NCBI RefSeq assembly: GCF_023264855.1
Contig: NZ_JAHFUW010000036.1
Coordinates: 1 to 46,606, forward strand
Length of the DNA stretch: 46,606 nucleotides
Origin: Herbiconiux sp.
GTDB lineage: Bacteria; Actinomycetota; Actinomycetes; Actinomycetales; Microbacteriaceae
Direction of reading: 5' to 3'
A program made the position numbers and the translations under genes. The notes under the pieces are model-generated. The model was not told where the DNA came from and did not search any database. It worked only from the letters and a program-made list of their open reading frames with translations. Below, one piece after another: positions 1 through 46,606 of the stretch. How positions within the stretch are numbered: the first letter of the stretch is position 1; each line of letters begins with the position of its first letter.

Positions 1-762
1 CGCCGCGGCGGCTGGAAGCGCCCCGCCCGGGTCGTCGCCAGCGTGATCGTGATCTTCGTGGTGTGGGCGCTGGCCTCCACCCAGTTCCCGGCCTACATCC
101 TGCCATCGCCGCTGGACGTCTGGGACCAGTTCCTCTCCGCCCTCGGCCGCGGCGTCTGGGTCGAGGAGATCCTGGCCACGGTGCAGCACCTGCTCGCCGC
201 TTTCGGACTGGTGATCGTGATCGGCCTGCCGCTCGGCATCCTGATCGGCCGCTCGAAGATCGCCGAAGACCTCTCCCGGGTGCCGATGATCTTCCTGCAG
301 ACCGTGCCCACCATCGTGCTGATCGCGCTCGCCCTGGTGATCATGGGCGTGAGCGACGCCGCGGTGATCGGGGTGACGGTGGCGGGCTCGATCAGCTACT
401 TCCTGATCAACGTCATCCAGGGCACCCGCTCGATCGATCCCGACCTCACCGAGATGAGCCGGGCCTACCAGGCGAGCGAGGGCTCGATCATGCGCTCGGT
501 CGTGCTGCCCTCGGTGGTGCCCTACCTGCTGGCGGGCGCCCGGATCACCCTCGGCGTGGCCTGGCAGATCACGCTGTTCTCGGAGTACCTGATGGGCACC
601 GCGGGGGTGGGCTTCCAGGTGAACACCTCGATCAAGCTGCTCGACACCGCCGCGGTGTTCATGTGGGGCCTCTCCATCGTCGCGCTCACCCTGCTGGTGG
701 AGTACGGCATCTTCCGGCCGGTGGAGCGACTGCTCACCCGGCACCTGAAAGGACGGTCATGA
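1..762 (+). CDS. ABC transporter permease, sulfonate/nitrate/taurine type (5' end outside window)
   Basis: Membrane-spanning subunit of an importer of the SsuC/TauC/NrtB family, which moves small organic anions such as sulfonates into the cytoplasm. The reading frame is open to the first base of the window, so the N-terminus is missing; the first internal GTG at 43 lies inside a hydrophobic segment and is unlikely to be the true start. Visible are several hydrophobic helices and the cytoplasmic loop around 430-540 (EMSRAYQASEGSIMRSVVLPSVVPYLLAGARI), split here as EMSRAYQASEG then SVVLPSVVPYLLAGARI, which matches the EAA loop that contacts the ATPase. The stop overlaps the start of the next gene (ATGA), so the two are translationally coupled. 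The substrate cannot be deduced; the cognate binding protein must lie upstream of the window. Confidence 0.9.
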   Translation, partial: RRGGWKRPARVVASVIVIFVVWALASTQFPAYILPSPLDVWDQFLSALGRGVWVEEILATVQHLLAAFGLVIVIGLPLGILIGRSKIAEDLSRVPMIFLQTVPTIVLIALALVIMGVSDAAVIGVTVAGSISYFLINVIQGTRSIDPDLTEMSRAYQASEGSIMRSVVLPSVVPYLLAGARITLGVAWQITLFSEYLMGTAGVGFQVNTSIKLLDTAAVFMWGLSIVALTLLVEYGIFRPVERLLTRHLKGRS

Positions 763-1580
763 CGATGACGACCCAGCCGGCGACGGCCACGAACGAGGCC
801 GTGGTCGCAGCCACGGCGGCAGCCCCCTCGGCGGTCCCCATGGTGGGCTTCCGCGGGGTGGGCAAGACCTACCCCAAGCAGGCGCTCCCGGTGCTCGAGG
901 GCATCGACCTCGAGCTCCGCGAGGGCGAGGTGGTGGCCCTCATCGGCCCCTCGGGGTGCGGCAAGTCCACGCTGCTGAACATCCTGGCCGGGCTGACGGA
1001 TGTCTCGACCGGCACGGTCGACCTGGCGCGCAGCGACCTGCGCAGCGCTTATGTGTTCCAGAACCCGCGGCTGCTGCCGTGGCGCTCGGTGCTGAAGAAC
1101 GTGGAGTTCGCGCTTGAGCAGATCGGCGTCCCGGCCGAGGAGCGCCGCCGCCGGGCGATCGCCGCCCTCGAGACCGTGCATCTCGGCGAGCACCTCGACA
1201 AGTACCCGAACCAGCTCAGCGGTGGCATGCAGCAGCGGGCGGCGCTCGCGCGCGGGATCGCGATCGAGCCGACCCTGCTGCTGCTGGACGAACCGCTCGG
1301 CGCGCTCGACGCCCTCACCCGCAGCTACCTGCAGGAGGAGCTGCTGCGCATCATCGGCCAGCTGAAGACCACCACCCTTCTCGTGACGCACGACATCGAC
1401 GAGGCCATCCTGCTCGCCGACCGCGTGGTGGTGCTCTCCAGCCGGCCCGCGCGCATCCGCACCGTCTTCGAGGTTCCGTTCGGAACGGGTCGCTCGCTGG
1501 ACACCATCATCTCCGACCCCCGGTTCGGCGTGCTGCGGCACGAGATCCGCGAACTGCTGCGCCCGGAGGTGGCCGCATGA
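759..1580 (+). CDS. ABC transporter ATP-binding protein, SsuB/TauB type
   Basis: Cytoplasmic ATPase that powers the permease encoded just upstream. The 273-residue protein has Walker A (GPSGCGKST, about residues 63-71), a Q-loop ([10 protein letters not shown]), the signature LSGGMQQR near 153, Walker B LLLLDEP near 173 with the following D-loop GALD, and a switch histidine in [10 protein letters not shown]. The combination LLPW plus GALDALTR is typical of the nitrate/sulfonate/taurine ATPase family. The start chosen is the ATG at 759, which overlaps the permease stop by 4 bases; it leaves an Ala/Thr-rich N-terminal tail of about 25 residues that is longer than usual. A second ATG two codons later is possible. 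The stop overlaps the next gene by four bases. Confidence 0.93.
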
Positions 1581-2122
1581 CCCGCACCGAGACCGCCGAG
1601 GCCACCGACGGCACCACGGCTCCAGAGGCTCCCGGCGAGGTCGTCATCGTGCGCGACACCGAGCGCGAGTCGCTCTGGTTCCTCGGCGATCTCGTGGAGA
1701 TCATCGTCGACGGGTCGAAGACCGGCGGCCGCCTGACCATCGCGATGCACCACGCGCGGCCGAGCTCGCAGCCGCCGCTGCACGAGCACGACGCCGAGGA
1801 CGAGATCTTCTTCATCCTCGAGGGCGAGATCACCTACTGGGCGCAGGGCATCACCGCCACGCTCGGCGCGGGCGACTTCATCCTGCTACCGAAGGATGTT
1901 CCGCACAGCTTCCAGGTGTCGCCCGACCGCGCGGCGCGCTGGCTCGTCATCCTCGCCCCCTCGGGCTTCGAGGACTTCCTGCGCGAGGCATCCGACCCCG
2001 CCGAGCACCGGGGGCTGCCCGAGGACTTCGCGATGACACCCGCCCTCGAGTCGCGCCTGATGACGGCTGCGGCGACCGCGGGCATCACCATCCTGGGGCC
2101 TCCCGGCACCCGGCCGTCCTGA
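1577..2122 (+). CDS. Cupin domain protein (quercetinase-like)
   Basis: Single-domain cupin of 181 residues, starting with an ATG that overlaps the upstream stop. Cupin motif 1 is visible around residues 67-85 (PPLHEHDAEDEIFFILEG), giving a His-x-His...Glu metal site, and motif 2 follows as LPKDVPHSF. The family includes small metal-dependent dioxygenases such as quercetin 2,3-dioxygenase, isomerases and sensory proteins, so chemistry cannot be assigned from sequence. It is embedded in an operon with a sulfonate/nitrate-type importer and a flavin-dependent oxygenase-like protein, which suggests a catabolic role. An acidic, Ala/Thr-rich N-terminal extension of about 20 residues precedes the domain. 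Confidence 0.85.
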   Translation: MTRTETAEATDGTTAPEAPGEVVIVRDTERESLWFLGDLVEIIVDGSKTGGRLTIAMHHARPSSQPPLHEHDAEDEIFFILEGEITYWAQGITATLGAGDFILLPKDVPHSFQVSPDRAARWLVILAPSGFEDFLREASDPAEHRGLPEDFAMTPALESRLMTAAATAGITILGPPGTRPS

Positions 2123-2152
2123 CACCCGCCGCTGAGAACGGAAAGGAGCACC

Positions 2153-2569
2153 ATGTCCAATCTGCCCCTCGTCGAGCAGTTCTGGTCGGCCAACGCCGCC
2201 GGTGACGTCGACACGCTGAAGGCGATCCTCGCCCCCGACGTCGAGTGGACGGTCGTCGGCCGCACCGTGCCGATCGCCAAGACCTACCACGGTCAGGACG
2301 AGTTCTTCGGCGAGCTCATCGCCACGCTGATCGCCTCGTTCCGGCCCGGCACCGTGCAGATGGCGGTGACCGGGATGTTCGAAGACCTCGAGCGCTCGAC
2401 CGTGATCACCCAGGTGCACGAGAAAGCGGAATCGGTGACCGGCGCCACCTTCGAGAACGACATCATCACCGTGATGACGATCGCCGGAGGGCGCATCACG
2501 GCCGCCGCCGAGTACATGGACCTGCTCGAGGTCTCCCGCAGCATCCTCACTCCCGTCGACACCCCGTAA
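2153..2569 (+). CDS. NTF2-fold / SnoaL-like protein
   Basis: Protein of 138 residues with the pattern of the NTF2-like (SnoaL/ketosteroid isomerase) fold: N-terminal helix VEQFWSANAAGDVDTLKAILAPDVEWTVVG, then YHGQDEFFGEL and C-terminal strands ending AGGRITAAAEYMDLLEV. Members serve as small hydrolases, isomerases, dehydratases or oxygenase partner subunits; no active-site set is conserved enough to choose. An AAAGGAG ribosome-binding site lies just before ATG 2153. It stands between a cupin and an acyl-CoA-dehydrogenase-fold flavoprotein in the same operon, consistent with a step of the same pathway. Confidence 0.8.
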   Translation: MSNLPLVEQFWSANAAGDVDTLKAILAPDVEWTVVGRTVPIAKTYHGQDEFFGELIATLIASFRPGTVQMAVTGMFEDLERSTVITQVHEKAESVTGATFENDIITVMTIAGGRITAAAEYMDLLEVSRSILTPVDTP

Positions 2570-2577
2570 GACACCCG

Positions 2578-2606
2578 CAGACCGACACCCATCAGACCGA
2601 CACCCA
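2578..2606 (+). repeat. Tandem 14-bp direct repeat in an intergenic leader
   Basis: The 14-mer CAGACCGACACCCA occurs at 2578-2591 and again at 2593-2606, a period of 15 bp, in the 55-bp gap before the flavoprotein gene, ending 18 bp before its ATG. Its core ACCGACACCCA recurs at 6630-6640, 12 bp before the start of the 67-residue protein gene. No function is known to me; a leader or operator element, or simple slippage, are both possible. Confidence 0.7.
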
Positions 2607-2624
2607 CCCAGAGGAGTCAGCACC

Positions 2625-3878
2625 ATGGAATCCACCACGCTCACCGCCCCGACGCCCATCACCGCCCAGACCTCGGCCGGCCCCACCCCCGCCGAGAGCA
2701 TCGCCGCCACCGCAGAGATCGTGCGGAAGATCCACGAGATCGGGCCGATCCTGCGTGCCCACTCCGCCCAGGGCGAGGCCGACCGGCACCTCTCGCCCGA
2801 GTCGATCGCCGCCATCCAGTCCACCGGCGCCTTCGACATCGCCCGCCTCGCCCGCTACGGCGGCTACGAGGGCGGCGCGCTCATGCTGGCCGAGGTGGCC
2901 CGCACGCTCGCCTACTACTGCGCGGCCTCCGGCTGGGTCACCGTCATCTCCAACGGATCGGTGATGCTCACCAACCGCTACGAGGACTCGGTGGTCGACG
3001 AGGTGTTCGACGGCGGCGAGACCGTCAAGATGGCCTCGATCTTCGTCAGCCCGCACGGCTTCGCCAAGGGCGAGGACGGCGGCTACCGGGTGGAGGGTGA
3101 GTGGCCGTACTCCTCCAACATCAACGACTCCGACTGGGCCATCGGCATCCTCCCGGTGCAGCGCGAAGGGTCCGCCGAGGGCGAGACCGAGATCGGCTTC
3201 GCCCTGATGAAGCGCGGCGAGTACTCGGTGAAGGACACCTGGCACACCGTGGGCATGCGCGCCACCGGCAGCAACACGATCGTGGCCGAGAACGTGTGGA
3301 TCCCCGCCGAGCGCATCTGCTTCTACGACCGGCTGATGGGCGAGGGCTTCGAGACGGATGCGGATGCTCCGCTCGGCCGCCGCCTCACCCCGATGTCGAC
3401 TATGGCCACCACCATCTCGGCCCCGATCGTGGGTGCCGCGCAGGCCGCGCTGGACATCGTGGCGGCCAACGCGAAGAAGCGCAGCGTGGCCAACACCACC
3501 TATGCCCGGCAGAACGAGTCGGGCGCCTTCGTGAAGGATCTGGGCGAGGCGGCGATGAAGATCGACACCTCGATCCTGCACCTCACCCGGGCCGCCGAGC
3601 TGATCGACCGTACCGCGCAGGGCACCGTGCCGCTCACCTCCGAGCAGCGCGCCAAGATCCGCGGCGACGCGGGGCACTCCGGCCGCAGCACGGTCGAGGC
3701 GATGAATGAGCTGATGTGGCTGGCCGGCTCCTCGGCGTTCGCCGCCTCGAGCCCGCTCGAGAAGCTCTGGCGCGACGTGAACACCGGCGCCCGGCACGGT
3801 GCGGTGGCGGCGCCGATGAGCTACGAGGTCTTCGCCGACGGACTCGTGGGCGCCGACTACATCGTGCCCGTTCTCTGA
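2625..3878 (+). CDS. Acyl-CoA dehydrogenase-fold flavoprotein, probably a class D flavin monooxygenase
   Basis: Protein of 417 residues with the all-helical/beta-barrel/helical layout of acyl-CoA dehydrogenases. Middle-domain strands (MASIFVSPHGFAKGEDGG, YRVEGEWPYSSNINDSDW, DTWHTVGMRATGSNTIVAENVWIP) resemble the reduced-flavin-dependent hydroxylase branch (HsaA, HpaH C2 component, DszC-like) more than true dehydrogenases, since the W-x-Y-S-S-N-I-N-D-S-D-W segment is typical of that branch and no clear catalytic Glu of dehydrogenases is seen. Such enzymes need a separate flavin reductase, which is not in this window. ATG 2625 is preceded by AGAGGAG. It is followed one base later by a carboxylesterase gene, so the two are probably co-translated. 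Confidence 0.8.
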   Translation: MESTTLTAPTPITAQTSAGPTPAESIAATAEIVRKIHEIGPILRAHSAQGEADRHLSPESIAAIQSTGAFDIARLARYGGYEGGALMLAEVARTLAYYCAASGWVTVISNGSVMLTNRYEDSVVDEVFDGGETVKMASIFVSPHGFAKGEDGGYRVEGEWPYSSNINDSDWAIGILPVQREGSAEGETEIGFALMKRGEYSVKDTWHTVGMRATGSNTIVAENVWIPAERICFYDRLMGEGFETDADAPLGRRLTPMSTMATTISAPIVGAAQAALDIVAANAKKRSVANTTYARQNESGAFVKDLGEAAMKIDTSILHLTRAAELIDRTAQGTVPLTSEQRAKIRGDAGHSGRSTVEAMNELMWLAGSSAFAASSPLEKLWRDVNTGARHGAVAAPMSYEVFADGLVGADYIVPVL

Positions 3879-3879
3879 C

Positions 3880-5187
3880 GTGGGGTCCGAGGTGGGCCGC
3901 ATCGTCTCCTCGCTCGGCCTGCGCTACGCCGAGCTGCCGGGCGGGGAGCGGTTCGCCGCTCCTGTGCGGGCGCGCGGGCGGGCGGGTGCGCGGAGCGGCG
4001 TGCGTCGGCTCGTCGACGTGCCCGTCTTCCCGCAGCTGCCGAGCCGGCTCTCGGCGGCCATGGGCTCCGAGATCGACCGCAATCCGCAGGCCGAGGACGC
4101 CTTCTACCTGAACGTCTGGGCGCCGGAGGGGGCCCGCGACCTCCCGGTACTGGTCTTCCTCCACGGCGGCGCCTGGACGACGGGCGGCGGATCGGCGGCC
4201 TGGTACGACGGCTCGGTGCTCGCGGCCTCCGGCCTCGTCGTCGTGACCGTCAACTACCGGGTGGGCCCGCTCGCGCACCTGCAGCCGGTCGACACCGAGG
4301 TGCTGCACAACCGCCCGCTGGAGGATCTGCTGCTCGCCCTGGAGTGGGTGCAGGAGAACGTCTCCTCCTACGGCGGCGATCCGGGCGAGGTCACCGTGGC
4401 CGGGCATTCGGCGGGCGGCTGGTACGCGCACGCGCTCAGCGTGCATCCGGCCGCCCGGGGTCTGGTGACGCGCGCGGCCCTGCTCAGCATGGGCACCGAG
4501 CCCGGCCGCTCGCCGGAGCTCGCACGGGAGATCACGGCCAGGGTGCAGGCGAGCACAGGCGACGAATCGCTGCAGCAGGTGCCCATCGGCACTCTGCTCG
4601 AAGCGGGCCGCGACGCCCTCGCCACGCCGCGTGCGCTCGGCGACCTGCCGCGCTCGTACCTCCCGGCGATCGGCGAGTTCTCCTCGCCCGACGTGTGGGA
4701 TCCGGTCGCGGCGGCGGCCGCCTGTCACGTCGACGCCGTGTACATCCGCACCACGGCATCGGAGACGGGCATCTTCAGCTTCGCCGATCCGGGCGACCGC
4801 GCCGTCGCCGATGAGCAGGTCGACCGGCTCGTGGAGGCCTGGGATGCACCGCCCCCGGCCGGCGACACCCCCTACGAGCGCCTGATCGCCGTCACCACCT
4901 GGCGGCATTTCTCCCGGTTCGCGACCGAGCTGGCCATCGCGCACCGCGCCGCCGGCCGCGTGGTGCAGCTCGAGCGGTTCGACGAGCGCAGTCCGCTCGA
5001 CGGGCTCGGCGCCGCGCACTGCTTCGATCTGCCGTTCCAGTTCGGCAACCGGCCGCTCTGGGGCGATGCGCCGATGCTGGCGGGCGTGCATCCGGTGCGC
5101 TTCGCCGAGGTCTCGGCCCGCTGGGTGGCGAACCTGGCCGGATTCGTGCGCGGCGAGATCGGCCGGAAAAATTCCATTTCCTACTAG
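3880..5187 (+). CDS. Type-B carboxylesterase/lipase family hydrolase
   Basis: Alpha/beta hydrolase of 435 residues, somewhat short for the family (about 500). N-terminal family landmarks are present (RYAELPGGERFAAPV and AEDAFYLNVWAP), followed by the oxyanion-hole strand HGGAW near residue 95, the nucleophile elbow GHSAG near 175 (Ser177, usually GESAG) and the catalytic-His region AAHCFDLPFQFGN near 380. It should hydrolyse a carboxylic ester, possibly of a substrate or intermediate of this operon. GTG 3880 begins one base after the upstream stop; GTG 3892 is an alternative. No signal peptide is evident, so it is likely cytoplasmic. The stop abuts operator-like site A. Confidence 0.88.
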   Translation: MGSEVGRIVSSLGLRYAELPGGERFAAPVRARGRAGARSGVRRLVDVPVFPQLPSRLSAAMGSEIDRNPQAEDAFYLNVWAPEGARDLPVLVFLHGGAWTTGGGSAAWYDGSVLAASGLVVVTVNYRVGPLAHLQPVDTEVLHNRPLEDLLLALEWVQENVSSYGGDPGEVTVAGHSAGGWYAHALSVHPAARGLVTRAALLSMGTEPGRSPELAREITARVQASTGDESLQQVPIGTLLEAGRDALATPRALGDLPRSYLPAIGEFSSPDVWDPVAAAAACHVDAVYIRTTASETGIFSFADPGDRAVADEQVDRLVEAWDAPPPAGDTPYERLIAVTTWRHFSRFATELAIAHRAAGRVVQLERFDERSPLDGLGAAHCFDLPFQFGNRPLWGDAPMLAGVHPVRFAEVSARWVANLAGFVRGEIGRKNSISY

Positions 5188-5225
5188 TGACGATCGTAAC
5201 TGCAATGTAATCTGGCCGAAACGAA
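5188..5225 (+). promoter_or_regulatory. Operator-like site A with promoter block, before the aryl-CoA ligase operon
   Basis: TGACGATCGTAA (5188-5199) contains the 8-bp palindrome ACGATCGT, starts directly after the esterase stop codon and lies 104 bp before the ligase ATG. Eight bases after the first ten bases of the site comes TGTAAT (5206-5211), then six bases, then GAAACGAA (5218-5225). The same three blocks with identical spacing occur at site B (10843-10880). The bound regulator is unknown. Confidence 0.6.
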
Positions 5226-5291
5226 CGAACCCTACTGTCGAAGTGAGTACCCGCTCCGTCACGCCGGAATCGAACGAAAGGTGATTCGCTG

Positions 5292-6611
5292 ATGAATGAC
5301 AGCCCGTACTGGAACCCCAAGACCGAGACGATGTCGAGGGAAGACCTGTCGGCCCTGCAGTTCGTGAAGTTCAAGCGCGTGATCGAGTGGGCCGAGGCGC
5401 GCAGCGTCTTCTACAAGAAGTCCTTCCAGCGGGCCGGGTTCACCTCCGCTCAGTTGAACAGCTGGGACGACTACGACCGCGTGCCCTTCCTCACCCGCGA
5501 GGAGTGGATGCGTAGCCAGAACGACTTCCCGCCCTACGGCGAACTGCCGGTGGCCGGGCACGAGAACGCCATCCGCTTCCACACCACGAGCGGCACCTCC
5601 GGCAAGACCCCGCTGCGGGCGCTGGACAGCCGCAAGGACTGGTCGTGGTCGGCCGAGATGTGGTCGTATGCCCTCTGGGGCATGGGCGTGCGGCCGAACG
5701 ACATCGGCTACGTGGCCTTCGGCTACGGCACCTTCATCGGCTTCTGGGGCCTGCACAACGGCCTGGAGAAGCTCGGCGCCACCACCATCCCGGGAGGCGC
5801 GCAGCCCACGCCGACTCGCGTGAAGCAGATCATCGACTACGACGTCACGGTCGTGGCATCCACCCCCACCTATGCGCTGCGACTGGCCCAGGAGGCCGAG
5901 AACCTCGGCATCGACCTCAAGAACTCCAAGGTGAGCCGGATCGTGCTCTCGGGGGAGCCGATCCCGCCGAAGACCAAGGAGCTGATCGAGGAACTCTGGG
6001 GTGCCAAGAGCTTCGACACCGCCGGCATGACCGAGATCTCGACCATCTTCATGTTCGAGCCGGAGGATCAGCCCGGCGGCACCCACATCATCGAAGACCA
6101 GTTCGTGGAGCGGGTGATCGACCCCGAGACCGGCATCGAGCTGCCCTACGGCGAGCGGGGCGAACGCATCACGACCTCGTTCGGCCGCAGCATGATCCCG
6201 CTGATCAAGTACCGTACCTCCGACCTGGTGGTGAAGGTGCCGCACACCATCACCTCGAACGGGCGCACCTGGGATCTGTACCAGGGTGGCATCCTCGGCC
6301 GGGTCGACGACATGAAGCTCGTGCGCGGCACGAACGTGTATCCGCGGGCCGTCGAGGCCATCGTGCGGGCGTTCCCCGTGATCGACGAGTTCCAGGTGAA
6401 GATCACCCGCGAGGGCATCCGCGACGAGATCACGCTGCTGGCCGAGCCGGTGCCCTCGGTGACGGATGCGGAGTGGTCCGAGCTCATCACCAAGCTCGGC
6501 ACCGAGCTGGCCGACGGCCACGAGGGCCTGCGCTTCATCATCGAGCGCGCACCCGAGAACACCCTGCCCCGGTTCGAACTGAAGGCCAAGCGCCTTCAAG
6601 ACCTGCGCTAG
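5292..6611 (+). CDS. Phenylacetate-CoA ligase (PaaK)-family AMP-forming aryl-CoA ligase
   Basis: Adenylate-forming enzyme of 439 residues, the usual PaaK length. The ATP-binding P-loop-like motif TTSGTSGKTP lies near residue 97, DTAGMTEIS is the A5 motif, YRTSDL and GRVDDMKLVRGTNVYPRAVE mark the hinge and C-terminal domain. Family members convert aromatic acids (phenylacetate, 2-aminobenzoate, hydroxybenzoates) to CoA thioesters using ATP. No other phenylacetate genes (paaABCDE) are present, whereas an aryl-CoA monooxygenase/reductase fusion lies 9 kb downstream under a similar operator; a benzoate-type acid such as 2-aminobenzoate or salicylate is therefore a reasonable but inferred substrate. 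AAAGGTG lies upstream of ATG 5292. First gene of an operon with its own promoter block. Confidence 0.88.
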   Translation: MNDSPYWNPKTETMSREDLSALQFVKFKRVIEWAEARSVFYKKSFQRAGFTSAQLNSWDDYDRVPFLTREEWMRSQNDFPPYGELPVAGHENAIRFHTTSGTSGKTPLRALDSRKDWSWSAEMWSYALWGMGVRPNDIGYVAFGYGTFIGFWGLHNGLEKLGATTIPGGAQPTPTRVKQIIDYDVTVVASTPTYALRLAQEAENLGIDLKNSKVSRIVLSGEPIPPKTKELIEELWGAKSFDTAGMTEISTIFMFEPEDQPGGTHIIEDQFVERVIDPETGIELPYGERGERITTSFGRSMIPLIKYRTSDLVVKVPHTITSNGRTWDLYQGGILGRVDDMKLVRGTNVYPRAVEAIVRAFPVIDEFQVKITREGIRDEITLLAEPVPSVTDAEWSELITKLGTELADGHEGLRFIIERAPENTLPRFELKAKRLQDLR

Positions 6612-6651
6612 CGCGACTTCTCTGCTGGCACCGACACCCAAGGAGTACGAC

Positions 6652-6855
6652 ATGGCCGTGGACCTCATCGGCAACGCCCTGACCGCCAAGGAGCAGCAGC
6701 TGCTCGACGCCTACGAGAGCCTCAAGGCGCTCGAAGCCGGCGGCGGACTCGCCCCGAGCACCGAATCGAACGTGCGGGTGGCGCTCAGCGCCCTCGGCGT
6801 GGCCGTCGGCGACCTGGCGCTCGTGTACGAGCACCTCACCGACAGCAACTGCTGA
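6652..6855 (+). CDS. Small protein of unknown function (67 residues)
   Basis: I do not recognise this protein. It has 67 residues, is predicted mainly helical (TAKEQQLLDAYESLKALEAGG then a second helix ESNVRVALSALGVAVGDLALVYEHL), has a single Cys as its last residue and no membrane segment. A strong AAGGAG ribosome-binding site lies 7 bases before ATG 6652, coding statistics match its neighbours, and it sits in tight order between the CoA ligase and a fumarylacetoacetate-hydrolase-fold gene, two bases before the latter. It could be an accessory or assembly factor for one of the two enzymes; this is inference from position only. Confidence 0.75.
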   Translation: MAVDLIGNALTAKEQQLLDAYESLKALEAGGGLAPSTESNVRVALSALGVAVGDLALVYEHLTDSNC

Positions 6856-6857
6856 GG

Positions 6858-7751
6858 ATGCGGCTGGCACGCGTCGCCTACGGCGACGGCATCCGTACCG
6901 CCGTGCTGGGCGAGAAGGAGCAGCTATTCGTGCTGCCGGTCGGCGCTCCCGGTGTCGACGACCTCGTGCGGCTCGGGTTGGGGCCCGCGCTCGCCGAGGT
7001 GTCGGCGCTGCTGGCTTCGGCGGAGGCCGTTCCCGCCGACGCCGTGGTGTTCCTGGCGCCGCTCACCCGCTTCAACCGCGACATCCTCTGCACCGGCTGG
7101 AACTACACCGACCACTTCTCCGAATCGCTCGGCAAGCGCGACGGCCAAGGACCGGTGGAGATGCCGGAGCATCCGACGTTCTTCACCAAGGGGCCGGGCG
7201 TGGTGATCGGCCCGGCCGATCCGATCGCCTTCGACGCCGGGCTCTCGGCGAAGTGGGACTACGAGGTCGAGATCGCGCTCGTGATCGGCACGCCGGGCCG
7301 CTCGTTGCGCGCCGAGACGGCCGCCGATCACGTGTTCGGATACTTCGTGGCCAACGACATCTCGCAGCGCGACCTGCAGCGCCAGCACGGCGGCCAGTGG
7401 CTGAAGGGCAAGAGCGTCGACGGCACGATGCCGATCGGCCCCTGGATCACTACGGCCGACGAGGTCGACCTGACCTCGTTGCAGCTCTCGCTCACCGTCA
7501 ACGGCGAGACCCGGCAGAACGCGCCCGCCACGGCGATGGCCTTCACCGTTCCCGTGCTGCTCGAAGAGCTCAGCCGTGGCATGACGCTCGAGGCCGGCGA
7601 CGTGGTGCTCACCGGCACGCCGAGCGGTATCGGCAGCGCCCGCGAGCCCGCCGTCTTCCTCGCCGACGGCGACGAGATCGTCACGCGCGTCGACGGCCTC
7701 GGCGAGCTGCGCAACCGCGTGACGGCGACGGATCTGACCTCGCCCGCCTGA
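6858..7751 (+). CDS. Fumarylacetoacetate hydrolase (FAH)-family protein
   Basis: Protein of 297 residues with the FAH C-terminal fold, a Mg/Mn enzyme group that hydrolyses or decarboxylates C-C bonds of acylpyruvates and related ring-cleavage products. Visible landmarks: CTGWNYTDHF, the metal-ligand segment KWDYEVEIALVIG near residue 133 with its paired Glu, FVANDISQRDLQ with the third acidic ligand, GKSVDGTMPIGPW, and the closing GDVVLTGTPSGIG and GDEIVTRVDGLGEL. It follows the 67-residue gene by two bases and precedes a VOC protein. In a gentisate-type route it could be a fumarylpyruvate hydrolase; a decarboxylase or hydratase role is equally possible. Confidence 0.9.
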   Translation: MRLARVAYGDGIRTAVLGEKEQLFVLPVGAPGVDDLVRLGLGPALAEVSALLASAEAVPADAVVFLAPLTRFNRDILCTGWNYTDHFSESLGKRDGQGPVEMPEHPTFFTKGPGVVIGPADPIAFDAGLSAKWDYEVEIALVIGTPGRSLRAETAADHVFGYFVANDISQRDLQRQHGGQWLKGKSVDGTMPIGPWITTADEVDLTSLQLSLTVNGETRQNAPATAMAFTVPVLLEELSRGMTLEAGDVVLTGTPSGIGSAREPAVFLADGDEIVTRVDGLGELRNRVTATDLTSPA

Positions 7752-7782
7752 TCATCCCACCCCGTAACGAAGGAACGATTCC

Positions 7783-8274
7783 ATGGCCACTCCGCCCCCC
7801 GCCACCGCCTTCAGCCACGTCGGGGTCACCGTGCCCGACCTCGAGGCCGCCATCGACTGGTACCGCGACACGCTCGGCTACTACCTGCTGGCCGGCCCGC
7901 TCGAGGTGCTCGAAGACGACTCGCCGCTCGGCCTCGCCGCCGCCAACATCTACGGCGTCGGTTTCACGAGCTTCCGCTTCGCCCACCTCTGTGGGGCGGA
8001 TGGCGCCGGCCTCGAGCTCTTCCACTTCGCCTCGCCGGCCACCGTCGCGCCGGAGGACAACTTCGAGTTCTGGAAGACCGGCATCAACCACATCTCGCTC
8101 ACCGCGGTCGACTTCGACGGCGTGAGCGAGCGCTTCATCGCCGCGGGCGGCCGTGCCCGCTCCGACACCGTGGTGATCGACCCGGCCAAGAACTACCGCA
8201 TCCGCTACATGGAAGACCCCTGGGGCACCGTGGTGGAACTCTGCTCCCACCCCTACACCCAGATCTGGGCGTAG
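7783..8274 (+). CDS. VOC superfamily (glyoxalase/dioxygenase-fold) protein
   Basis: Protein of 163 residues made of two beta-alpha-beta-beta-beta modules. The first opens with FSHVGVTVPDLEAAIDWYRDTLGY and the second with GINHISLTAVDFDGVSERFIAAGG; putative metal ligands are the His in SHVGV, Glu in GLELFHF, His in GINHIS and Glu in TVVELCSH. VOC proteins include glyoxalase I, methylmalonyl-CoA epimerase, extradiol dioxygenases and resistance proteins. The length and the YMEDPWGTVVEL ending suit an epimerase/isomerase-like enzyme or small dioxygenase. Last gene of the ligase operon, directly before a strong inverted-repeat terminator. Confidence 0.87.
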   Translation: MATPPPATAFSHVGVTVPDLEAAIDWYRDTLGYYLLAGPLEVLEDDSPLGLAAANIYGVGFTSFRFAHLCGADGAGLELFHFASPATVAPEDNFEFWKTGINHISLTAVDFDGVSERFIAAGGRARSDTVVIDPAKNYRIRYMEDPWGTVVELCSHPYTQIWA

Positions 8275-8284
8275 TCCCTTCCCT

Positions 8285-8341
8285 CGAGAAGTCGCAAACG
8301 GCCCCTGAACCTCGGGTTTAGGGGCCGTTTGCGACTTCTCG
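8285..8341. terminator. Long inverted repeat, likely bidirectional terminator
   Basis: Two 27-bp arms (8285-8311 and 8315-8341) around a 3-base TCG loop pair completely apart from one G-T wobble. The arms begin CGAGAAGTCGCAAACGGCCC. It lies between two convergent operons, 10 bp after the VOC stop and 17 bp before the end of the ThDP enzyme gene. Transcripts in both directions would fold into a very stable hairpin. Such a long stem is unusual for a simple terminator and may belong to a dispersed genomic repeat. Confidence 0.85.
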
Positions 8342-8358
8342 GTGCCGCGGGGGAGGGG

Positions 8359-9993
8359 CTAGTGGCCCTTGAAGGCCTCGTGGAGCCACCAGGAGCCGCC
8401 GTCGGAGGCGATCTTGGCGTCGATGACGAGGGGGGTGGTGGGGCCGCCGGGGGTGGCGAGCCACTCGTCGAGGGGGGCGAGGTCGGCGGGCGTGCGGACC
8501 GTGAGCCCGGTGGCGCCGTAGCCGCGGGCGATCGAGGCGATGTCGGTCTCGGGGAAGGTCACCGTCGAGAGGTCGGTGTCCGCCCCGAAGTGGTGCACCT
8601 CCGCGCCGTAGGCGGCGTCGTTGTAGACGATCACCACGAGCGGAAGGCCGATGCGCACGGCCGTCTCGAGTTCGGCGATGGCCATCAGGAAGCCGCCGTC
8701 GCCCGTTCCGAGCACCGGCAGCCGCGACGGCTGCGCGAGGCCCGCGCCGATGGCCGTGGCCAGGCCCAGGCCGATCGACTGGAACGCCTGCGTGAAGCAG
8801 AATCCCCGCTCGTCGGGCACCGCGAGGTAGGCGCTCGGGTAGCCCATGAAGTTGCCCGAGTCGATCGAGACGATGCGCTCGGCCGGCAGCCGGAGGTCGA
8901 TCTCCCGCGAGAGCACGCGCGGGTCGATCGAGGTCGCGGTCGAGACATCCGGGGTCTCGACGTCGTTCCAGCGCACCGAACCCGGCAGGGGAGCGGAGCG
9001 GTATCCCGCACCTTCCCGGGGCGAAGCCTCGAGAGCGGCGAGCACGTCCACGGCGGTGAGGGCGGAGTCGCCCACGATGCCGAGGTCGATCGGCCGATTC
9101 GCTCCGAGAGCACGGCCCTCGACGTCGATCTGCACGACCGTGGCATCCGCACCGATCAGGTTGCCGTGACGCATGGTCCACATGTTCAGCGCGCACCCCC
9201 AGCCCACCACGAGGTCGGCCGAGGAGATCAGTTCGGCGGTCAGCGGCGACGAGAAGCCGCCCGAGATGCCGAGCGCGAAGGGCTCGTCGTGGAAGAGGCC
9301 GTTAGCCACCGCCGAGGTGGCGAGCAGGGCTCCGGATGCCTCGGCCAGCGCCGCGATCTCGGCACCGGCTCCACGACCTCCGCGCCCGGCCACGAACACG
9401 GGGCGCGAGGCGGCGCGGATGGCGGTCGCCAACTCCTCGACCGCTGCCGCGGAAGGACGCACCGGGGTGTCGGGAACCACCGCGAGATCATCCGGAAGCG
9501 GCGGCGCGGCGGCGGCCTGCACGTCCAGCGGCAGGCTGATCACCACCGTGCGGCGCTCGTTGACGGCCGTGCGGTAGGCCCGCGTCACGTCGGCGAGGGC
9601 CGTACCGGCCGAGTGCACGCGCTCGGCGACGGCGCCGAGGCTGCGGGCCAGAGCATCCTGATCGATCTTGAAGTTCGAGGTGACCGAGCCGGTGGCCACG
9701 TCGGCGGTGAGCACGATCAGCGGGGTGCGGCTCTTGGCCGCCTCGCCGATGCCCGTGGCCGCGTTGGTGAGCCCGCAGCCCTGATGCGTGGTGAGCACGG
9801 CCGGCAGGTCGCTCATGCGCGAGAAGGCGTCGGCCATGGTGGCCGCGCCGCCCTCGTGCCGCGCGGTGGTGACGGGCACGCCCGCTGCCGCGAGGGCGTT
9901 GGTGACCTCGAAGTTCCCGCTGCCGACCACGGTGAAGACGTGGCCGACACCGAGCCGGCCCAGGGCTGTGCCGACGAGTTCTGCGACGTTCAC
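8359..9993 (-). CDS. Thiamine diphosphate-dependent enzyme, acetolactate synthase-like
   Basis: Protein of 544 residues with the three-domain plan of the acetolactate synthase/benzoylformate decarboxylase family: N-terminal pyrimidine-binding domain with the catalytic Glu47 in ARHEGGAA, a middle Rossmann-like domain (RPVFVAGRGGRGAG), and a C-terminal diphosphate-binding domain with GTGDGGFLMA near 430 followed by VIVYNDAAYG. It makes or breaks C-C bonds next to a keto group, for example decarboxylation of a 2-keto acid. The C-terminus lacks features that would identify a substrate. GTG start at 9993, three bases after the upstream cyclase stop; both genes form a two-gene operon ending in the shared terminator. 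Confidence 0.88.
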   Translation of the reverse strand: MNVAELVGTALGRLGVGHVFTVVGSGNFEVTNALAAAGVPVTTARHEGGAATMADAFSRMSDLPAVLTTHQGCGLTNAATGIGEAAKSRTPLIVLTADVATGSVTSNFKIDQDALARSLGAVAERVHSAGTALADVTRAYRTAVNERRTVVISLPLDVQAAAAPPLPDDLAVVPDTPVRPSAAAVEELATAIRAASRPVFVAGRGGRGAGAEIAALAEASGALLATSAVANGLFHDEPFALGISGGFSSPLTAELISSADLVVGWGCALNMWTMRHGNLIGADATVVQIDVEGRALGANRPIDLGIVGDSALTAVDVLAALEASPREGAGYRSAPLPGSVRWNDVETPDVSTATSIDPRVLSREIDLRLPAERIVSIDSGNFMGYPSAYLAVPDERGFCFTQAFQSIGLGLATAIGAGLAQPSRLPVLGTGDGGFLMAIAELETAVRIGLPLVVIVYNDAAYGAEVHHFGADTDLSTVTFPETDIASIARGYGATGLTVRTPADLAPLDEWLATPGGPTTPLVIDAKIASDGGSWWLHEAFKGH

Positions 9994-9996
9994 GAC

Positions 9997-10779
9997 TCAG
10001 GCGCCGGTGATCGCGAACACGCGGGTGGGGCTTCCGGTGCCTCCCACGATCGGCAGCGGGCTGACGACGAGCATGGCGCCGGTGGCCGGCAGCTCGCCCA
10101 GGTTCTGCAGCGAGGTGAGGCCGTACTTGTCGGCGCCCAGCAGGTAGAAGTGCGCGGGGAAAGCGGGATCCATGCCGCCGGCCGAACCGGCGTCGATGCC
10201 GACCGTCTCCACGCCGAAGCCCGAGATGGGACACTCTTCGGCCAGCCACTTGGCGCAGGCGGCGGAGATGCCGGGGGTGTGCGGGCCGTTCTCGTCGGCG
10301 TTGAGGAACGCCTCCTGGCTGTCGGAGAACTTCTCCCAGCCGGTGCGCAGCAGCAGCCAGCTGTTCGCGGGCAGCTCGCCGTGCTCGGCCTCCCAGGCGA
10401 GGATGTCGTCGATCTCGAGCAGGAAGTCGGCGTCGGCTTCCACCTCGGCGGTCTTGTCGATCACGACGGCAGGACCGATCAGGCGCTCCGGCAGAATCTG
10501 GGAGACGTCGAGCCCGTCGCGGCCGGTGGCCCAGTGCACGGGGGCGTCGAGGTGCGTGCCGATGTGCTCGCCGGTGTGGATGTTGTGGTGCTTCCAGTAC
10601 GGGCCGGGCTCGTTGTAGGCGCTGACCTCTTCGAGGCTGAAGTCGATCAGGTTGGCGAACGGATCCGGCAGCCGCAGGGTGGGGGTGCTGCTGCTCAGCT
10701 TGTTCGTCAGGTCGACGACCTTCAGCGAGCCTCCGGTGATCCCGGACAGGAATTCGGCGATGACATTCGATCCGCTCAC
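9997..10779 (-). CDS. Cyclase family protein (kynurenine formamidase-like metal hydrolase)
   Basis: Protein of 260 residues with the family hallmark HIGTHLDAPVHW near residues 70-81, which supplies His and Asp ligands for a divalent metal, and GVETVGIDAGSAGGMDPAFPAHFYLL in the C-terminal part. Relatives include kynurenine formamidase (KynB), isatin hydrolase and polyketide cyclases, which act on amides or lactam/lactone-like rings. The GTG start at 10779 is preceded by TTGGAGA on the minus strand. Paired with a ThDP enzyme, it could open a ring or hydrolyse an amide to give a keto acid for the partner; that link is inferred. Confidence 0.88.
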   Translation of the reverse strand: MSGSNVIAEFLSGITGGSLKVVDLTNKLSSSTPTLRLPDPFANLIDFSLEEVSAYNEPGPYWKHHNIHTGEHIGTHLDAPVHWATGRDGLDVSQILPERLIGPAVVIDKTAEVEADADFLLEIDDILAWEAEHGELPANSWLLLRTGWEKFSDSQEAFLNADENGPHTPGISAACAKWLAEECPISGFGVETVGIDAGSAGGMDPAFPAHFYLLGADKYGLTSLQNLGELPATGAMLVVSPLPIVGGTGSPTRVFAITGA

Positions 10780-10842
10780 GATTCTCCAATCAGATGTGTG
10801 CCCCGACTCTAGCGCGCACGCTCGACTTCTGGCACCCTCAAC

Positions 10843-10880
10843 TAACGATCGTCATGTCGTTGTAATTCTTTGGAAACGAA
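10843..10880 (+). promoter_or_regulatory. Operator-like site B with promoter block, before the branched-chain-type importer
   Basis: TAACGATCGTCA (10843-10854) has the ACGATCGT palindrome; TGTAAT follows at 10861-10866 and GAAACGAA at 10873-10880, with the same spacing as site A. It lies in the 203-bp divergent region between the cyclase gene (start 10779, minus) and the importer binding protein (start 10983, plus), so it could affect both. The rest of this gap holds no gene that I can support. Confidence 0.6.
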
Positions 10881-10982
10881 AGCACCGTAGCTTGAGTGTC
10901 CAGATCGCACAGCATCCGCAGTCATCGACGCATCACCCGCATCGCCAGTCCGCACGCATCGCATCCCTACTGGAGGCCTTCC

Positions 10983-12188
10983 ATGAAACCCATCGCACGC
11001 ACCGGAGCGGTCGCCGTCGTCGCCGCCTCCCTGTTCCTGGCCGGCTGTGTCAGCACCGCCGCTCCCGAATCCACCTCGGGCGGATCCACCGAGGGCGCCG
11101 CCGGCCTCACCATCGGCGTCGTGATGGCCGAGACCGGCTTCATGTCGCCCTTCGACATCCCCGCCCTGAACACCATCAAGATGGAGGTCGACGAGGTGAA
11201 CGCCGCCGGCGGCATCGACGGCGCCCCGATCGAGCTGAACATCGTCGACACCGGATCCGACCTCGACAAGTACGCCTCGGCGGCCCAGCAGGTCATCGAC
11301 GCCGGCGCCGACGTGATCGTGGTCACCTGCGACTACGACGTGGCGAGCCCCGCCTCGCTCGTGGCGGAGGCCGCGGGCATCGTGAACATCGCCCCCTGCG
11401 TGGGCGACACCATCTACGGCCCGGCCGGCGGCCTGGAGCTCGGCTTCTCGATGGGCAACGGCACGCCCGGCGAGTCGTCGGTGATGGCCGAGTTCGCGAA
11501 CAGCAAGGGCTGGAAGAACGCGGTCTTCCTCACCGACACCTCGATCAAGTACACCGTCGGCCAGTGCGACGTGGCGCAGAAGCGCTTCGAGGAGCTCGGC
11601 GGCACCACCGTCGGCACCTACGACTACGTGCAGGGCGAGTCGATCGTCGAGACCGTCTCGCAGATCACCGCGGGCACTGCGCCCGACGTGGTGTTCAACT
11701 GCGGGTACAGCCCGGGCGGTGCCCAGGCGGCCAAAGACCTGCGCGACAACGGCGTGACCGCACCGATCGTCTCCGGCTTCGGCATGGACGGCACCTTCTG
11801 GCTCGACTCGGTTCCCGGGCTGAGCGACTACTACACCGTCACCTACTCCTCGATCATGGGCGACGACCCGGATGCGGCCGTCAACGAGCTGGCCGACGGC
11901 TACGAGGCCGAGTACGGCGAGCGCCCGAGCGTGGGCAGCTTCGTGACCGGCACCTCCACGGTGCAGGCCCTCGTCGCCGCTCATGAGACCACCGGATCCT
12001 GGGACGGCAAGGCCCTGGCCGACGCCTTCCTCGCCTTCGACGGTCAGGACCTCCTGGTGGGGCCGACCAGCTTCACCGACGAACTGCACATCAATGTCGA
12101 GCGCCCCCAGCGCGTGATGCAGATCACCGACGGAAAGCTCGCCTTCCTCGAGGAGCGGGCGCCCGAGAAGGTCGTCTTCGTTGACTGA
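10983..12188 (+). CDS. ABC importer substrate-binding lipoprotein, branched-chain amino acid type (LivJ/UrtA-like)
   Basis: Extracytoplasmic solute receptor of 401 residues. The ATG at 10983 follows TGGAGG and gives a classic lipoprotein signal: KPIAR, a hydrophobic stretch and lipobox LAGC with Cys22. The mature part begins LTIGVVMAETGFMSPFDIPALN, the type I periplasmic-binding fold used for branched-chain amino acids, urea, amides and aromatic acids. Given the adjacent aryl-CoA genes, an aromatic acid or amide ligand is plausible but not shown. First gene of a five-gene importer operon. Starts further upstream would add an Arg/His-rich stretch that spoils the signal peptide. Confidence 0.92.
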   Translation: MKPIARTGAVAVVAASLFLAGCVSTAAPESTSGGSTEGAAGLTIGVVMAETGFMSPFDIPALNTIKMEVDEVNAAGGIDGAPIELNIVDTGSDLDKYASAAQQVIDAGADVIVVTCDYDVASPASLVAEAAGIVNIAPCVGDTIYGPAGGLELGFSMGNGTPGESSVMAEFANSKGWKNAVFLTDTSIKYTVGQCDVAQKRFEELGGTTVGTYDYVQGESIVETVSQITAGTAPDVVFNCGYSPGGAQAAKDLRDNGVTAPIVSGFGMDGTFWLDSVPGLSDYYTVTYSSIMGDDPDAAVNELADGYEAEYGERPSVGSFVTGTSTVQALVAAHETTGSWDGKALADAFLAFDGQDLLVGPTSFTDELHINVERPQRVMQITDGKLAFLEERAPEKVVFVD

Positions 12189-12969
12189 CCACCCCACCGT
12201 GCAGGGTGAATCCTCTCCGCCGTCAGCAGTCCTGGCGGCGGAGGGGATCTCCCGGCACTTCGCCGGGGTCAAGGCCCTGAACGACGTGCACCTCACCGTT
12301 CCCGCCGGGCGGATCACCGGGCTGATCGGGCCCAACGGCGCCGGCAAGTCGACGCTGGTCAACATCCTGAGCGGGTACGACCGGCCGGATGAGGGGCGCG
12401 TGCTGCTCGGCGGCGTCGACCGCACCCGGGAGCGCTCGTACCGGCGCACCCGCCGGGGCGTGGCGCGCACCTTCCAGCACGGCCACATCTTCAAGGGGCA
12501 GACCATCCTCGAGAACGTGCAGCTGGGTGCGCTCGGGGTGGGCCGCGGATCGCGCGCCGCACGGCGGGAGGCGATCGAGATCCTCGACCGCTTCGACCTG
12601 CTCGAGCACGCCGGCGAGAGCGCCGAGCACCTGCCGCACGGCGTCGAGCGACGCCTGGGCGTGGCCCGCGCGCTCGCCACCCGCCCGAGCCACCTGCTGC
12701 TGGACGAGCCGGCCGCCGGCCTCAACGACGGCGAGATGGAGCTGTTCAAGAGCGCCATCCGCGCAGTGGTCGACGACCTCGGTGTCGGCGTGCTGCTGAT
12801 CGACCACAACATGCGCCTGATCTTCGGCGCCTGCGACCACATCCACGTGCTCGCCGCGGGCGCGAACGTGGTCGACGGCCCGCCCGAGACCGTGCGCACC
12901 GATCCCCGCCTGGCCGAGTCGTACCTCGGCAGCATGGCGGCCACCATCGCGGGAGGCGACGATGCCTGA
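12181..12969 (+). CDS. ABC importer ATP-binding protein, LivG type
   Basis: Cytoplasmic ATPase of 262 residues. Walker A is GPNGAGKST, the Q-loop region TFQHGHIF, the signature is an atypical LPHGVERRL, Walker B LLLDEPAAGLN, and the switch His is in LLIDHNMRLIF. The AAGLN after Walker B and the C-terminal VVDGPPETVRTDPRLAESYLG are typical of LivG/BraF. It starts at a TTG overlapping the end of the binding-protein gene by eight bases and overlaps the next ATPase gene by eight bases, which indicates tight translational coupling. Works as a heterodimer with the following LivF-like protein. Confidence 0.93.
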   Translation: MTDHPTVQGESSPPSAVLAAEGISRHFAGVKALNDVHLTVPAGRITGLIGPNGAGKSTLVNILSGYDRPDEGRVLLGGVDRTRERSYRRTRRGVARTFQHGHIFKGQTILENVQLGALGVGRGSRAARREAIEILDRFDLLEHAGESAEHLPHGVERRLGVARALATRPSHLLLDEPAAGLNDGEMELFKSAIRAVVDDLGVGVLLIDHNMRLIFGACDHIHVLAAGANVVDGPPETVRTDPRLAESYLGSMAATIAGGDDA

Positions 12970-13714
12970 GCGCAGCAGCACGCCGGAGGCCTCATCCGGT
13001 CAGAACCCGATCCTCGAGGTGAAGGATCTCACCGTCGCGTATGGCGGCGTCACCGCGGTGGCGGGCGTCTCGTTCCAGGTCGGTCCGGGCGAGCTCGTGG
13101 GTATCATCGGCCCGAACGGCGCCGGCAAGTCCTCCACGCTGCTCGCGCTGGCGGGCGCCGTGCGCGCCAAGGCGACCACGCTGACCTTCGACGGCACACC
13201 GCTGCTCGGTCGCAAGCCCGAACAGATCGCCCGCTCCGGCTTCGCTCTCGTGCCCGAGGGCCACCACATCTTCGGCGGGCTCACCGTGCGCGACAACCTG
13301 CGCCTGGGCGAAGTGGCCCGCCGTGGCAAGCAGGGGCTGGAGGCCACCCGCGAGTGGGTGCTCGAACTGTTCCCCATCCTGCGCGAGTTCCTCGGCCGGC
13401 AGGCCGGGCTGCTCTCGGGCGGCCAGCAGCAGCAGCTCGCCATCGCGCGCGCCCTGCTCTCCGAGCCTCGCCTGCTGGTGCTCGACGAGCCCTCGCTCGG
13501 CCTCTCGCCCACCGCCATCGACACCGTCTTCGACGCCATCACCGCGGTGCAGCGCTCGGGCACGGCCGTGCTGCTGGTCGAGCAGCGCGCCCAGCAGACG
13601 GTGGCCGCGGCCGCCCGCACCCATGTCCTCGGCGAAGGCAGGATCACGATGACCCTCGGCCCCGCCGACGCCACCGACGCCGAACTCCTCGCGAAGGCCT
13701 ACCTCGGATCATGA
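12962..13714 (+). CDS. ABC importer ATP-binding protein, LivF type
   Basis: Second ATPase of the importer, 250 residues. Walker A GPNGAGKSS, Q-loop region ALVPEGHHIFGGLTVRDNL (typical of LivF), signature LSGGQQQQLAIARAL, Walker B LLVLDEPSLGLSP, and the switch region LLVEQ in place of a His, as in other LivF proteins. ATG 12962 lies within the end of the livG-like gene. The stop overlaps the start of the permease gene by four bases. Confidence 0.93.
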   Translation: MPERSSTPEASSGQNPILEVKDLTVAYGGVTAVAGVSFQVGPGELVGIIGPNGAGKSSTLLALAGAVRAKATTLTFDGTPLLGRKPEQIARSGFALVPEGHHIFGGLTVRDNLRLGEVARRGKQGLEATREWVLELFPILREFLGRQAGLLSGGQQQQLAIARALLSEPRLLVLDEPSLGLSPTAIDTVFDAITAVQRSGTAVLLVEQRAQQTVAAAARTHVLGEGRITMTLGPADATDAELLAKAYLGS

Positions 13715-14592
13715 ACTTCTTGCAGGCTCTCATCGACGCCACCTCCGCCGGCGCCGTCTACGCGCTCGCCGCCCTCGGCATCGGGCTCGTCTTCGGCGTG
13801 CTGCGGCTGGCCAACTTCGCCTACGGCGAGATCATCACCGCCTCGGCCTACACGCTCGTCATCGTCTGGCCGATGAACCCGGTGCTCGCCGTTTTGGGCG
13901 CGGCCCTGGTGGGCGTCGCCGTGGCGCTCGCCATGAACTACGCCGTGTTCACCTGGCTGCGCTCCCAGTCATCGGCCACGCTGCTGATCGCGAGCTTCGG
14001 CCTCAGCATCCTGCTGCAGCGCATCTACGAAGGCGTCTTCGGCGCCAACGTGCTCTCGGCATCCGTGGCCGGCGGGCTCTCGACCTCGATCGACCTCGGG
14101 GCCGTGCGGCTCAACCTGCTCTCGGTCGTCACGATCGTGCTCGCCGTGCTGCTGCTGGTGGGGGTTCAGCTCTTCCTGACCCGCACGAGCATCGGCCTGC
14201 AGGTGCAGGCGGCCTCGGCCGACTTCCGGATCGCGCGCCTGCTGGGCGTGCGCTCGGGCCTCGTGATCGCCGTCACCTTCGCCATCAGCGGCTTCATCGC
14301 CGCGGCCGTGGCGTTCGTGCTGACCGTGCAGTCGGGCACCGTCGGGCCCTCGTTCGGTGTGCAGCCCACGCTGTTCGGGCTGATCGGCGCCGTCATCGGT
14401 GGGCTGCGCAATCTGCGCGGAGCCGTCGTCGGCGGCTTCGTGGTGGGCGTGGCGCTGTCGCTGCTCACCAGCTGGCTGCCGCCGGAGATCAACCCCTTCC
14501 GCACGGCCTTCGTCTACCTCCTCGTCATCGCCGTGCTCGTGCTGCGGCCGAACGGCCTGTTCTCCGCAGGCGCCGGAAAGGTGCGCACCTGA
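13711..14592 (+). CDS. ABC importer permease, LivH type
   Basis: Inner-membrane permease of 293 residues starting at ATG 13711 (ATGA overlap). Hydrophobic helices cover most of the protein. Family landmarks are DATSAGAVYALAALGIGLVFGVLRLANFAYGE at the N-terminus, QAASADFRIARLLGVRSG in the cytoplasmic ATPase-contact loop, and GVQPTLFGLIGAVIGGLRNLRGAVVGG near the end. Pairs with the next permease to form the translocation path. No unusual feature is seen. Confidence 0.92.
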   Translation: MNFLQALIDATSAGAVYALAALGIGLVFGVLRLANFAYGEIITASAYTLVIVWPMNPVLAVLGAALVGVAVALAMNYAVFTWLRSQSSATLLIASFGLSILLQRIYEGVFGANVLSASVAGGLSTSIDLGAVRLNLLSVVTIVLAVLLLVGVQLFLTRTSIGLQVQAASADFRIARLLGVRSGLVIAVTFAISGFIAAAVAFVLTVQSGTVGPSFGVQPTLFGLIGAVIGGLRNLRGAVVGGFVVGVALSLLTSWLPPEINPFRTAFVYLLVIAVLVLRPNGLFSAGAGKVRT

Positions 14593-15680
14593 TGCGTCGC
14601 GATCGTAAGAACCCGGGCCTCGTTCCCGTTCCGGAATGGATCGGCGACGTCTGGACCCTCGTCGCCCCGCTGGGCCTGCTCTACCTCGTCACCGCGATCG
14701 CGAGCGGCGTCTCCTCGTCTGCCCGCGTCGATCTCGGCTACATGCTCGTGAACCTCGTGATCGTGGTGGGGCTGTCGATCTTCGTCAGCAACAGCGGCGT
14801 GCTGTCGTTCGGGCACCTCGCCTTCGTGGCAGTCGGCGCCTGGACGATGTCGCTGCTCACCATCCCGGTGGAGATGAAGGACTCGATCATGCCCGGGCTG
14901 CTGCCCGTGCTCCGCGACGCCTCGCTGCCTCCGCTGGTGGCGGTCGTGGTGGCGGCGGTCGTCGGCGGCATCCTGGGCCTGATCGCCGGCGCTGCGCTGA
15001 TGCGCCTGCACGGTCTCGAGGCGGGCATCGCCACCTTCGCGCTGCTCATGCTGGTGGTGCAGGTGCTGACGTACTCCACGGCCCTCGGCCCGAAGTCGGG
15101 GCAGTCGATGGTGGGCATCCCGCAGACCCTCGACCTGCAGGCCGTGCTCGTGATCGCCCTGCTCATGGTGGTGGCCGCCTGGGCCTACGGCCGGTCACGC
15201 AGCGCCCGGTTCCTGCGGGCCTCCCGCGACGACATCACCGCGGCGCCCGCCTCGGGCATCGATGTGACGAAGCACCGGATCATCGCCTTCACGGTCTCCG
15301 GCGCGGTCGCGGCCGTGGGCGGGGCGCTCTGGGCGCAGACCAACCGCGTGGTGCAGGCCTCGCAGTTCAATCTCGACTTCACCTTCACCACCATCGCGAT
15401 GCTCGTGATCGGCGGCATGTTCTCGCTCTGGGGCGCCGTGGTGGGCGTGATCGTGGTGTCGGTGCTCAATCACGTGCTGGGCCTGCTGGAGTCGGGGATG
15501 CAGTTCGGCGGCGTGATCGTGTCGCTGCCCTCGGGCAGCCGGCTGATCATCGTGGGCCTGGTGCTGATCGTGGTGCTGATCCTGCGCCCCGGCGGCCTGA
15601 CCGGCGGGCGGGAGGCCCGGTGGCCGCTCCGGCCGCGCCTCACGCTGGATCTTTCCCCGAAATCAGTCATTCGTAAGTGA
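14592..15680 (+). CDS. ABC importer permease, LivM type
   Basis: Second permease of the importer, 362 residues, starting on the last base of the preceding stop (TGATG). It shows the LivM layout: an N-terminal hydrophobic region, VIVVGLSIFVSNSGVLSFGHLAFVAVGAW, the cytoplasmic loop SRSARFLRASRDDITAAPASGIDVTKHRIIAFTVSG, and the family end LWGAVVGVIVVSVLNHVL. It carries a basic C-terminal tail of about 25 residues. The gene ends 72 bp before the next start; that gap carries site C. Confidence 0.92.
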   Translation: MRRDRKNPGLVPVPEWIGDVWTLVAPLGLLYLVTAIASGVSSSARVDLGYMLVNLVIVVGLSIFVSNSGVLSFGHLAFVAVGAWTMSLLTIPVEMKDSIMPGLLPVLRDASLPPLVAVVVAAVVGGILGLIAGAALMRLHGLEAGIATFALLMLVVQVLTYSTALGPKSGQSMVGIPQTLDLQAVLVIALLMVVAAWAYGRSRSARFLRASRDDITAAPASGIDVTKHRIIAFTVSGAVAAVGGALWAQTNRVVQASQFNLDFTFTTIAMLVIGGMFSLWGAVVGVIVVSVLNHVLGLLESGMQFGGVIVSLPSGSRLIIVGLVLIVVLILRPGGLTGGREARWPLRPRLTLDLSPKSVIRK

Positions 15681-15704
15681 TGACGAACGTAAAGTAAGAG
15701 TAAT
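15681..15704 (+). promoter_or_regulatory. Operator-like site C, before the monooxygenase/reductase fusion
   Basis: TGACGAACGTAA (15681-15692) starts at the importer stop and lies 71 bp before ATG 15752. AGTAAT follows at 15699-15704, in the same register as TGTAAT at sites A and B. The preceding bases add a dyad TTCGT-N8-ACGAA (15670-15687). The fusion gene therefore probably has its own promoter in addition to read-through from the importer operon. Confidence 0.55.
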
Positions 15705-15751
15705 ATCTAGTTCAGACCTTGCTGCACCCGACGGAACGGAAAGCACACACG

Positions 15752-18025
15752 ATGAAAATCGCCTGCATCGGTGGAGGCCCGGGCGGCCTGTACAGCGCCA
15801 TCCTGCTCAAGCTCGCCGATCCCGCCCACGAGGTGACCGTCTACGAGCGCAACGCCGTCGACGAGACCTTCGGCTTCGGTGTGGTGTTCTCGGAGGAGAC
15901 GCTCGACGGGCTGCGGCTGGCCGACCCGGTGAGCTTCGAGCGGATCGAGAAGCTGTGGCGCAAGTGGAGCGCGATGGACGTCGACTTCCGCGGCTTCACG
16001 GAGCGCAGCGACGGGCACGCCTTCGCGGCTCTGGCTCGCAAAGACCTGCTGATGGTGCTGGCCGAGCGGGCCGCCGAGCTCGGCGTGACGATGCGGCACG
16101 ACACCGTGGCGCCGCTCGCCGAAGACCTGCGGGAGACGCACGACCTCGTGATCGCCTCCGACGGCGTCAACAGCCGCACCCGCGAGACCTACGCGGCGGA
16201 GTTCGGCGAGAAGGTGGAGGTGCGCCCCTTCAAGTACGCCTGGTTCGGCACCGACCGCCCGATCGACTGCTTCACCTTCGTGTTCGTCGACACCCCGTAC
16301 GGCCTGTTCTGGGCGCACATCTACCCCTATGGCGAGAACGGATCGACGTTCCTCGTGGAGACGGATCCCGAGACCTGGCACCGGGCCGGCCTCGACGCCT
16401 CCGAACGCGTGCCAGGCCAGACCGACGAGAAGGCGCTGAAGTTCTGCGAGGAGATCTTCGCCGACTACCTGCAGGGCCACGCGCTGCAGGGCAACAATTC
16501 GAACTGGCTGAACTTCCGAGACGTCACGAACGAGCACTGGCACACCGGCAACGTCGTGATCATCGGCGACGCCGCGCACACCGCCCACTTCTCCATCGGC
16601 TCCGGCACCAAGCAGGCGCTCGAGGATGCGGTGGCGCTGGTGGGGGCGATCGCCGCCGAGTCGACCGTCGAGGCGGCGCTGGCCCGCTACGAAGGCATCC
16701 GCCGGCCGGTCGCGGCCTCGCTGCGCCGCTCGGCGATGACGAGCCTGGAGTGGTTCGAGAGCATCCACCGCTACACCGATCTGCCGCCCGCGCAGTTCGT
16801 GTTCCAGCTGCTCACCCGCAGCCAGCGCATCACCTACGACAACCTGCGGGTGCGCGATCCGCTCTACATGGCCCGCGTCGACGACTGGTTCGCGGCCGAC
16901 CAGGCCGAGCGCGGCACCGGCGCGCCATCCGGAACCCCGCCGATGTTCTACCCGTTCACGCTGCGGGGCCTCGAGCTGAAGAACCGGGTCGTGGTGTCGC
17001 CCACGGCGCAGTACTCGGCCGTCGACGGCATGCCCACCGACTGGCATCTGGTGCACCTCGGCTCGCGGGCCGTGGGCGGCGCAGGGCTCGTGTTCACCGA
17101 GATGACCTGCGTGTCGCCCGAGGGCCGCATCACGCCCGGCTGCCCCGGCATCTGGGACGACGAGCAGGAGCAGGCCTGGGCCCGGGTCGTCGACTTCGTG
17201 CACGGCAACAGCTCGGCCGCCATCGGGCTGCAGATCGGGCATTCCGGCCGCAAGGGAAGCACCAAGCTGATGTGGGAGGGCATCGACGAGGCGCTCGACG
17301 AGGGCAACTGGCCGATCGTCGGGCCGTCGGCCATCCCGTACCTCGCCGACGGGCAGGTGCCGCACGAGCTCACCGAGGCCGAGATCGCGGAGATCGTGCA
17401 GGAGCACGTGCGCGCCGCCGAGCGAGGTGCGCGGGCCGGGTTCGACATCCTCGAGCTGCACTTCGCGCACGGGTACCTGGTGTCGAGCTTCCTCTCGCCG
17501 TTGTCGAACAAGCGCACCGACGGGTACGGCGGCGACGCCGCGGGCCGCAGCCGCTTCGCGATCGAGGTGTTCGACGCGGTGCGGGCCGTGTGGCCGGCCG
17601 ACAAGCCGATCAGCGTGCGGATCAGCGCCACCGACTGGGTCGACGGCGGTTTCTCCGGCGACGACGCCGTGGAGCTGTCCCGGGTGCTCAAGGAGCACGG
17701 CTGCGACATCATCGACGTCTCCACCGGGCAGACCAGCACCGAGGCCAAGCCCAACTACGGTCGGCTCTACCAGACCCCGTTCGCCGACCGCATCCGGATG
17801 GAGGCGGGCATCCCGACCATGACCGTGGGCGCGGTGTCGTCGATCGACGACGTGAACACGATCCTGGTGGCCGGGCGCGCCGATCTGGCGCTGCTGGCGA
17901 GGCCGCATCTGGTCGACCCGTACTGGACGCTGAACGCCGCGCTGGATCTGGGCTACCGCGACAAGACGGTGCCCAAGCAGTACAAGTCGGGGCTGCGGGC
18001 CCGGCGGCGGGCGCAGACGCCGTGA
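15752..18025 (+). CDS. Fused FAD monooxygenase / Old Yellow Enzyme, 2-aminobenzoyl-CoA or salicylyl-CoA oxygenase type
   Basis: Fusion of 757 residues. Residues 1-390 are a class A flavin monooxygenase: GGGPGGLYSA Rossmann motif at 7-16, VIASDGVNSRTR, and the FAD ribityl motif IIGDAAHTAHFSIGSGTKQALEDA near 270. From about 398 an FMN-binding Old Yellow Enzyme domain follows (YPFTLRGLELKNRVVVSPTAQYS, IGLQIGHSGRKG, ELHFAHGYLVSSFLSPL, RTDGYGG). This exact order is that of 2-aminobenzoyl-CoA monooxygenase/reductase, which hydroxylates the CoA-bound ring and then reduces it, and of proteins named salicylyl-CoA 5-hydroxylase. It needs an aryl-CoA, for which the PaaK-type ligase at 5292 is the obvious source. 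GGAACGGAAAG lies before the ATG; a TTG at 15719 was not preferred. Confidence 0.88.
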   Translation: MKIACIGGGPGGLYSAILLKLADPAHEVTVYERNAVDETFGFGVVFSEETLDGLRLADPVSFERIEKLWRKWSAMDVDFRGFTERSDGHAFAALARKDLLMVLAERAAELGVTMRHDTVAPLAEDLRETHDLVIASDGVNSRTRETYAAEFGEKVEVRPFKYAWFGTDRPIDCFTFVFVDTPYGLFWAHIYPYGENGSTFLVETDPETWHRAGLDASERVPGQTDEKALKFCEEIFADYLQGHALQGNNSNWLNFRDVTNEHWHTGNVVIIGDAAHTAHFSIGSGTKQALEDAVALVGAIAAESTVEAALARYEGIRRPVAASLRRSAMTSLEWFESIHRYTDLPPAQFVFQLLTRSQRITYDNLRVRDPLYMARVDDWFAADQAERGTGAPSGTPPMFYPFTLRGLELKNRVVVSPTAQYSAVDGMPTDWHLVHLGSRAVGGAGLVFTEMTCVSPEGRITPGCPGIWDDEQEQAWARVVDFVHGNSSAAIGLQIGHSGRKGSTKLMWEGIDEALDEGNWPIVGPSAIPYLADGQVPHELTEAEIAEIVQEHVRAAERGARAGFDILELHFAHGYLVSSFLSPLSNKRTDGYGGDAAGRSRFAIEVFDAVRAVWPADKPISVRISATDWVDGGFSGDDAVELSRVLKEHGCDIIDVSTGQTSTEAKPNYGRLYQTPFADRIRMEAGIPTMTVGAVSSIDDVNTILVAGRADLALLARPHLVDPYWTLNAALDLGYRDKTVPKQYKSGLRARRRAQTP

Positions 18026-18492
18026 CCGGTGCGGCTGCGGGCGAGGCGGATGCCGCCGCCGGTGCATCCGGTGCGTCAGGCACCACCGGTGCCTCGGATG
18101 TTGTGACGGTCTCGCCCTTCGACCGGTTCTACGGTCTCGAGATCGTGTCGCTCGGCGACGGTGTGGCCGAAGCCCGGCTCGAGACCTCGGCGCACCACTC
18201 CCAGCCCACCGGTGTGGTGCACGGCGGCGTCTACTGCGCCATCGCCGAGGCGATCGCCTCGGAGGGCACCAACCACGCCGTCGGCCCCTCCGGCCGGATC
18301 GGCTTCGGGATGTCGAACAGCACCAACTTCCTACGTTCGGCGCCCGTGCCCGGAGTGCTCGTGGCGCGTGCCGAGGCGTTGCACCGCGGCCGCAGCACCT
18401 GGGTGTGGGACGTCACCATCGGCGACGAGTCCGGCACCGTGCGCTACGCGGTCACCCGCATGGTCATCGCCGTGCGCGACCGCCCCGCCTGA
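18022..18492 (+). CDS. PaaI-type hotdog-fold acyl-CoA thioesterase
   Basis: Thioesterase of 156 residues that should hydrolyse an aryl- or acyl-CoA in the cytoplasm. The hotdog helix motif THPTGVVHGGVYCAIAEAIAS-like region (here GVVHGGVYCAIAEAIAS) and the strand NFLRSAPVPGVLVARAEALHRGR are visible. GTG 18022 overlaps the fusion stop (GTGA), and the first 30 residues are Ala/Gly/Ser-rich and probably disordered. Coupling to the aryl-CoA oxygenase suggests that it releases the oxidised product or rescues CoA from dead-end thioesters. Confidence 0.88.
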   Translation: MTGAAAGEADAAAGASGASGTTGASDVVTVSPFDRFYGLEIVSLGDGVAEARLETSAHHSQPTGVVHGGVYCAIAEAIASEGTNHAVGPSGRIGFGMSNSTNFLRSAPVPGVLVARAEALHRGRSTWVWDVTIGDESGTVRYAVTRMVIAVRDRPA

Positions 18493-18511
18493 CCGCCCCG
18501 CCTGAGCCGGC

Positions 18512-20095
18512 TCAGCGGCGGGACTTGAGCAGGGCGGTGGCCACGAGGTGGCCGGAGCCCGCACCGAGGCCGGGGCCGGGGTGCGAGGAGGCGCCGAGGT
18601 GCCACACGCCCGGCACGGCGGTCTTGTGCGAGCCGGCCGAGGGGAGCGGGCGCCAGAGCAGGTTCTGGTCGATCTCGGCAGAGCCGGCGTACGGATCGCC
18701 CGCGACCGCATTCGGGTTGTAGGCGTTCAGGTCCTGCGGGGTGATGACCTCGGTCGCCAGGATCGAGTCGCGGAGGCCGGGCGCCACCGACTGCACGCGG
18801 TCGAGCACGCGGTCGACGTACGCGCGCATCACATCCGGAGACCAGCCGCCGTCGGCGCCCGCGATGGTTCCGGATGCATCGCCCCGAACCTCGAACGGGA
18901 CCTCCTGCAGCTGCAGCCAGAGCGAGCCCTTGCCCTCGGGCACCCGGGTGGGGTCGAGCAGGTGCTGGCGGCCGATCACCACGGTGGGAGCGCTCGGCAG
19001 CAGACCGGCCTCGGCCTGGGCGCAGGCGACCCCGGTCGATCCGGAGCCGTCGCTGACGTGCACGAGCGGGGCTTCGTCGAGGCGGGAATCCGTGAAGGTC
19101 AGCGGGGCGTCGAGCGCCAGGTGCAGCTGCATCGCGGCACGGCCGTAGCGGTAGCGGGCGGCCTCGCTGCGGGTGCGCGGGGGCACTGCGGCAGCGGGAA
19201 GCAGCTCGCGGAACAGTGCGCCGGGCGTGGTGCCGGCGAGCACGGCGCGGCGGGCCAGGATGCGGCCCGAGCTCGTCTCCACACCGGTGGCCCGGCCGTC
19301 GGTCACGATGATCTTCTCGACGCTCGTTCCGGTGACGATCTCGACCCCGTTGGCCTCGAGCACCCCGCGGAACGCCGTGACGAAATTCCCGGCCCCGCCC
19401 TTGACCACCGGCAGGCCGAAACCGTGCATCGAGAGGGCCATGATGGCGAACATCATGCCGCCGGTGGCGCTGTCGGGGGAGAGGCCGGCGTGCAGCAGCC
19501 AGGGCGCCCAGAGGCGGTCGGCCTCCTCGCCCTTGAAGCGCTCACGGGCGAAGGAGCGGCCGCTCATCAGGGCGTCGCGCGCGAGCGACTCGCTGCCCTT
19601 GAGCTTGAAGGCGCGTAGGGCCTTCGCGGCGAGACCGACCGCGGCCGTCGTGCGCAGCTCGGAGCCGAGCGCACCGAACACCACGGGCGCGCGCGATCCC
19701 ATCTGGTCGAGCATGAGGGCGTAGTTCGTGCGGTCGGAGGCGTGCTCGAAGGCGGCGGCGGTGGCCACCGGGTCGCGGTACGCCACAGCGGAGCGTCCGT
19801 CGGGCGCGATGCTGCCGGTGAGCGCACCGTCGGTGTTGCAGTACTCCAGACCCTGCGCGTGCAGGTCGGGGCCGAGGGCGGCGTAGGCGGCGCCCGAGAC
19901 GAACAGCGGATGCCACGACGAATAGGTGTCGTGCACGAAGCCGGGTTCGGTGAGCTCGCCCGAGGCGATGAAGCCGCCGATCTCGGGATTCTTCTCCACC
20001 AGGGCCACCGACCACCCGGCCTTGCCGAGCTCGGCCGCGGCGACCATCGCGTTGATTCCGGATCCGATGATGACGGCGTCGACTGTGCGCTCCAT
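18512..20095 (-). CDS. FAD-dependent phytoene dehydrogenase-like oxidoreductase
   Basis: Protein of 527 residues. The N-terminal dinucleotide-binding motif VDAVIIGSGINAMVAAAELGKAGW followed by LVEKNPEIGG, and the C-terminal GVWHLGASSHPGPGLGAGSGHLVATALL place it with carotenoid/phytoene dehydrogenase-like and PYROXD2-like FAD enzymes. Many actinobacterial members lie outside carotenoid clusters and have no known substrate; no carotenoid genes occur here. ATG 20095 faces the cupin gene at 20204 across a 108-bp divergent region that carries site D. It could dehydrogenate the reduced ring left by the fusion enzyme; that is speculation from position. Confidence 0.85.
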   Translation of the reverse strand: MERTVDAVIIGSGINAMVAAAELGKAGWSVALVEKNPEIGGFIASGELTEPGFVHDTYSSWHPLFVSGAAYAALGPDLHAQGLEYCNTDGALTGSIAPDGRSAVAYRDPVATAAAFEHASDRTNYALMLDQMGSRAPVVFGALGSELRTTAAVGLAAKALRAFKLKGSESLARDALMSGRSFARERFKGEEADRLWAPWLLHAGLSPDSATGGMMFAIMALSMHGFGLPVVKGGAGNFVTAFRGVLEANGVEIVTGTSVEKIIVTDGRATGVETSSGRILARRAVLAGTTPGALFRELLPAAAVPPRTRSEAARYRYGRAAMQLHLALDAPLTFTDSRLDEAPLVHVSDGSGSTGVACAQAEAGLLPSAPTVVIGRQHLLDPTRVPEGKGSLWLQLQEVPFEVRGDASGTIAGADGGWSPDVMRAYVDRVLDRVQSVAPGLRDSILATEVITPQDLNAYNPNAVAGDPYAGSAEIDQNLLWRPLPSAGSHKTAVPGVWHLGASSHPGPGLGAGSGHLVATALLKSRR

Positions 20096-20131
20096 GGTTG
20101 AACGATACCGGGCATCCGCTCGAAAATGGCA

Positions 20132-20151
20132 CGTTCATGTTACGAACGGAA
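20132..20151. promoter_or_regulatory. Operator-like site D in a divergent promoter region
   Basis: TTACGAACGGAA (20140-20151) fits the window-wide pattern. It overlaps a dyad CGTTC-N7-GAACG (20132-20148), whose GTTC-N7-GAAC core has the T-N11-A form of LysR-type operators. It lies 36 bp before the oxidoreductase start (20095, minus) and 64 bp before the cupin ATG (20204, plus), so it may control both. Confidence 0.5.
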
Positions 20152-20203
20152 TAAAAGTGTGTGATTTGGGCGCTCCGGTGGTAGTTTGCCGGTGGAGGTT
20201 GCC

Positions 20204-20629
20204 ATGTCAGCAGAAATCGTCCCCGTCGTCACCCGTCGCGGTGAGGAGCACACCGAGACCGGCCAGTCCGGGGGAGCCGTTCGCGTCTCCGGAGTGAGCA
20301 TCCAGCACACCCCCGCCACCAAGATCTGGTTCGGCCAGGTCAGCAACGAGCCGGGCTACCGGTCGTTCCCGCACCACCACGGCGAGGCCGAGACCGGCGG
20401 CTACGTGCTGCGCGGCAGCGCCCGCATCTACTTCGGCGACGACTACTCGGAGTGGCTCGACATGAGCGAGGGCGACTGGGTGTTCGTGCCGCCGTTCATG
20501 CCGCACGTCGAGGCGAACATGTCCACCACCGAAGAACTCGTCTGGCTCACCACCCGAACGCCCGACAACATCGTGGTGAACCTCGACGACGTCGACGACT
20601 CGACGCTCGAGGGCTACCGCCGGGCATGA
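20204..20629 (+). CDS. Small cupin domain protein
   Basis: Single cupin of 141 residues. Motif 1 is PHHHGEAETGGYVLRG with His57-59 and Glu61-63 as candidate metal ligands, and motif 2 is FVPPFMPHVEAN. ATG 20204 is preceded by GGTGGAGG; a TTG six codons upstream is less likely. The length excludes a full gentisate dioxygenase; small ring-cleaving cupins exist (for example 3-hydroxyanthranilate dioxygenase) but specific similarity is not seen. First gene of a cupin-thioesterase-Rid operon with four-base overlaps throughout. Confidence 0.85.
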   Translation: MSAEIVPVVTRRGEEHTETGQSGGAVRVSGVSIQHTPATKIWFGQVSNEPGYRSFPHHHGEAETGGYVLRGSARIYFGDDYSEWLDMSEGDWVFVPPFMPHVEANMSTTEELVWLTTRTPDNIVVNLDDVDDSTLEGYRRA

Positions 20630-21522
20630 GTTCCGCACCCGAACTCGCACCCACCTCGGCGCCGTTCCTCGCCGCCGTCGACCTGACCTCGGCCGGTGAC
20701 GACGTCTTCACCGCGCAGACGCAGTACGTGCCGTGGCCCAAGGCCTACGGCGGCGACATGGTGGCCCAGGCGCTCGCCGCCGCCATCCGCACCTCCACGG
20801 CCGACCGCCGGGTGAACTCGTTCCACGGGCACTTCCTGCGGCCGGTCGACGTGTCGAGCGAGGTCGCATACGAGGTCGACTGCGTTCGGGACGGTCGGGG
20901 ATATTCCACACGCACCGTGACCGGGCGGCAGAACGGCAAGTCCGCGTTCATCGCGACCGTCACCTTCCAGGTGCCGGAAGAGGGGCCCGACCTCCAGATC
21001 GCGATGCCGACGGACCTGCCCGAACCGGAGTCCCTGCCGTCGTCGGCCGAGTCGGTCGCCGGCGTCGCCGGTCCTGCCGCCGCGTACTGGGCATCCGGCC
21101 GCAGCTTCGACATGCGGCACGTCCCCTCGCCCGTCTACTTCGACGTGCAGGGTGTCGCGGTGCCGCACCAGGCCGTGTGGGTGAAGGCGTTCGACGCCCT
21201 GCCCGACGACGCCGATCTGCACCGCACGGCGCTGGCCTACGTATGCGACTACACGATCCTCGAGAGCGCCCTGCGCGCCACCTCGACCCCGTGGGCCGCG
21301 GCCGGGCTCTCGACCGCGAGCCTGGACCACGCGATGTGGTTCCACCGCGACGGCCGCGCCGACGAGTGGGTGCTCTACGCGCAGCAGCTGCAGTCGCTGC
21401 AGAGCGCCCGCGCGCTCGTGCACGGCTCGTTCTTCTCCGCCGACGGGCGCCTGCTGGCCTCCGTCGCCCAAGAGGGCATGATCCGCCTTCCTTCATCCGC
21501 CCCGACTGGAGCATCATCATGA
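20626..21522 (+). CDS. Acyl-CoA thioesterase II (TesB-like)
   Basis: Double-hotdog thioesterase of 298 residues. The first domain has YVPWPKAYGGDMVAQALAAAIRT, NSFHGHFLRPVD and YSTRTVTGRQNGKSAFIATVTFQ; the second has RTALAYVCDYTILESALR, LDHAMWFHRDGRADEWVLYAQQ and GSFFSADGRLLASVAQEGMIR, with the conserved Asp of the active site in CDYTIL. It hydrolyses acyl-CoA to free acid plus CoA. Two unrelated thioesterases (this and the PaaI type at 18022) in one gene region suggest that CoA release is an intended step. ATG overlaps the cupin stop. Confidence 0.9.
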   Translation: MSSAPELAPTSAPFLAAVDLTSAGDDVFTAQTQYVPWPKAYGGDMVAQALAAAIRTSTADRRVNSFHGHFLRPVDVSSEVAYEVDCVRDGRGYSTRTVTGRQNGKSAFIATVTFQVPEEGPDLQIAMPTDLPEPESLPSSAESVAGVAGPAAAYWASGRSFDMRHVPSPVYFDVQGVAVPHQAVWVKAFDALPDDADLHRTALAYVCDYTILESALRATSTPWAAAGLSTASLDHAMWFHRDGRADEWVLYAQQLQSLQSARALVHGSFFSADGRLLASVAQEGMIRLPSSAPTGASS

Positions 21523-21938
21523 CGCAGCCGACCAAGCAGACCATCAACCCGCCGAGCCTCTCCAAGCCCTCCGGTTTCGCGCACGGCACCAAGGTGGGCC
21601 AGACGGTGTACCTCGGCGGCCAGACCGCGATGGGTGCCGACGGGGCGATCGTGTCCGGCGGCATCGTGGAGCAGTTCCGGCAGGCGTTCTCGAACGTGCT
21701 CGCCACGCTTGAGCACGCCGGAGGCGTGCCATCCGACCTCGTCGACGTCACCATCTACCTCACCGACATCCCCGACTACCAGGCGCACGGCCGGGAGATC
21801 GGCCGCATCTGGCGCGAGCTCGCCGGATCCGACTACCCCGCGATGGCGGGCATCGGCACCACGGCCCTCTGGCAGCCCGAAGCCCTGATCGAGATCAAGG
21901 GCGTCGCCGTGATCGGCTCCTCCACCCCCGCCGCCTGA
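21519..21938 (+). CDS. Rid family (YjgF/YER057c) protein, possible enamine/imine or aminomuconate-type deaminase
   Basis: Protein of 139 residues with the Rid fold (VYLGGQTAMGADGAIVSGGIVEQFRQAFSNVLATLE, then VDVTIYLTDIPDYQAHGREIGRIW and LIEIKGVAVIG). RidA hydrolyses enamines or imines with a conserved Arg in a P-A-R stretch; here that position reads PAM (Met109), so it is not a canonical RidA. Other Rid subfamilies without this Arg exist, including aminomuconate deaminases. The oxygenase/reductase of the 2-aminobenzoyl-CoA type yields an enamine, so a Rid partner makes chemical sense, by inference. Start ATG overlaps the TesB stop. Confidence 0.88.
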   Translation: MTQPTKQTINPPSLSKPSGFAHGTKVGQTVYLGGQTAMGADGAIVSGGIVEQFRQAFSNVLATLEHAGGVPSDLVDVTIYLTDIPDYQAHGREIGRIWRELAGSDYPAMAGIGTTALWQPEALIEIKGVAVIGSSTPAA

Positions 21939-21961
21939 CCTCGCTGCGTTAGCATGTCGCC

Positions 21962-22210
21962 ATGTCAGAACATCGGGTGACCGCACCGACGATTCCTGAG
22001 GGCGAGAAGGTGAAGGGGCCGGCGTCGTACTTCCCCAGCATCGAGAAGACCTACGGCCGCCCGATGCAGGAGTGGCTCGACCTCGTGGCCGACCGGCTCG
22101 ACACCGAACGGCACATGGACGTCGTCACCTGGCTCAAGACCGAGCACGGCCTGGGCCACGGCCACGCCAATGCGATCGTGGCCTACGTCAAGGCGAACCT
22201 CCCCGCCTGA
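21962..22210 (+). CDS. DUF4287 domain protein (82 residues)
   Basis: Small soluble protein with the DUF4287 pattern: SYFPSIEKTYGRPMQEWLDLVADRL followed by DVVTWLKTEHGLGHGHANAIVAYVKANL, a helical unit found in many actinobacteria. No biochemical role is established to my knowledge. It follows the Rid gene by 23 bp and may be co-transcribed with it. ATG 21962 lacks a strong ribosome-binding site. It is unlikely to be pathway-specific. Confidence 0.85.
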   Translation: MSEHRVTAPTIPEGEKVKGPASYFPSIEKTYGRPMQEWLDLVADRLDTERHMDVVTWLKTEHGLGHGHANAIVAYVKANLPA

Positions 22211-22242
22211 CCCGGCTGATCCGAGGAGGGGCGACCGGGCTG

Positions 22243-22335
22243 ATGGACGACGCTGAGTGGGAGCGCCTCGTGCGCAGCGTGCTGCCCCGGGGTGACGCCC
22301 GACCACCGACCGCATCACGGGCGGCATGCGGGTGA
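22243..22335 (+). CDS. Possible 30-residue ORF, unknown
   Basis: Short frame of 30 codons (MDDAEWERLVRSVLPRG then an Ala/Pro-rich end), with GAGGAGGGG located 15-20 bp upstream. It ends 10 bases inside the next gene. The opening resembles the start of small regulatory or hypothetical proteins, but there is no independent support; it could also be a remnant of a longer N-terminus of the following gene in another frame. Listed because it occupies the only open stretch between 22211 and 22326. Confidence 0.3.
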   Translation: MDDAEWERLVRSVLPRGDARPPTASRAACG

Positions 22336-22685
22336 CCGGATCGCGCAGCGAGGAGATCTCGCTGGTCAGCGACGACGTGCGCGGCATCGTGCGCTCGGTG
22401 CTCCGGATCGGCTACGACGAACGCGAAGAACTCGAGACCCTGATCCACGAGGGGCTGGATTCGAGGAGTCTGCAGCGCTCGGAGGTGGGCGGATACGCCC
22501 TGCTGCTGTCGGGCGACGTGCCGTCGGCGCTGTGGATGCTCCGGAAGCCCCACGATCAGCTCGAACGGTGGGTGGGTGCCTCGGTGCACGAGCTCGGCCT
22601 GGTGCGGGTGCACGGGCTCGGGGCGCCGCGGGGAACGCCGTCTCTGGGCGGCCCGGGCGCATCCGTCGTCATCCGGCCGGCCTGA
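22326..22685 (+). CDS. Hypothetical protein (119 residues)
   Basis: I do not recognise this protein. Its codon use matches a real gene and its first half looks soluble and alpha/beta (EEISLVSDDVRGIVRSVLRIGYDEREELETLIHEG), with a hydrophobic stretch GGYALLLSGDVPSALWML in the middle and a Gly/Pro-rich C-terminus. No catalytic or binding motif is visible. ATG 22326 is chosen; ribosome binding is weak. It ends convergently with the aldehyde dehydrogenase gene, eight bases away. Confidence 0.5.
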   Translation: MRVTGSRSEEISLVSDDVRGIVRSVLRIGYDEREELETLIHEGLDSRSLQRSEVGGYALLLSGDVPSALWMLRKPHDQLERWVGASVHELGLVRVHGLGAPRGTPSLGGPGASVVIRPA

Positions 22686-22699
22686 CGTAAGGCTCAGGC
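22680..22699. terminator. Short hairpin spanning two convergent stop codons
   Basis: GCCTGA (22680-22685) and TCAGGC (22694-22699) pair perfectly around an 8-base loop. The stem contains the stop codon of the hypothetical gene on the plus strand and that of the aldehyde dehydrogenase on the minus strand. With a 6-bp stem and no T tract it is a weak terminator candidate. Confidence 0.35.
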
Positions 22700-24199
22700 G
22701 GCGGCGCCCCACAGGGGCGGGCGGGGCTTGTCGAGGTCGATGTTGACGGCCTTCGTGGTGGAGTACTCGTCGAGGGTCTGGGCGGCGGTCTCGCGGCCGA
22801 AACCGCTGTCGCCGACGCCGCCCATGGGCATGCCCGCCGGGAGGTCGAACCACTTGTTCACCCAGACCATGCCGCTGCGCAGCTCCCGGGCCACCAGGTG
22901 CGCCCGCGCGAGATCCCGCGTCCAGATGCCCGTTGCCAGGCCGTAGCGGGTGCTGTTGGCGCGCCGCACGGCGTCGTCGTAGTCGCTGAAGCGCTCGGCC
23001 ACGGTGACCGGGCCGAACACCTCGTTGCGGGCGATGCGGGAGGCGCCCGCGTCGTCGGCGAGCATCACGGGTGCCTGGAAGTAGCCCGGGCCCTCCGGTG
23101 CTGCGCCGCTGGTGAGGAAGCCGATGCCGTCTTCCCGCGCGGTCGCGAGGTGCCCCTGGACGAGGGAGAGCTGCTTCGACGAGACGAGCGGGCCGAGCTC
23201 GGTCGACGGGTCGAGCGCATCGCCCAGACGGATGCGGTCGGCCACCTCCACGAAGGCCCCCACGAAGTCGTCGTAGATCTTCTCGTGCAGCAGCAGCCGT
23301 GACGAGGCGATGCAGGCCTCGCCGTTGGCCATGTAGATGCCGGTCAGAGCGTCCTGAACCGCCCGGTCGAGGTCGGCGTCCTCCGCCACGATCATGGCGC
23401 CCTTGCCGCCCAGCTCCATCAGCGCGGGCGTCAGTGCGAGAGCGGCGTTGCCGAGGATGAGCCGCGCCGTGGCAGGCCCGCCAGTGAAGGTGATCTTCGC
23501 CACGTCGAGGTGCGAGGAGAGTGCGGCCCCGACGGCCCCGTGCCCGCAGACGATGTTGACCATGCCCGGCTCGAGCAGATCCTCGATCAGCTTCATGAAC
23601 TCCAGCACGCTGGCGCTGGCATACTCCGAGGGCTTCACCACGGCGGTGTTGCCGGCCGCCAGCACGGGTGCGAGCTTGTTGGCGAGCGTGATCAGGGGCG
23701 AGTTCCAGGGCAGGATGACCGCGATCACGCCGAGCGCCTCGCGCGTGGTGTAGACCAGCGAGTGCGGGTCGGAGACCGGCACCTGGTCGCCGTGGTGCGC
23801 GCGCACGACGCCGGCGAAGAAGCGGAAGATCGCTGAGACGGTGGGGATGTCGCCCGCGAAGGCCTCGCGGATGGGGCGGCCGTTCTCAGTGGCGAGCAGG
23901 GGCGCGAACGAGGCGCCGTGCTGCTCGAAGCGGTCGGCGATGGCCAGCAGCACGAGCTGGCGCTGCTCGGCCGAGGTGCGCGACCACGCCGGGAAGGCGG
24001 CCTGCGCGGCGCGCACGGCGTCGTCGACGTCGGCCGGCGTGCTCTCCGGCAGCACCGCCCAGGCCTCGCCGATGCTGGGATCGACGGCCTCGAAACTGCT
24101 CGCCGCGGGCCGCCAGACGCCGCCGATGAGGTTCTCGTAGTCGGCTGCGGGGCGGTAGGCATCGCGGTGGAACGCGGTGGCGGCGGGGGCGTTGCTCAT
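22694..24199 (-). CDS. Aldehyde dehydrogenase (NAD(P)-dependent)
   Basis: Protein of 501 residues, standard length. ILPWNSPLITLANKLAPVLAAGNTAVVKPSE forms the cofactor site, the general-base Glu is in MELGGKGA near 262, and the catalytic Cys is in NGEACIASSRL near 296; VWVNKWFDLPAGMPMGGVGDSGFGRE is the C-terminal family motif. It oxidises an aldehyde to the acid; many actinobacterial relatives act on aromatic or semialdehyde substrates. ATG 24199 follows AGAAGGAG. Transcribed away from the LysR-type gene with site E between, so that regulator may control it. A longer N-terminus is possible but adds non-family sequence. Confidence 0.92.
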   Translation of the reverse strand: MSNAPAATAFHRDAYRPAADYENLIGGVWRPAASSFEAVDPSIGEAWAVLPESTPADVDDAVRAAQAAFPAWSRTSAEQRQLVLLAIADRFEQHGASFAPLLATENGRPIREAFAGDIPTVSAIFRFFAGVVRAHHGDQVPVSDPHSLVYTTREALGVIAVILPWNSPLITLANKLAPVLAAGNTAVVKPSEYASASVLEFMKLIEDLLEPGMVNIVCGHGAVGAALSSHLDVAKITFTGGPATARLILGNAALALTPALMELGGKGAMIVAEDADLDRAVQDALTGIYMANGEACIASSRLLLHEKIYDDFVGAFVEVADRIRLGDALDPSTELGPLVSSKQLSLVQGHLATAREDGIGFLTSGAAPEGPGYFQAPVMLADDAGASRIARNEVFGPVTVAERFSDYDDAVRRANSTRYGLATGIWTRDLARAHLVARELRSGMVWVNKWFDLPAGMPMGGVGDSGFGRETAAQTLDEYSTTKAVNIDLDKPRPPLWGAAA

Positions 24200-24272
24200 C
24201 GTGTGGTGCTCCTTCTCGGATGCAGGGGCGATGCAGGCGGCGTGCTCGTCGCGGCAGTTTGTCATGACTCGG

Positions 24273-24284
24273 TGTCGATCGTCA
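24273..24284 (-). promoter_or_regulatory. Operator-like site E between aldehyde dehydrogenase and LysR genes
   Basis: On the minus strand the site reads TGACGATCGACA, preceded by CT so that TTGACG forms a -35-like hexamer. It lies 85 bp upstream of the aldehyde dehydrogenase start (24199) and 40 bp upstream of the LysR start (24325). The downstream NGTAAT block of sites A-C is not present here. Confidence 0.5.
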
Positions 24285-24324
24285 AGAAAAGCGAATACTC
24301 GCGCCACGCCGTACTCTGGCACGC

Positions 24325-25308
24325 ATGGCATCGATCGTGAGCAGGCTACTCGACGGCCGGGTGCGGATGCGGCACTTCCTGCTCGTGCAGGCGGTGGCCG
24401 AGCACGGCACCCTGAGCGGCGCGGCCGCAGCCCTCGGCGTGACGCAGCCCTACGTCACCCGGAGCCTGCAAGAGCTCGAGGCCGCGATCGGCACGACTCT
24501 GTTCGAGCGCGGCCCCCGCGGAGTCGAACCCACGCCCCAGGGGCAGATCTTCGTGGAGTACGCCGCCGCGGTGCTGAACACGATGCGGCAGGCGGGGGAG
24601 CGGCTCGACGACTTCGCCCACGGCGCCTCGACCGGCCTCGTGCGGGTGGGCGTGAACCTCGCCACGGTGCACATGCTTCTGCCGGAGGCGATCCTGCGCT
24701 TCAAGGAGACGGCCTCCTGGGTGACCATCTCGCTGGTCGAGGAGTACCAGACGGCCCTGCGCTCGATGCTCAGCCGCAACGAGCTCGACATGCTGGTGGG
24801 CCGCATCCCCACCGAACGCTCCAGCGAGAACCAGTATCTGCGGCTCTACGAGGATCCGCTCGTCCTGGCGGTGCGGCAGGAGCATCCGCTGCTCGGGCTC
24901 GACGTCGGCGTTCCCGACCTGATGGACCTGCCGTGGATCGTGCCGGGCTATTCCTCGGTGTTCCGCAGCGAGATCGACGGGCTCTTCCTCGTGCACGGCC
25001 TCAGCCAGCCGCGGAACCTGATCGAGAGCTCGACCATCACGGCCACCCGCCCCATCCTGCGCCGCATCGACGCGGTGGCGGTGCTGCCCCGCTCGCTGGT
25101 GCTCGCCGATCCCGCGCTCGCCCCGCTCTCGGTGACCGTCGACACGGTGCCGCGCGAGATCGGGATCACCATCCGGGCGGGCGCGGTCGAGGATCCGGTG
25201 ATCACCGACTTCATCGCCTGTGTGGTGACGGTGGCGCGGGAACTGAGCGAGATGTCATCAGATCGAAACGCGGCCGAGCGTGGGGAAACATCCTCGAAAC
25301 ATTCTTGA
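24325..25308 (+). CDS. LysR family transcriptional regulator
   Basis: Protein of 327 residues. The N-terminal winged helix-turn-helix is clear (RMRHFLLVQAVAEHGTLSGAAAALGVTQPYVTRSLQELEAAIGTTLFERGPRGVEPTPQG), read in pieces at residues 13-72, followed by the linker helix and a periplasmic-binding-like effector domain (VRVGVNLATVHMLLPEAI). LysR proteins usually bind a small pathway metabolite and activate a divergent gene. Here the divergent gene encodes an aldehyde dehydrogenase, and a T-N11-A dyad lies just downstream of the regulator, before the luciferase-like gene, so both may be targets. The gene ends inside a TTGACA box. Confidence 0.92.
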   Translation: MASIVSRLLDGRVRMRHFLLVQAVAEHGTLSGAAAALGVTQPYVTRSLQELEAAIGTTLFERGPRGVEPTPQGQIFVEYAAAVLNTMRQAGERLDDFAHGASTGLVRVGVNLATVHMLLPEAILRFKETASWVTISLVEEYQTALRSMLSRNELDMLVGRIPTERSSENQYLRLYEDPLVLAVRQEHPLLGLDVGVPDLMDLPWIVPGYSSVFRSEIDGLFLVHGLSQPRNLIESSTITATRPILRRIDAVAVLPRSLVLADPALAPLSVTVDTVPREIGITIRAGAVEDPVITDFIACVVTVARELSEMSSDRNAAERGETSSKHS

Positions 25309-25344
25309 CATAGCGCCGAGCTGAGCTATGCCTAATCTGCATAG
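25305..25344 (+). promoter_or_regulatory. LysR-type operator and promoter region before the luciferase-like gene
   Basis: CTATGC-N7-GCATAG (25326-25344) is a perfect 6-bp dyad with the T-N11-A form bound by LysR-type proteins. Overlapping it, CATAGC (25309-25314) and GCTATG (25325-25330) form a second dyad with a 10-base spacer, so three half-sites are arrayed. TTGACA (25305-25310) is a consensus -35 box; TATGCC 16 bp later or TAATCT 22 bp later could be the -10. The region follows the LysR stop directly. Confidence 0.6.
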
Positions 25345-25398
25345 TGTTCCCGTTTACGCATTAGTCACCTTCCGGATCGGCCGTAAAGATTGCGTGTC

Positions 25399-26505
25399 AT
25401 GAAGCACTTACGCTCAGGTGGCACGGGGAACGACTTCCAGCTCGGACTGTTCAGCGCGAACTCCCCGGGCGGCCTGGCCATGACCAAGGCGCCCGATCGG
25501 TGGTCGGGATCGTGGGACGACAACCGCGCGCTCGCCGTGATGGCCGATCAGGCCGGGATCGACTTCCTGCTGCCGATCGCCCGGTTCATCGGCTACGGCG
25601 GCGAGACCGACTTCCACGGCGAGATCCTCGATCCGCTCTCCTGGCAGGCGGGCCTCCTGGCCGTCACCGAGCAGATCGGCGTGTTCGCCACCGTGCACAC
25701 CGCCTTCAACCACCCCGTGGTCACGGCGAAGGCCCTGGCCACCAACTCGCAGATCGGCCACGGCCGCGCGGGCATCAACATCGTGGCCGGCTGGAACAAG
25801 CCCGAGTACGAGATGTTCGGCGTCGACCTGCCGAGCGAGCACGACGCCCGCTACGCCCTCGCCCAGGAGTGGTGGGACATCGTGCAGAAGACCATGACGA
25901 GCGACGAGCCCTTCGACTGGCACGGCGAGCACTACTCGCTCGAGCACGTGCTCGGCAAGCCGAAGGCGTACGGCGGCCTGCCGCCCGTGCTGAACGCCGG
26001 CTCCTCGGCGCAGGGCCGCGAGTACGCCGCCCGCAACGCCGACTTCGTCTTCACCGTCGTGGGCGCACCCGAAGACGGCGCCCCCATCGTCGAGTCGGTG
26101 ACGGCGGATGCCCGTGCCCGGGGCCGCGAGACCGGCGCCATCACCCTCACCCATGTGGTGTGCCGGCCCACCGACGCCGAGGCCGAGGAGTTCCTGCACT
26201 ACTACGCCGACGAGCAGGCCGACTGGGACGGCATCGACAACGCGATGCGCCTGCAGGGTCTGCACGCCAAGACCTTCACGCCCGAGATGCTCAGCACGTT
26301 CCGCGGCCGCTTCGCCGCGGGCTACGGCAGCGCGCCGCTGATCGGCAGCCCCGACACGATCGCGGCCCTCATCCAGCGCTACGCCGACGCCGGGTTCGCC
26401 GGCATCACGCTGAGCTTCATGAACTACCTCGACGAGCTGCCGTTCTTCGTCGAGGAGGTGCTGCCGAGGCTGGAGAGCCGCGGCCTGCGCGGGAGCCGGC
26501 GATGA
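25399..26505 (+). CDS. LLM-class flavin-dependent oxidoreductase, RutA/SfnG-like (copy 1)
   Basis: Bacterial-luciferase-fold monooxygenase of 368 residues using reduced FMN and oxygen. Segments FQLGLFSANSPGG, GIDFLLPIARFIGYGGETDFHG, VFATVHTAFNHPVVTAKALATNSQIGHGRAGINIVAGWNKPEYEMFG and VLNAGSSAQGREYAARNADFVF are those of the RutA (pyrimidine) and SfnG (dimethyl sulfone) branch, where flavin-N5 chemistry or C-N/C-S oxygenation occurs. ATG 25399 is chosen over TTG 25390; the ribosome-binding site is weak. A closely similar copy lies at 39300-40406. It overlaps the hydrolase gene by four bases, and a flavin reductase is not found in the window. Confidence 0.9.
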   Translation: MKHLRSGGTGNDFQLGLFSANSPGGLAMTKAPDRWSGSWDDNRALAVMADQAGIDFLLPIARFIGYGGETDFHGEILDPLSWQAGLLAVTEQIGVFATVHTAFNHPVVTAKALATNSQIGHGRAGINIVAGWNKPEYEMFGVDLPSEHDARYALAQEWWDIVQKTMTSDEPFDWHGEHYSLEHVLGKPKAYGGLPPVLNAGSSAQGREYAARNADFVFTVVGAPEDGAPIVESVTADARARGRETGAITLTHVVCRPTDAEAEEFLHYYADEQADWDGIDNAMRLQGLHAKTFTPEMLSTFRGRFAAGYGSAPLIGSPDTIAALIQRYADAGFAGITLSFMNYLDELPFFVEEVLPRLESRGLRGSRR

Positions 26506-27323
26506 CCACCGGCACGGTGCAGTACGGCTACGCCCGCACGGCGCTCGGCCAGCTGCACTACGCCGAGGCGGGTGAGGGCTCCGCCGTGCTGCTGCTGCAC
26601 CAGACGCCGCGCTCGCTCGACGAGTACGCCGAGCTGATGCCGCTGATCGCTGCCGCCGGGCACCGCGCCATCGCGATGGACATGTACGGCTTCGGGCAGA
26701 GTGCCAAGCCCGAGGGCCCGCAGAGCATCGAGCAGTTCGCCGCCGGGGTCGTGGCGCTCGCCGATGCGCTCGGGCTCGACCGGTTCGCCGTGATGGGCCA
26801 CCACACCGGTGCGGTCGTGGCGATCGAGGTGGCCGCCTCGCATCCAGAGCGCGTGTCGGCCGTCGTGCTGTCGTCGCCTGCCTACACGGATGCCGCCTAC
26901 CGGGCCGCCCACGCGAACGGCCCGGGCGTCGACGAGGCCGACATCGCCGACGACGGATCGCACCTCACCACCCTGTGGGGTCTGCGTGCTCCCTATTACC
27001 CGGGGTCGCGGCCGGATCTGCTCGACCGTTTCATCCGCGACGCCCTCGCTCCCGGAGTCGTGCCCGCCGAGGGTCACCTCGCGTGCGCCCGCTACGTCAT
27101 GGAGGAACGGATCGGGCTCGTGGCCGCACCGGCCCTCGTGATCGGCGCCTCCGACGATCCCTTCGCACTGCCCGACGTGGCACGCGTCGCCGACGCCCTC
27201 GAGCACGCGGCCGCCGTGCAGGTGGCCGTGATCGAAGGCGGCACCATCCCGCTGCTGGAGCACAAGAGTGCCGAGGTCGCCGCCGTGGTGCTGCCTTTCC
27301 TGGCCGAGAGGAGCCGATCGTGA
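26502..27323 (+). CDS. Alpha/beta hydrolase with non-canonical active site (GHHTG)
   Basis: Alpha/beta-hydrolase-fold protein of 273 residues: HQTPRS oxyanion-hole region, MDMYGFGQSAKP, nucleophile elbow, and GASDDPFA carrying the usual acid. The elbow reads GHHTG (residues 99-103), so His101 stands where Ser, Cys or Asp is normally the nucleophile; the C-terminal segment where the catalytic His is expected reads EGGTIPLLEHK, with Thr after the Gly pair and a His six residues later. A standard esterase mechanism is therefore doubtful. The start overlaps the LLM stop and its own stop overlaps the importer ATPase start, so it belongs to the pathway. Confidence 0.87.
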   Translation: MTTGTVQYGYARTALGQLHYAEAGEGSAVLLLHQTPRSLDEYAELMPLIAAAGHRAIAMDMYGFGQSAKPEGPQSIEQFAAGVVALADALGLDRFAVMGHHTGAVVAIEVAASHPERVSAVVLSSPAYTDAAYRAAHANGPGVDEADIADDGSHLTTLWGLRAPYYPGSRPDLLDRFIRDALAPGVVPAEGHLACARYVMEERIGLVAAPALVIGASDDPFALPDVARVADALEHAAAVQVAVIEGGTIPLLEHKSAEVAAVVLPFLAERSRS

Positions 27324-28912
27324 CCACACCGCAGCCCGCCCTCATCCGGGTCGAGAACCTGGTCAAGCGCTTCCCCGGGGTCGTCGCCCTGGACGACGTG
27401 ACGCTGGAGATCCACGCCGGTGAGGTGCTCGCGCTGACCGGCGAGAACGGATCCGGCAAGTCGACCCTCTCGAAGATCGTCGGCGGCCTCTACCAGCCCG
27501 ACGGCGGCCGCATCCTGGTCGACGGCGTGGAGCGCCGGCTCGCCAACCCGCACGCCGCCCTCGAGCACGGCATCGTGCTGATCAGCCAGGAGCTCACGCT
27601 CGCCCCCACCCTCACGGTGGCCGAGAACGTGCTGCTCGGCCGGCTGCCGCGGCGCGGCGGTGCCATCGACTGGCCGGAGACCCGGCGGCGCGCCGCCGAG
27701 GTGCTGGCCGAGCTCGGCGTGCACATCGACGTGGAGCGCCGTGTCGACTCCCTCAGCGTGGAGCTGCAGCAGGAAGTGGAGATCGCCCGCGCCATCTCCA
27801 CCCGTGCCCGCCTTCTCATCCTCGACGAGGCCACCAGCTCGCTCTCCGAGGGCGCCACCCTGCGCCTGCTCGACATCGTCGCCGGGCTCTCCGCCCGCGG
27901 GGTGGCCGTGCTCATGATCACCCACCGCATGCCCGAGATCTACGCCAGCTGCTCGCGGGCCGTGGTGCTGCGAGACGGTGCGCTCGCCGGTGAAGCTCCA
28001 CTGCCCTCCACCGCCGAGCACGAGCTGGTGCGGATGATGGTGGGCCGCGAACTGCTCGACTACTACGGCAGCCGCGTGGCCGCCCCCGCCGAAGTGGTGC
28101 TCGAGGTCGATCGACTGCACACCGCCGACGGCGCGCTGAAGCCGGTCGGTTTCCAGGTGCGGGCGGGCGAAGTTCTCGGCGTGGCCGGCCTCGTCGGTTC
28201 GGGCAAGGCCGAGCTCGCCATGGCTCTCGGCGGAGCCATTCCGGCCCGCGGAGAGGTGCGGGTGGCCGGCCGGCCGCTTCGCCTCGGCAGCCCCCGCCGC
28301 GCCATCGCGGCCGGTGTCGGCTATGTGCCGGACGACCGTCGCCGGGAGGCCTTGCTGCCACCCCGCAGCGTCGCCGAGAACATCAGTCTGGCGTGGCTGG
28401 ACACCATCACGCGCTTCGGCTTCGTGCGGGTCGGCGCCGAGCGCCGCGACGTCTCGCAGGTGGTGACCGACTACGGCGTGAAGACCTCCTCGCTCGACAA
28501 GCGCATCACGCTGCTCTCGGGCGGCAACCAGCAGAAGGCCATCCTCGGCCGCACCTTCGCCCGCGGATGCCCGGTCTACGTGCTCAACGAGCCCACCCGC
28601 GGCGTCGACGTCGGCTCGAAGAGCGCGATCTACGGCTACATCCAGCGGCTGGCGGAGAAGGGCGCGGCGATCGTGCTGATCTCCTCGGAGCTGCCCGAGC
28701 TGATCGGGCTCTCGGATCGGGTCGCCGTCTTCCATCACGGGGGCATCCGCGCCGTGGTGGCGGGTGCGGACCTCACCGAGGAGGTGCTCGGCTCGTACGC
28801 CGTGAGCGGCACCCGCCCCGACGAGCACCCCTCCGCGGTCATCTCGACCGGTGCAATCGAACCCAACGACACCCCCACCAGTGCCGTCAGCGGCGCGGGA
28901 AGGACACGATGA
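27320..28912 (+). CDS. ABC importer ATPase with two nucleotide-binding domains, RbsA/sugar type
   Basis: Protein of 530 residues with two ATPase halves, as in ribose/xylose/galactose importers. The first has Walker A GENGSGKST, signature LSVELQQEVEIARAI and Walker B LLILDEATSSL; the second has a degenerate Walker A GLVGSGKAEL, signature LSGGNQQKAILGRTF and VYVLNEPTRGVDVG, where Asn replaces the usual Walker B Asp of LDEPTRG. A Pro/Thr-rich tail of about 25 residues is extra. GTG 27320 overlaps the hydrolase stop. Ribose-type importers also move inositol, autoinducers and other polyols, so the ligand is open. Confidence 0.92.
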   Translation: MTTPQPALIRVENLVKRFPGVVALDDVTLEIHAGEVLALTGENGSGKSTLSKIVGGLYQPDGGRILVDGVERRLANPHAALEHGIVLISQELTLAPTLTVAENVLLGRLPRRGGAIDWPETRRRAAEVLAELGVHIDVERRVDSLSVELQQEVEIARAISTRARLLILDEATSSLSEGATLRLLDIVAGLSARGVAVLMITHRMPEIYASCSRAVVLRDGALAGEAPLPSTAEHELVRMMVGRELLDYYGSRVAAPAEVVLEVDRLHTADGALKPVGFQVRAGEVLGVAGLVGSGKAELAMALGGAIPARGEVRVAGRPLRLGSPRRAIAAGVGYVPDDRRREALLPPRSVAENISLAWLDTITRFGFVRVGAERRDVSQVVTDYGVKTSSLDKRITLLSGGNQQKAILGRTFARGCPVYVLNEPTRGVDVGSKSAIYGYIQRLAEKGAAIVLISSELPELIGLSDRVAVFHHGGIRAVVAGADLTEEVLGSYAVSGTRPDEHPSAVISTGAIEPNDTPTSAVSGAGRTR

Positions 28913-29946
28913 ACGAGACACTCCTGGAGCGCATCGACGAGAAGCCGGCACCCCCGGCTCGCCGCCCGGTCTGGTCGCGCATCGCGGCCGCCACCGGGCC
29001 CGCGACCGGAGCCATCGCCGGCATCGTCATCCTCACCGTGATCCTCGCCGTCACCCAGCCGGTGTTCCTCACCTGGGGCAACATCACCAACCTGGTCGGC
29101 GCGAACAGCGTCACCCTCGTGCTCGCCCTCGGCGCCACCTTCGTGCTGCTGGCCGGCGGGCTCGACCTCTCACTCGTGGCGGCGAGCGCGGCCACCGGAA
29201 TGGTCTTCGGCCTGATGCTGCAGAGCGGCGCCGACGCCCTCCCGGCGATCGCCGTGACCCTGCTGGCCGGTCTCGTGTTCGGCCTGCTGAACGGCGTGCT
29301 CACGAGCTACGCACGGATCCCGTTCCTCGTGGTCACCCTCGGCACGGCCTCCCTGTTCGCCAGCATCGCGCTGCTGCTGAACGACGGCAAGACCATCAAC
29401 GTGTTCGACTTCCCGGGCTTCGCCTTCGTGAACGACTTCGTGCTGGGTCAGGCATTCGGCATCCCGTTCATCCTGATGTTCGACATCGTGCTGATCGTCA
29501 TCACCGCCGTGGTGCTGCGCTACACGAAGTTCGGCCGCGGCATCTACGCGGTCGGCTCGAACGCCGAGGCGGCCCGGCTGAACGGCATCAACGTGCGGCT
29601 CACCACGATGCTCGTGTACGTGATCGTGGGCTTCACCGCCGCGCTCGCCTCGCTCGTGCAGGTGGGCCGGCTGGCCGGGGCGGCGCCCACCTTCGACGCC
29701 ACGCTGCTGCTCACCGTCATCGCCGCCGTGCTGATCGGCGGCACCGCCTACACCGGCGGCGAAGGCGGCGTCGGCGGCACGGTGCTCGGCGTGCTCTTCC
29801 TCGGCATCATCCAGAACGGGCTCACGCTCACCAGCGTCTCCTCCTTCTGGCGGGGCGCGGTCAACGGAATCGTGCTCATCCTCGCCGTCGCGCTCGGAGT
29901 GGCGCGGCAGTACGGCTGGCTGCGATTCGGACGGAAAGGACGATGA
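28909..29946 (+). CDS. ABC importer permease, RbsC/sugar type
   Basis: Membrane permease of 345 residues, predicted to span the membrane 8-10 times. Family landmarks: NLVGANSVTLVLALGATFVLLAGGLDLSLVAASA, FGLLNGVLTSYARIPFLVVTLGTASLF, and GRGIYAVGSNAEAARLNGINVRLTTMLVYVIVGFTAALASLVQVGRL (cytoplasmic coupling loop). A 30-residue cytoplasmic N-terminal tail precedes the first helix. ATG overlaps the ATPase stop and the gene overlaps the GMC oxidase start. Partners: ATPase at 27320 and binding protein at 32126. Confidence 0.92.
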   Translation: MNETLLERIDEKPAPPARRPVWSRIAAATGPATGAIAGIVILTVILAVTQPVFLTWGNITNLVGANSVTLVLALGATFVLLAGGLDLSLVAASAATGMVFGLMLQSGADALPAIAVTLLAGLVFGLLNGVLTSYARIPFLVVTLGTASLFASIALLLNDGKTINVFDFPGFAFVNDFVLGQAFGIPFILMFDIVLIVITAVVLRYTKFGRGIYAVGSNAEAARLNGINVRLTTMLVYVIVGFTAALASLVQVGRLAGAAPTFDATLLLTVIAAVLIGGTAYTGGEGGVGGTVLGVLFLGIIQNGLTLTSVSSFWRGAVNGIVLILAVALGVARQYGWLRFGRKGR

Positions 29947-31967
29947 CGATGACCGATACGCACACCCTCACCCCCGACGACACCGCCGGAGCGACCCAGG
30001 ACGAGGTCGTCCGGGCCGTCTGCGACGCGCTGCTGCCCTCGCTCGAGCCGGCCGCCGACGCGCTCGGCGATCCGGTTCTCGAGGCCTACTACCGCGACGG
30101 CGCCGTAGCCCGGGGCATCGACACCGCCGTCGCCGCCGCGGTGCCGACCCTCGACGCCACCCTGCGCCGGGCGATCGCCTCGCTCGCCGAGCACCTCGCG
30201 GCCTCCGGGTTCCTCGACCCCGCCGCCGCTGCCGATCCGGATGCGCGGATCGCGATGCTGCGCGCCGCCGGTGACGCCTCCCTCACCCACCGCAACGCGG
30301 TGCGGCAGCTGAAGAGCATGGCCATGGGCACCTTCGTGAACGCCGTCGACGAGACCGGCACCAACCCCGTCTGGCCCGCACTCGGCTACGGCCCGCTGGC
30401 CTACCGTCCGGCCACGCCGGGGGAGACGCCGAAGAACCTCCGGGTCGAGACACCGGATGCCGCCGCCGAGATCGTGCTCACCGCCGACGTGGTGGTGGTC
30501 GGCTCGGGCGCCGGCGGCGGTGTCATCGCCGCCCGGGCCGCCCAGGCGGGCCTCTCGGTGATCGTGCTCGACGCCGGTCCGCACGTGACCGACGCCAAAC
30601 GCACCCAGCACGGCGCCGAGGGCGGAGCGGTGTTCCTCGGCCGCGGCGGTCTCTTCTCCGAGACCGGGCAGATGGGCATCCTGGCCGGCTCGGCCGTCGG
30701 CGGCGGCACCCTGATCAACTCGATGGTGAGCCTGCGGCCGCCCCAGAAGATCCGCGAGCTGTGGGCGAGCGAAGGCCTCGAGGGCCTCGACGGCCCCGAG
30801 TTCGAGGCTCAGCTCGACCGGGTGTGGAGCCGCCTCGGTGTGAACACCGAGGCCTCCCACCACAACGCCAACACCCGCGCCATGATCACGGGCCTCGCCG
30901 AGCTCGGCTACGCGCACGAACGCCTGCCGCGCAACTTCGTGGCCGACGGGGTGAGCGAGTTCTGCCCGTTCTGCGCCGAGGGATGCACCCACCAGCAGGG
31001 CTTCCGCGCCTCGACCGTGGTGACCTACCTCGACGACGCCGTCGCATCCGGAGCCCGGGTGTTCGCCGGCGCCTGGATCGACCGGGTCACCGTCGCCGAC
31101 GGCTCGGCGACCGGGGTCACCGGCACGATCGAGACCGCCGACGGGCAGCGGCCCCTGCGGGTCGACGCCCCCACGGTGGTGGTCGCCGCCGGTGGCATCG
31201 AGTCGCCCGCGCTGCTGCTGCGCTCGGGCATCGGCGGCCCCGCCGTCGGCGAGAACCTGCGCCTGCACCCGGCCTGGATCGTCACCGGCGTCTACGACGA
31301 GGCGATCGAGGCCTGGCACGGCCAGATCCAGTCGGCCGTGAGCTTCGACCTCACCGAGGTCGTCGACGGCGAGGGCTTCCTCGTGGAGTCGCTCTCGCTC
31401 AACATCGGCAGCTGGGCCGGCCTCAGCCCGCTCGCCGAGGGACGGGTCGCCCGCGACCGGATGCGCTCCTTCGACCGCTACGCCACCTGGCACGGCGTGG
31501 CGCACGACCACGGCGCCGGCCGGGTCGTGCTCGACGAGGAGGGCCGCGCCGCCCTGATCTGGGATCTGGACGACGACATCGACTACCGGGTCGGCGTGCG
31601 CGCGCACCAGGAACTCGCCCGCATGCACAAGGCCGCGGGAGCGAAGGAGATCTTCACCTTCCTCTGGCGCGACCTGCGCTGGCGGGACGGGGAGGACTTC
31701 GAGGCGTTCCTCGACGCGCTCGCCGCCGAGCCGCCGCGCGACCACCTCGCGATGTCGGCCCACCAGATGGGCTCGTGCCGGCTCGGCGCCGACCCGACCG
31801 TCTCGGTGGCCGACGGCCGAGGGCAGCTGCACGACACCTCCGGGGTGTGGATCGGTGACGCCTCGGCGCTGCCCACCGCGCCCGGCGTCAATCCGATGAT
31901 CACCGTGATGGCGGTCGCCGAGCGAACCGCGGAAGCGCTCGTCGCGACCGTGCGAAAGGGCGGCTGA
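29943..31967 (+). CDS. GMC-family FAD alcohol oxidase, long-chain-alcohol-oxidase-like
   Basis: Protein of 674 residues. An N-terminal helical region of about 170 residues (AVCDALLPSLEPAADALGDPVLEAYYRDG and a second block ending YGPLAYRP) resembles that of long-chain alcohol oxidases and the small subunit of gluconate dehydrogenase. The FAD motif VVGSGAGGGVIAARAAQAG is near 186, AGSAVGGGTLINSMVSLRPP follows, then a Cys cluster CPFCAEGCTHQQGF near 340, and the active-site His is in SAHQMGSCRLG near 607 with LPTAPGVNPMITVMAVAERTAEAL at the end. It should oxidise an alcohol to an aldehyde, which the dehydrogenase at 33220 could take on. ATG overlaps the permease stop. Confidence 0.9.
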   Translation: MTMTDTHTLTPDDTAGATQDEVVRAVCDALLPSLEPAADALGDPVLEAYYRDGAVARGIDTAVAAAVPTLDATLRRAIASLAEHLAASGFLDPAAAADPDARIAMLRAAGDASLTHRNAVRQLKSMAMGTFVNAVDETGTNPVWPALGYGPLAYRPATPGETPKNLRVETPDAAAEIVLTADVVVVGSGAGGGVIAARAAQAGLSVIVLDAGPHVTDAKRTQHGAEGGAVFLGRGGLFSETGQMGILAGSAVGGGTLINSMVSLRPPQKIRELWASEGLEGLDGPEFEAQLDRVWSRLGVNTEASHHNANTRAMITGLAELGYAHERLPRNFVADGVSEFCPFCAEGCTHQQGFRASTVVTYLDDAVASGARVFAGAWIDRVTVADGSATGVTGTIETADGQRPLRVDAPTVVVAAGGIESPALLLRSGIGGPAVGENLRLHPAWIVTGVYDEAIEAWHGQIQSAVSFDLTEVVDGEGFLVESLSLNIGSWAGLSPLAEGRVARDRMRSFDRYATWHGVAHDHGAGRVVLDEEGRAALIWDLDDDIDYRVGVRAHQELARMHKAAGAKEIFTFLWRDLRWRDGEDFEAFLDALAAEPPRDHLAMSAHQMGSCRLGADPTVSVADGRGQLHDTSGVWIGDASALPTAPGVNPMITVMAVAERTAEALVATVRKGG

Positions 31968-32004
31968 GACCCGGCCCGTTCCGCGCCATCCAGCCCACCA
32001 GACC

Positions 32005-32056
32005 CTCCTCGGGTGCCGGTGCCGTGCATCCGCACGCCCGAAAACCGGCCGAGGAG
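32005..32056 (+). promoter_or_regulatory. Long structured hairpin between the oxidase and the binding-protein gene
   Basis: Three nested stems lie in register: CTCCTCG (32005-32011) with CGAGGAG (32050-32056), GCCGGT (32015-32020) with ACCGGC (32044-32049), and CGTGC (32023-32027) with GCACG (32032-32036), capped by ATCC. No T tract follows. It may stop or slow transcription, or protect the downstream mRNA so that the binding protein is made in excess over its membrane partners. Confidence 0.6.
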
Positions 32057-32094
32057 CCCCGCACCACCCGAAAGCTCCACACCCGAAAGCACCA
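32036..32094 (+). repeat. Three short direct repeats upstream of the binding-protein gene
   Basis: GCCCGAAAAC (32036-32045), ACCCGAAAGC (32066-32075) and ACCCGAAAGC (32081-32090) share the core CCCGAAA and are spaced 30 and 15 bp apart. The last two extend to CACCCGAAAGC-T-CCA and CACCCGAAAGC-A-CCA. With the hairpin they account for most of the 158-bp gap, which holds no gene. Operator iterons or slippage are both possible. Confidence 0.5.
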
Positions 32095-32125
32095 ACTCAC
32101 ATCCCCTGAAGAGAGGTCGTTCGAC

Positions 32126-33139
32126 ATGAAGTCCAAGACACCCGTCGCCGTCGCAGCACTGCTCCCCGCTGCTCTGCTGCTCGCCGCGTGCAGCGGCGGC
32201 ACCACGGCCGCCACCGGCGGCGACAGCGCCTCCGGCTCCTGGAGCCTCGGCTACTCGACGCCGGTCGGTGCTCAGCCCGGCCAGCAGCAGATCGCCGAGA
32301 CCATCGGCGCCGCCACGACCGAACTCGGCTGGAGCAACGAGATCCTGGATGCCAACCTCTCGGTCGACAAGCAGGTCTCCGACGTGCAGACCATGCTGCA
32401 GCTCGGTGTGAACGCGATCGGCCTGTGGGCGCTCGACTCGAACGCCCTGCGCAGCGCCTACGCCCAGGCCGCCGAGAAGGACGTCAAGCTGATCGGTCTG
32501 AACAGCGAGGCCGACGAGTTCGACGGCACCGTGTGGTGGCAGACCCACGTCTGCCTCGACGGCGGCCCCTCCGACCAGACCGCGAAGTACATCGCCGACG
32601 CCAAGCCCGACGCGAAGGTGATCGTGATCGGCGGACCGCCGGTCGCCTCCATCACCGGCACCGTGGAGTGCTTCACGAAGGCCGCCGAGGCCGCGGGCAT
32701 CACGATCGTGAACCAGACCGACAACACGGCCGACGACAGCGCGACCGCCGCCTCGCTCGTCTCCGACCTGCTGCTGCAGTACCCCGACGTCGACGCCATC
32801 TGGTCGTACAACGACGCCTCGGCCCTCGGCGCCTCCTCGGCGATCACCCAGGCCGGCGGCAGCATCTACGACGGTTCGAACGACGGCGTGATCACGATCG
32901 GCATCAACGGCGACGCGGATGCCATCCAGGCCGTCGAGCAGGGACGCCTCACCGGCACCTGGGACCCGAACCCGCCGGCCACCGGCTGGGCGATGGTCAA
33001 GGCCGCCGAGCTGCTGAAGGACGGCGAGCCCGCCGACCTGATCGTCGAGGCGACCTTCTGGACCAAGGAGAATCTGGCCGACTACGTGGCTCCCGAAGAC
33101 CGCGTGTACACGCTCGACACGATCCCGCTGGTCGAGTAG
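32126..33139 (+). CDS. ABC importer substrate-binding lipoprotein, RbsB/sugar type
   Basis: Solute receptor of 337 residues. The signal peptide begins MKSKTPVAVAALLPAALL and ends in lipobox LAAC with Cys22, so the mature protein is anchored to the outer face of the membrane. The rest follows the periplasmic-binding-protein type I sugar fold (LGYSTPVGAQPGQQQIAETIGAAT, VQTMLQLGVNAIGLWALDS, KLIGLNSEADEF, GSNDGVITIGINGDADAIQAVEQGRL). The ligand pocket is not readable by eye. GAAGAGAGG precedes ATG 32126. It is placed after, not before, its permease genes and behind a hairpin, probably for separate expression. Confidence 0.92.
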   Translation: MKSKTPVAVAALLPAALLLAACSGGTTAATGGDSASGSWSLGYSTPVGAQPGQQQIAETIGAATTELGWSNEILDANLSVDKQVSDVQTMLQLGVNAIGLWALDSNALRSAYAQAAEKDVKLIGLNSEADEFDGTVWWQTHVCLDGGPSDQTAKYIADAKPDAKVIVIGGPPVASITGTVECFTKAAEAAGITIVNQTDNTADDSATAASLVSDLLLQYPDVDAIWSYNDASALGASSAITQAGGSIYDGSNDGVITIGINGDADAIQAVEQGRLTGTWDPNPPATGWAMVKAAELLKDGEPADLIVEATFWTKENLADYVAPEDRVYTLDTIPLVE

Positions 33140-33150
33140 CGGCACCTGCC

Positions 33151-33166
33151 GTCCGTCCCGACGGAC
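33151..33166 (+). terminator. Small hairpin after the binding-protein gene
   Basis: GTCCGT (33151-33156) and ACGGAC (33161-33166) pair perfectly around CCCG, 11 bases after the stop. No T tract follows and the next gene continues in the same direction, so this is more likely an mRNA-stabilising or partial attenuator hairpin than a full terminator. Confidence 0.45.
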
Positions 33167-33219
33167 CGATCCACAGCACCACCGACACACTGAACCATCT
33201 GAAGAAAGGCGACGACGGC

Positions 33220-34668
33220 ATGAGCGGATCCACGCGGCTCCTGATCGGCGGCCACTGGGCCGATGCGAGCGACGGCGGCACCCGGGAGACCCGGGACCCG
33301 GCCACCGGTGCCGTGATCGGCTCGGCGGCCGAGGCCACTCGTGCCGACGTCGACGACGCGGTCCGCGCTGCGCGGGAGGCCTTCCGGTCTCCCGCGTGGC
33401 GGGACCTCACCCCTGACGCCCGGGGCCGCCTGCTCTGGCGCGTCGCCGAGCTGATCGAGCGCGACGCCGACGAACTCGCCGCGCTCGAGGTGCTGGACTC
33501 GGGGCAGCCGATCGGCATGGCCCGCGACGTCAACGTGCCGCTCGGCGCCCAGGTCTTCCGTTACTACGCGGGCTACGCCACGAAGCTCGAGGGCAAGACC
33601 ACGCAGGTCTCCATCCGGGGCCAGCTCACCTACACGCTGCGGGAGCCGATCGGCATAGCCGCGCTCATCACCCCCTGGAACGTCCCCTTCGCCATCGCGG
33701 CCTGGAAGCTCGCACCCGCTCTCGCCACCGGCAACGTCGCCATCCTGAAGCCGGCCGAGCAGACGCCGCTCTCCACGGTCAAGCTCGCCGAGCTGTGCGA
33801 GGAGGCCGGCATCCCGCCGGGCGTGGTGAGCCTGCTCACCGGCGGCCCCGAGGTCGGCAGGGCGCTCGTGGCGCACGCCGGTGTGGGCAAGGTCTCGTTC
33901 ACCGGATCCACCGAAGTGGGCCAGGAGATCGTGCGATCCTCGGCCGGCAACCTCAAACGGGTCTCGCTCGAGCTCGGCGGCAAGGCGCCGAGCATCGTCG
34001 CCGCGGATGCCGACATCGACGCGGCCGTGCAGGGCAACCTCCAGGGCGCCGCTTTCAACTCCGGGCAGGCCTGCGGGGCCTACACCCGCTTCTACGTGCA
34101 CGAGTCCCGGTTGGCGGAGTTCTCGGAGAAGATCGCCGCCGCGGCCGAAAAGCTCGTGATCGGCCCGGGCAGCGACCCCGCGACCGTGCTCGGCCCGCTC
34201 ATCTCCGAAGAGCAGCTCGACAAGGTGCACTCCGCCGTGCAGGCGGCCGTCGACGGGGGAGCGATCCTGCTCACCGGGGGTGCGCGCGCCGACGGAGACC
34301 TCGCCTCCGGATGCTTCTACCGCCCGACCGTGCTCACCGGCGTGCGCGACGACATGGCCGTCGCCCGCGAGGAGCTGTTCGGCCCTGTGATCCCGATCTT
34401 CTCCTTCCGCGACCTCGACGAGGCGATCGAGCGGGCGAACGACTCGGCCTACGGCCTGGCCAGCGTCGTCTGGACGAACGACCTCCGCACCGCCCACCGG
34501 GTGGCCGCCGAGGTGCAGGCCGGAACCGTCTTCGTCAACCAGCTCCCACTGATCGACCCGGCGGCGCCGTGGGGCGGCATCGGCCTGAGCGGCTGGGGCC
34601 GCGAGATGGGCTCCTACTCGATCGACGCCTTCACCGAGACGAAGAGCGTCTTCGTCAACCTCACCTGA
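33220..34668 (+). CDS. Aldehyde dehydrogenase (NAD(P)-dependent), second copy
   Basis: Protein of 482 residues. Cofactor site ITPWNVPFAIAAWKLAPALATGNVAILKPAE, FTGSTEVGQEI, general-base Glu in LELGGKAPSIV near 250, catalytic Cys in NSGQACGAYTRFYV near 285, and EELFGPVIPIFSF. The C-terminus has PAAPWGGIGLSGWGREMGSYSIDAFTETKSV. It would oxidise the aldehyde produced by the GMC oxidase two genes upstream. It differs clearly from the dehydrogenase at 22694. ATG 33220 follows GAAGAAAGG; its stop overlaps the next start. Confidence 0.92.
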   Translation: MSGSTRLLIGGHWADASDGGTRETRDPATGAVIGSAAEATRADVDDAVRAAREAFRSPAWRDLTPDARGRLLWRVAELIERDADELAALEVLDSGQPIGMARDVNVPLGAQVFRYYAGYATKLEGKTTQVSIRGQLTYTLREPIGIAALITPWNVPFAIAAWKLAPALATGNVAILKPAEQTPLSTVKLAELCEEAGIPPGVVSLLTGGPEVGRALVAHAGVGKVSFTGSTEVGQEIVRSSAGNLKRVSLELGGKAPSIVAADADIDAAVQGNLQGAAFNSGQACGAYTRFYVHESRLAEFSEKIAAAAEKLVIGPGSDPATVLGPLISEEQLDKVHSAVQAAVDGGAILLTGGARADGDLASGCFYRPTVLTGVRDDMAVAREELFGPVIPIFSFRDLDEAIERANDSAYGLASVVWTNDLRTAHRVAAEVQAGTVFVNQLPLIDPAAPWGGIGLSGWGREMGSYSIDAFTETKSVFVNLT

Positions 34669-35843
34669 TGGCGAGCGGATCGAGAATGAGCGACTCCGTC
34701 GTCATCGCCGGGGCGGCCGAGACGCCGTACACCCGGCATCCGGAACCCCGGGTCACCACGGCCGGCCTGCTCGTGCGGGCTGCCCGCGAGGCCGTCGCCG
34801 CGGCCGGGCTGCGCTGGTCCGACGTCGACGGGCTCGGCGTCTCCAGCTTCACGCTCGGGCCCGACCATGCCGTCGACCTCGCCTGGCGCGCCGGTCTCGG
34901 CCCGCTGCGCTGGCTGATGGAGGACACCAACGGCGGCGCGAGCGCCCTCAACATGCTGCAGCACGCCGAGCTCGCCATCCGTTCGGGCCAGGCCTCCACG
35001 ATCGTGCTGGTGTCGGGCGACCGGATGGATGCCGCGGCGTTCCGGATGCTCGTCGAGCACTACAACCGGTCCACCGAAGACCACCTGGTGCCGTTGCCGG
35101 CCACCGGGCCGAACGCTCTGTTCGCCCTGCTCACCCAGCGCCAGATGACCGCTCTCGGCCTCACTCGCCGCGACTACGGGCGTATCGCCACGGCGCAGCG
35201 GGAGTGGGCCGGGCGGAACCCCGGGGCTGTCTACCGCACGCCGCTGACCCTCGAGGAGTATCTCGACGCGCCGCTCGTGGCCCCGCCGCTCGGCCGCTAC
35301 GACTGCGTGCCGCCGGTGAGCGGCGCCGATGCCGTGGTGCTGACCGCCGCCGGCCCGCCCGGTGCCGAGGGCGGCCGCGCGGTGCGGGTGCTCGCGGTGG
35401 AGACGACGACCGGCATCGACGATCAAGACGGCGACGGTCTCACGACAGGGCTCGTGCAGGCCGCGCCGCGCGCCTGGGAACGGGCGGGCCTCGGTGCCTC
35501 CGACATGCACGTGTTCAGCGTCTACGACGACTACCCGGCGATGGCGCTCGCCCAGCTGATCGACCTGGGGGCCATCGCGGCACCGGATGCGGCGCGCGAT
35601 CTCGCCGAGCGCATCGGCACCCGGCGGCTGCCCGTCAACACCGCCGGAGGCCAGCTCTCGGCCGGCCAGGCCGGTGCGGCCGCGGGCATGCACGGCGTCG
35701 TGGAGACGTACCGGCAGCTCGCGGGGATCGCGGGCGAGCGGCAGGTTCCGGATGCGCGGTTCGGCGTGGTCACCGGCTACGGCATGGTGCTGTACCGGTA
35801 TGGCTCCTGCGCGAACGTCGCGGTGCTGGAGGCCGTGCGATGA
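34668..35843 (+). CDS. Thiolase-fold protein lacking thiolase catalytic residues (Ltp2/SCPx-like)
   Basis: Protein of 391 residues with the thiolase fold. Where thiolases carry the nucleophilic Cys in a CASG stretch, this protein reads DTNGGASALNML, and the later NxHPxG-type His segment reads NTAGGQLSAGQAGAAAGM, without His. The same losses are seen in lipid-transfer-protein-type aldolases such as Ltp2, which pair with a DUF35 protein to cleave a beta-hydroxyacyl-CoA by retro-aldol reaction. A DUF35 gene follows directly. ATG 34668 overlaps the upstream stop (TGATG); ATG 34686 is an alternative that gives MSDSVVIAGA, closer to the usual N-terminus. Confidence 0.85.
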   Translation: MASGSRMSDSVVIAGAAETPYTRHPEPRVTTAGLLVRAAREAVAAAGLRWSDVDGLGVSSFTLGPDHAVDLAWRAGLGPLRWLMEDTNGGASALNMLQHAELAIRSGQASTIVLVSGDRMDAAAFRMLVEHYNRSTEDHLVPLPATGPNALFALLTQRQMTALGLTRRDYGRIATAQREWAGRNPGAVYRTPLTLEEYLDAPLVAPPLGRYDCVPPVSGADAVVLTAAGPPGAEGGRAVRVLAVETTTGIDDQDGDGLTTGLVQAAPRAWERAGLGASDMHVFSVYDDYPAMALAQLIDLGAIAAPDAARDLAERIGTRRLPVNTAGGQLSAGQAGAAAGMHGVVETYRQLAGIAGERQVPDARFGVVTGYGMVLYRYGSCANVAVLEAVR

Positions 35844-36220
35844 GCGGCACATCCCGCGCGGAGGCCGCGGCATCCGGAGCCCTCCCCGCCTTCTTGCAGA
35901 GCTGCCTCGCCTGCGCCACCGTCGTCTTCCCGCCGCGGCTGGCCTGCCGATCATGCGGCGACGACCGCTTCGAACCGGTGCCGGCCGGCCCCGGCGTCGT
36001 CGAGCAGGTCACCGAGCTGCCGGGCGGGCTGCGCATCGCCTCGGTGCGCGCCCGCGGCGTGCTCGTCGTCTGCTCGAGCACCGGAGCGCTCGCCGAGGGC
36101 GACTCCGTCACTGTCATCGGCTCGCCGGGCGACCCGGCCGCCGTTCCCGCGCAGGTGTATCTGCCCGGCTCCGCACACATCCACAACTCCGCACACACCG
36201 AGAACGAGGGAACCCCATGA
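35840..36220 (+). CDS. DUF35 OB-fold protein with rubredoxin-like Zn ribbon
   Basis: Protein of 126 residues. Four Cys ligands (Cys22, 25, 36, 39 in CLAC and CRSC) form a zinc ribbon, followed by an OB-fold acyl-CoA-binding region (EQVTELPGGLRIASVRARGVLVVCSSTGALAEGDSV). Such proteins are obligate partners of thiolase-like enzymes, for example ChsH2 DUF35 with Ltp2. The His-rich tail SAHIHNSAHTEN comes from an 18-bp DNA duplication (CTCCGCACACA twice) and is unusual. Start overlaps the thiolase-like stop; four-base overlap with the CoA ligase. Confidence 0.88.
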   Translation: MSGTSRAEAAASGALPAFLQSCLACATVVFPPRLACRSCGDDRFEPVPAGPGVVEQVTELPGGLRIASVRARGVLVVCSSTGALAEGDSVTVIGSPGDPAAVPAQVYLPGSAHIHNSAHTENEGTP

Positions 36221-37818
36221 CTCGCATTCCTCAATTGGACCGCCCCCTGGCGGACTGCACCATCCCGGCGATGCTGCAGCGGCGCGCCGACGAGATGCCC
36301 GACGACCTGCTGCTGAGCTCGGGCGCGCAGACCCGCACGGGCGCCGAGCAGCTGCGCGTAGTGCGCGGGCTCGGTGGGGTGCTGAGCGACGCGGGTGTGG
36401 CCGTCGGCGACCGGATCGCCATGCTCTCGGGGAACCGGCTCGAGCTGCTGGACATGATCCTCGCGGCCGCCTGGATCGGCGCGGTCGCCGTGCCGTTGAA
36501 CCCCGCACTGACCCCGCCGCAGCTGCGGCACGCGCTGGCCAACAGCGGGGCGCGCCTGCTGCTGGCCGACGAGCAGGGACTGGCCGGATTCGCGCGGCTC
36601 GACGATCCGGTCGGCATCGAGCGGGTGCTGGGTTTCGAGGCGTCCGCCGAGGCCGGCGACGACGGCGCGCGGGTGCTCACGCTGCCGGTGGAGCCGATCC
36701 CGGCGATCTCCCGCGAGGTCGACGCAGCAGCGGTGGCGCCTTCCGACATCGCCGCCATCCTCTACACCTCCGGCACGACCGGGCCGTCCAAGGGCGTGCT
36801 GTGCCCGCACGCGCAGTTCTACTGGTGGGGCCGCAACCAGACCCTGCACATGCGCTTCACCCGGGACGACGTGCTGTTCACGACCCTGCCGCTGTTCCAC
36901 ACCAACGCGCTGAACGCCTTCATCCAGGCCGTCGTCTCCGGCGCCTCCTTCGTGGTGGCGCGGCGCTTCTCGGCCAGCCGGTTCTGGCAGGATGCCGCCG
37001 ACTGCGGCGCCACGTTCACCTTCCTGCTCGGGGCGATGGTGGGCATCCTGCTCAACCGGCCCGACAGCGAGTTCGTGCCGCATCGCGTGCGTGCGGCGCT
37101 CGCCCCGGCCACTCCGGCGCGCATGCTGCCGGAGTTCAAGGAGCGGTTCGGCGTCAACCTCGTCGACGCCTTCGGATCGACTGAGACGAACCTCGCCATC
37201 GCCGTGCCGGTCGACGAGCTGCGGCCCGGGTACCTCGGTGTCTCGGTGCCGGGCTTCGACAACCGGGTGATCGACCCGGAGAACGGCGAGCCGCTGCCCG
37301 ACGGGGTGCCCGGCGAACTGCTCATCCGCAGCGATCAGCCCTACGCCCTCGCCCGCGGCTACTTCGGGATGCCGAACGAGACCGTCAAGGCCTGGGACGA
37401 CCTCTGGTTCCACACCGGCGACCGCGTGGTGCGCGAGGCCGACGGATGGTTCCGGTTCCTCGACCGCATCAAGGACATCATCCGGCGCCGGGGCGAGAAC
37501 ATCTCCTCGGTCGAGGTGGAGTCGACCGTGCTGCAACATCCCGGCGTCGCGGCCGTCGCCGCCTACGCCGTGCCCTCCGAACTCGGCGAGGAAGAGGTGC
37601 AGATCTCGGTCGAGGTCAAGGCGGGAGTCGAGCTGGAGCCGCATGAGCTGATCGAGTTCGTCGAACCGCACCTGCCGCCGTTCGCAGTGCCGCGCTTCAT
37701 CGTGTTCGAGCATGACCTGCCGCGCACGGCCAACGGCAAGGTGAGCAAGGCCGAGCTGCGCAAGCGCGGTGCCGCGGTGCAGCGCTGGGACCGCGAGGCG
37801 GAGACGGCCGACCGATGA
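36217..37818 (+). CDS. AMP-forming acyl-CoA synthetase
   Basis: Class I adenylate-forming enzyme of 533 residues: P-loop ILYTSGTTGPSKGV, substrate region PLFHTNALNAF, A5 motif DAFGSTETN, HTGDRVV, hinge FLDRIKDIIRRRGENISSVEVE and C-terminal Lys in TANGKVSKAELRK. It converts a carboxylic acid to its CoA thioester with ATP. Sequence resembles the crotonobetaine/carnitine and medium-chain ligase group, unlike the PaaK-type enzyme at 5292. It probably activates the acid made by the aldehyde dehydrogenase at 33220, giving the CoA substrate for the thiolase-like/DUF35 pair. Confidence 0.9.
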   Translation: MTRIPQLDRPLADCTIPAMLQRRADEMPDDLLLSSGAQTRTGAEQLRVVRGLGGVLSDAGVAVGDRIAMLSGNRLELLDMILAAAWIGAVAVPLNPALTPPQLRHALANSGARLLLADEQGLAGFARLDDPVGIERVLGFEASAEAGDDGARVLTLPVEPIPAISREVDAAAVAPSDIAAILYTSGTTGPSKGVLCPHAQFYWWGRNQTLHMRFTRDDVLFTTLPLFHTNALNAFIQAVVSGASFVVARRFSASRFWQDAADCGATFTFLLGAMVGILLNRPDSEFVPHRVRAALAPATPARMLPEFKERFGVNLVDAFGSTETNLAIAVPVDELRPGYLGVSVPGFDNRVIDPENGEPLPDGVPGELLIRSDQPYALARGYFGMPNETVKAWDDLWFHTGDRVVREADGWFRFLDRIKDIIRRRGENISSVEVESTVLQHPGVAAVAAYAVPSELGEEEVQISVEVKAGVELEPHELIEFVEPHLPPFAVPRFIVFEHDLPRTANGKVSKAELRKRGAAVQRWDREAETADR

Positions 37819-39248
37819 GCGACGCGACCGCCATCCTGGCCCAGGATGCGACCGGCCAGGCCGAGGCCGTCCGAAGCGGGCTGCTCACCGCGACGGAGTT
37901 GCTCGAGCTGTCGCTCCAGCGCATCGCGGAAGCCGACCCCGCCGTCAACGCGGTGATCCACCTCGATCCGGATGCTGCGCGATGGCCGGTCGAGCCGGGC
38001 CCGTTCTCGGGCGTCCCCCTTCTTCTGAAGGACCTCGGCGCCGCGGCGATCGGTCACCCCGACCACCAGGGCAGTCTCGTCCGCAAGCGGGCCGGCTGCA
38101 CCTTCGACCACGACTCCGCCCTCGTCCGCCGGCTGCGGGCGGGCGGCTTCGTGCCGATCGGGCGCACGAACTCGGCCGAGTTCGGGTTGCACTCCGAGAC
38201 CAGGAACCTCGCCTACGGGCTCACCCGCAACCCGTGGGACCCGGGCCGATCGGCCGGCGGGTCGTCCGGAGGTGCGGCCGCCGCGGTGGCCGCGGGCATG
38301 ACGGCCATCGCGCAGGGAACCGACGGGGGAGGCTCCTTGCGCAATCCGGCGGCGCACTGCGGGCTCGTGGCGCTGAAGGTGAGCCGGGGCACGATCAGCG
38401 GAGCGCCTGCCGGTGAGTCGCTGTACGGCATCTCGCAGCCGGGGCTGCTCACGAAGTCGGTGCGGGATGCCCGCGCCGCGTTCGCGCTGCTGGCCGGTGC
38501 CGAGCCCGGGGACGCGGTGCTGTCGCCCGGCCTCTTCGCCGGTGTCGAGGATGCCGGCACCGTGCACCCGGGTGCGGGACTGCGGATCGGGCTGCTCGAT
38601 CATGACCCGGCCGGCGTCTACGCCGTCGACTCCGAGATCGCCGAGTCGGTGACCCGCACGGGGCGGCTCCTCCAGGGTCTCGGCCACCGAGTGGAGGAGG
38701 CCTGGCCGGAGGCGATGTTCCCGCACGACTTCGCCGAGCACTGGTTCCAGGCCCTGCTGCCGTTCGCGAGGATCGCGCGCGACCGGGCGGTTGCCGCCGC
38801 CGTCGCATCCGGCGTTCCGGGGGCGGCCGAGGCGGGGTTCGATCCGATCACGGACTATTGGGCCGAGCAGGCCGGTGCGCAGAGCTCGGCGCAGCACGTG
38901 GAGGCGATGGGCTGGTTCGACGGGTTCCGCCGCCGCGTGCAGTCGTGGTGGCACGACTTCGACGTGCTGGTCAGCCCCGTGCTCCCACTGCTGCCGCAGC
39001 CGGCCGGCCAGTTCGCCGACCCGGCCACGGGCATCGAGGAGTCCATCCGCATCCTCCGCTTCACCCCGCAGGCGAACATGACCGGACTGCCGGCGATGAG
39101 CGTGCCGGTCGGCTTCAGCGCCGACGGCCTCCCGCTCGCCGTGCAGCTCGTCGGCGCGTACGGAGCCGACCGTCTCCTGCTCGACCTCGCCGGCCGGCTC
39201 GAGCAGGTTCAGCCCTGGCGCACCTCCGTGCTCGCCCCCGCCCTCTGA
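37815..39248 (+). CDS. Amidase signature family enzyme
   Basis: Protein of 477 residues with the amidase signature. The Lys-Ser-Ser triad is visible: Lys71 in PLLLKDLGA, cis-Ser in SAGGSSGGAAAAVAAGM near 147-153, and nucleophile Ser in GTDGGGSLRNPAAHCGLVALK near 174 (usually GTDTGGSIR). NMTGLPAMSVPVGFSADGLPLAVQLVGAYGAD is the C-terminal family motif. It hydrolyses a carboxamide to acid plus ammonia. As last gene of the operon it may act on the oxidised product of the luciferase-like enzymes; substrate unknown. ATG overlaps the ligase stop. Confidence 0.92.
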   Translation: MSDATAILAQDATGQAEAVRSGLLTATELLELSLQRIAEADPAVNAVIHLDPDAARWPVEPGPFSGVPLLLKDLGAAAIGHPDHQGSLVRKRAGCTFDHDSALVRRLRAGGFVPIGRTNSAEFGLHSETRNLAYGLTRNPWDPGRSAGGSSGGAAAAVAAGMTAIAQGTDGGGSLRNPAAHCGLVALKVSRGTISGAPAGESLYGISQPGLLTKSVRDARAAFALLAGAEPGDAVLSPGLFAGVEDAGTVHPGAGLRIGLLDHDPAGVYAVDSEIAESVTRTGRLLQGLGHRVEEAWPEAMFPHDFAEHWFQALLPFARIARDRAVAAAVASGVPGAAEAGFDPITDYWAEQAGAQSSAQHVEAMGWFDGFRRRVQSWWHDFDVLVSPVLPLLPQPAGQFADPATGIEESIRILRFTPQANMTGLPAMSVPVGFSADGLPLAVQLVGAYGADRLLLDLAGRLEQVQPWRTSVLAPAL

Positions 39249-39269
39249 CGATGGGGCGAGCACGCACCG

Positions 39270-39289
39270 CGGGCCGCGAGCCCGGCCCG
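39270..39289. terminator. GC-rich hairpin between convergent genes
   Basis: CGGGCC (39270-39275) and GGCCCG (39284-39289) pair around an 8-base loop, 21 bp after the amidase stop and 10 bp before the end of the second luciferase-like gene. No T tract is present, as is common in high-GC actinobacteria. Confidence 0.4.
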
Positions 39290-39299
39290 GCGGACGAGG

Positions 39300-40406
39300 T
39301 CAGCGGGGGAGGCGGATGCCCTTCTTCTCCAGGCGGGGGAGCACCTCGGCGGCGAAGTAGCCGAGTTCGTCGGTGTAGTTCAGGAAGCTCATCGTCATCC
39401 CCGAGAAGCCGGCCTCGGCGTAGCGGGCGATCTCGTCGGCCACGTCGTCGGGCGATCCGATCAGCGGCACGCTGCCGTGGCCCGCGGCGAAACGGCCGCG
39501 GAACATCGCGAGCATCTCGGGCGTGAACGACTGCGCGTGCAGGCCCTGCAGGCGCATCAGGTTGTCCACGGCGTCCCAGTCGGCGTTCTCGTCGGCGTAA
39601 TAGTGCAAGAACTCCTCGGCCTCGGTGCGGGTAGGTCGGCACACCACGTGGCCGAGCGTGAAGACACCCACGTCGCGGCCGTGGTCGGCCTGGCCGGCGG
39701 CCTTGATCGAGGTCACGATCTCGGCGCCGTCCTCCGGGCCGCCCACCACGGTGAAGGCGTAGTCGGCGTTGCGGGCGGCGAAGTCGCGGCCCTGTTTCGA
39801 CGAGCCGGCGTTCAGCACCGGAACGCCCCCGCCCTGGGGCTTCGGCCAGCCCTCGAGGTGCTTCGAGCTGAAGTATTCGCCGTTCCAGTCGAAGGGCTCC
39901 TCGCTCTCCCACAGGGTACGGATGAGATCCCACCACTCCTGCGCGCGGGCATAGCGGGCGTCGTGATCGGTGGGCAGCTCGGTGCCGAAGGTCTCGTACT
40001 CAGGCTGATTCCAGCCGGCGACGATGTTCAGACCCGCGCGACCGTGGCCGATCTGCGAGGCCGTGGCGAGGGCCTTGGCCACCACGATCGGGTGGTTGAA
40101 GGCCGTGTGCACGGTGGCGAACACGCTGATCTTCTCCGTGATCGCGAGCAGGCCGGCCTGCCAGGCCACGGGGTCGAGAACGGATCCGTGGAAGTTCGTC
40201 GATCCGCCGTAACCGATCCAGCGGGCGATCGGCAGCAGGAAGTCGATCCCCACCTCGTCGGCGAGGCGGCCGAGCGCCATGTTGTCGTCCCAGCTCCCCG
40301 ACCAGCGCTCCGGCACGGTGGTGACCGCGAGGCCGGACGAGCAGTTCGGGCTGAAGAGGCCGAGTTTGAAGTCGGGGAGGGCGAGGGATCCGGTCGGGTT
40401 GGGCAT
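39300..40406 (-). CDS. LLM-class flavin-dependent oxidoreductase, RutA/SfnG-like (copy 2)
   Basis: Bacterial-luciferase-fold monooxygenase of 368 residues, clearly a paralogue of the protein at 25399: both share RWSGSWDDN, GIDFLLPIAR, IGYGG, VFATVHTAFNHP, SQIGHGRAG and NIVAGWN at matching positions, and the C-termini align (GLHAKTFTPEML against GLHAQSFTPEML). N-terminal differences (FSPNCSSGLAVTTVPERW) and pocket-region changes suggest a different substrate or step. ATG 40406 follows AACAGGAG. Upstream on the same strand lies site F. It is convergent with the amidase operon. Confidence 0.92.
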   Translation of the reverse strand: MPNPTGSLALPDFKLGLFSPNCSSGLAVTTVPERWSGSWDDNMALGRLADEVGIDFLLPIARWIGYGGSTNFHGSVLDPVAWQAGLLAITEKISVFATVHTAFNHPIVVAKALATASQIGHGRAGLNIVAGWNQPEYETFGTELPTDHDARYARAQEWWDLIRTLWESEEPFDWNGEYFSSKHLEGWPKPQGGGVPVLNAGSSKQGRDFAARNADYAFTVVGGPEDGAEIVTSIKAAGQADHGRDVGVFTLGHVVCRPTRTEAEEFLHYYADENADWDAVDNLMRLQGLHAQSFTPEMLAMFRGRFAAGHGSVPLIGSPDDVADEIARYAEAGFSGMTMSFLNYTDELGYFAAEVLPRLEKKGIRLPR

Positions 40407-40484
40407 GTGGGCTCCTGTTCGGGTCGACGCTCACACGGTATGCCGCCCGGGGCCGGATGCGGAAGGCCCGCGCCGAGGTTTAAT

Positions 40485-40508
40485 ATTCTTGAAACGTGGC
40501 GATCGTCA
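40485..40508 (-). promoter_or_regulatory. Operator-like site F, before LLM copy 2
   Basis: On the minus strand TGACGATCGCCA (40508-40497) starts with the stop codon of the PaaX-type gene, 102 bp upstream of the LLM start. Eight bases after the tenth base comes AAGAAT, in the register of TGTAAT at sites A and B, followed by ATTAAA, an unusually AT-rich stretch for this window. A separate promoter for the LLM gene is likely here. Confidence 0.55.
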
Positions 40509-41381
40509 CGCGGGGGTGATGGATGTCGACGGCCAGTGCGCAGCGGCGTGGGCCAGGGCCCGGCCCTCCAGCAGTGTCACCATCCGCTCGAACAGCACGC
40601 CGGCGGCGGGAGCCGCCCAGTCTTCTCCGAGGATCTCGCGGGGAAGGCCCGGGTCACGGAAGGGGAGCTTCCGCCACTGGTTGATGACCGACACGTAGGT
40701 CACGAAGGCGTCTTCGCCGTTGATGGCCCCGGAACTCTCCAGCGCCTCGGCGTGCTCGCGGTGGGTGTCGATGAAGTCGCGGTACCGCTGGTCGATCTCG
40801 GGCAGGTCCCAGCCGCTGCGCAGAAGGGAATCCAGATCCTGTCCGCCCGCGTAGTCGCCCACGAAGACGGCGGACTGGCCGGTGAGCTCGAGCTCGTCGA
40901 TCGCCCGCTTGGCCGCGTCGAGCATCCGTGCCGGCGCGATCCACACCCCGGAGCCGATGTTGCCGAAGCCGAGGGAGGCCAGATGGGCGCGGAGCTTGTG
41001 CCGCTTCGCCCGGGCCGACTCGGGCACCGAGAAGTTCACGACGCACCAGCCGTCGTCGAGGTTGGCGGCCTGGCGGGCGTGCCAGACGATCTCGTCGCCG
41101 GCGGCGAGCGACTGCAGTGCGAGCTCGGTGAGCAGGTAGCCCTTTGCCCGGGCGCGGGTCTCCGGCACCAGCCAGCCGCGCTGCTTCAGCCGGAAGATGG
41201 CCGTGCGCACACTCGACTCGTCGAGGCCGCACTGGCCCATCAGCTCGACGGCCCCGGCGATGGGCATCCAATTGCCCATCCGCCTCACGATCGAGCCGAG
41301 GAAACCTACGAGGATGGTGCGGGAGGCGCGCGCCGCCGCGGACCCCTGCGCTTGGCTGATCTCGGTCATTTCCCCCATCAT
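40506..41381 (-). CDS. PaaX family transcriptional regulator
   Basis: Protein of 291 residues of the PaaX type, repressors that respond to aryl-CoA thioesters (phenylacetyl-CoA in E. coli). The N-terminal winged helix is visible (WMPIAGAVELMGQCGLDESSVRTAIFRLKQRGWL), followed by the central domain with GWCVVNFSVPESARAKRHKLRAHLASLGFGNIGSGVWIAP and a C-terminal helical region. The ATG at 41381 overlaps the stop of the membrane protein gene (ATGA); ATG 41369, with GGGGGA close by, is an alternative. No phenylacetate genes are near, so the effector is probably another aryl- or acyl-CoA. It is a candidate, unproven, for binding sites A-F. Confidence 0.88.
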   Translation of the reverse strand: MMGEMTEISQAQGSAAARASRTILVGFLGSIVRRMGNWMPIAGAVELMGQCGLDESSVRTAIFRLKQRGWLVPETRARAKGYLLTELALQSLAAGDEIVWHARQAANLDDGWCVVNFSVPESARAKRHKLRAHLASLGFGNIGSGVWIAPARMLDAAKRAIDELELTGQSAVFVGDYAGGQDLDSLLRSGWDLPEIDQRYRDFIDTHREHAEALESSGAINGEDAFVTYVSVINQWRKLPFRDPGLPREILGEDWAAPAAGVLFERMVTLLEGRALAHAAAHWPSTSITPA

Positions 41382-41647
41382 GTCAGGTCGGAGTCGATGC
41401 CGTTCTTCGTGAACTCCGTCGTGGCGGCGATGGTGAGCACGGCGCCGAGGGCGACCAGGGCGAAGGCGATCACGGCGATCCACTCGATCACGCTGTCGGC
41501 CGGGCTGTGCTCGGCGATGTCGCCCGTCAGCAGGATCTCGAATCCCTGGGCGGCGAAGGCGTAGACGACGTCGAGCACGAACAATGCGGCGCCGAGGATG
41601 TAGCAGATGCGCAGTAGAAGAACGAGGCGGGCCGTCGTCGTGGTCAC
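41378..41647 (-). CDS. Small membrane protein, unknown
   Basis: Protein of 89 residues with two hydrophobic segments (LVLLLRICYILGAALFVLDVVYAF near 8-31 and SVIEWIAVIAFALVALGAVLTIAA near 52-75) joined by a short acidic loop; both ends would face the same side. I do not recognise the family. It overlaps the PaaX-type gene by four bases and is divergent from the LuxR-type gene. Function cannot be stated. Confidence 0.75.
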   Translation of the reverse strand: MTTTTARLVLLLRICYILGAALFVLDVVYAFAAQGFEILLTGDIAEHSPADSVIEWIAVIAFALVALGAVLTIAATTEFTKNGIDSDLT

Positions 41648-41713
41648 GACTCAACGATAGAGGCTGGGGACGAGGGGTGCGAGCGCGGACCACGTATGCG
41701 GTCGGGTGAGTCA

Positions 41714-41746
41714 CTACGTATCCCTGATCTGCGGGCTACGTAATCC
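41714..41746. promoter_or_regulatory. Two TACGTA repeats 22 bp apart in a divergent region
   Basis: CTACGTATCC (41714-41723) and CTACGTAATCC (41736-41746) each contain the palindrome TACGTA and are offset by 22 bp, about two helical turns. They lie in the 236-bp gap between the divergent membrane protein and LuxR-type genes; the remainder of the gap holds the dyad at 41778 and no gene. Binding by an unknown regulator is plausible. Confidence 0.45.
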
Positions 41747-41777
41747 TCATCGTGACAGCGGATTTGCGGTCAGAACA

Positions 41778-41794
41778 TGAGTAAAACCTACTCA
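41778..41794. promoter_or_regulatory. Dyad TGAGTA-N5-TACTCA upstream of the LuxR-type gene
   Basis: Perfect 6-bp inverted repeat with spacer AAACC, 90 bp before the regulator start. A near-identical dyad lies right after the regulator gene at 44657-44671. The pair is likely an autoregulatory operator set. Confidence 0.6.
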
Positions 41795-41883
41795 ACAGCA
41801 CCGTCCGATCTGAGAGCGTCACCCCCGTTCTCCCACCCGAGTCGCCGCGAACCCTGCACTGTCGCGACGCAGAAGGAATGCAC

Positions 41884-44652
41884 ATGCCCACGTCGAAATC
41901 CATGTCCCCCCGAGTCCGCGGCCAGCGACTGCACGGCCGCGACCGGGCCTTCAAGCGAACCATCCTCACCCTCCGGGGCTCCGTGCCCGGCACCTGCGTG
42001 CTCATCACCGGCCGATCCGGTTCCGGCCGCACCGCGTTCCTGGAGGCGATCGCCGAGGCGCTCGCCGACGAGCGTGCGGTCTACTTGGTGCGGGGCCGAT
42101 CCGATCTCTCGGATGTGCCGCTGGGCGCGCTCGCTCCCCTACTCGCGGCGCTGCCGGATGCGGGTGAGGTGGGGGGAGGCGCCGGTGGCGTTCCGGCCGA
42201 CGATCACGCGCTGGTGCGATTCCACCGGGAGCTGAACCGCCCCGGTGTCGTGCTGGTGGTCGATGACGCCGACCTGCTCGACCCGGCCAGCGCCTGCGTG
42301 CTCGAGCAGGTGCGCCAGGGCGGTGCGGCGTCGATGGTGGTGTCCCGGCGTCTGGAGTCGATCTCCGAGCCCGGCTCCCGTGCGCGGCTGGAGAACTCCG
42401 GCTCCGGGGCTCTGCGACTCGGCCGTGACGCCTCGACGGTTTTCGAACTGACGCCGCTCTCGGCGAACGAAGGTCATTCGCTGGTGAAAGACCGCCTCGG
42501 CCCGAGCGTCGGCGACGCCGCGGCCGCCGAGATGGTGCGTCTGGCGGCCGGCAGCGTGCGCACGCTGGTCGAGTTGATCGAAGCGTCTGCCGGCGCCTGC
42601 GAGCTCGGTGACGACGCCGGATCATGGCGCGAGCAGTGGCCCTACGTGTCGGCCGGTCTGGTCGCGTCGCTTCCGGCGAACCCGCTGCAGGGCGACTTCC
42701 TGATCGACGACCTGATGACGGTGCTGGCGGTGGCCGGCGACCTCCCGGTCGAGCAGGCGGGCACCTCGGGCGTCTCCGAGAAGGCGACCCGGCGCGCCGA
42801 GGCGATGGGCCTGGTGATCACCCGTCTCGCCGACGGCCGCACCTGGGTACAGCTCGCGCATCCGCTCTACGCGGCGGTGGTGCTCGCCACCGTCACCGAG
42901 CTCGACCGGGGCGACTTCGCCGCCGCCGGTGCCGACATGCTCGACGGCTACCCGGCGCACCGCGTGCGGCGGGTGCTGCTGATGCTCACCGCCGGGCAGC
43001 CCGTCGCTCCGTGGGTGCTCGTCGATCTCGCCCGCGAGGAACTCGGCGAACAGCGCTACGCCACAGCCATCCGGCTCGGTGAACAGGCCGCCGCCGCGGC
43101 CGGCGACGAGCGCCGGCTCCGGGCCGCCGGCGAGTACGCGCAGGCGCAGGCCCTCTCGCAGATCGGCCGCATCCGCGCCGCCGGCGACCACTTCACCGCC
43201 GCGTGGGCGGCCCTCGACGCCCACGAGGGCCCGGTCGACGAGGAGTTCGTCGCCGCACTCGCCCAGGCGGAGGGCAACCACCTCGCCTTCCGCACCCTGC
43301 GACCGGATCTCGCGGTGATCCGCACCGAACCCGTCCTCGGGCGTCTCGGCGATGCCGCGATCAGGGCACTGATCGAATCCGATCTGGTGAAGTGGCGGCT
43401 GATGGCGGGGCAGGGGATGCCGGCCGACCTGGATGCTGTTCCCGATCCGCTCGGCGCGCTCGGCCCTGTCGAGACCTCGGGCGACCTCAACCTGCTGATC
43501 ATGACCGCGATGCTGCAGACCATGGGCGGCAATCTGCGGCTCGCTCAGGAGGCGGTGCAGCGCGGGCTGGCCGAGTGCGAGCGCTTTCGCGACGTGCTGC
43601 CCAACGCCCGCGACCTGCTGCAGCTCTCCGACGTGCTGGTGCTCGCCTTCACCGACCGCTTCCTGGAGGCCCGGTCGGCGGCGCGCGCCAACCTCGCGAG
43701 GGCCGAGGAGTCCAATCCGAGTGCGAAGGGCGTCTGGAAGTTCGCGCTCGCGATGATCGAACTGCACACCGGGTCGCCCGCCCGAGCCTGGAAGCTGATC
43801 ATCGAAGGCCGCCGTGATCTGGTCTGGCGTGACATCGCCGGCCTGCTCGCCTCGGCCGACGCGCTCTCCGCGGCGATCGCGGCCCGCACCGGCCGGTTCG
43901 CGATCGCGCGGAGCTGGCTGGATCAGCTGACGCCCGCCGAGGTGCGCGATCCGAAGGTGGAACTGTACGCCTCGCTCGCCCGGGCCTGGGTGTCGGCCTC
44001 GGCGGGCCGGCCCGGCTTCGCCATCCGCTCGCTCGCCCCCGCCCTGCAGCAGGCGGTCGACGGTGGGCACCTCTATCTGGCGGCCCTGGTGGCCTACGAG
44101 GGCGTGCGGATCGAACCCGTGGTCGGCGCGACGGTGATGCTGCCGTATCTGACGGCCGCGCGTCATGCCTTTCCGCTCTGCGAGGCTCACGCCCGAGCCG
44201 TGGCGTCCCGGCAAGACGTGCTGCCGGTCGCCAAGCAGCTGGCGGAGGCGGGGCTTCTCGGGCCGGCCATCGACGCGGCCCGCTGGGCGGCCGATCACGC
44301 CGGTGACGATCTGGTGCAGGCGGCGCGGGCGCACCGGCTGGCCGATTCCTGGACCGTGCGGACGGGGGTCTCGATGGCCGGCCGGCAGCGCCAGGATCAG
44401 CCGCGGGTGACCCCGCTGACCGATCGCGAGTGGCAGCTGGCATCCGGAGCGGCGGCGTTCCGCACCAGTGCCGAGCTCGCCGCCGAGTTCGGCATCTCGG
44501 TTCGCACCGTGGACAACCATCTGGCGCGCATCTACAAGAAGCTCGGTGTGGCCGGCCGGCGCGAGCTCTCGGCCGAGCTCAGCGAGCTCCAGCTGGATCA
44601 CGACGACTACGCCACCGGCCCGGGCGGTGGGCCGGGTACGGGGGCGAAGTGA
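41884..44652 (+). CDS. Large ATP-binding LuxR-type (LAL/MalT-like) regulator with altered Walker A
   Basis: Protein of 922 residues: N-terminal AAA-type ATPase, a long helical repeat region and a C-terminal LuxR-type helix-turn-helix at about 843-900 (TPLTDREWQLASGAA, ELAAEFGISVRTVDNHLARIYKKLGV). The P-loop reads GRSGSGRT (43-50), with Arg49 in place of the invariant Lys; Walker B VVLVVDDADLLD is intact. Such proteins usually activate transcription when ATP and a small ligand are bound; the Arg may weaken nucleotide binding. ATG 41884 is chosen because AGAAGGA is then 6 bases upstream; ATG 41878 sits too close to it. The dyads on both sides of the gene suggest self-control. Confidence 0.88.
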   Translation: MPTSKSMSPRVRGQRLHGRDRAFKRTILTLRGSVPGTCVLITGRSGSGRTAFLEAIAEALADERAVYLVRGRSDLSDVPLGALAPLLAALPDAGEVGGGAGGVPADDHALVRFHRELNRPGVVLVVDDADLLDPASACVLEQVRQGGAASMVVSRRLESISEPGSRARLENSGSGALRLGRDASTVFELTPLSANEGHSLVKDRLGPSVGDAAAAEMVRLAAGSVRTLVELIEASAGACELGDDAGSWREQWPYVSAGLVASLPANPLQGDFLIDDLMTVLAVAGDLPVEQAGTSGVSEKATRRAEAMGLVITRLADGRTWVQLAHPLYAAVVLATVTELDRGDFAAAGADMLDGYPAHRVRRVLLMLTAGQPVAPWVLVDLAREELGEQRYATAIRLGEQAAAAAGDERRLRAAGEYAQAQALSQIGRIRAAGDHFTAAWAALDAHEGPVDEEFVAALAQAEGNHLAFRTLRPDLAVIRTEPVLGRLGDAAIRALIESDLVKWRLMAGQGMPADLDAVPDPLGALGPVETSGDLNLLIMTAMLQTMGGNLRLAQEAVQRGLAECERFRDVLPNARDLLQLSDVLVLAFTDRFLEARSAARANLARAEESNPSAKGVWKFALAMIELHTGSPARAWKLIIEGRRDLVWRDIAGLLASADALSAAIAARTGRFAIARSWLDQLTPAEVRDPKVELYASLARAWVSASAGRPGFAIRSLAPALQQAVDGGHLYLAALVAYEGVRIEPVVGATVMLPYLTAARHAFPLCEAHARAVASRQDVLPVAKQLAEAGLLGPAIDAARWAADHAGDDLVQAARAHRLADSWTVRTGVSMAGRQRQDQPRVTPLTDREWQLASGAAAFRTSAELAAEFGISVRTVDNHLARIYKKLGVAGRRELSAELSELQLDHDDYATGPGGGPGTGAK

Positions 44653-44656
44653 AGTC

Positions 44657-44671
44657 GAGTAGAAAGTACTC
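44657..44671. promoter_or_regulatory. Dyad GAGTA-N5-TACTC downstream of the LuxR-type gene
   Basis: Perfect 5-bp inverted repeat with spacer GAAAG, starting 5 bases after the regulator stop and 251 bp before the G6PD homologue. Same arms and same spacing as the dyad at 41778-41794. The rest of the 269-bp gap up to 44921 shows no gene. Confidence 0.6.
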
Positions 44672-44921
44672 ATCACACCCTGCCGCTCGTCACCCGCAGA
44701 CTGTTCGCAGGCGTACAGCCTGATCATCTGCGCAGCGAGCATCCGCGCCGTGCGTGCGCGCCATACCCGGCGGTGTCCCTCGTCAGACCCGCTGTGGTGC
44801 TCGCGCGATGATCGAGAGCAGGGGCGGCCTTCGGGTGGTCGTCCCTGCTCCTCACCTCCACCCCGTCACGAGTGCGTGGCAGGCATCCCCGCAGCCGCTC
44901 CACCTCGCTACTGTGAGAGAC

Positions 44922-46298
44922 ATGACTCAACGGGTAGACACGCTCCTCATCTTCGGTGCCAGCGGAGACCTCACGGCCCGCCTGCTGCTGCCCGGTCTCG
45001 CGCAGTTGCTGACGGCGCAGCCCGAGCGGCGGCTGCGCCTGATCGGCGCCGGCGGTCTCGACTGGAGCGACGAGAAGTGGCACGGGGTCGTCACCACCTC
45101 GTTCGCCGAGGTGCAGGCGTCCGGAGCAGCGGTCGACGACCTTTTGAAGAGCACCCAGTACGTCAAGGCCGACGTCACCGATCCCGGCGAGCTCACCCGC
45201 GTGCTGGGCCTGGCCACCGGCACCCCGGCGATCTACTTCGCCCTGCCGCCGGCGGTCGCCGCCGCCGTGGTCACCACCCTGCAGAAGGTCGACTTCCCGG
45301 CCGGGCTCACGCTCGCCCTCGAGAAGCCCTTCGGTGTCGACGTGCCGAGTGCCGTCGCTCTGAACGCCGAGCTGGCGAAGCTGGTGCCCGAGAACCAGAT
45401 CCACCGGGTCGATCACTTCCTCGGCCGTTCCACGGTGTTCAACATCTTGGGACTGCGGTTCGCGAACCGCATCTTCGAGCCGCTCTGGAACTCCGAGCAC
45501 ATCGCCCAGATCGACGTCGTCTACGACGAGCAGCTGGGTCTCGAGGGCCGGGCCGGCTACTACGACAAGGCCGGCGCACTGGTCGACATGATCCAGAGCC
45601 ACCTGCTGCAGGTGATGGCCGTGCTGGCCATGGAGCCGCCGGCCACGCTCGGTCAAGACGACCTGCGCGACGCCAAGGAGCTCGTGCTGCGCGCCACCCA
45701 CCTCTGGCACGACGACCCGAAGGTCGCCAGCCGCCGTGCTCGCTACACCGCCGGCAGCATCGACGGCCGCGAGCTGCCGAGCTACGCCGACGAGCAAGGT
45801 GTCGACCCGGCACGCGAGACCGAGACGCTGGCCGAGGTCACGCTCGAGGTGCAGACCTGGCGCTGGAAGGGCATGCCGATCACGCTCCGCTCCGGCAAGG
45901 CGATCGGGCAGCGCCGCCGCGAGATCGTGGTGACGTTCAAGCCTGCTCAGCAGGTGCCGGTGGGCCTCACCGGTGAGAGCTCGCCCACGGTGCTGCGCAT
46001 CTTCCTGGCTCCGGATGCGATGTCGCTCGAGATCGACATCAACGGTCCCGGCGATCCCTACGAGCTCGAGCGCGCGAGCCTGGAGGCCACCTTCGGCGAC
46101 GGCCAGCTGCTGGCCTACCGCGAGGTGCTCGCCGGCATCCTCGACGGAGACCCGACCCTCAGCGTGCGCGGCGACTCCGCGGTCGAGGGCTGGCGCATCC
46201 TGGCCCCCGCGATCGCCGCCTGGGCGGCCGACGAGGTGCCTCTCGAGCAGTACCCGGCGGGCTCCGAGGGCCCCGCCGACTGGACCCCCATCGGCTGA
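44922..46298 (+). CDS. zwf: Glucose-6-phosphate dehydrogenase homologue (divergent copy)
   Basis: Protein of 458 residues. Landmarks: GASGDLT near 12-18, EKPFGVD, RVDHFLG at 162-168, LRFANRIFEPLWNSEHI, GRAGYYDKAGALVDMIQSHLLQVMAVLAMEPP with the catalytic His, and WRWKGMPITLRSGKAI. The enzyme oxidises glucose 6-phosphate to the lactone with NADP. Two usual features differ: after GDLT the family Lys of the RKL stretch is Leu (ARLLLP), and RIDHYLGKE reads RVDHFLGRS. The gene is also not beside tkt, tal or opcA. It may be a second zwf that supplies NADPH for the oxygenases, or act on another sugar phosphate. ATG 44922 is preceded by TGAGAGA. Confidence 0.85.
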   Translation: MTQRVDTLLIFGASGDLTARLLLPGLAQLLTAQPERRLRLIGAGGLDWSDEKWHGVVTTSFAEVQASGAAVDDLLKSTQYVKADVTDPGELTRVLGLATGTPAIYFALPPAVAAAVVTTLQKVDFPAGLTLALEKPFGVDVPSAVALNAELAKLVPENQIHRVDHFLGRSTVFNILGLRFANRIFEPLWNSEHIAQIDVVYDEQLGLEGRAGYYDKAGALVDMIQSHLLQVMAVLAMEPPATLGQDDLRDAKELVLRATHLWHDDPKVASRRARYTAGSIDGRELPSYADEQGVDPARETETLAEVTLEVQTWRWKGMPITLRSGKAIGQRRREIVVTFKPAQQVPVGLTGESSPTVLRIFLAPDAMSLEIDINGPGDPYELERASLEATFGDGQLLAYREVLAGILDGDPTLSVRGDSAVEGWRILAPAIAAWAADEVPLEQYPAGSEGPADWTPIG

Positions 46299-46309
46299 CC
46301 CTGCCGCAG

Positions 46310-46339
46310 GTCCGTTGAGCACGTGAGCGCTCGACGGGT
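46310..46339. terminator. Hairpin after the G6PD homologue
   Basis: GTCCGTTGAGC (46310-46320) and GCTCGACGGGT (46329-46339) pair over 11 positions, three of them G-T wobbles, around an 8-base loop. It lies between the convergent G6PD homologue and the incomplete minus-strand gene and probably terminates one or both. Confidence 0.45.
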
Positions 46340-46342
46340 AGG

Positions 46343-46606
46343 TCAGATGACCCAGCGCACCTGGTTGTGGTTGCGGGCGGTGGCCTCGGCCACTTCGGCG
46401 TGGTGGGCGACGAGCGCGCGCAGGGCGTCGTCGTCGCGCGGGTCGGGGCCGTCGACCAGGGGAGCGGCGCCCACGGGGACCGCGGGGGTCGACGCGGCGG
46501 CCGGCAGAGCGGCGGCGGATGCGGCGGCGGGCACGATCGTGACGGGAGCGGTGGGGAGCGTGGTGGCGGATGCCACGGCGCGAGCGAGATCGCGCGGCAC
46601 GTACAC
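46343..46606 (-). CDS. C-terminal part of an unidentified gene (truncated by window edge)
   Basis: Open minus-strand frame running to the last base, with 87 codons visible. The sequence is Ala/Pro/Val-rich in the middle (APVTIVPAAASAAALPAAAS) and ends with a more ordered helix and tail (DALRALVAHHAEVAEATARNHNQVRWVI). I cannot name the family; the start lies outside the window. It is kept because the frame is open to the edge and the end is convergent with zwf behind a hairpin. Confidence 0.45.
   Translation of the reverse strand: MYVPRDLARAVASATTLPTAPVTIVPAAASAAALPAAASTPAVPVGAAPLVDGPDPRDDDALRALVAHHAEVAEATARNHNQVRWVI

Follow-up and report, generated by a model that had tools for sequence, protein, structure and literature searches.

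A palindromic motif shared by the promoters of an anthraniloyl-CoA type cluster in Herbiconiux and its probable PaaX-family regulator

Genes and motif copies at the locus

The window (the whole stretch of DNA analyzed, 46,606 nucleotides of Herbiconiux sp.) carries a catabolic cluster of the anthraniloyl-CoA type. The plus strand codes for a PaaK-like aryl-CoA ligase (5292 to 6611), for which PaaK was the best model, with a score under its cut-off, and for an FAH-family hydrolase of the conserved core (6858 to 7751). On the minus strand lie a thiamine-diphosphate (TPP) enzyme (8359 to 9993), with no model over its cut-off among the matches listed, and a relative of isatin hydrolase from the cyclase family (9997 to 10779; PF04199), whose best solved relative is the isatin hydrolase 5nmp (E = 2.6e-73). 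Five plus-strand genes (10983 to 15680) form an ABC importer of the branched-chain-amino-acid type, with a PF13458 binding protein, and are followed by a monooxygenase-reductase fusion of the salicylyl-CoA 5-hydroxylase/2-aminobenzoyl-CoA type (15752 to 18025, plus strand; NF006101, 1110.1 bits against a cut-off of 1078). An FAD-dependent oxidoreductase (18512 to 20095, minus strand), the conserved core genes for a cupin, an acyl-CoA thioesterase, and RidA (20204 to 21938, plus strand), an aldehyde dehydrogenase (22694 to 24199, minus strand; PF00171), and a LysR-type regulator (24367 to 25308, plus strand) come next. At the far end are a luciferase-like monooxygenase (39300 to 40406, minus strand; PF00296) and a PaaX-family regulator of 291 amino acids (40506 to 41381, minus strand).

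The anthraniloyl-CoA cluster does not generally come with an isatin hydrolase as a constant partner. Of 299 family genomes, 12 have relatives at E<=1e-60, and only G000 and G083 among these also belong to the seven in which the fusion enzyme was found at E<=1e-150. A 2018 review considers it worthwhile to identify, by function, the isatin hydrolase gene that acts in indole breakdown (PMC6221969).

The initial annotation had described six copies of an operator-like motif, 64 to 140 bp upstream of catabolic or transport genes, and our pattern search of the window recovered all six at their coordinates, with distances from site start to gene start within that range. Copy 1, TGACGATCGTAA (5188 to 5199, plus strand), immediately follows the stop codon of the gene upstream and is 104 bp before the ligase gene. 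Copy 2, TAACGATCGTCA (10843 to 10854, plus strand), occupies the divergent gap between the isatin-hydrolase relative (minus) and the importer (plus), 140 bp from the latter, while copy 3, TGACGAACGTAA (15681 to 15692, plus strand), is 71 bp ahead of the fusion enzyme. Two further divergent gaps contain copy 4, TTACGAACGGAA (20140 to 20151, plus strand), between the FAD oxidoreductase (minus) and the cupin operon (plus, 64 bp), and copy 5, TGACGATCGACA (24273 to 24284, minus strand), between the aldehyde dehydrogenase (minus, 85 bp) and the LysR gene (plus). Copy 6, TGACGATCGCCA (40497 to 40508, minus strand), is 102 bp ahead of the luciferase-like gene and overlaps a stop codon, as originally noted; bases 1 to 3 of the copy, on the minus strand, form the stop of the PaaX gene. 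A seventh match, TCACGATCGGCA (32892 to 32903, plus strand), had been overlooked; it lies within a gene for a binding protein and was rejected as an operator for being coding.

Distribution of the palindrome in the genome and among relatives

Searching the window for TNACGAWCGNMA gave eight rows, corresponding to seven distinct places (5188, 10843, 15681, 20140, 24273, 32892, and 40497) against 0.24 expected, and the maximum among 100 shuffles was two. In the whole genome (4.37 Mb), the pattern as first proposed gave 97 rows, or 92 distinct places. The 85 matches outside the window comprise 77 coding, 6 intergenic, and 2 gene-edge places, and the seven inside it comprise 5 intergenic, 1 edge, and 1 coding, so classified with a purpose-made simple gene caller. 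The non-coding share is 6/7 in the window versus 8/85 elsewhere (Fisher p = 2.7e-5), with six non-coding sites observed where the density outside predicts 0.086. The eight non-coding or edge matches outside the window may include further members of the regulon.

Although the sites of the initial annotation are real, its pattern is one-sided, and the conserved element is a 12-bp palindrome, TNACGAWCGTNA. In 33 aligned instances (L048 was excluded as a near-duplicate of L047), A2, C3, G4, and C7 are present in 33/33 and G8 in 32/33, which makes a full dyad. The strict form TDACGAWCGTHA occurs at eight distinct places in the genome, three of them within the window, and it is matched by three of the six window sites, the other three departing in one half; of the five outside places, four look coding, and the fifth (C19:19511) lies at the edge where two convergent genes meet. 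The looser TDACGNNCGTHA occurs at 21 distinct genomic places versus 9 for the reversed control, and among the 14 places classified, of 18 outside the window, L020 and L123 look non-coding.

The palindrome, its placement in promoters, and its recurrence in relatives that have both the cluster and a PaaX gene can be read directly from the DNA. When a matrix built from the six window sites only was applied to the clusters of relatives, as the initial annotation had proposed, the motif was found in most cluster promoters: at p<0.05 in 24 of 32 regions bounded by a rule written after earlier matches in relatives were known (3 of 35 loci, with no divergent cluster gene, were dropped), and in 16 of 26 regions hand-picked after matches were already visible, a set that excludes L043 to L046, L048, L050 (the same cluster as L035), L051, L053, and L054. 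The relatives compared are not independent of each other. Some of the regions that failed this threshold (8/32 and 10/26, respectively) carry diverged forms at the matching place. PaaX relatives are found in 17 named loci, and the fusion enzyme is linked in 12 of them.

In G083, sites are located 64 bp ahead of the TPP homologue, 74 bp ahead of the VOC homologue, between the isatin-hydrolase and PaaX homologues, and ahead of the FAH/RidA and ligase homologues; among its 16 best places, nine are not near any homologue and two are within one. The comparison with a PaaX-less relative comes from a single genome, G019, whose cluster includes an IclR-type gene. No PaaX was found in G019 at E<=1e-8, and its cluster promoter lacks the motif. 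G006 has the cluster and a 34% PaaX, yet the matrix finds nothing in it (p = 0.43). The eight-base core ACGATCGT is readable in the G006 promoter.

The probable regulator and the reach of its control

The PaaX-family protein has the N-terminal (PF07848), Cas2-like middle (PF20803), and C-terminal (PF08223) domains, all over their gathering scores, while it reaches only 147.9 bits, against a cut-off of 264.55, with the phenylacetate-degradation equivalog TIGR02277. From cross-genome comparison, the six sites are most likely operators of this local repressor, as the palindrome recurs together with the cluster and PaaX, the PaaX-less relative is without the motif, and the LysR-type protein has no matches at E<=1e-60 in the relatives. 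The original proposal of one regulon with PaaX or LysR candidates is therefore well supported for PaaX and not for LysR. None of the twelve best matrix places in the window is ahead of the PaaX gene itself.

A PaaX dimer would bind TNACGAWCGTNA at the anthraniloyl-CoA catabolic promoters and hold the units down; the ligase would activate anthranilate, and anthraniloyl-CoA or a close aryl-CoA would release the repressor, turning on upper and lower pathway together. For MeqR2 of Arthrobacter Rue61a, TGACGNNCGTcA is the reported binding sequence and anthraniloyl-CoA the reported releasing ligand; by analogy with this pAL1 regulator, anthraniloyl-CoA is probably the effector here.

The motif could also belong to a regulator encoded elsewhere, with the local PaaX controlling something else, and a PaaX paralogue (32%) does exist at C40:87986-88723. 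We regard this as unlikely, since the exact pattern does not occur in the 27.8 kb surrounding the paralogue and the motif accompanies clusters with a PaaX gene of their own close by. Binding by the LysR-type protein, whose gene lies within the cluster with site 24273 in its divergent promoter, seems very unlikely and was rejected on distribution, as the protein does not travel with the motif: at E<=1e-60 it was found in its own genome only, with zero matches in the remaining 298 genomes of the family that were searched, and it is not listed in the motif-bearing loci of relatives (cut-offs of E<=1e-10 and 40% coverage). Least credible of all is that the pattern is chance or a by-product of shared promoter sequence, for although TGACG resembles a -35 hexamer (TTGACG-like) and many of the instances have a -10-like element at a fixed distance, the conserved unit is the full dyad, the pattern elsewhere is mostly coding, and the G019 promoter is without it.

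The regulon had been proposed to cover most of the window, which reaches too far. The six matrix places ranking next after these sites score <=12.3 and are all within genes, so nothing comparable stands ahead of the genes at 25.4 to 39.2 kb; the first operon's promoter falls outside the contig. Most likely the sites serve about 5.3 to 24.3 kb plus the gene at 39.3 to 40.4 kb. As three sites lie between divergent genes, the six can serve up to nine units, which would be the ligase operon, the importer, the isatin-hydrolase/TPP pair, the fusion enzyme, the cupin operon, the FAD oxidoreductase, the aldehyde dehydrogenase, LysR, and the luciferase-like gene. Because the operator is in front of them, the isatin-hydrolase relative, the TPP enzyme, the importer, the aldehyde dehydrogenase, and one luciferase-like monooxygenase probably act in the same pathway.

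Outer elements near ATNNC and GNNAT flank the core symmetrically, 11 bp (one helical turn) out from the half-sites, with T at -11 (28/33), C at -8 (24/33), G at 19 (28/33), and A at 22 (28/33), a hint of an operator of about 36 bp. Where promoters diverge, these may be nothing more than the two -10 elements, and evidence for a longer operator can therefore come only from the 11 non-divergent instances. These have a mirror score of 1.5 at zero shift, the next being 1.12 at shift +2. Permutation of the outer symmetry, a post hoc test as the elements were noticed after looking, gave p = 1.5e-4 for the 11, p = 8e-4 for the 9 remaining after near-duplicate removal, p = 0.017 for the six window sites together, and p = 0.13 for the window's three non-divergent sites alone. 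Outer half-sites, if real, would be informative about DNA recognition by PaaX-family repressors; the PaaX proteins of these clusters may then read four half-sites, through two interleaved dimers or a second DNA-contacting surface. We offer only tentatively the combined reading of four half-sites and an upper pathway from isatin to anthraniloyl-CoA with the luciferase-like monooxygenase.

Comparison with Escherichia coli PaaX and plasmid pAL1

PaaX of the E. coli paa catabolon belongs to the same three-domain family as the window protein, with 23% identity, and is described in a 2022 review as an aryl-CoA-responsive repressor induced by phenylacetyl-CoA (PMC9493321). Its reported binding sequence, TGATTC(N27)GAATCA, differs from the compact 12-bp palindrome of the window, and the review knows of no structure of a PaaX-operator complex as of 2022 (PMC9493321). 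This widely spaced E. coli pair may be the same as the outer elements. Regular expressions on the E. coli paa region matched one half-site motif only, and we do not claim the same architecture. By eye, TGATTC, 27 bases, and GAATC are readable ahead of paaA. A solved chain of E. coli PaaX is listed as 8a39.

The closest known parallel is pAL1 of Arthrobacter sp. Rue61a, the only one compared among 156 records of plasmids with PaaX relatives, which shares the core genes for RidA, FAH, cupin, thioesterase, ligase, fusion enzyme, and PaaX, and whose core cluster has two PaaX genes. The window matrix places TGACGATCGTAA in the RidA/FAH gap of pAL1, and its best places there include another four sites in gaps. 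The MeqR2-type palindromic operator, reportedly of the form TGACGNNCGTCA, has counterparts in the six non-coding window sites, three of them with a departure in one half, and in the five pAL1 gap sites, and here too the regulator gene is clustered with anthranilate CoA-thioester genes. Close kinship with MeqR2 was not found, as the window PaaX is 31% identical to the MeqR2 candidate of pAL1 and falls in another clade, in a tree with some open forks. The upper pathway of pAL1 is that of quinaldine (PMC3534580), unlike the window, which has an isatin-hydrolase relative, a TPP enzyme, an importer, and a luciferase-like gene. For anthraniloyl-CoA type clusters across actinobacteria, we provide an operator tested by comparison and its likely regulator. 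The comparison suggests control by the local PaaX, of a known kind that extends here to additional genes, the new aspect being a regulon that would take in the isatin-hydrolase relative, the TPP enzyme, the importer, and the aldehyde dehydrogenase.

Motif sites in the window and the genome

The six sites at 5188, 10843, 15681, 20140, 24273, and 40497 are a real operator set. All were recovered by a search with the pattern T-N-ACGA-W-CG-N-M-A, under which the initial annotation had grouped them. The pattern falls in 7 distinct places in the window, a single 46,606-base contig (C88), against 0.24 expected, the seventh (32892, absent from the original list) being inside a binding-protein gene, and in 92 distinct places (97 rows) in the 4.37-Mb genome of 97 contigs. 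By our own gene calls (44 genes in the window; outside it, calls on a DNA stretch taken around each of 85 places), 77 of the outside places are coding, 6 intergenic, and 2 at an edge, compared to 1 coding, 5 intergenic, and 1 edge place inside. This non-coding enrichment is significant (Fisher p=2.7e-5), with 6 non-coding sites observed and 0.086 expected for a window-sized stretch, and local codon scores, a second method, agree on the coding status of the window's 7 places. The next six matrix places in the window score at most 12.3 and are all within called genes. Elsewhere in the genome, TAACGCTCGTCA, apparently non-coding, at position 1501 of the stretch L123 (G000:C40:59635), may mark another site of the motif in relaxed form.

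Operator form and genes under the sites

The original string covers one side of the operator, as the core is a dyad, TNACGAWCGTNA, in 33 instances gathered by hand (6 from the window and 27 from relatives), with A2, C3, G4, and C7 conserved in 33/33 and G8 in 32/33. Further out, T at -11 (28/33) and C at -8 (24/33) are symmetric with A at 22 and G at 19 (28/33 each), so that both core half-sites are partly repeated one helical turn away from the core. For this symmetry, spotted post hoc after inspecting the instances, the mirror score over 11 non-divergent promoters peaks at 1.5 at zero shift versus 1.12 at shift +2 (permutation p=1.5e-4; 8e-4 for the 9 without near-duplicates), and the window's three non-divergent sites alone give p=0.13. 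An operator longer than the core palindrome is a rather doubtful reading, because of that post hoc discovery and because the downstream element (G19 and A22, as above, and TGNNAT at offset 18 in 10/33) may be a -10. In the RidA/FAH or RidA/cupin gap of the loci L052, L055-L063, and several of L163-L195, a strongly conserved TATTGAC precedes the core palindrome at a near-fixed distance; this element could represent a -35, an outer half-site, or the -10 of RidA, which is read in the divergent direction.

The region under the sites would span 5.3-24.3 kb, plus the gene at 39.3-40.4 kb. Three of them (10843, 20140, and 24273) sit between divergent genes, so the six can serve up to 9 units. Among proteins with solved structures, isatin hydrolases match the one encoded at 9997-10779 (E=2.6e-73), and a route from isatin through isatinate, 2-aminobenzaldehyde, and anthranilate to anthraniloyl-CoA would fit the hydrolase, TPP enzyme, aldehyde dehydrogenase, and ligase, the two steps on either side of 2-aminobenzaldehyde being guesswork. 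Isatin-hydrolase relatives occur in 12/299 family genomes, just two of which have the fusion enzyme (monooxygenase/reductase, 15752-18025, plus strand), which argues against a fixed link between the two.

A second block (25399-39248) of sugar-type ABC importer, GMC oxidoreductase, thiolase-like, CoA ligase, and amidase genes lacks any comparable site, and its regulation may differ. The luciferase-like monooxygenase paralogues at 25399-26505 and 39300-40406 are 70% identical over 357 aligned positions, and the motif stands before the second only.

The candidate regulator and its recurrence in relatives

PaaX-family and LysR-type proteins had both been put forward as regulators. The LysR-type protein (24367-25308, plus strand) has its only match among the 299 family genomes in its own genome (E<=1e-60). 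The fusion enzyme is found in seven of the 299 (E<=1e-150) and a relative of the window PaaX (40506-41381, minus strand, 291 aa) in four (E<=1e-60). On balance, PaaX is preferred to LysR, the only clean negative case being the genome G019. There, the core cluster is present, no PaaX was found at E<=1e-8, an IclR-family regulator lies between RidA and FAH (L140:4480-5250), and the motif was not found at the core cluster (window-only matrix, p=0.93), an apparent exchange of regulator with motif loss. G018 has a 39% identical PaaX on the same contig, about 2 kb outside the stretch compared, and two motif-like sites (p=0.028 and 0.074, same matrix); G006 has one of 34% and a matrix p of 0.43, the core ACGATCGT nonetheless being readable in the promoter.

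Most likely, then, the operator set is read by a PaaX-family repressor, whose binding we infer from sequence comparison. A PaaX dimer on the palindrome, close upstream of the -10-like element, would block polymerase, and anthraniloyl-CoA, made by the ligase, would be the inducer. The window PaaX falls under the TIGR02277 cut-off for PaaX proper. A second PaaX-family gene in this genome (G000:C40:87986-88723, L031) is 32% identical to it; around that gene, only PaaX was matched of nine E. coli paa proteins, with no evident paa cluster.

Relatives of the window PaaX were found in 17 loci, in 12 of which the gene is linked to the fusion enzyme, mostly together with RidA, FAH, cupin, and thioesterase; this linkage was not seen within the stretches compared in L047, L048, L051, L053, and L054. 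L047 and L048 carry TGACGATCGATA about 80 bp before a luciferase-like gene near PaaX. A matrix built from the six window sites alone and tested against shuffles gave p<0.05 in 16 and p<0.01 in 13 of 26 hand-chosen promoter regions, and in 24 and 14, respectively, of 32 regions with rule-set boundaries (35 more loci, retrieved through their cupin protein, 3 dropped), p-values not to be multiplied, as the relatives are not independent. At least 3 of the 8 failing regions (L164, L167, and L170) carry a diverged form, e.g., CAACGGTCGTGC, among the two best places of a wider matrix.

In the genome G083, the 60 kb at C6:30001-90000 (L039-L041) hold two copies of the core cluster, two PaaX genes that differ from each other, and homologues of all five importer genes, the isatin-hydrolase relative (two), the VOC protein, the TPP enzyme, the FAD oxidoreductase, and the luciferase-like enzyme. 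Among the 16 best places there, 9 are not close to any homologue, 2 are inside homologues, and 5 are before or between them: TPP (64 bp), VOC (74 bp), isatin hydrolase/PaaX, RidA/FAH, and ligase.

Comparison with plasmid pAL1

On the plasmid pAL1 of Arthrobacter sp. Rue61a, the core cluster (RidA, FAH, cupin, thioesterase, ligase, and fusion enzyme) forms a single block together with two PaaX genes. With the window matrix, and with a plasmid gene table that is incomplete, sites come out in the RidA/FAH gap (TGACGATCGTAA), at L120:11756 (TTACGATCGTCA), in front of the second PaaX gene (TGACGGTCGTCA), and in the gap that separates a xanthine-dehydrogenase-type gene from a FAD-monooxygenase gene (TGACGCACGTCA and TGACGCCCGTCA). 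The CoA-thioester pathway is described as the sole anthranilate degradation route of the pAL1 host, and two PaaX-related regulators as taking part in the control of quinaldine degradation (PMC3534580). Both pAL1 and the genome G155 (p=0.001) have a site before PaaX, whereas none of the window's twelve best places was seen before its own PaaX gene, so self-control through the motif is not evident here.

The PaaX-type regulator MeqR2 reportedly binds TGACGNNCGTcA at pAL1 promoters and is released by anthraniloyl-CoA. ARUE_RS22915, which we take to be MeqR2 from its gene position, is 31% identical to the window PaaX and belongs to another clade. On this evidence, the window PaaX would work like MeqR2 but, given that identity and the separate clade, is not a close relative of it. 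This kind of operator has reportedly already been described on pAL1; what is new here is the clade of the regulator and the upper-pathway genes under the sites.
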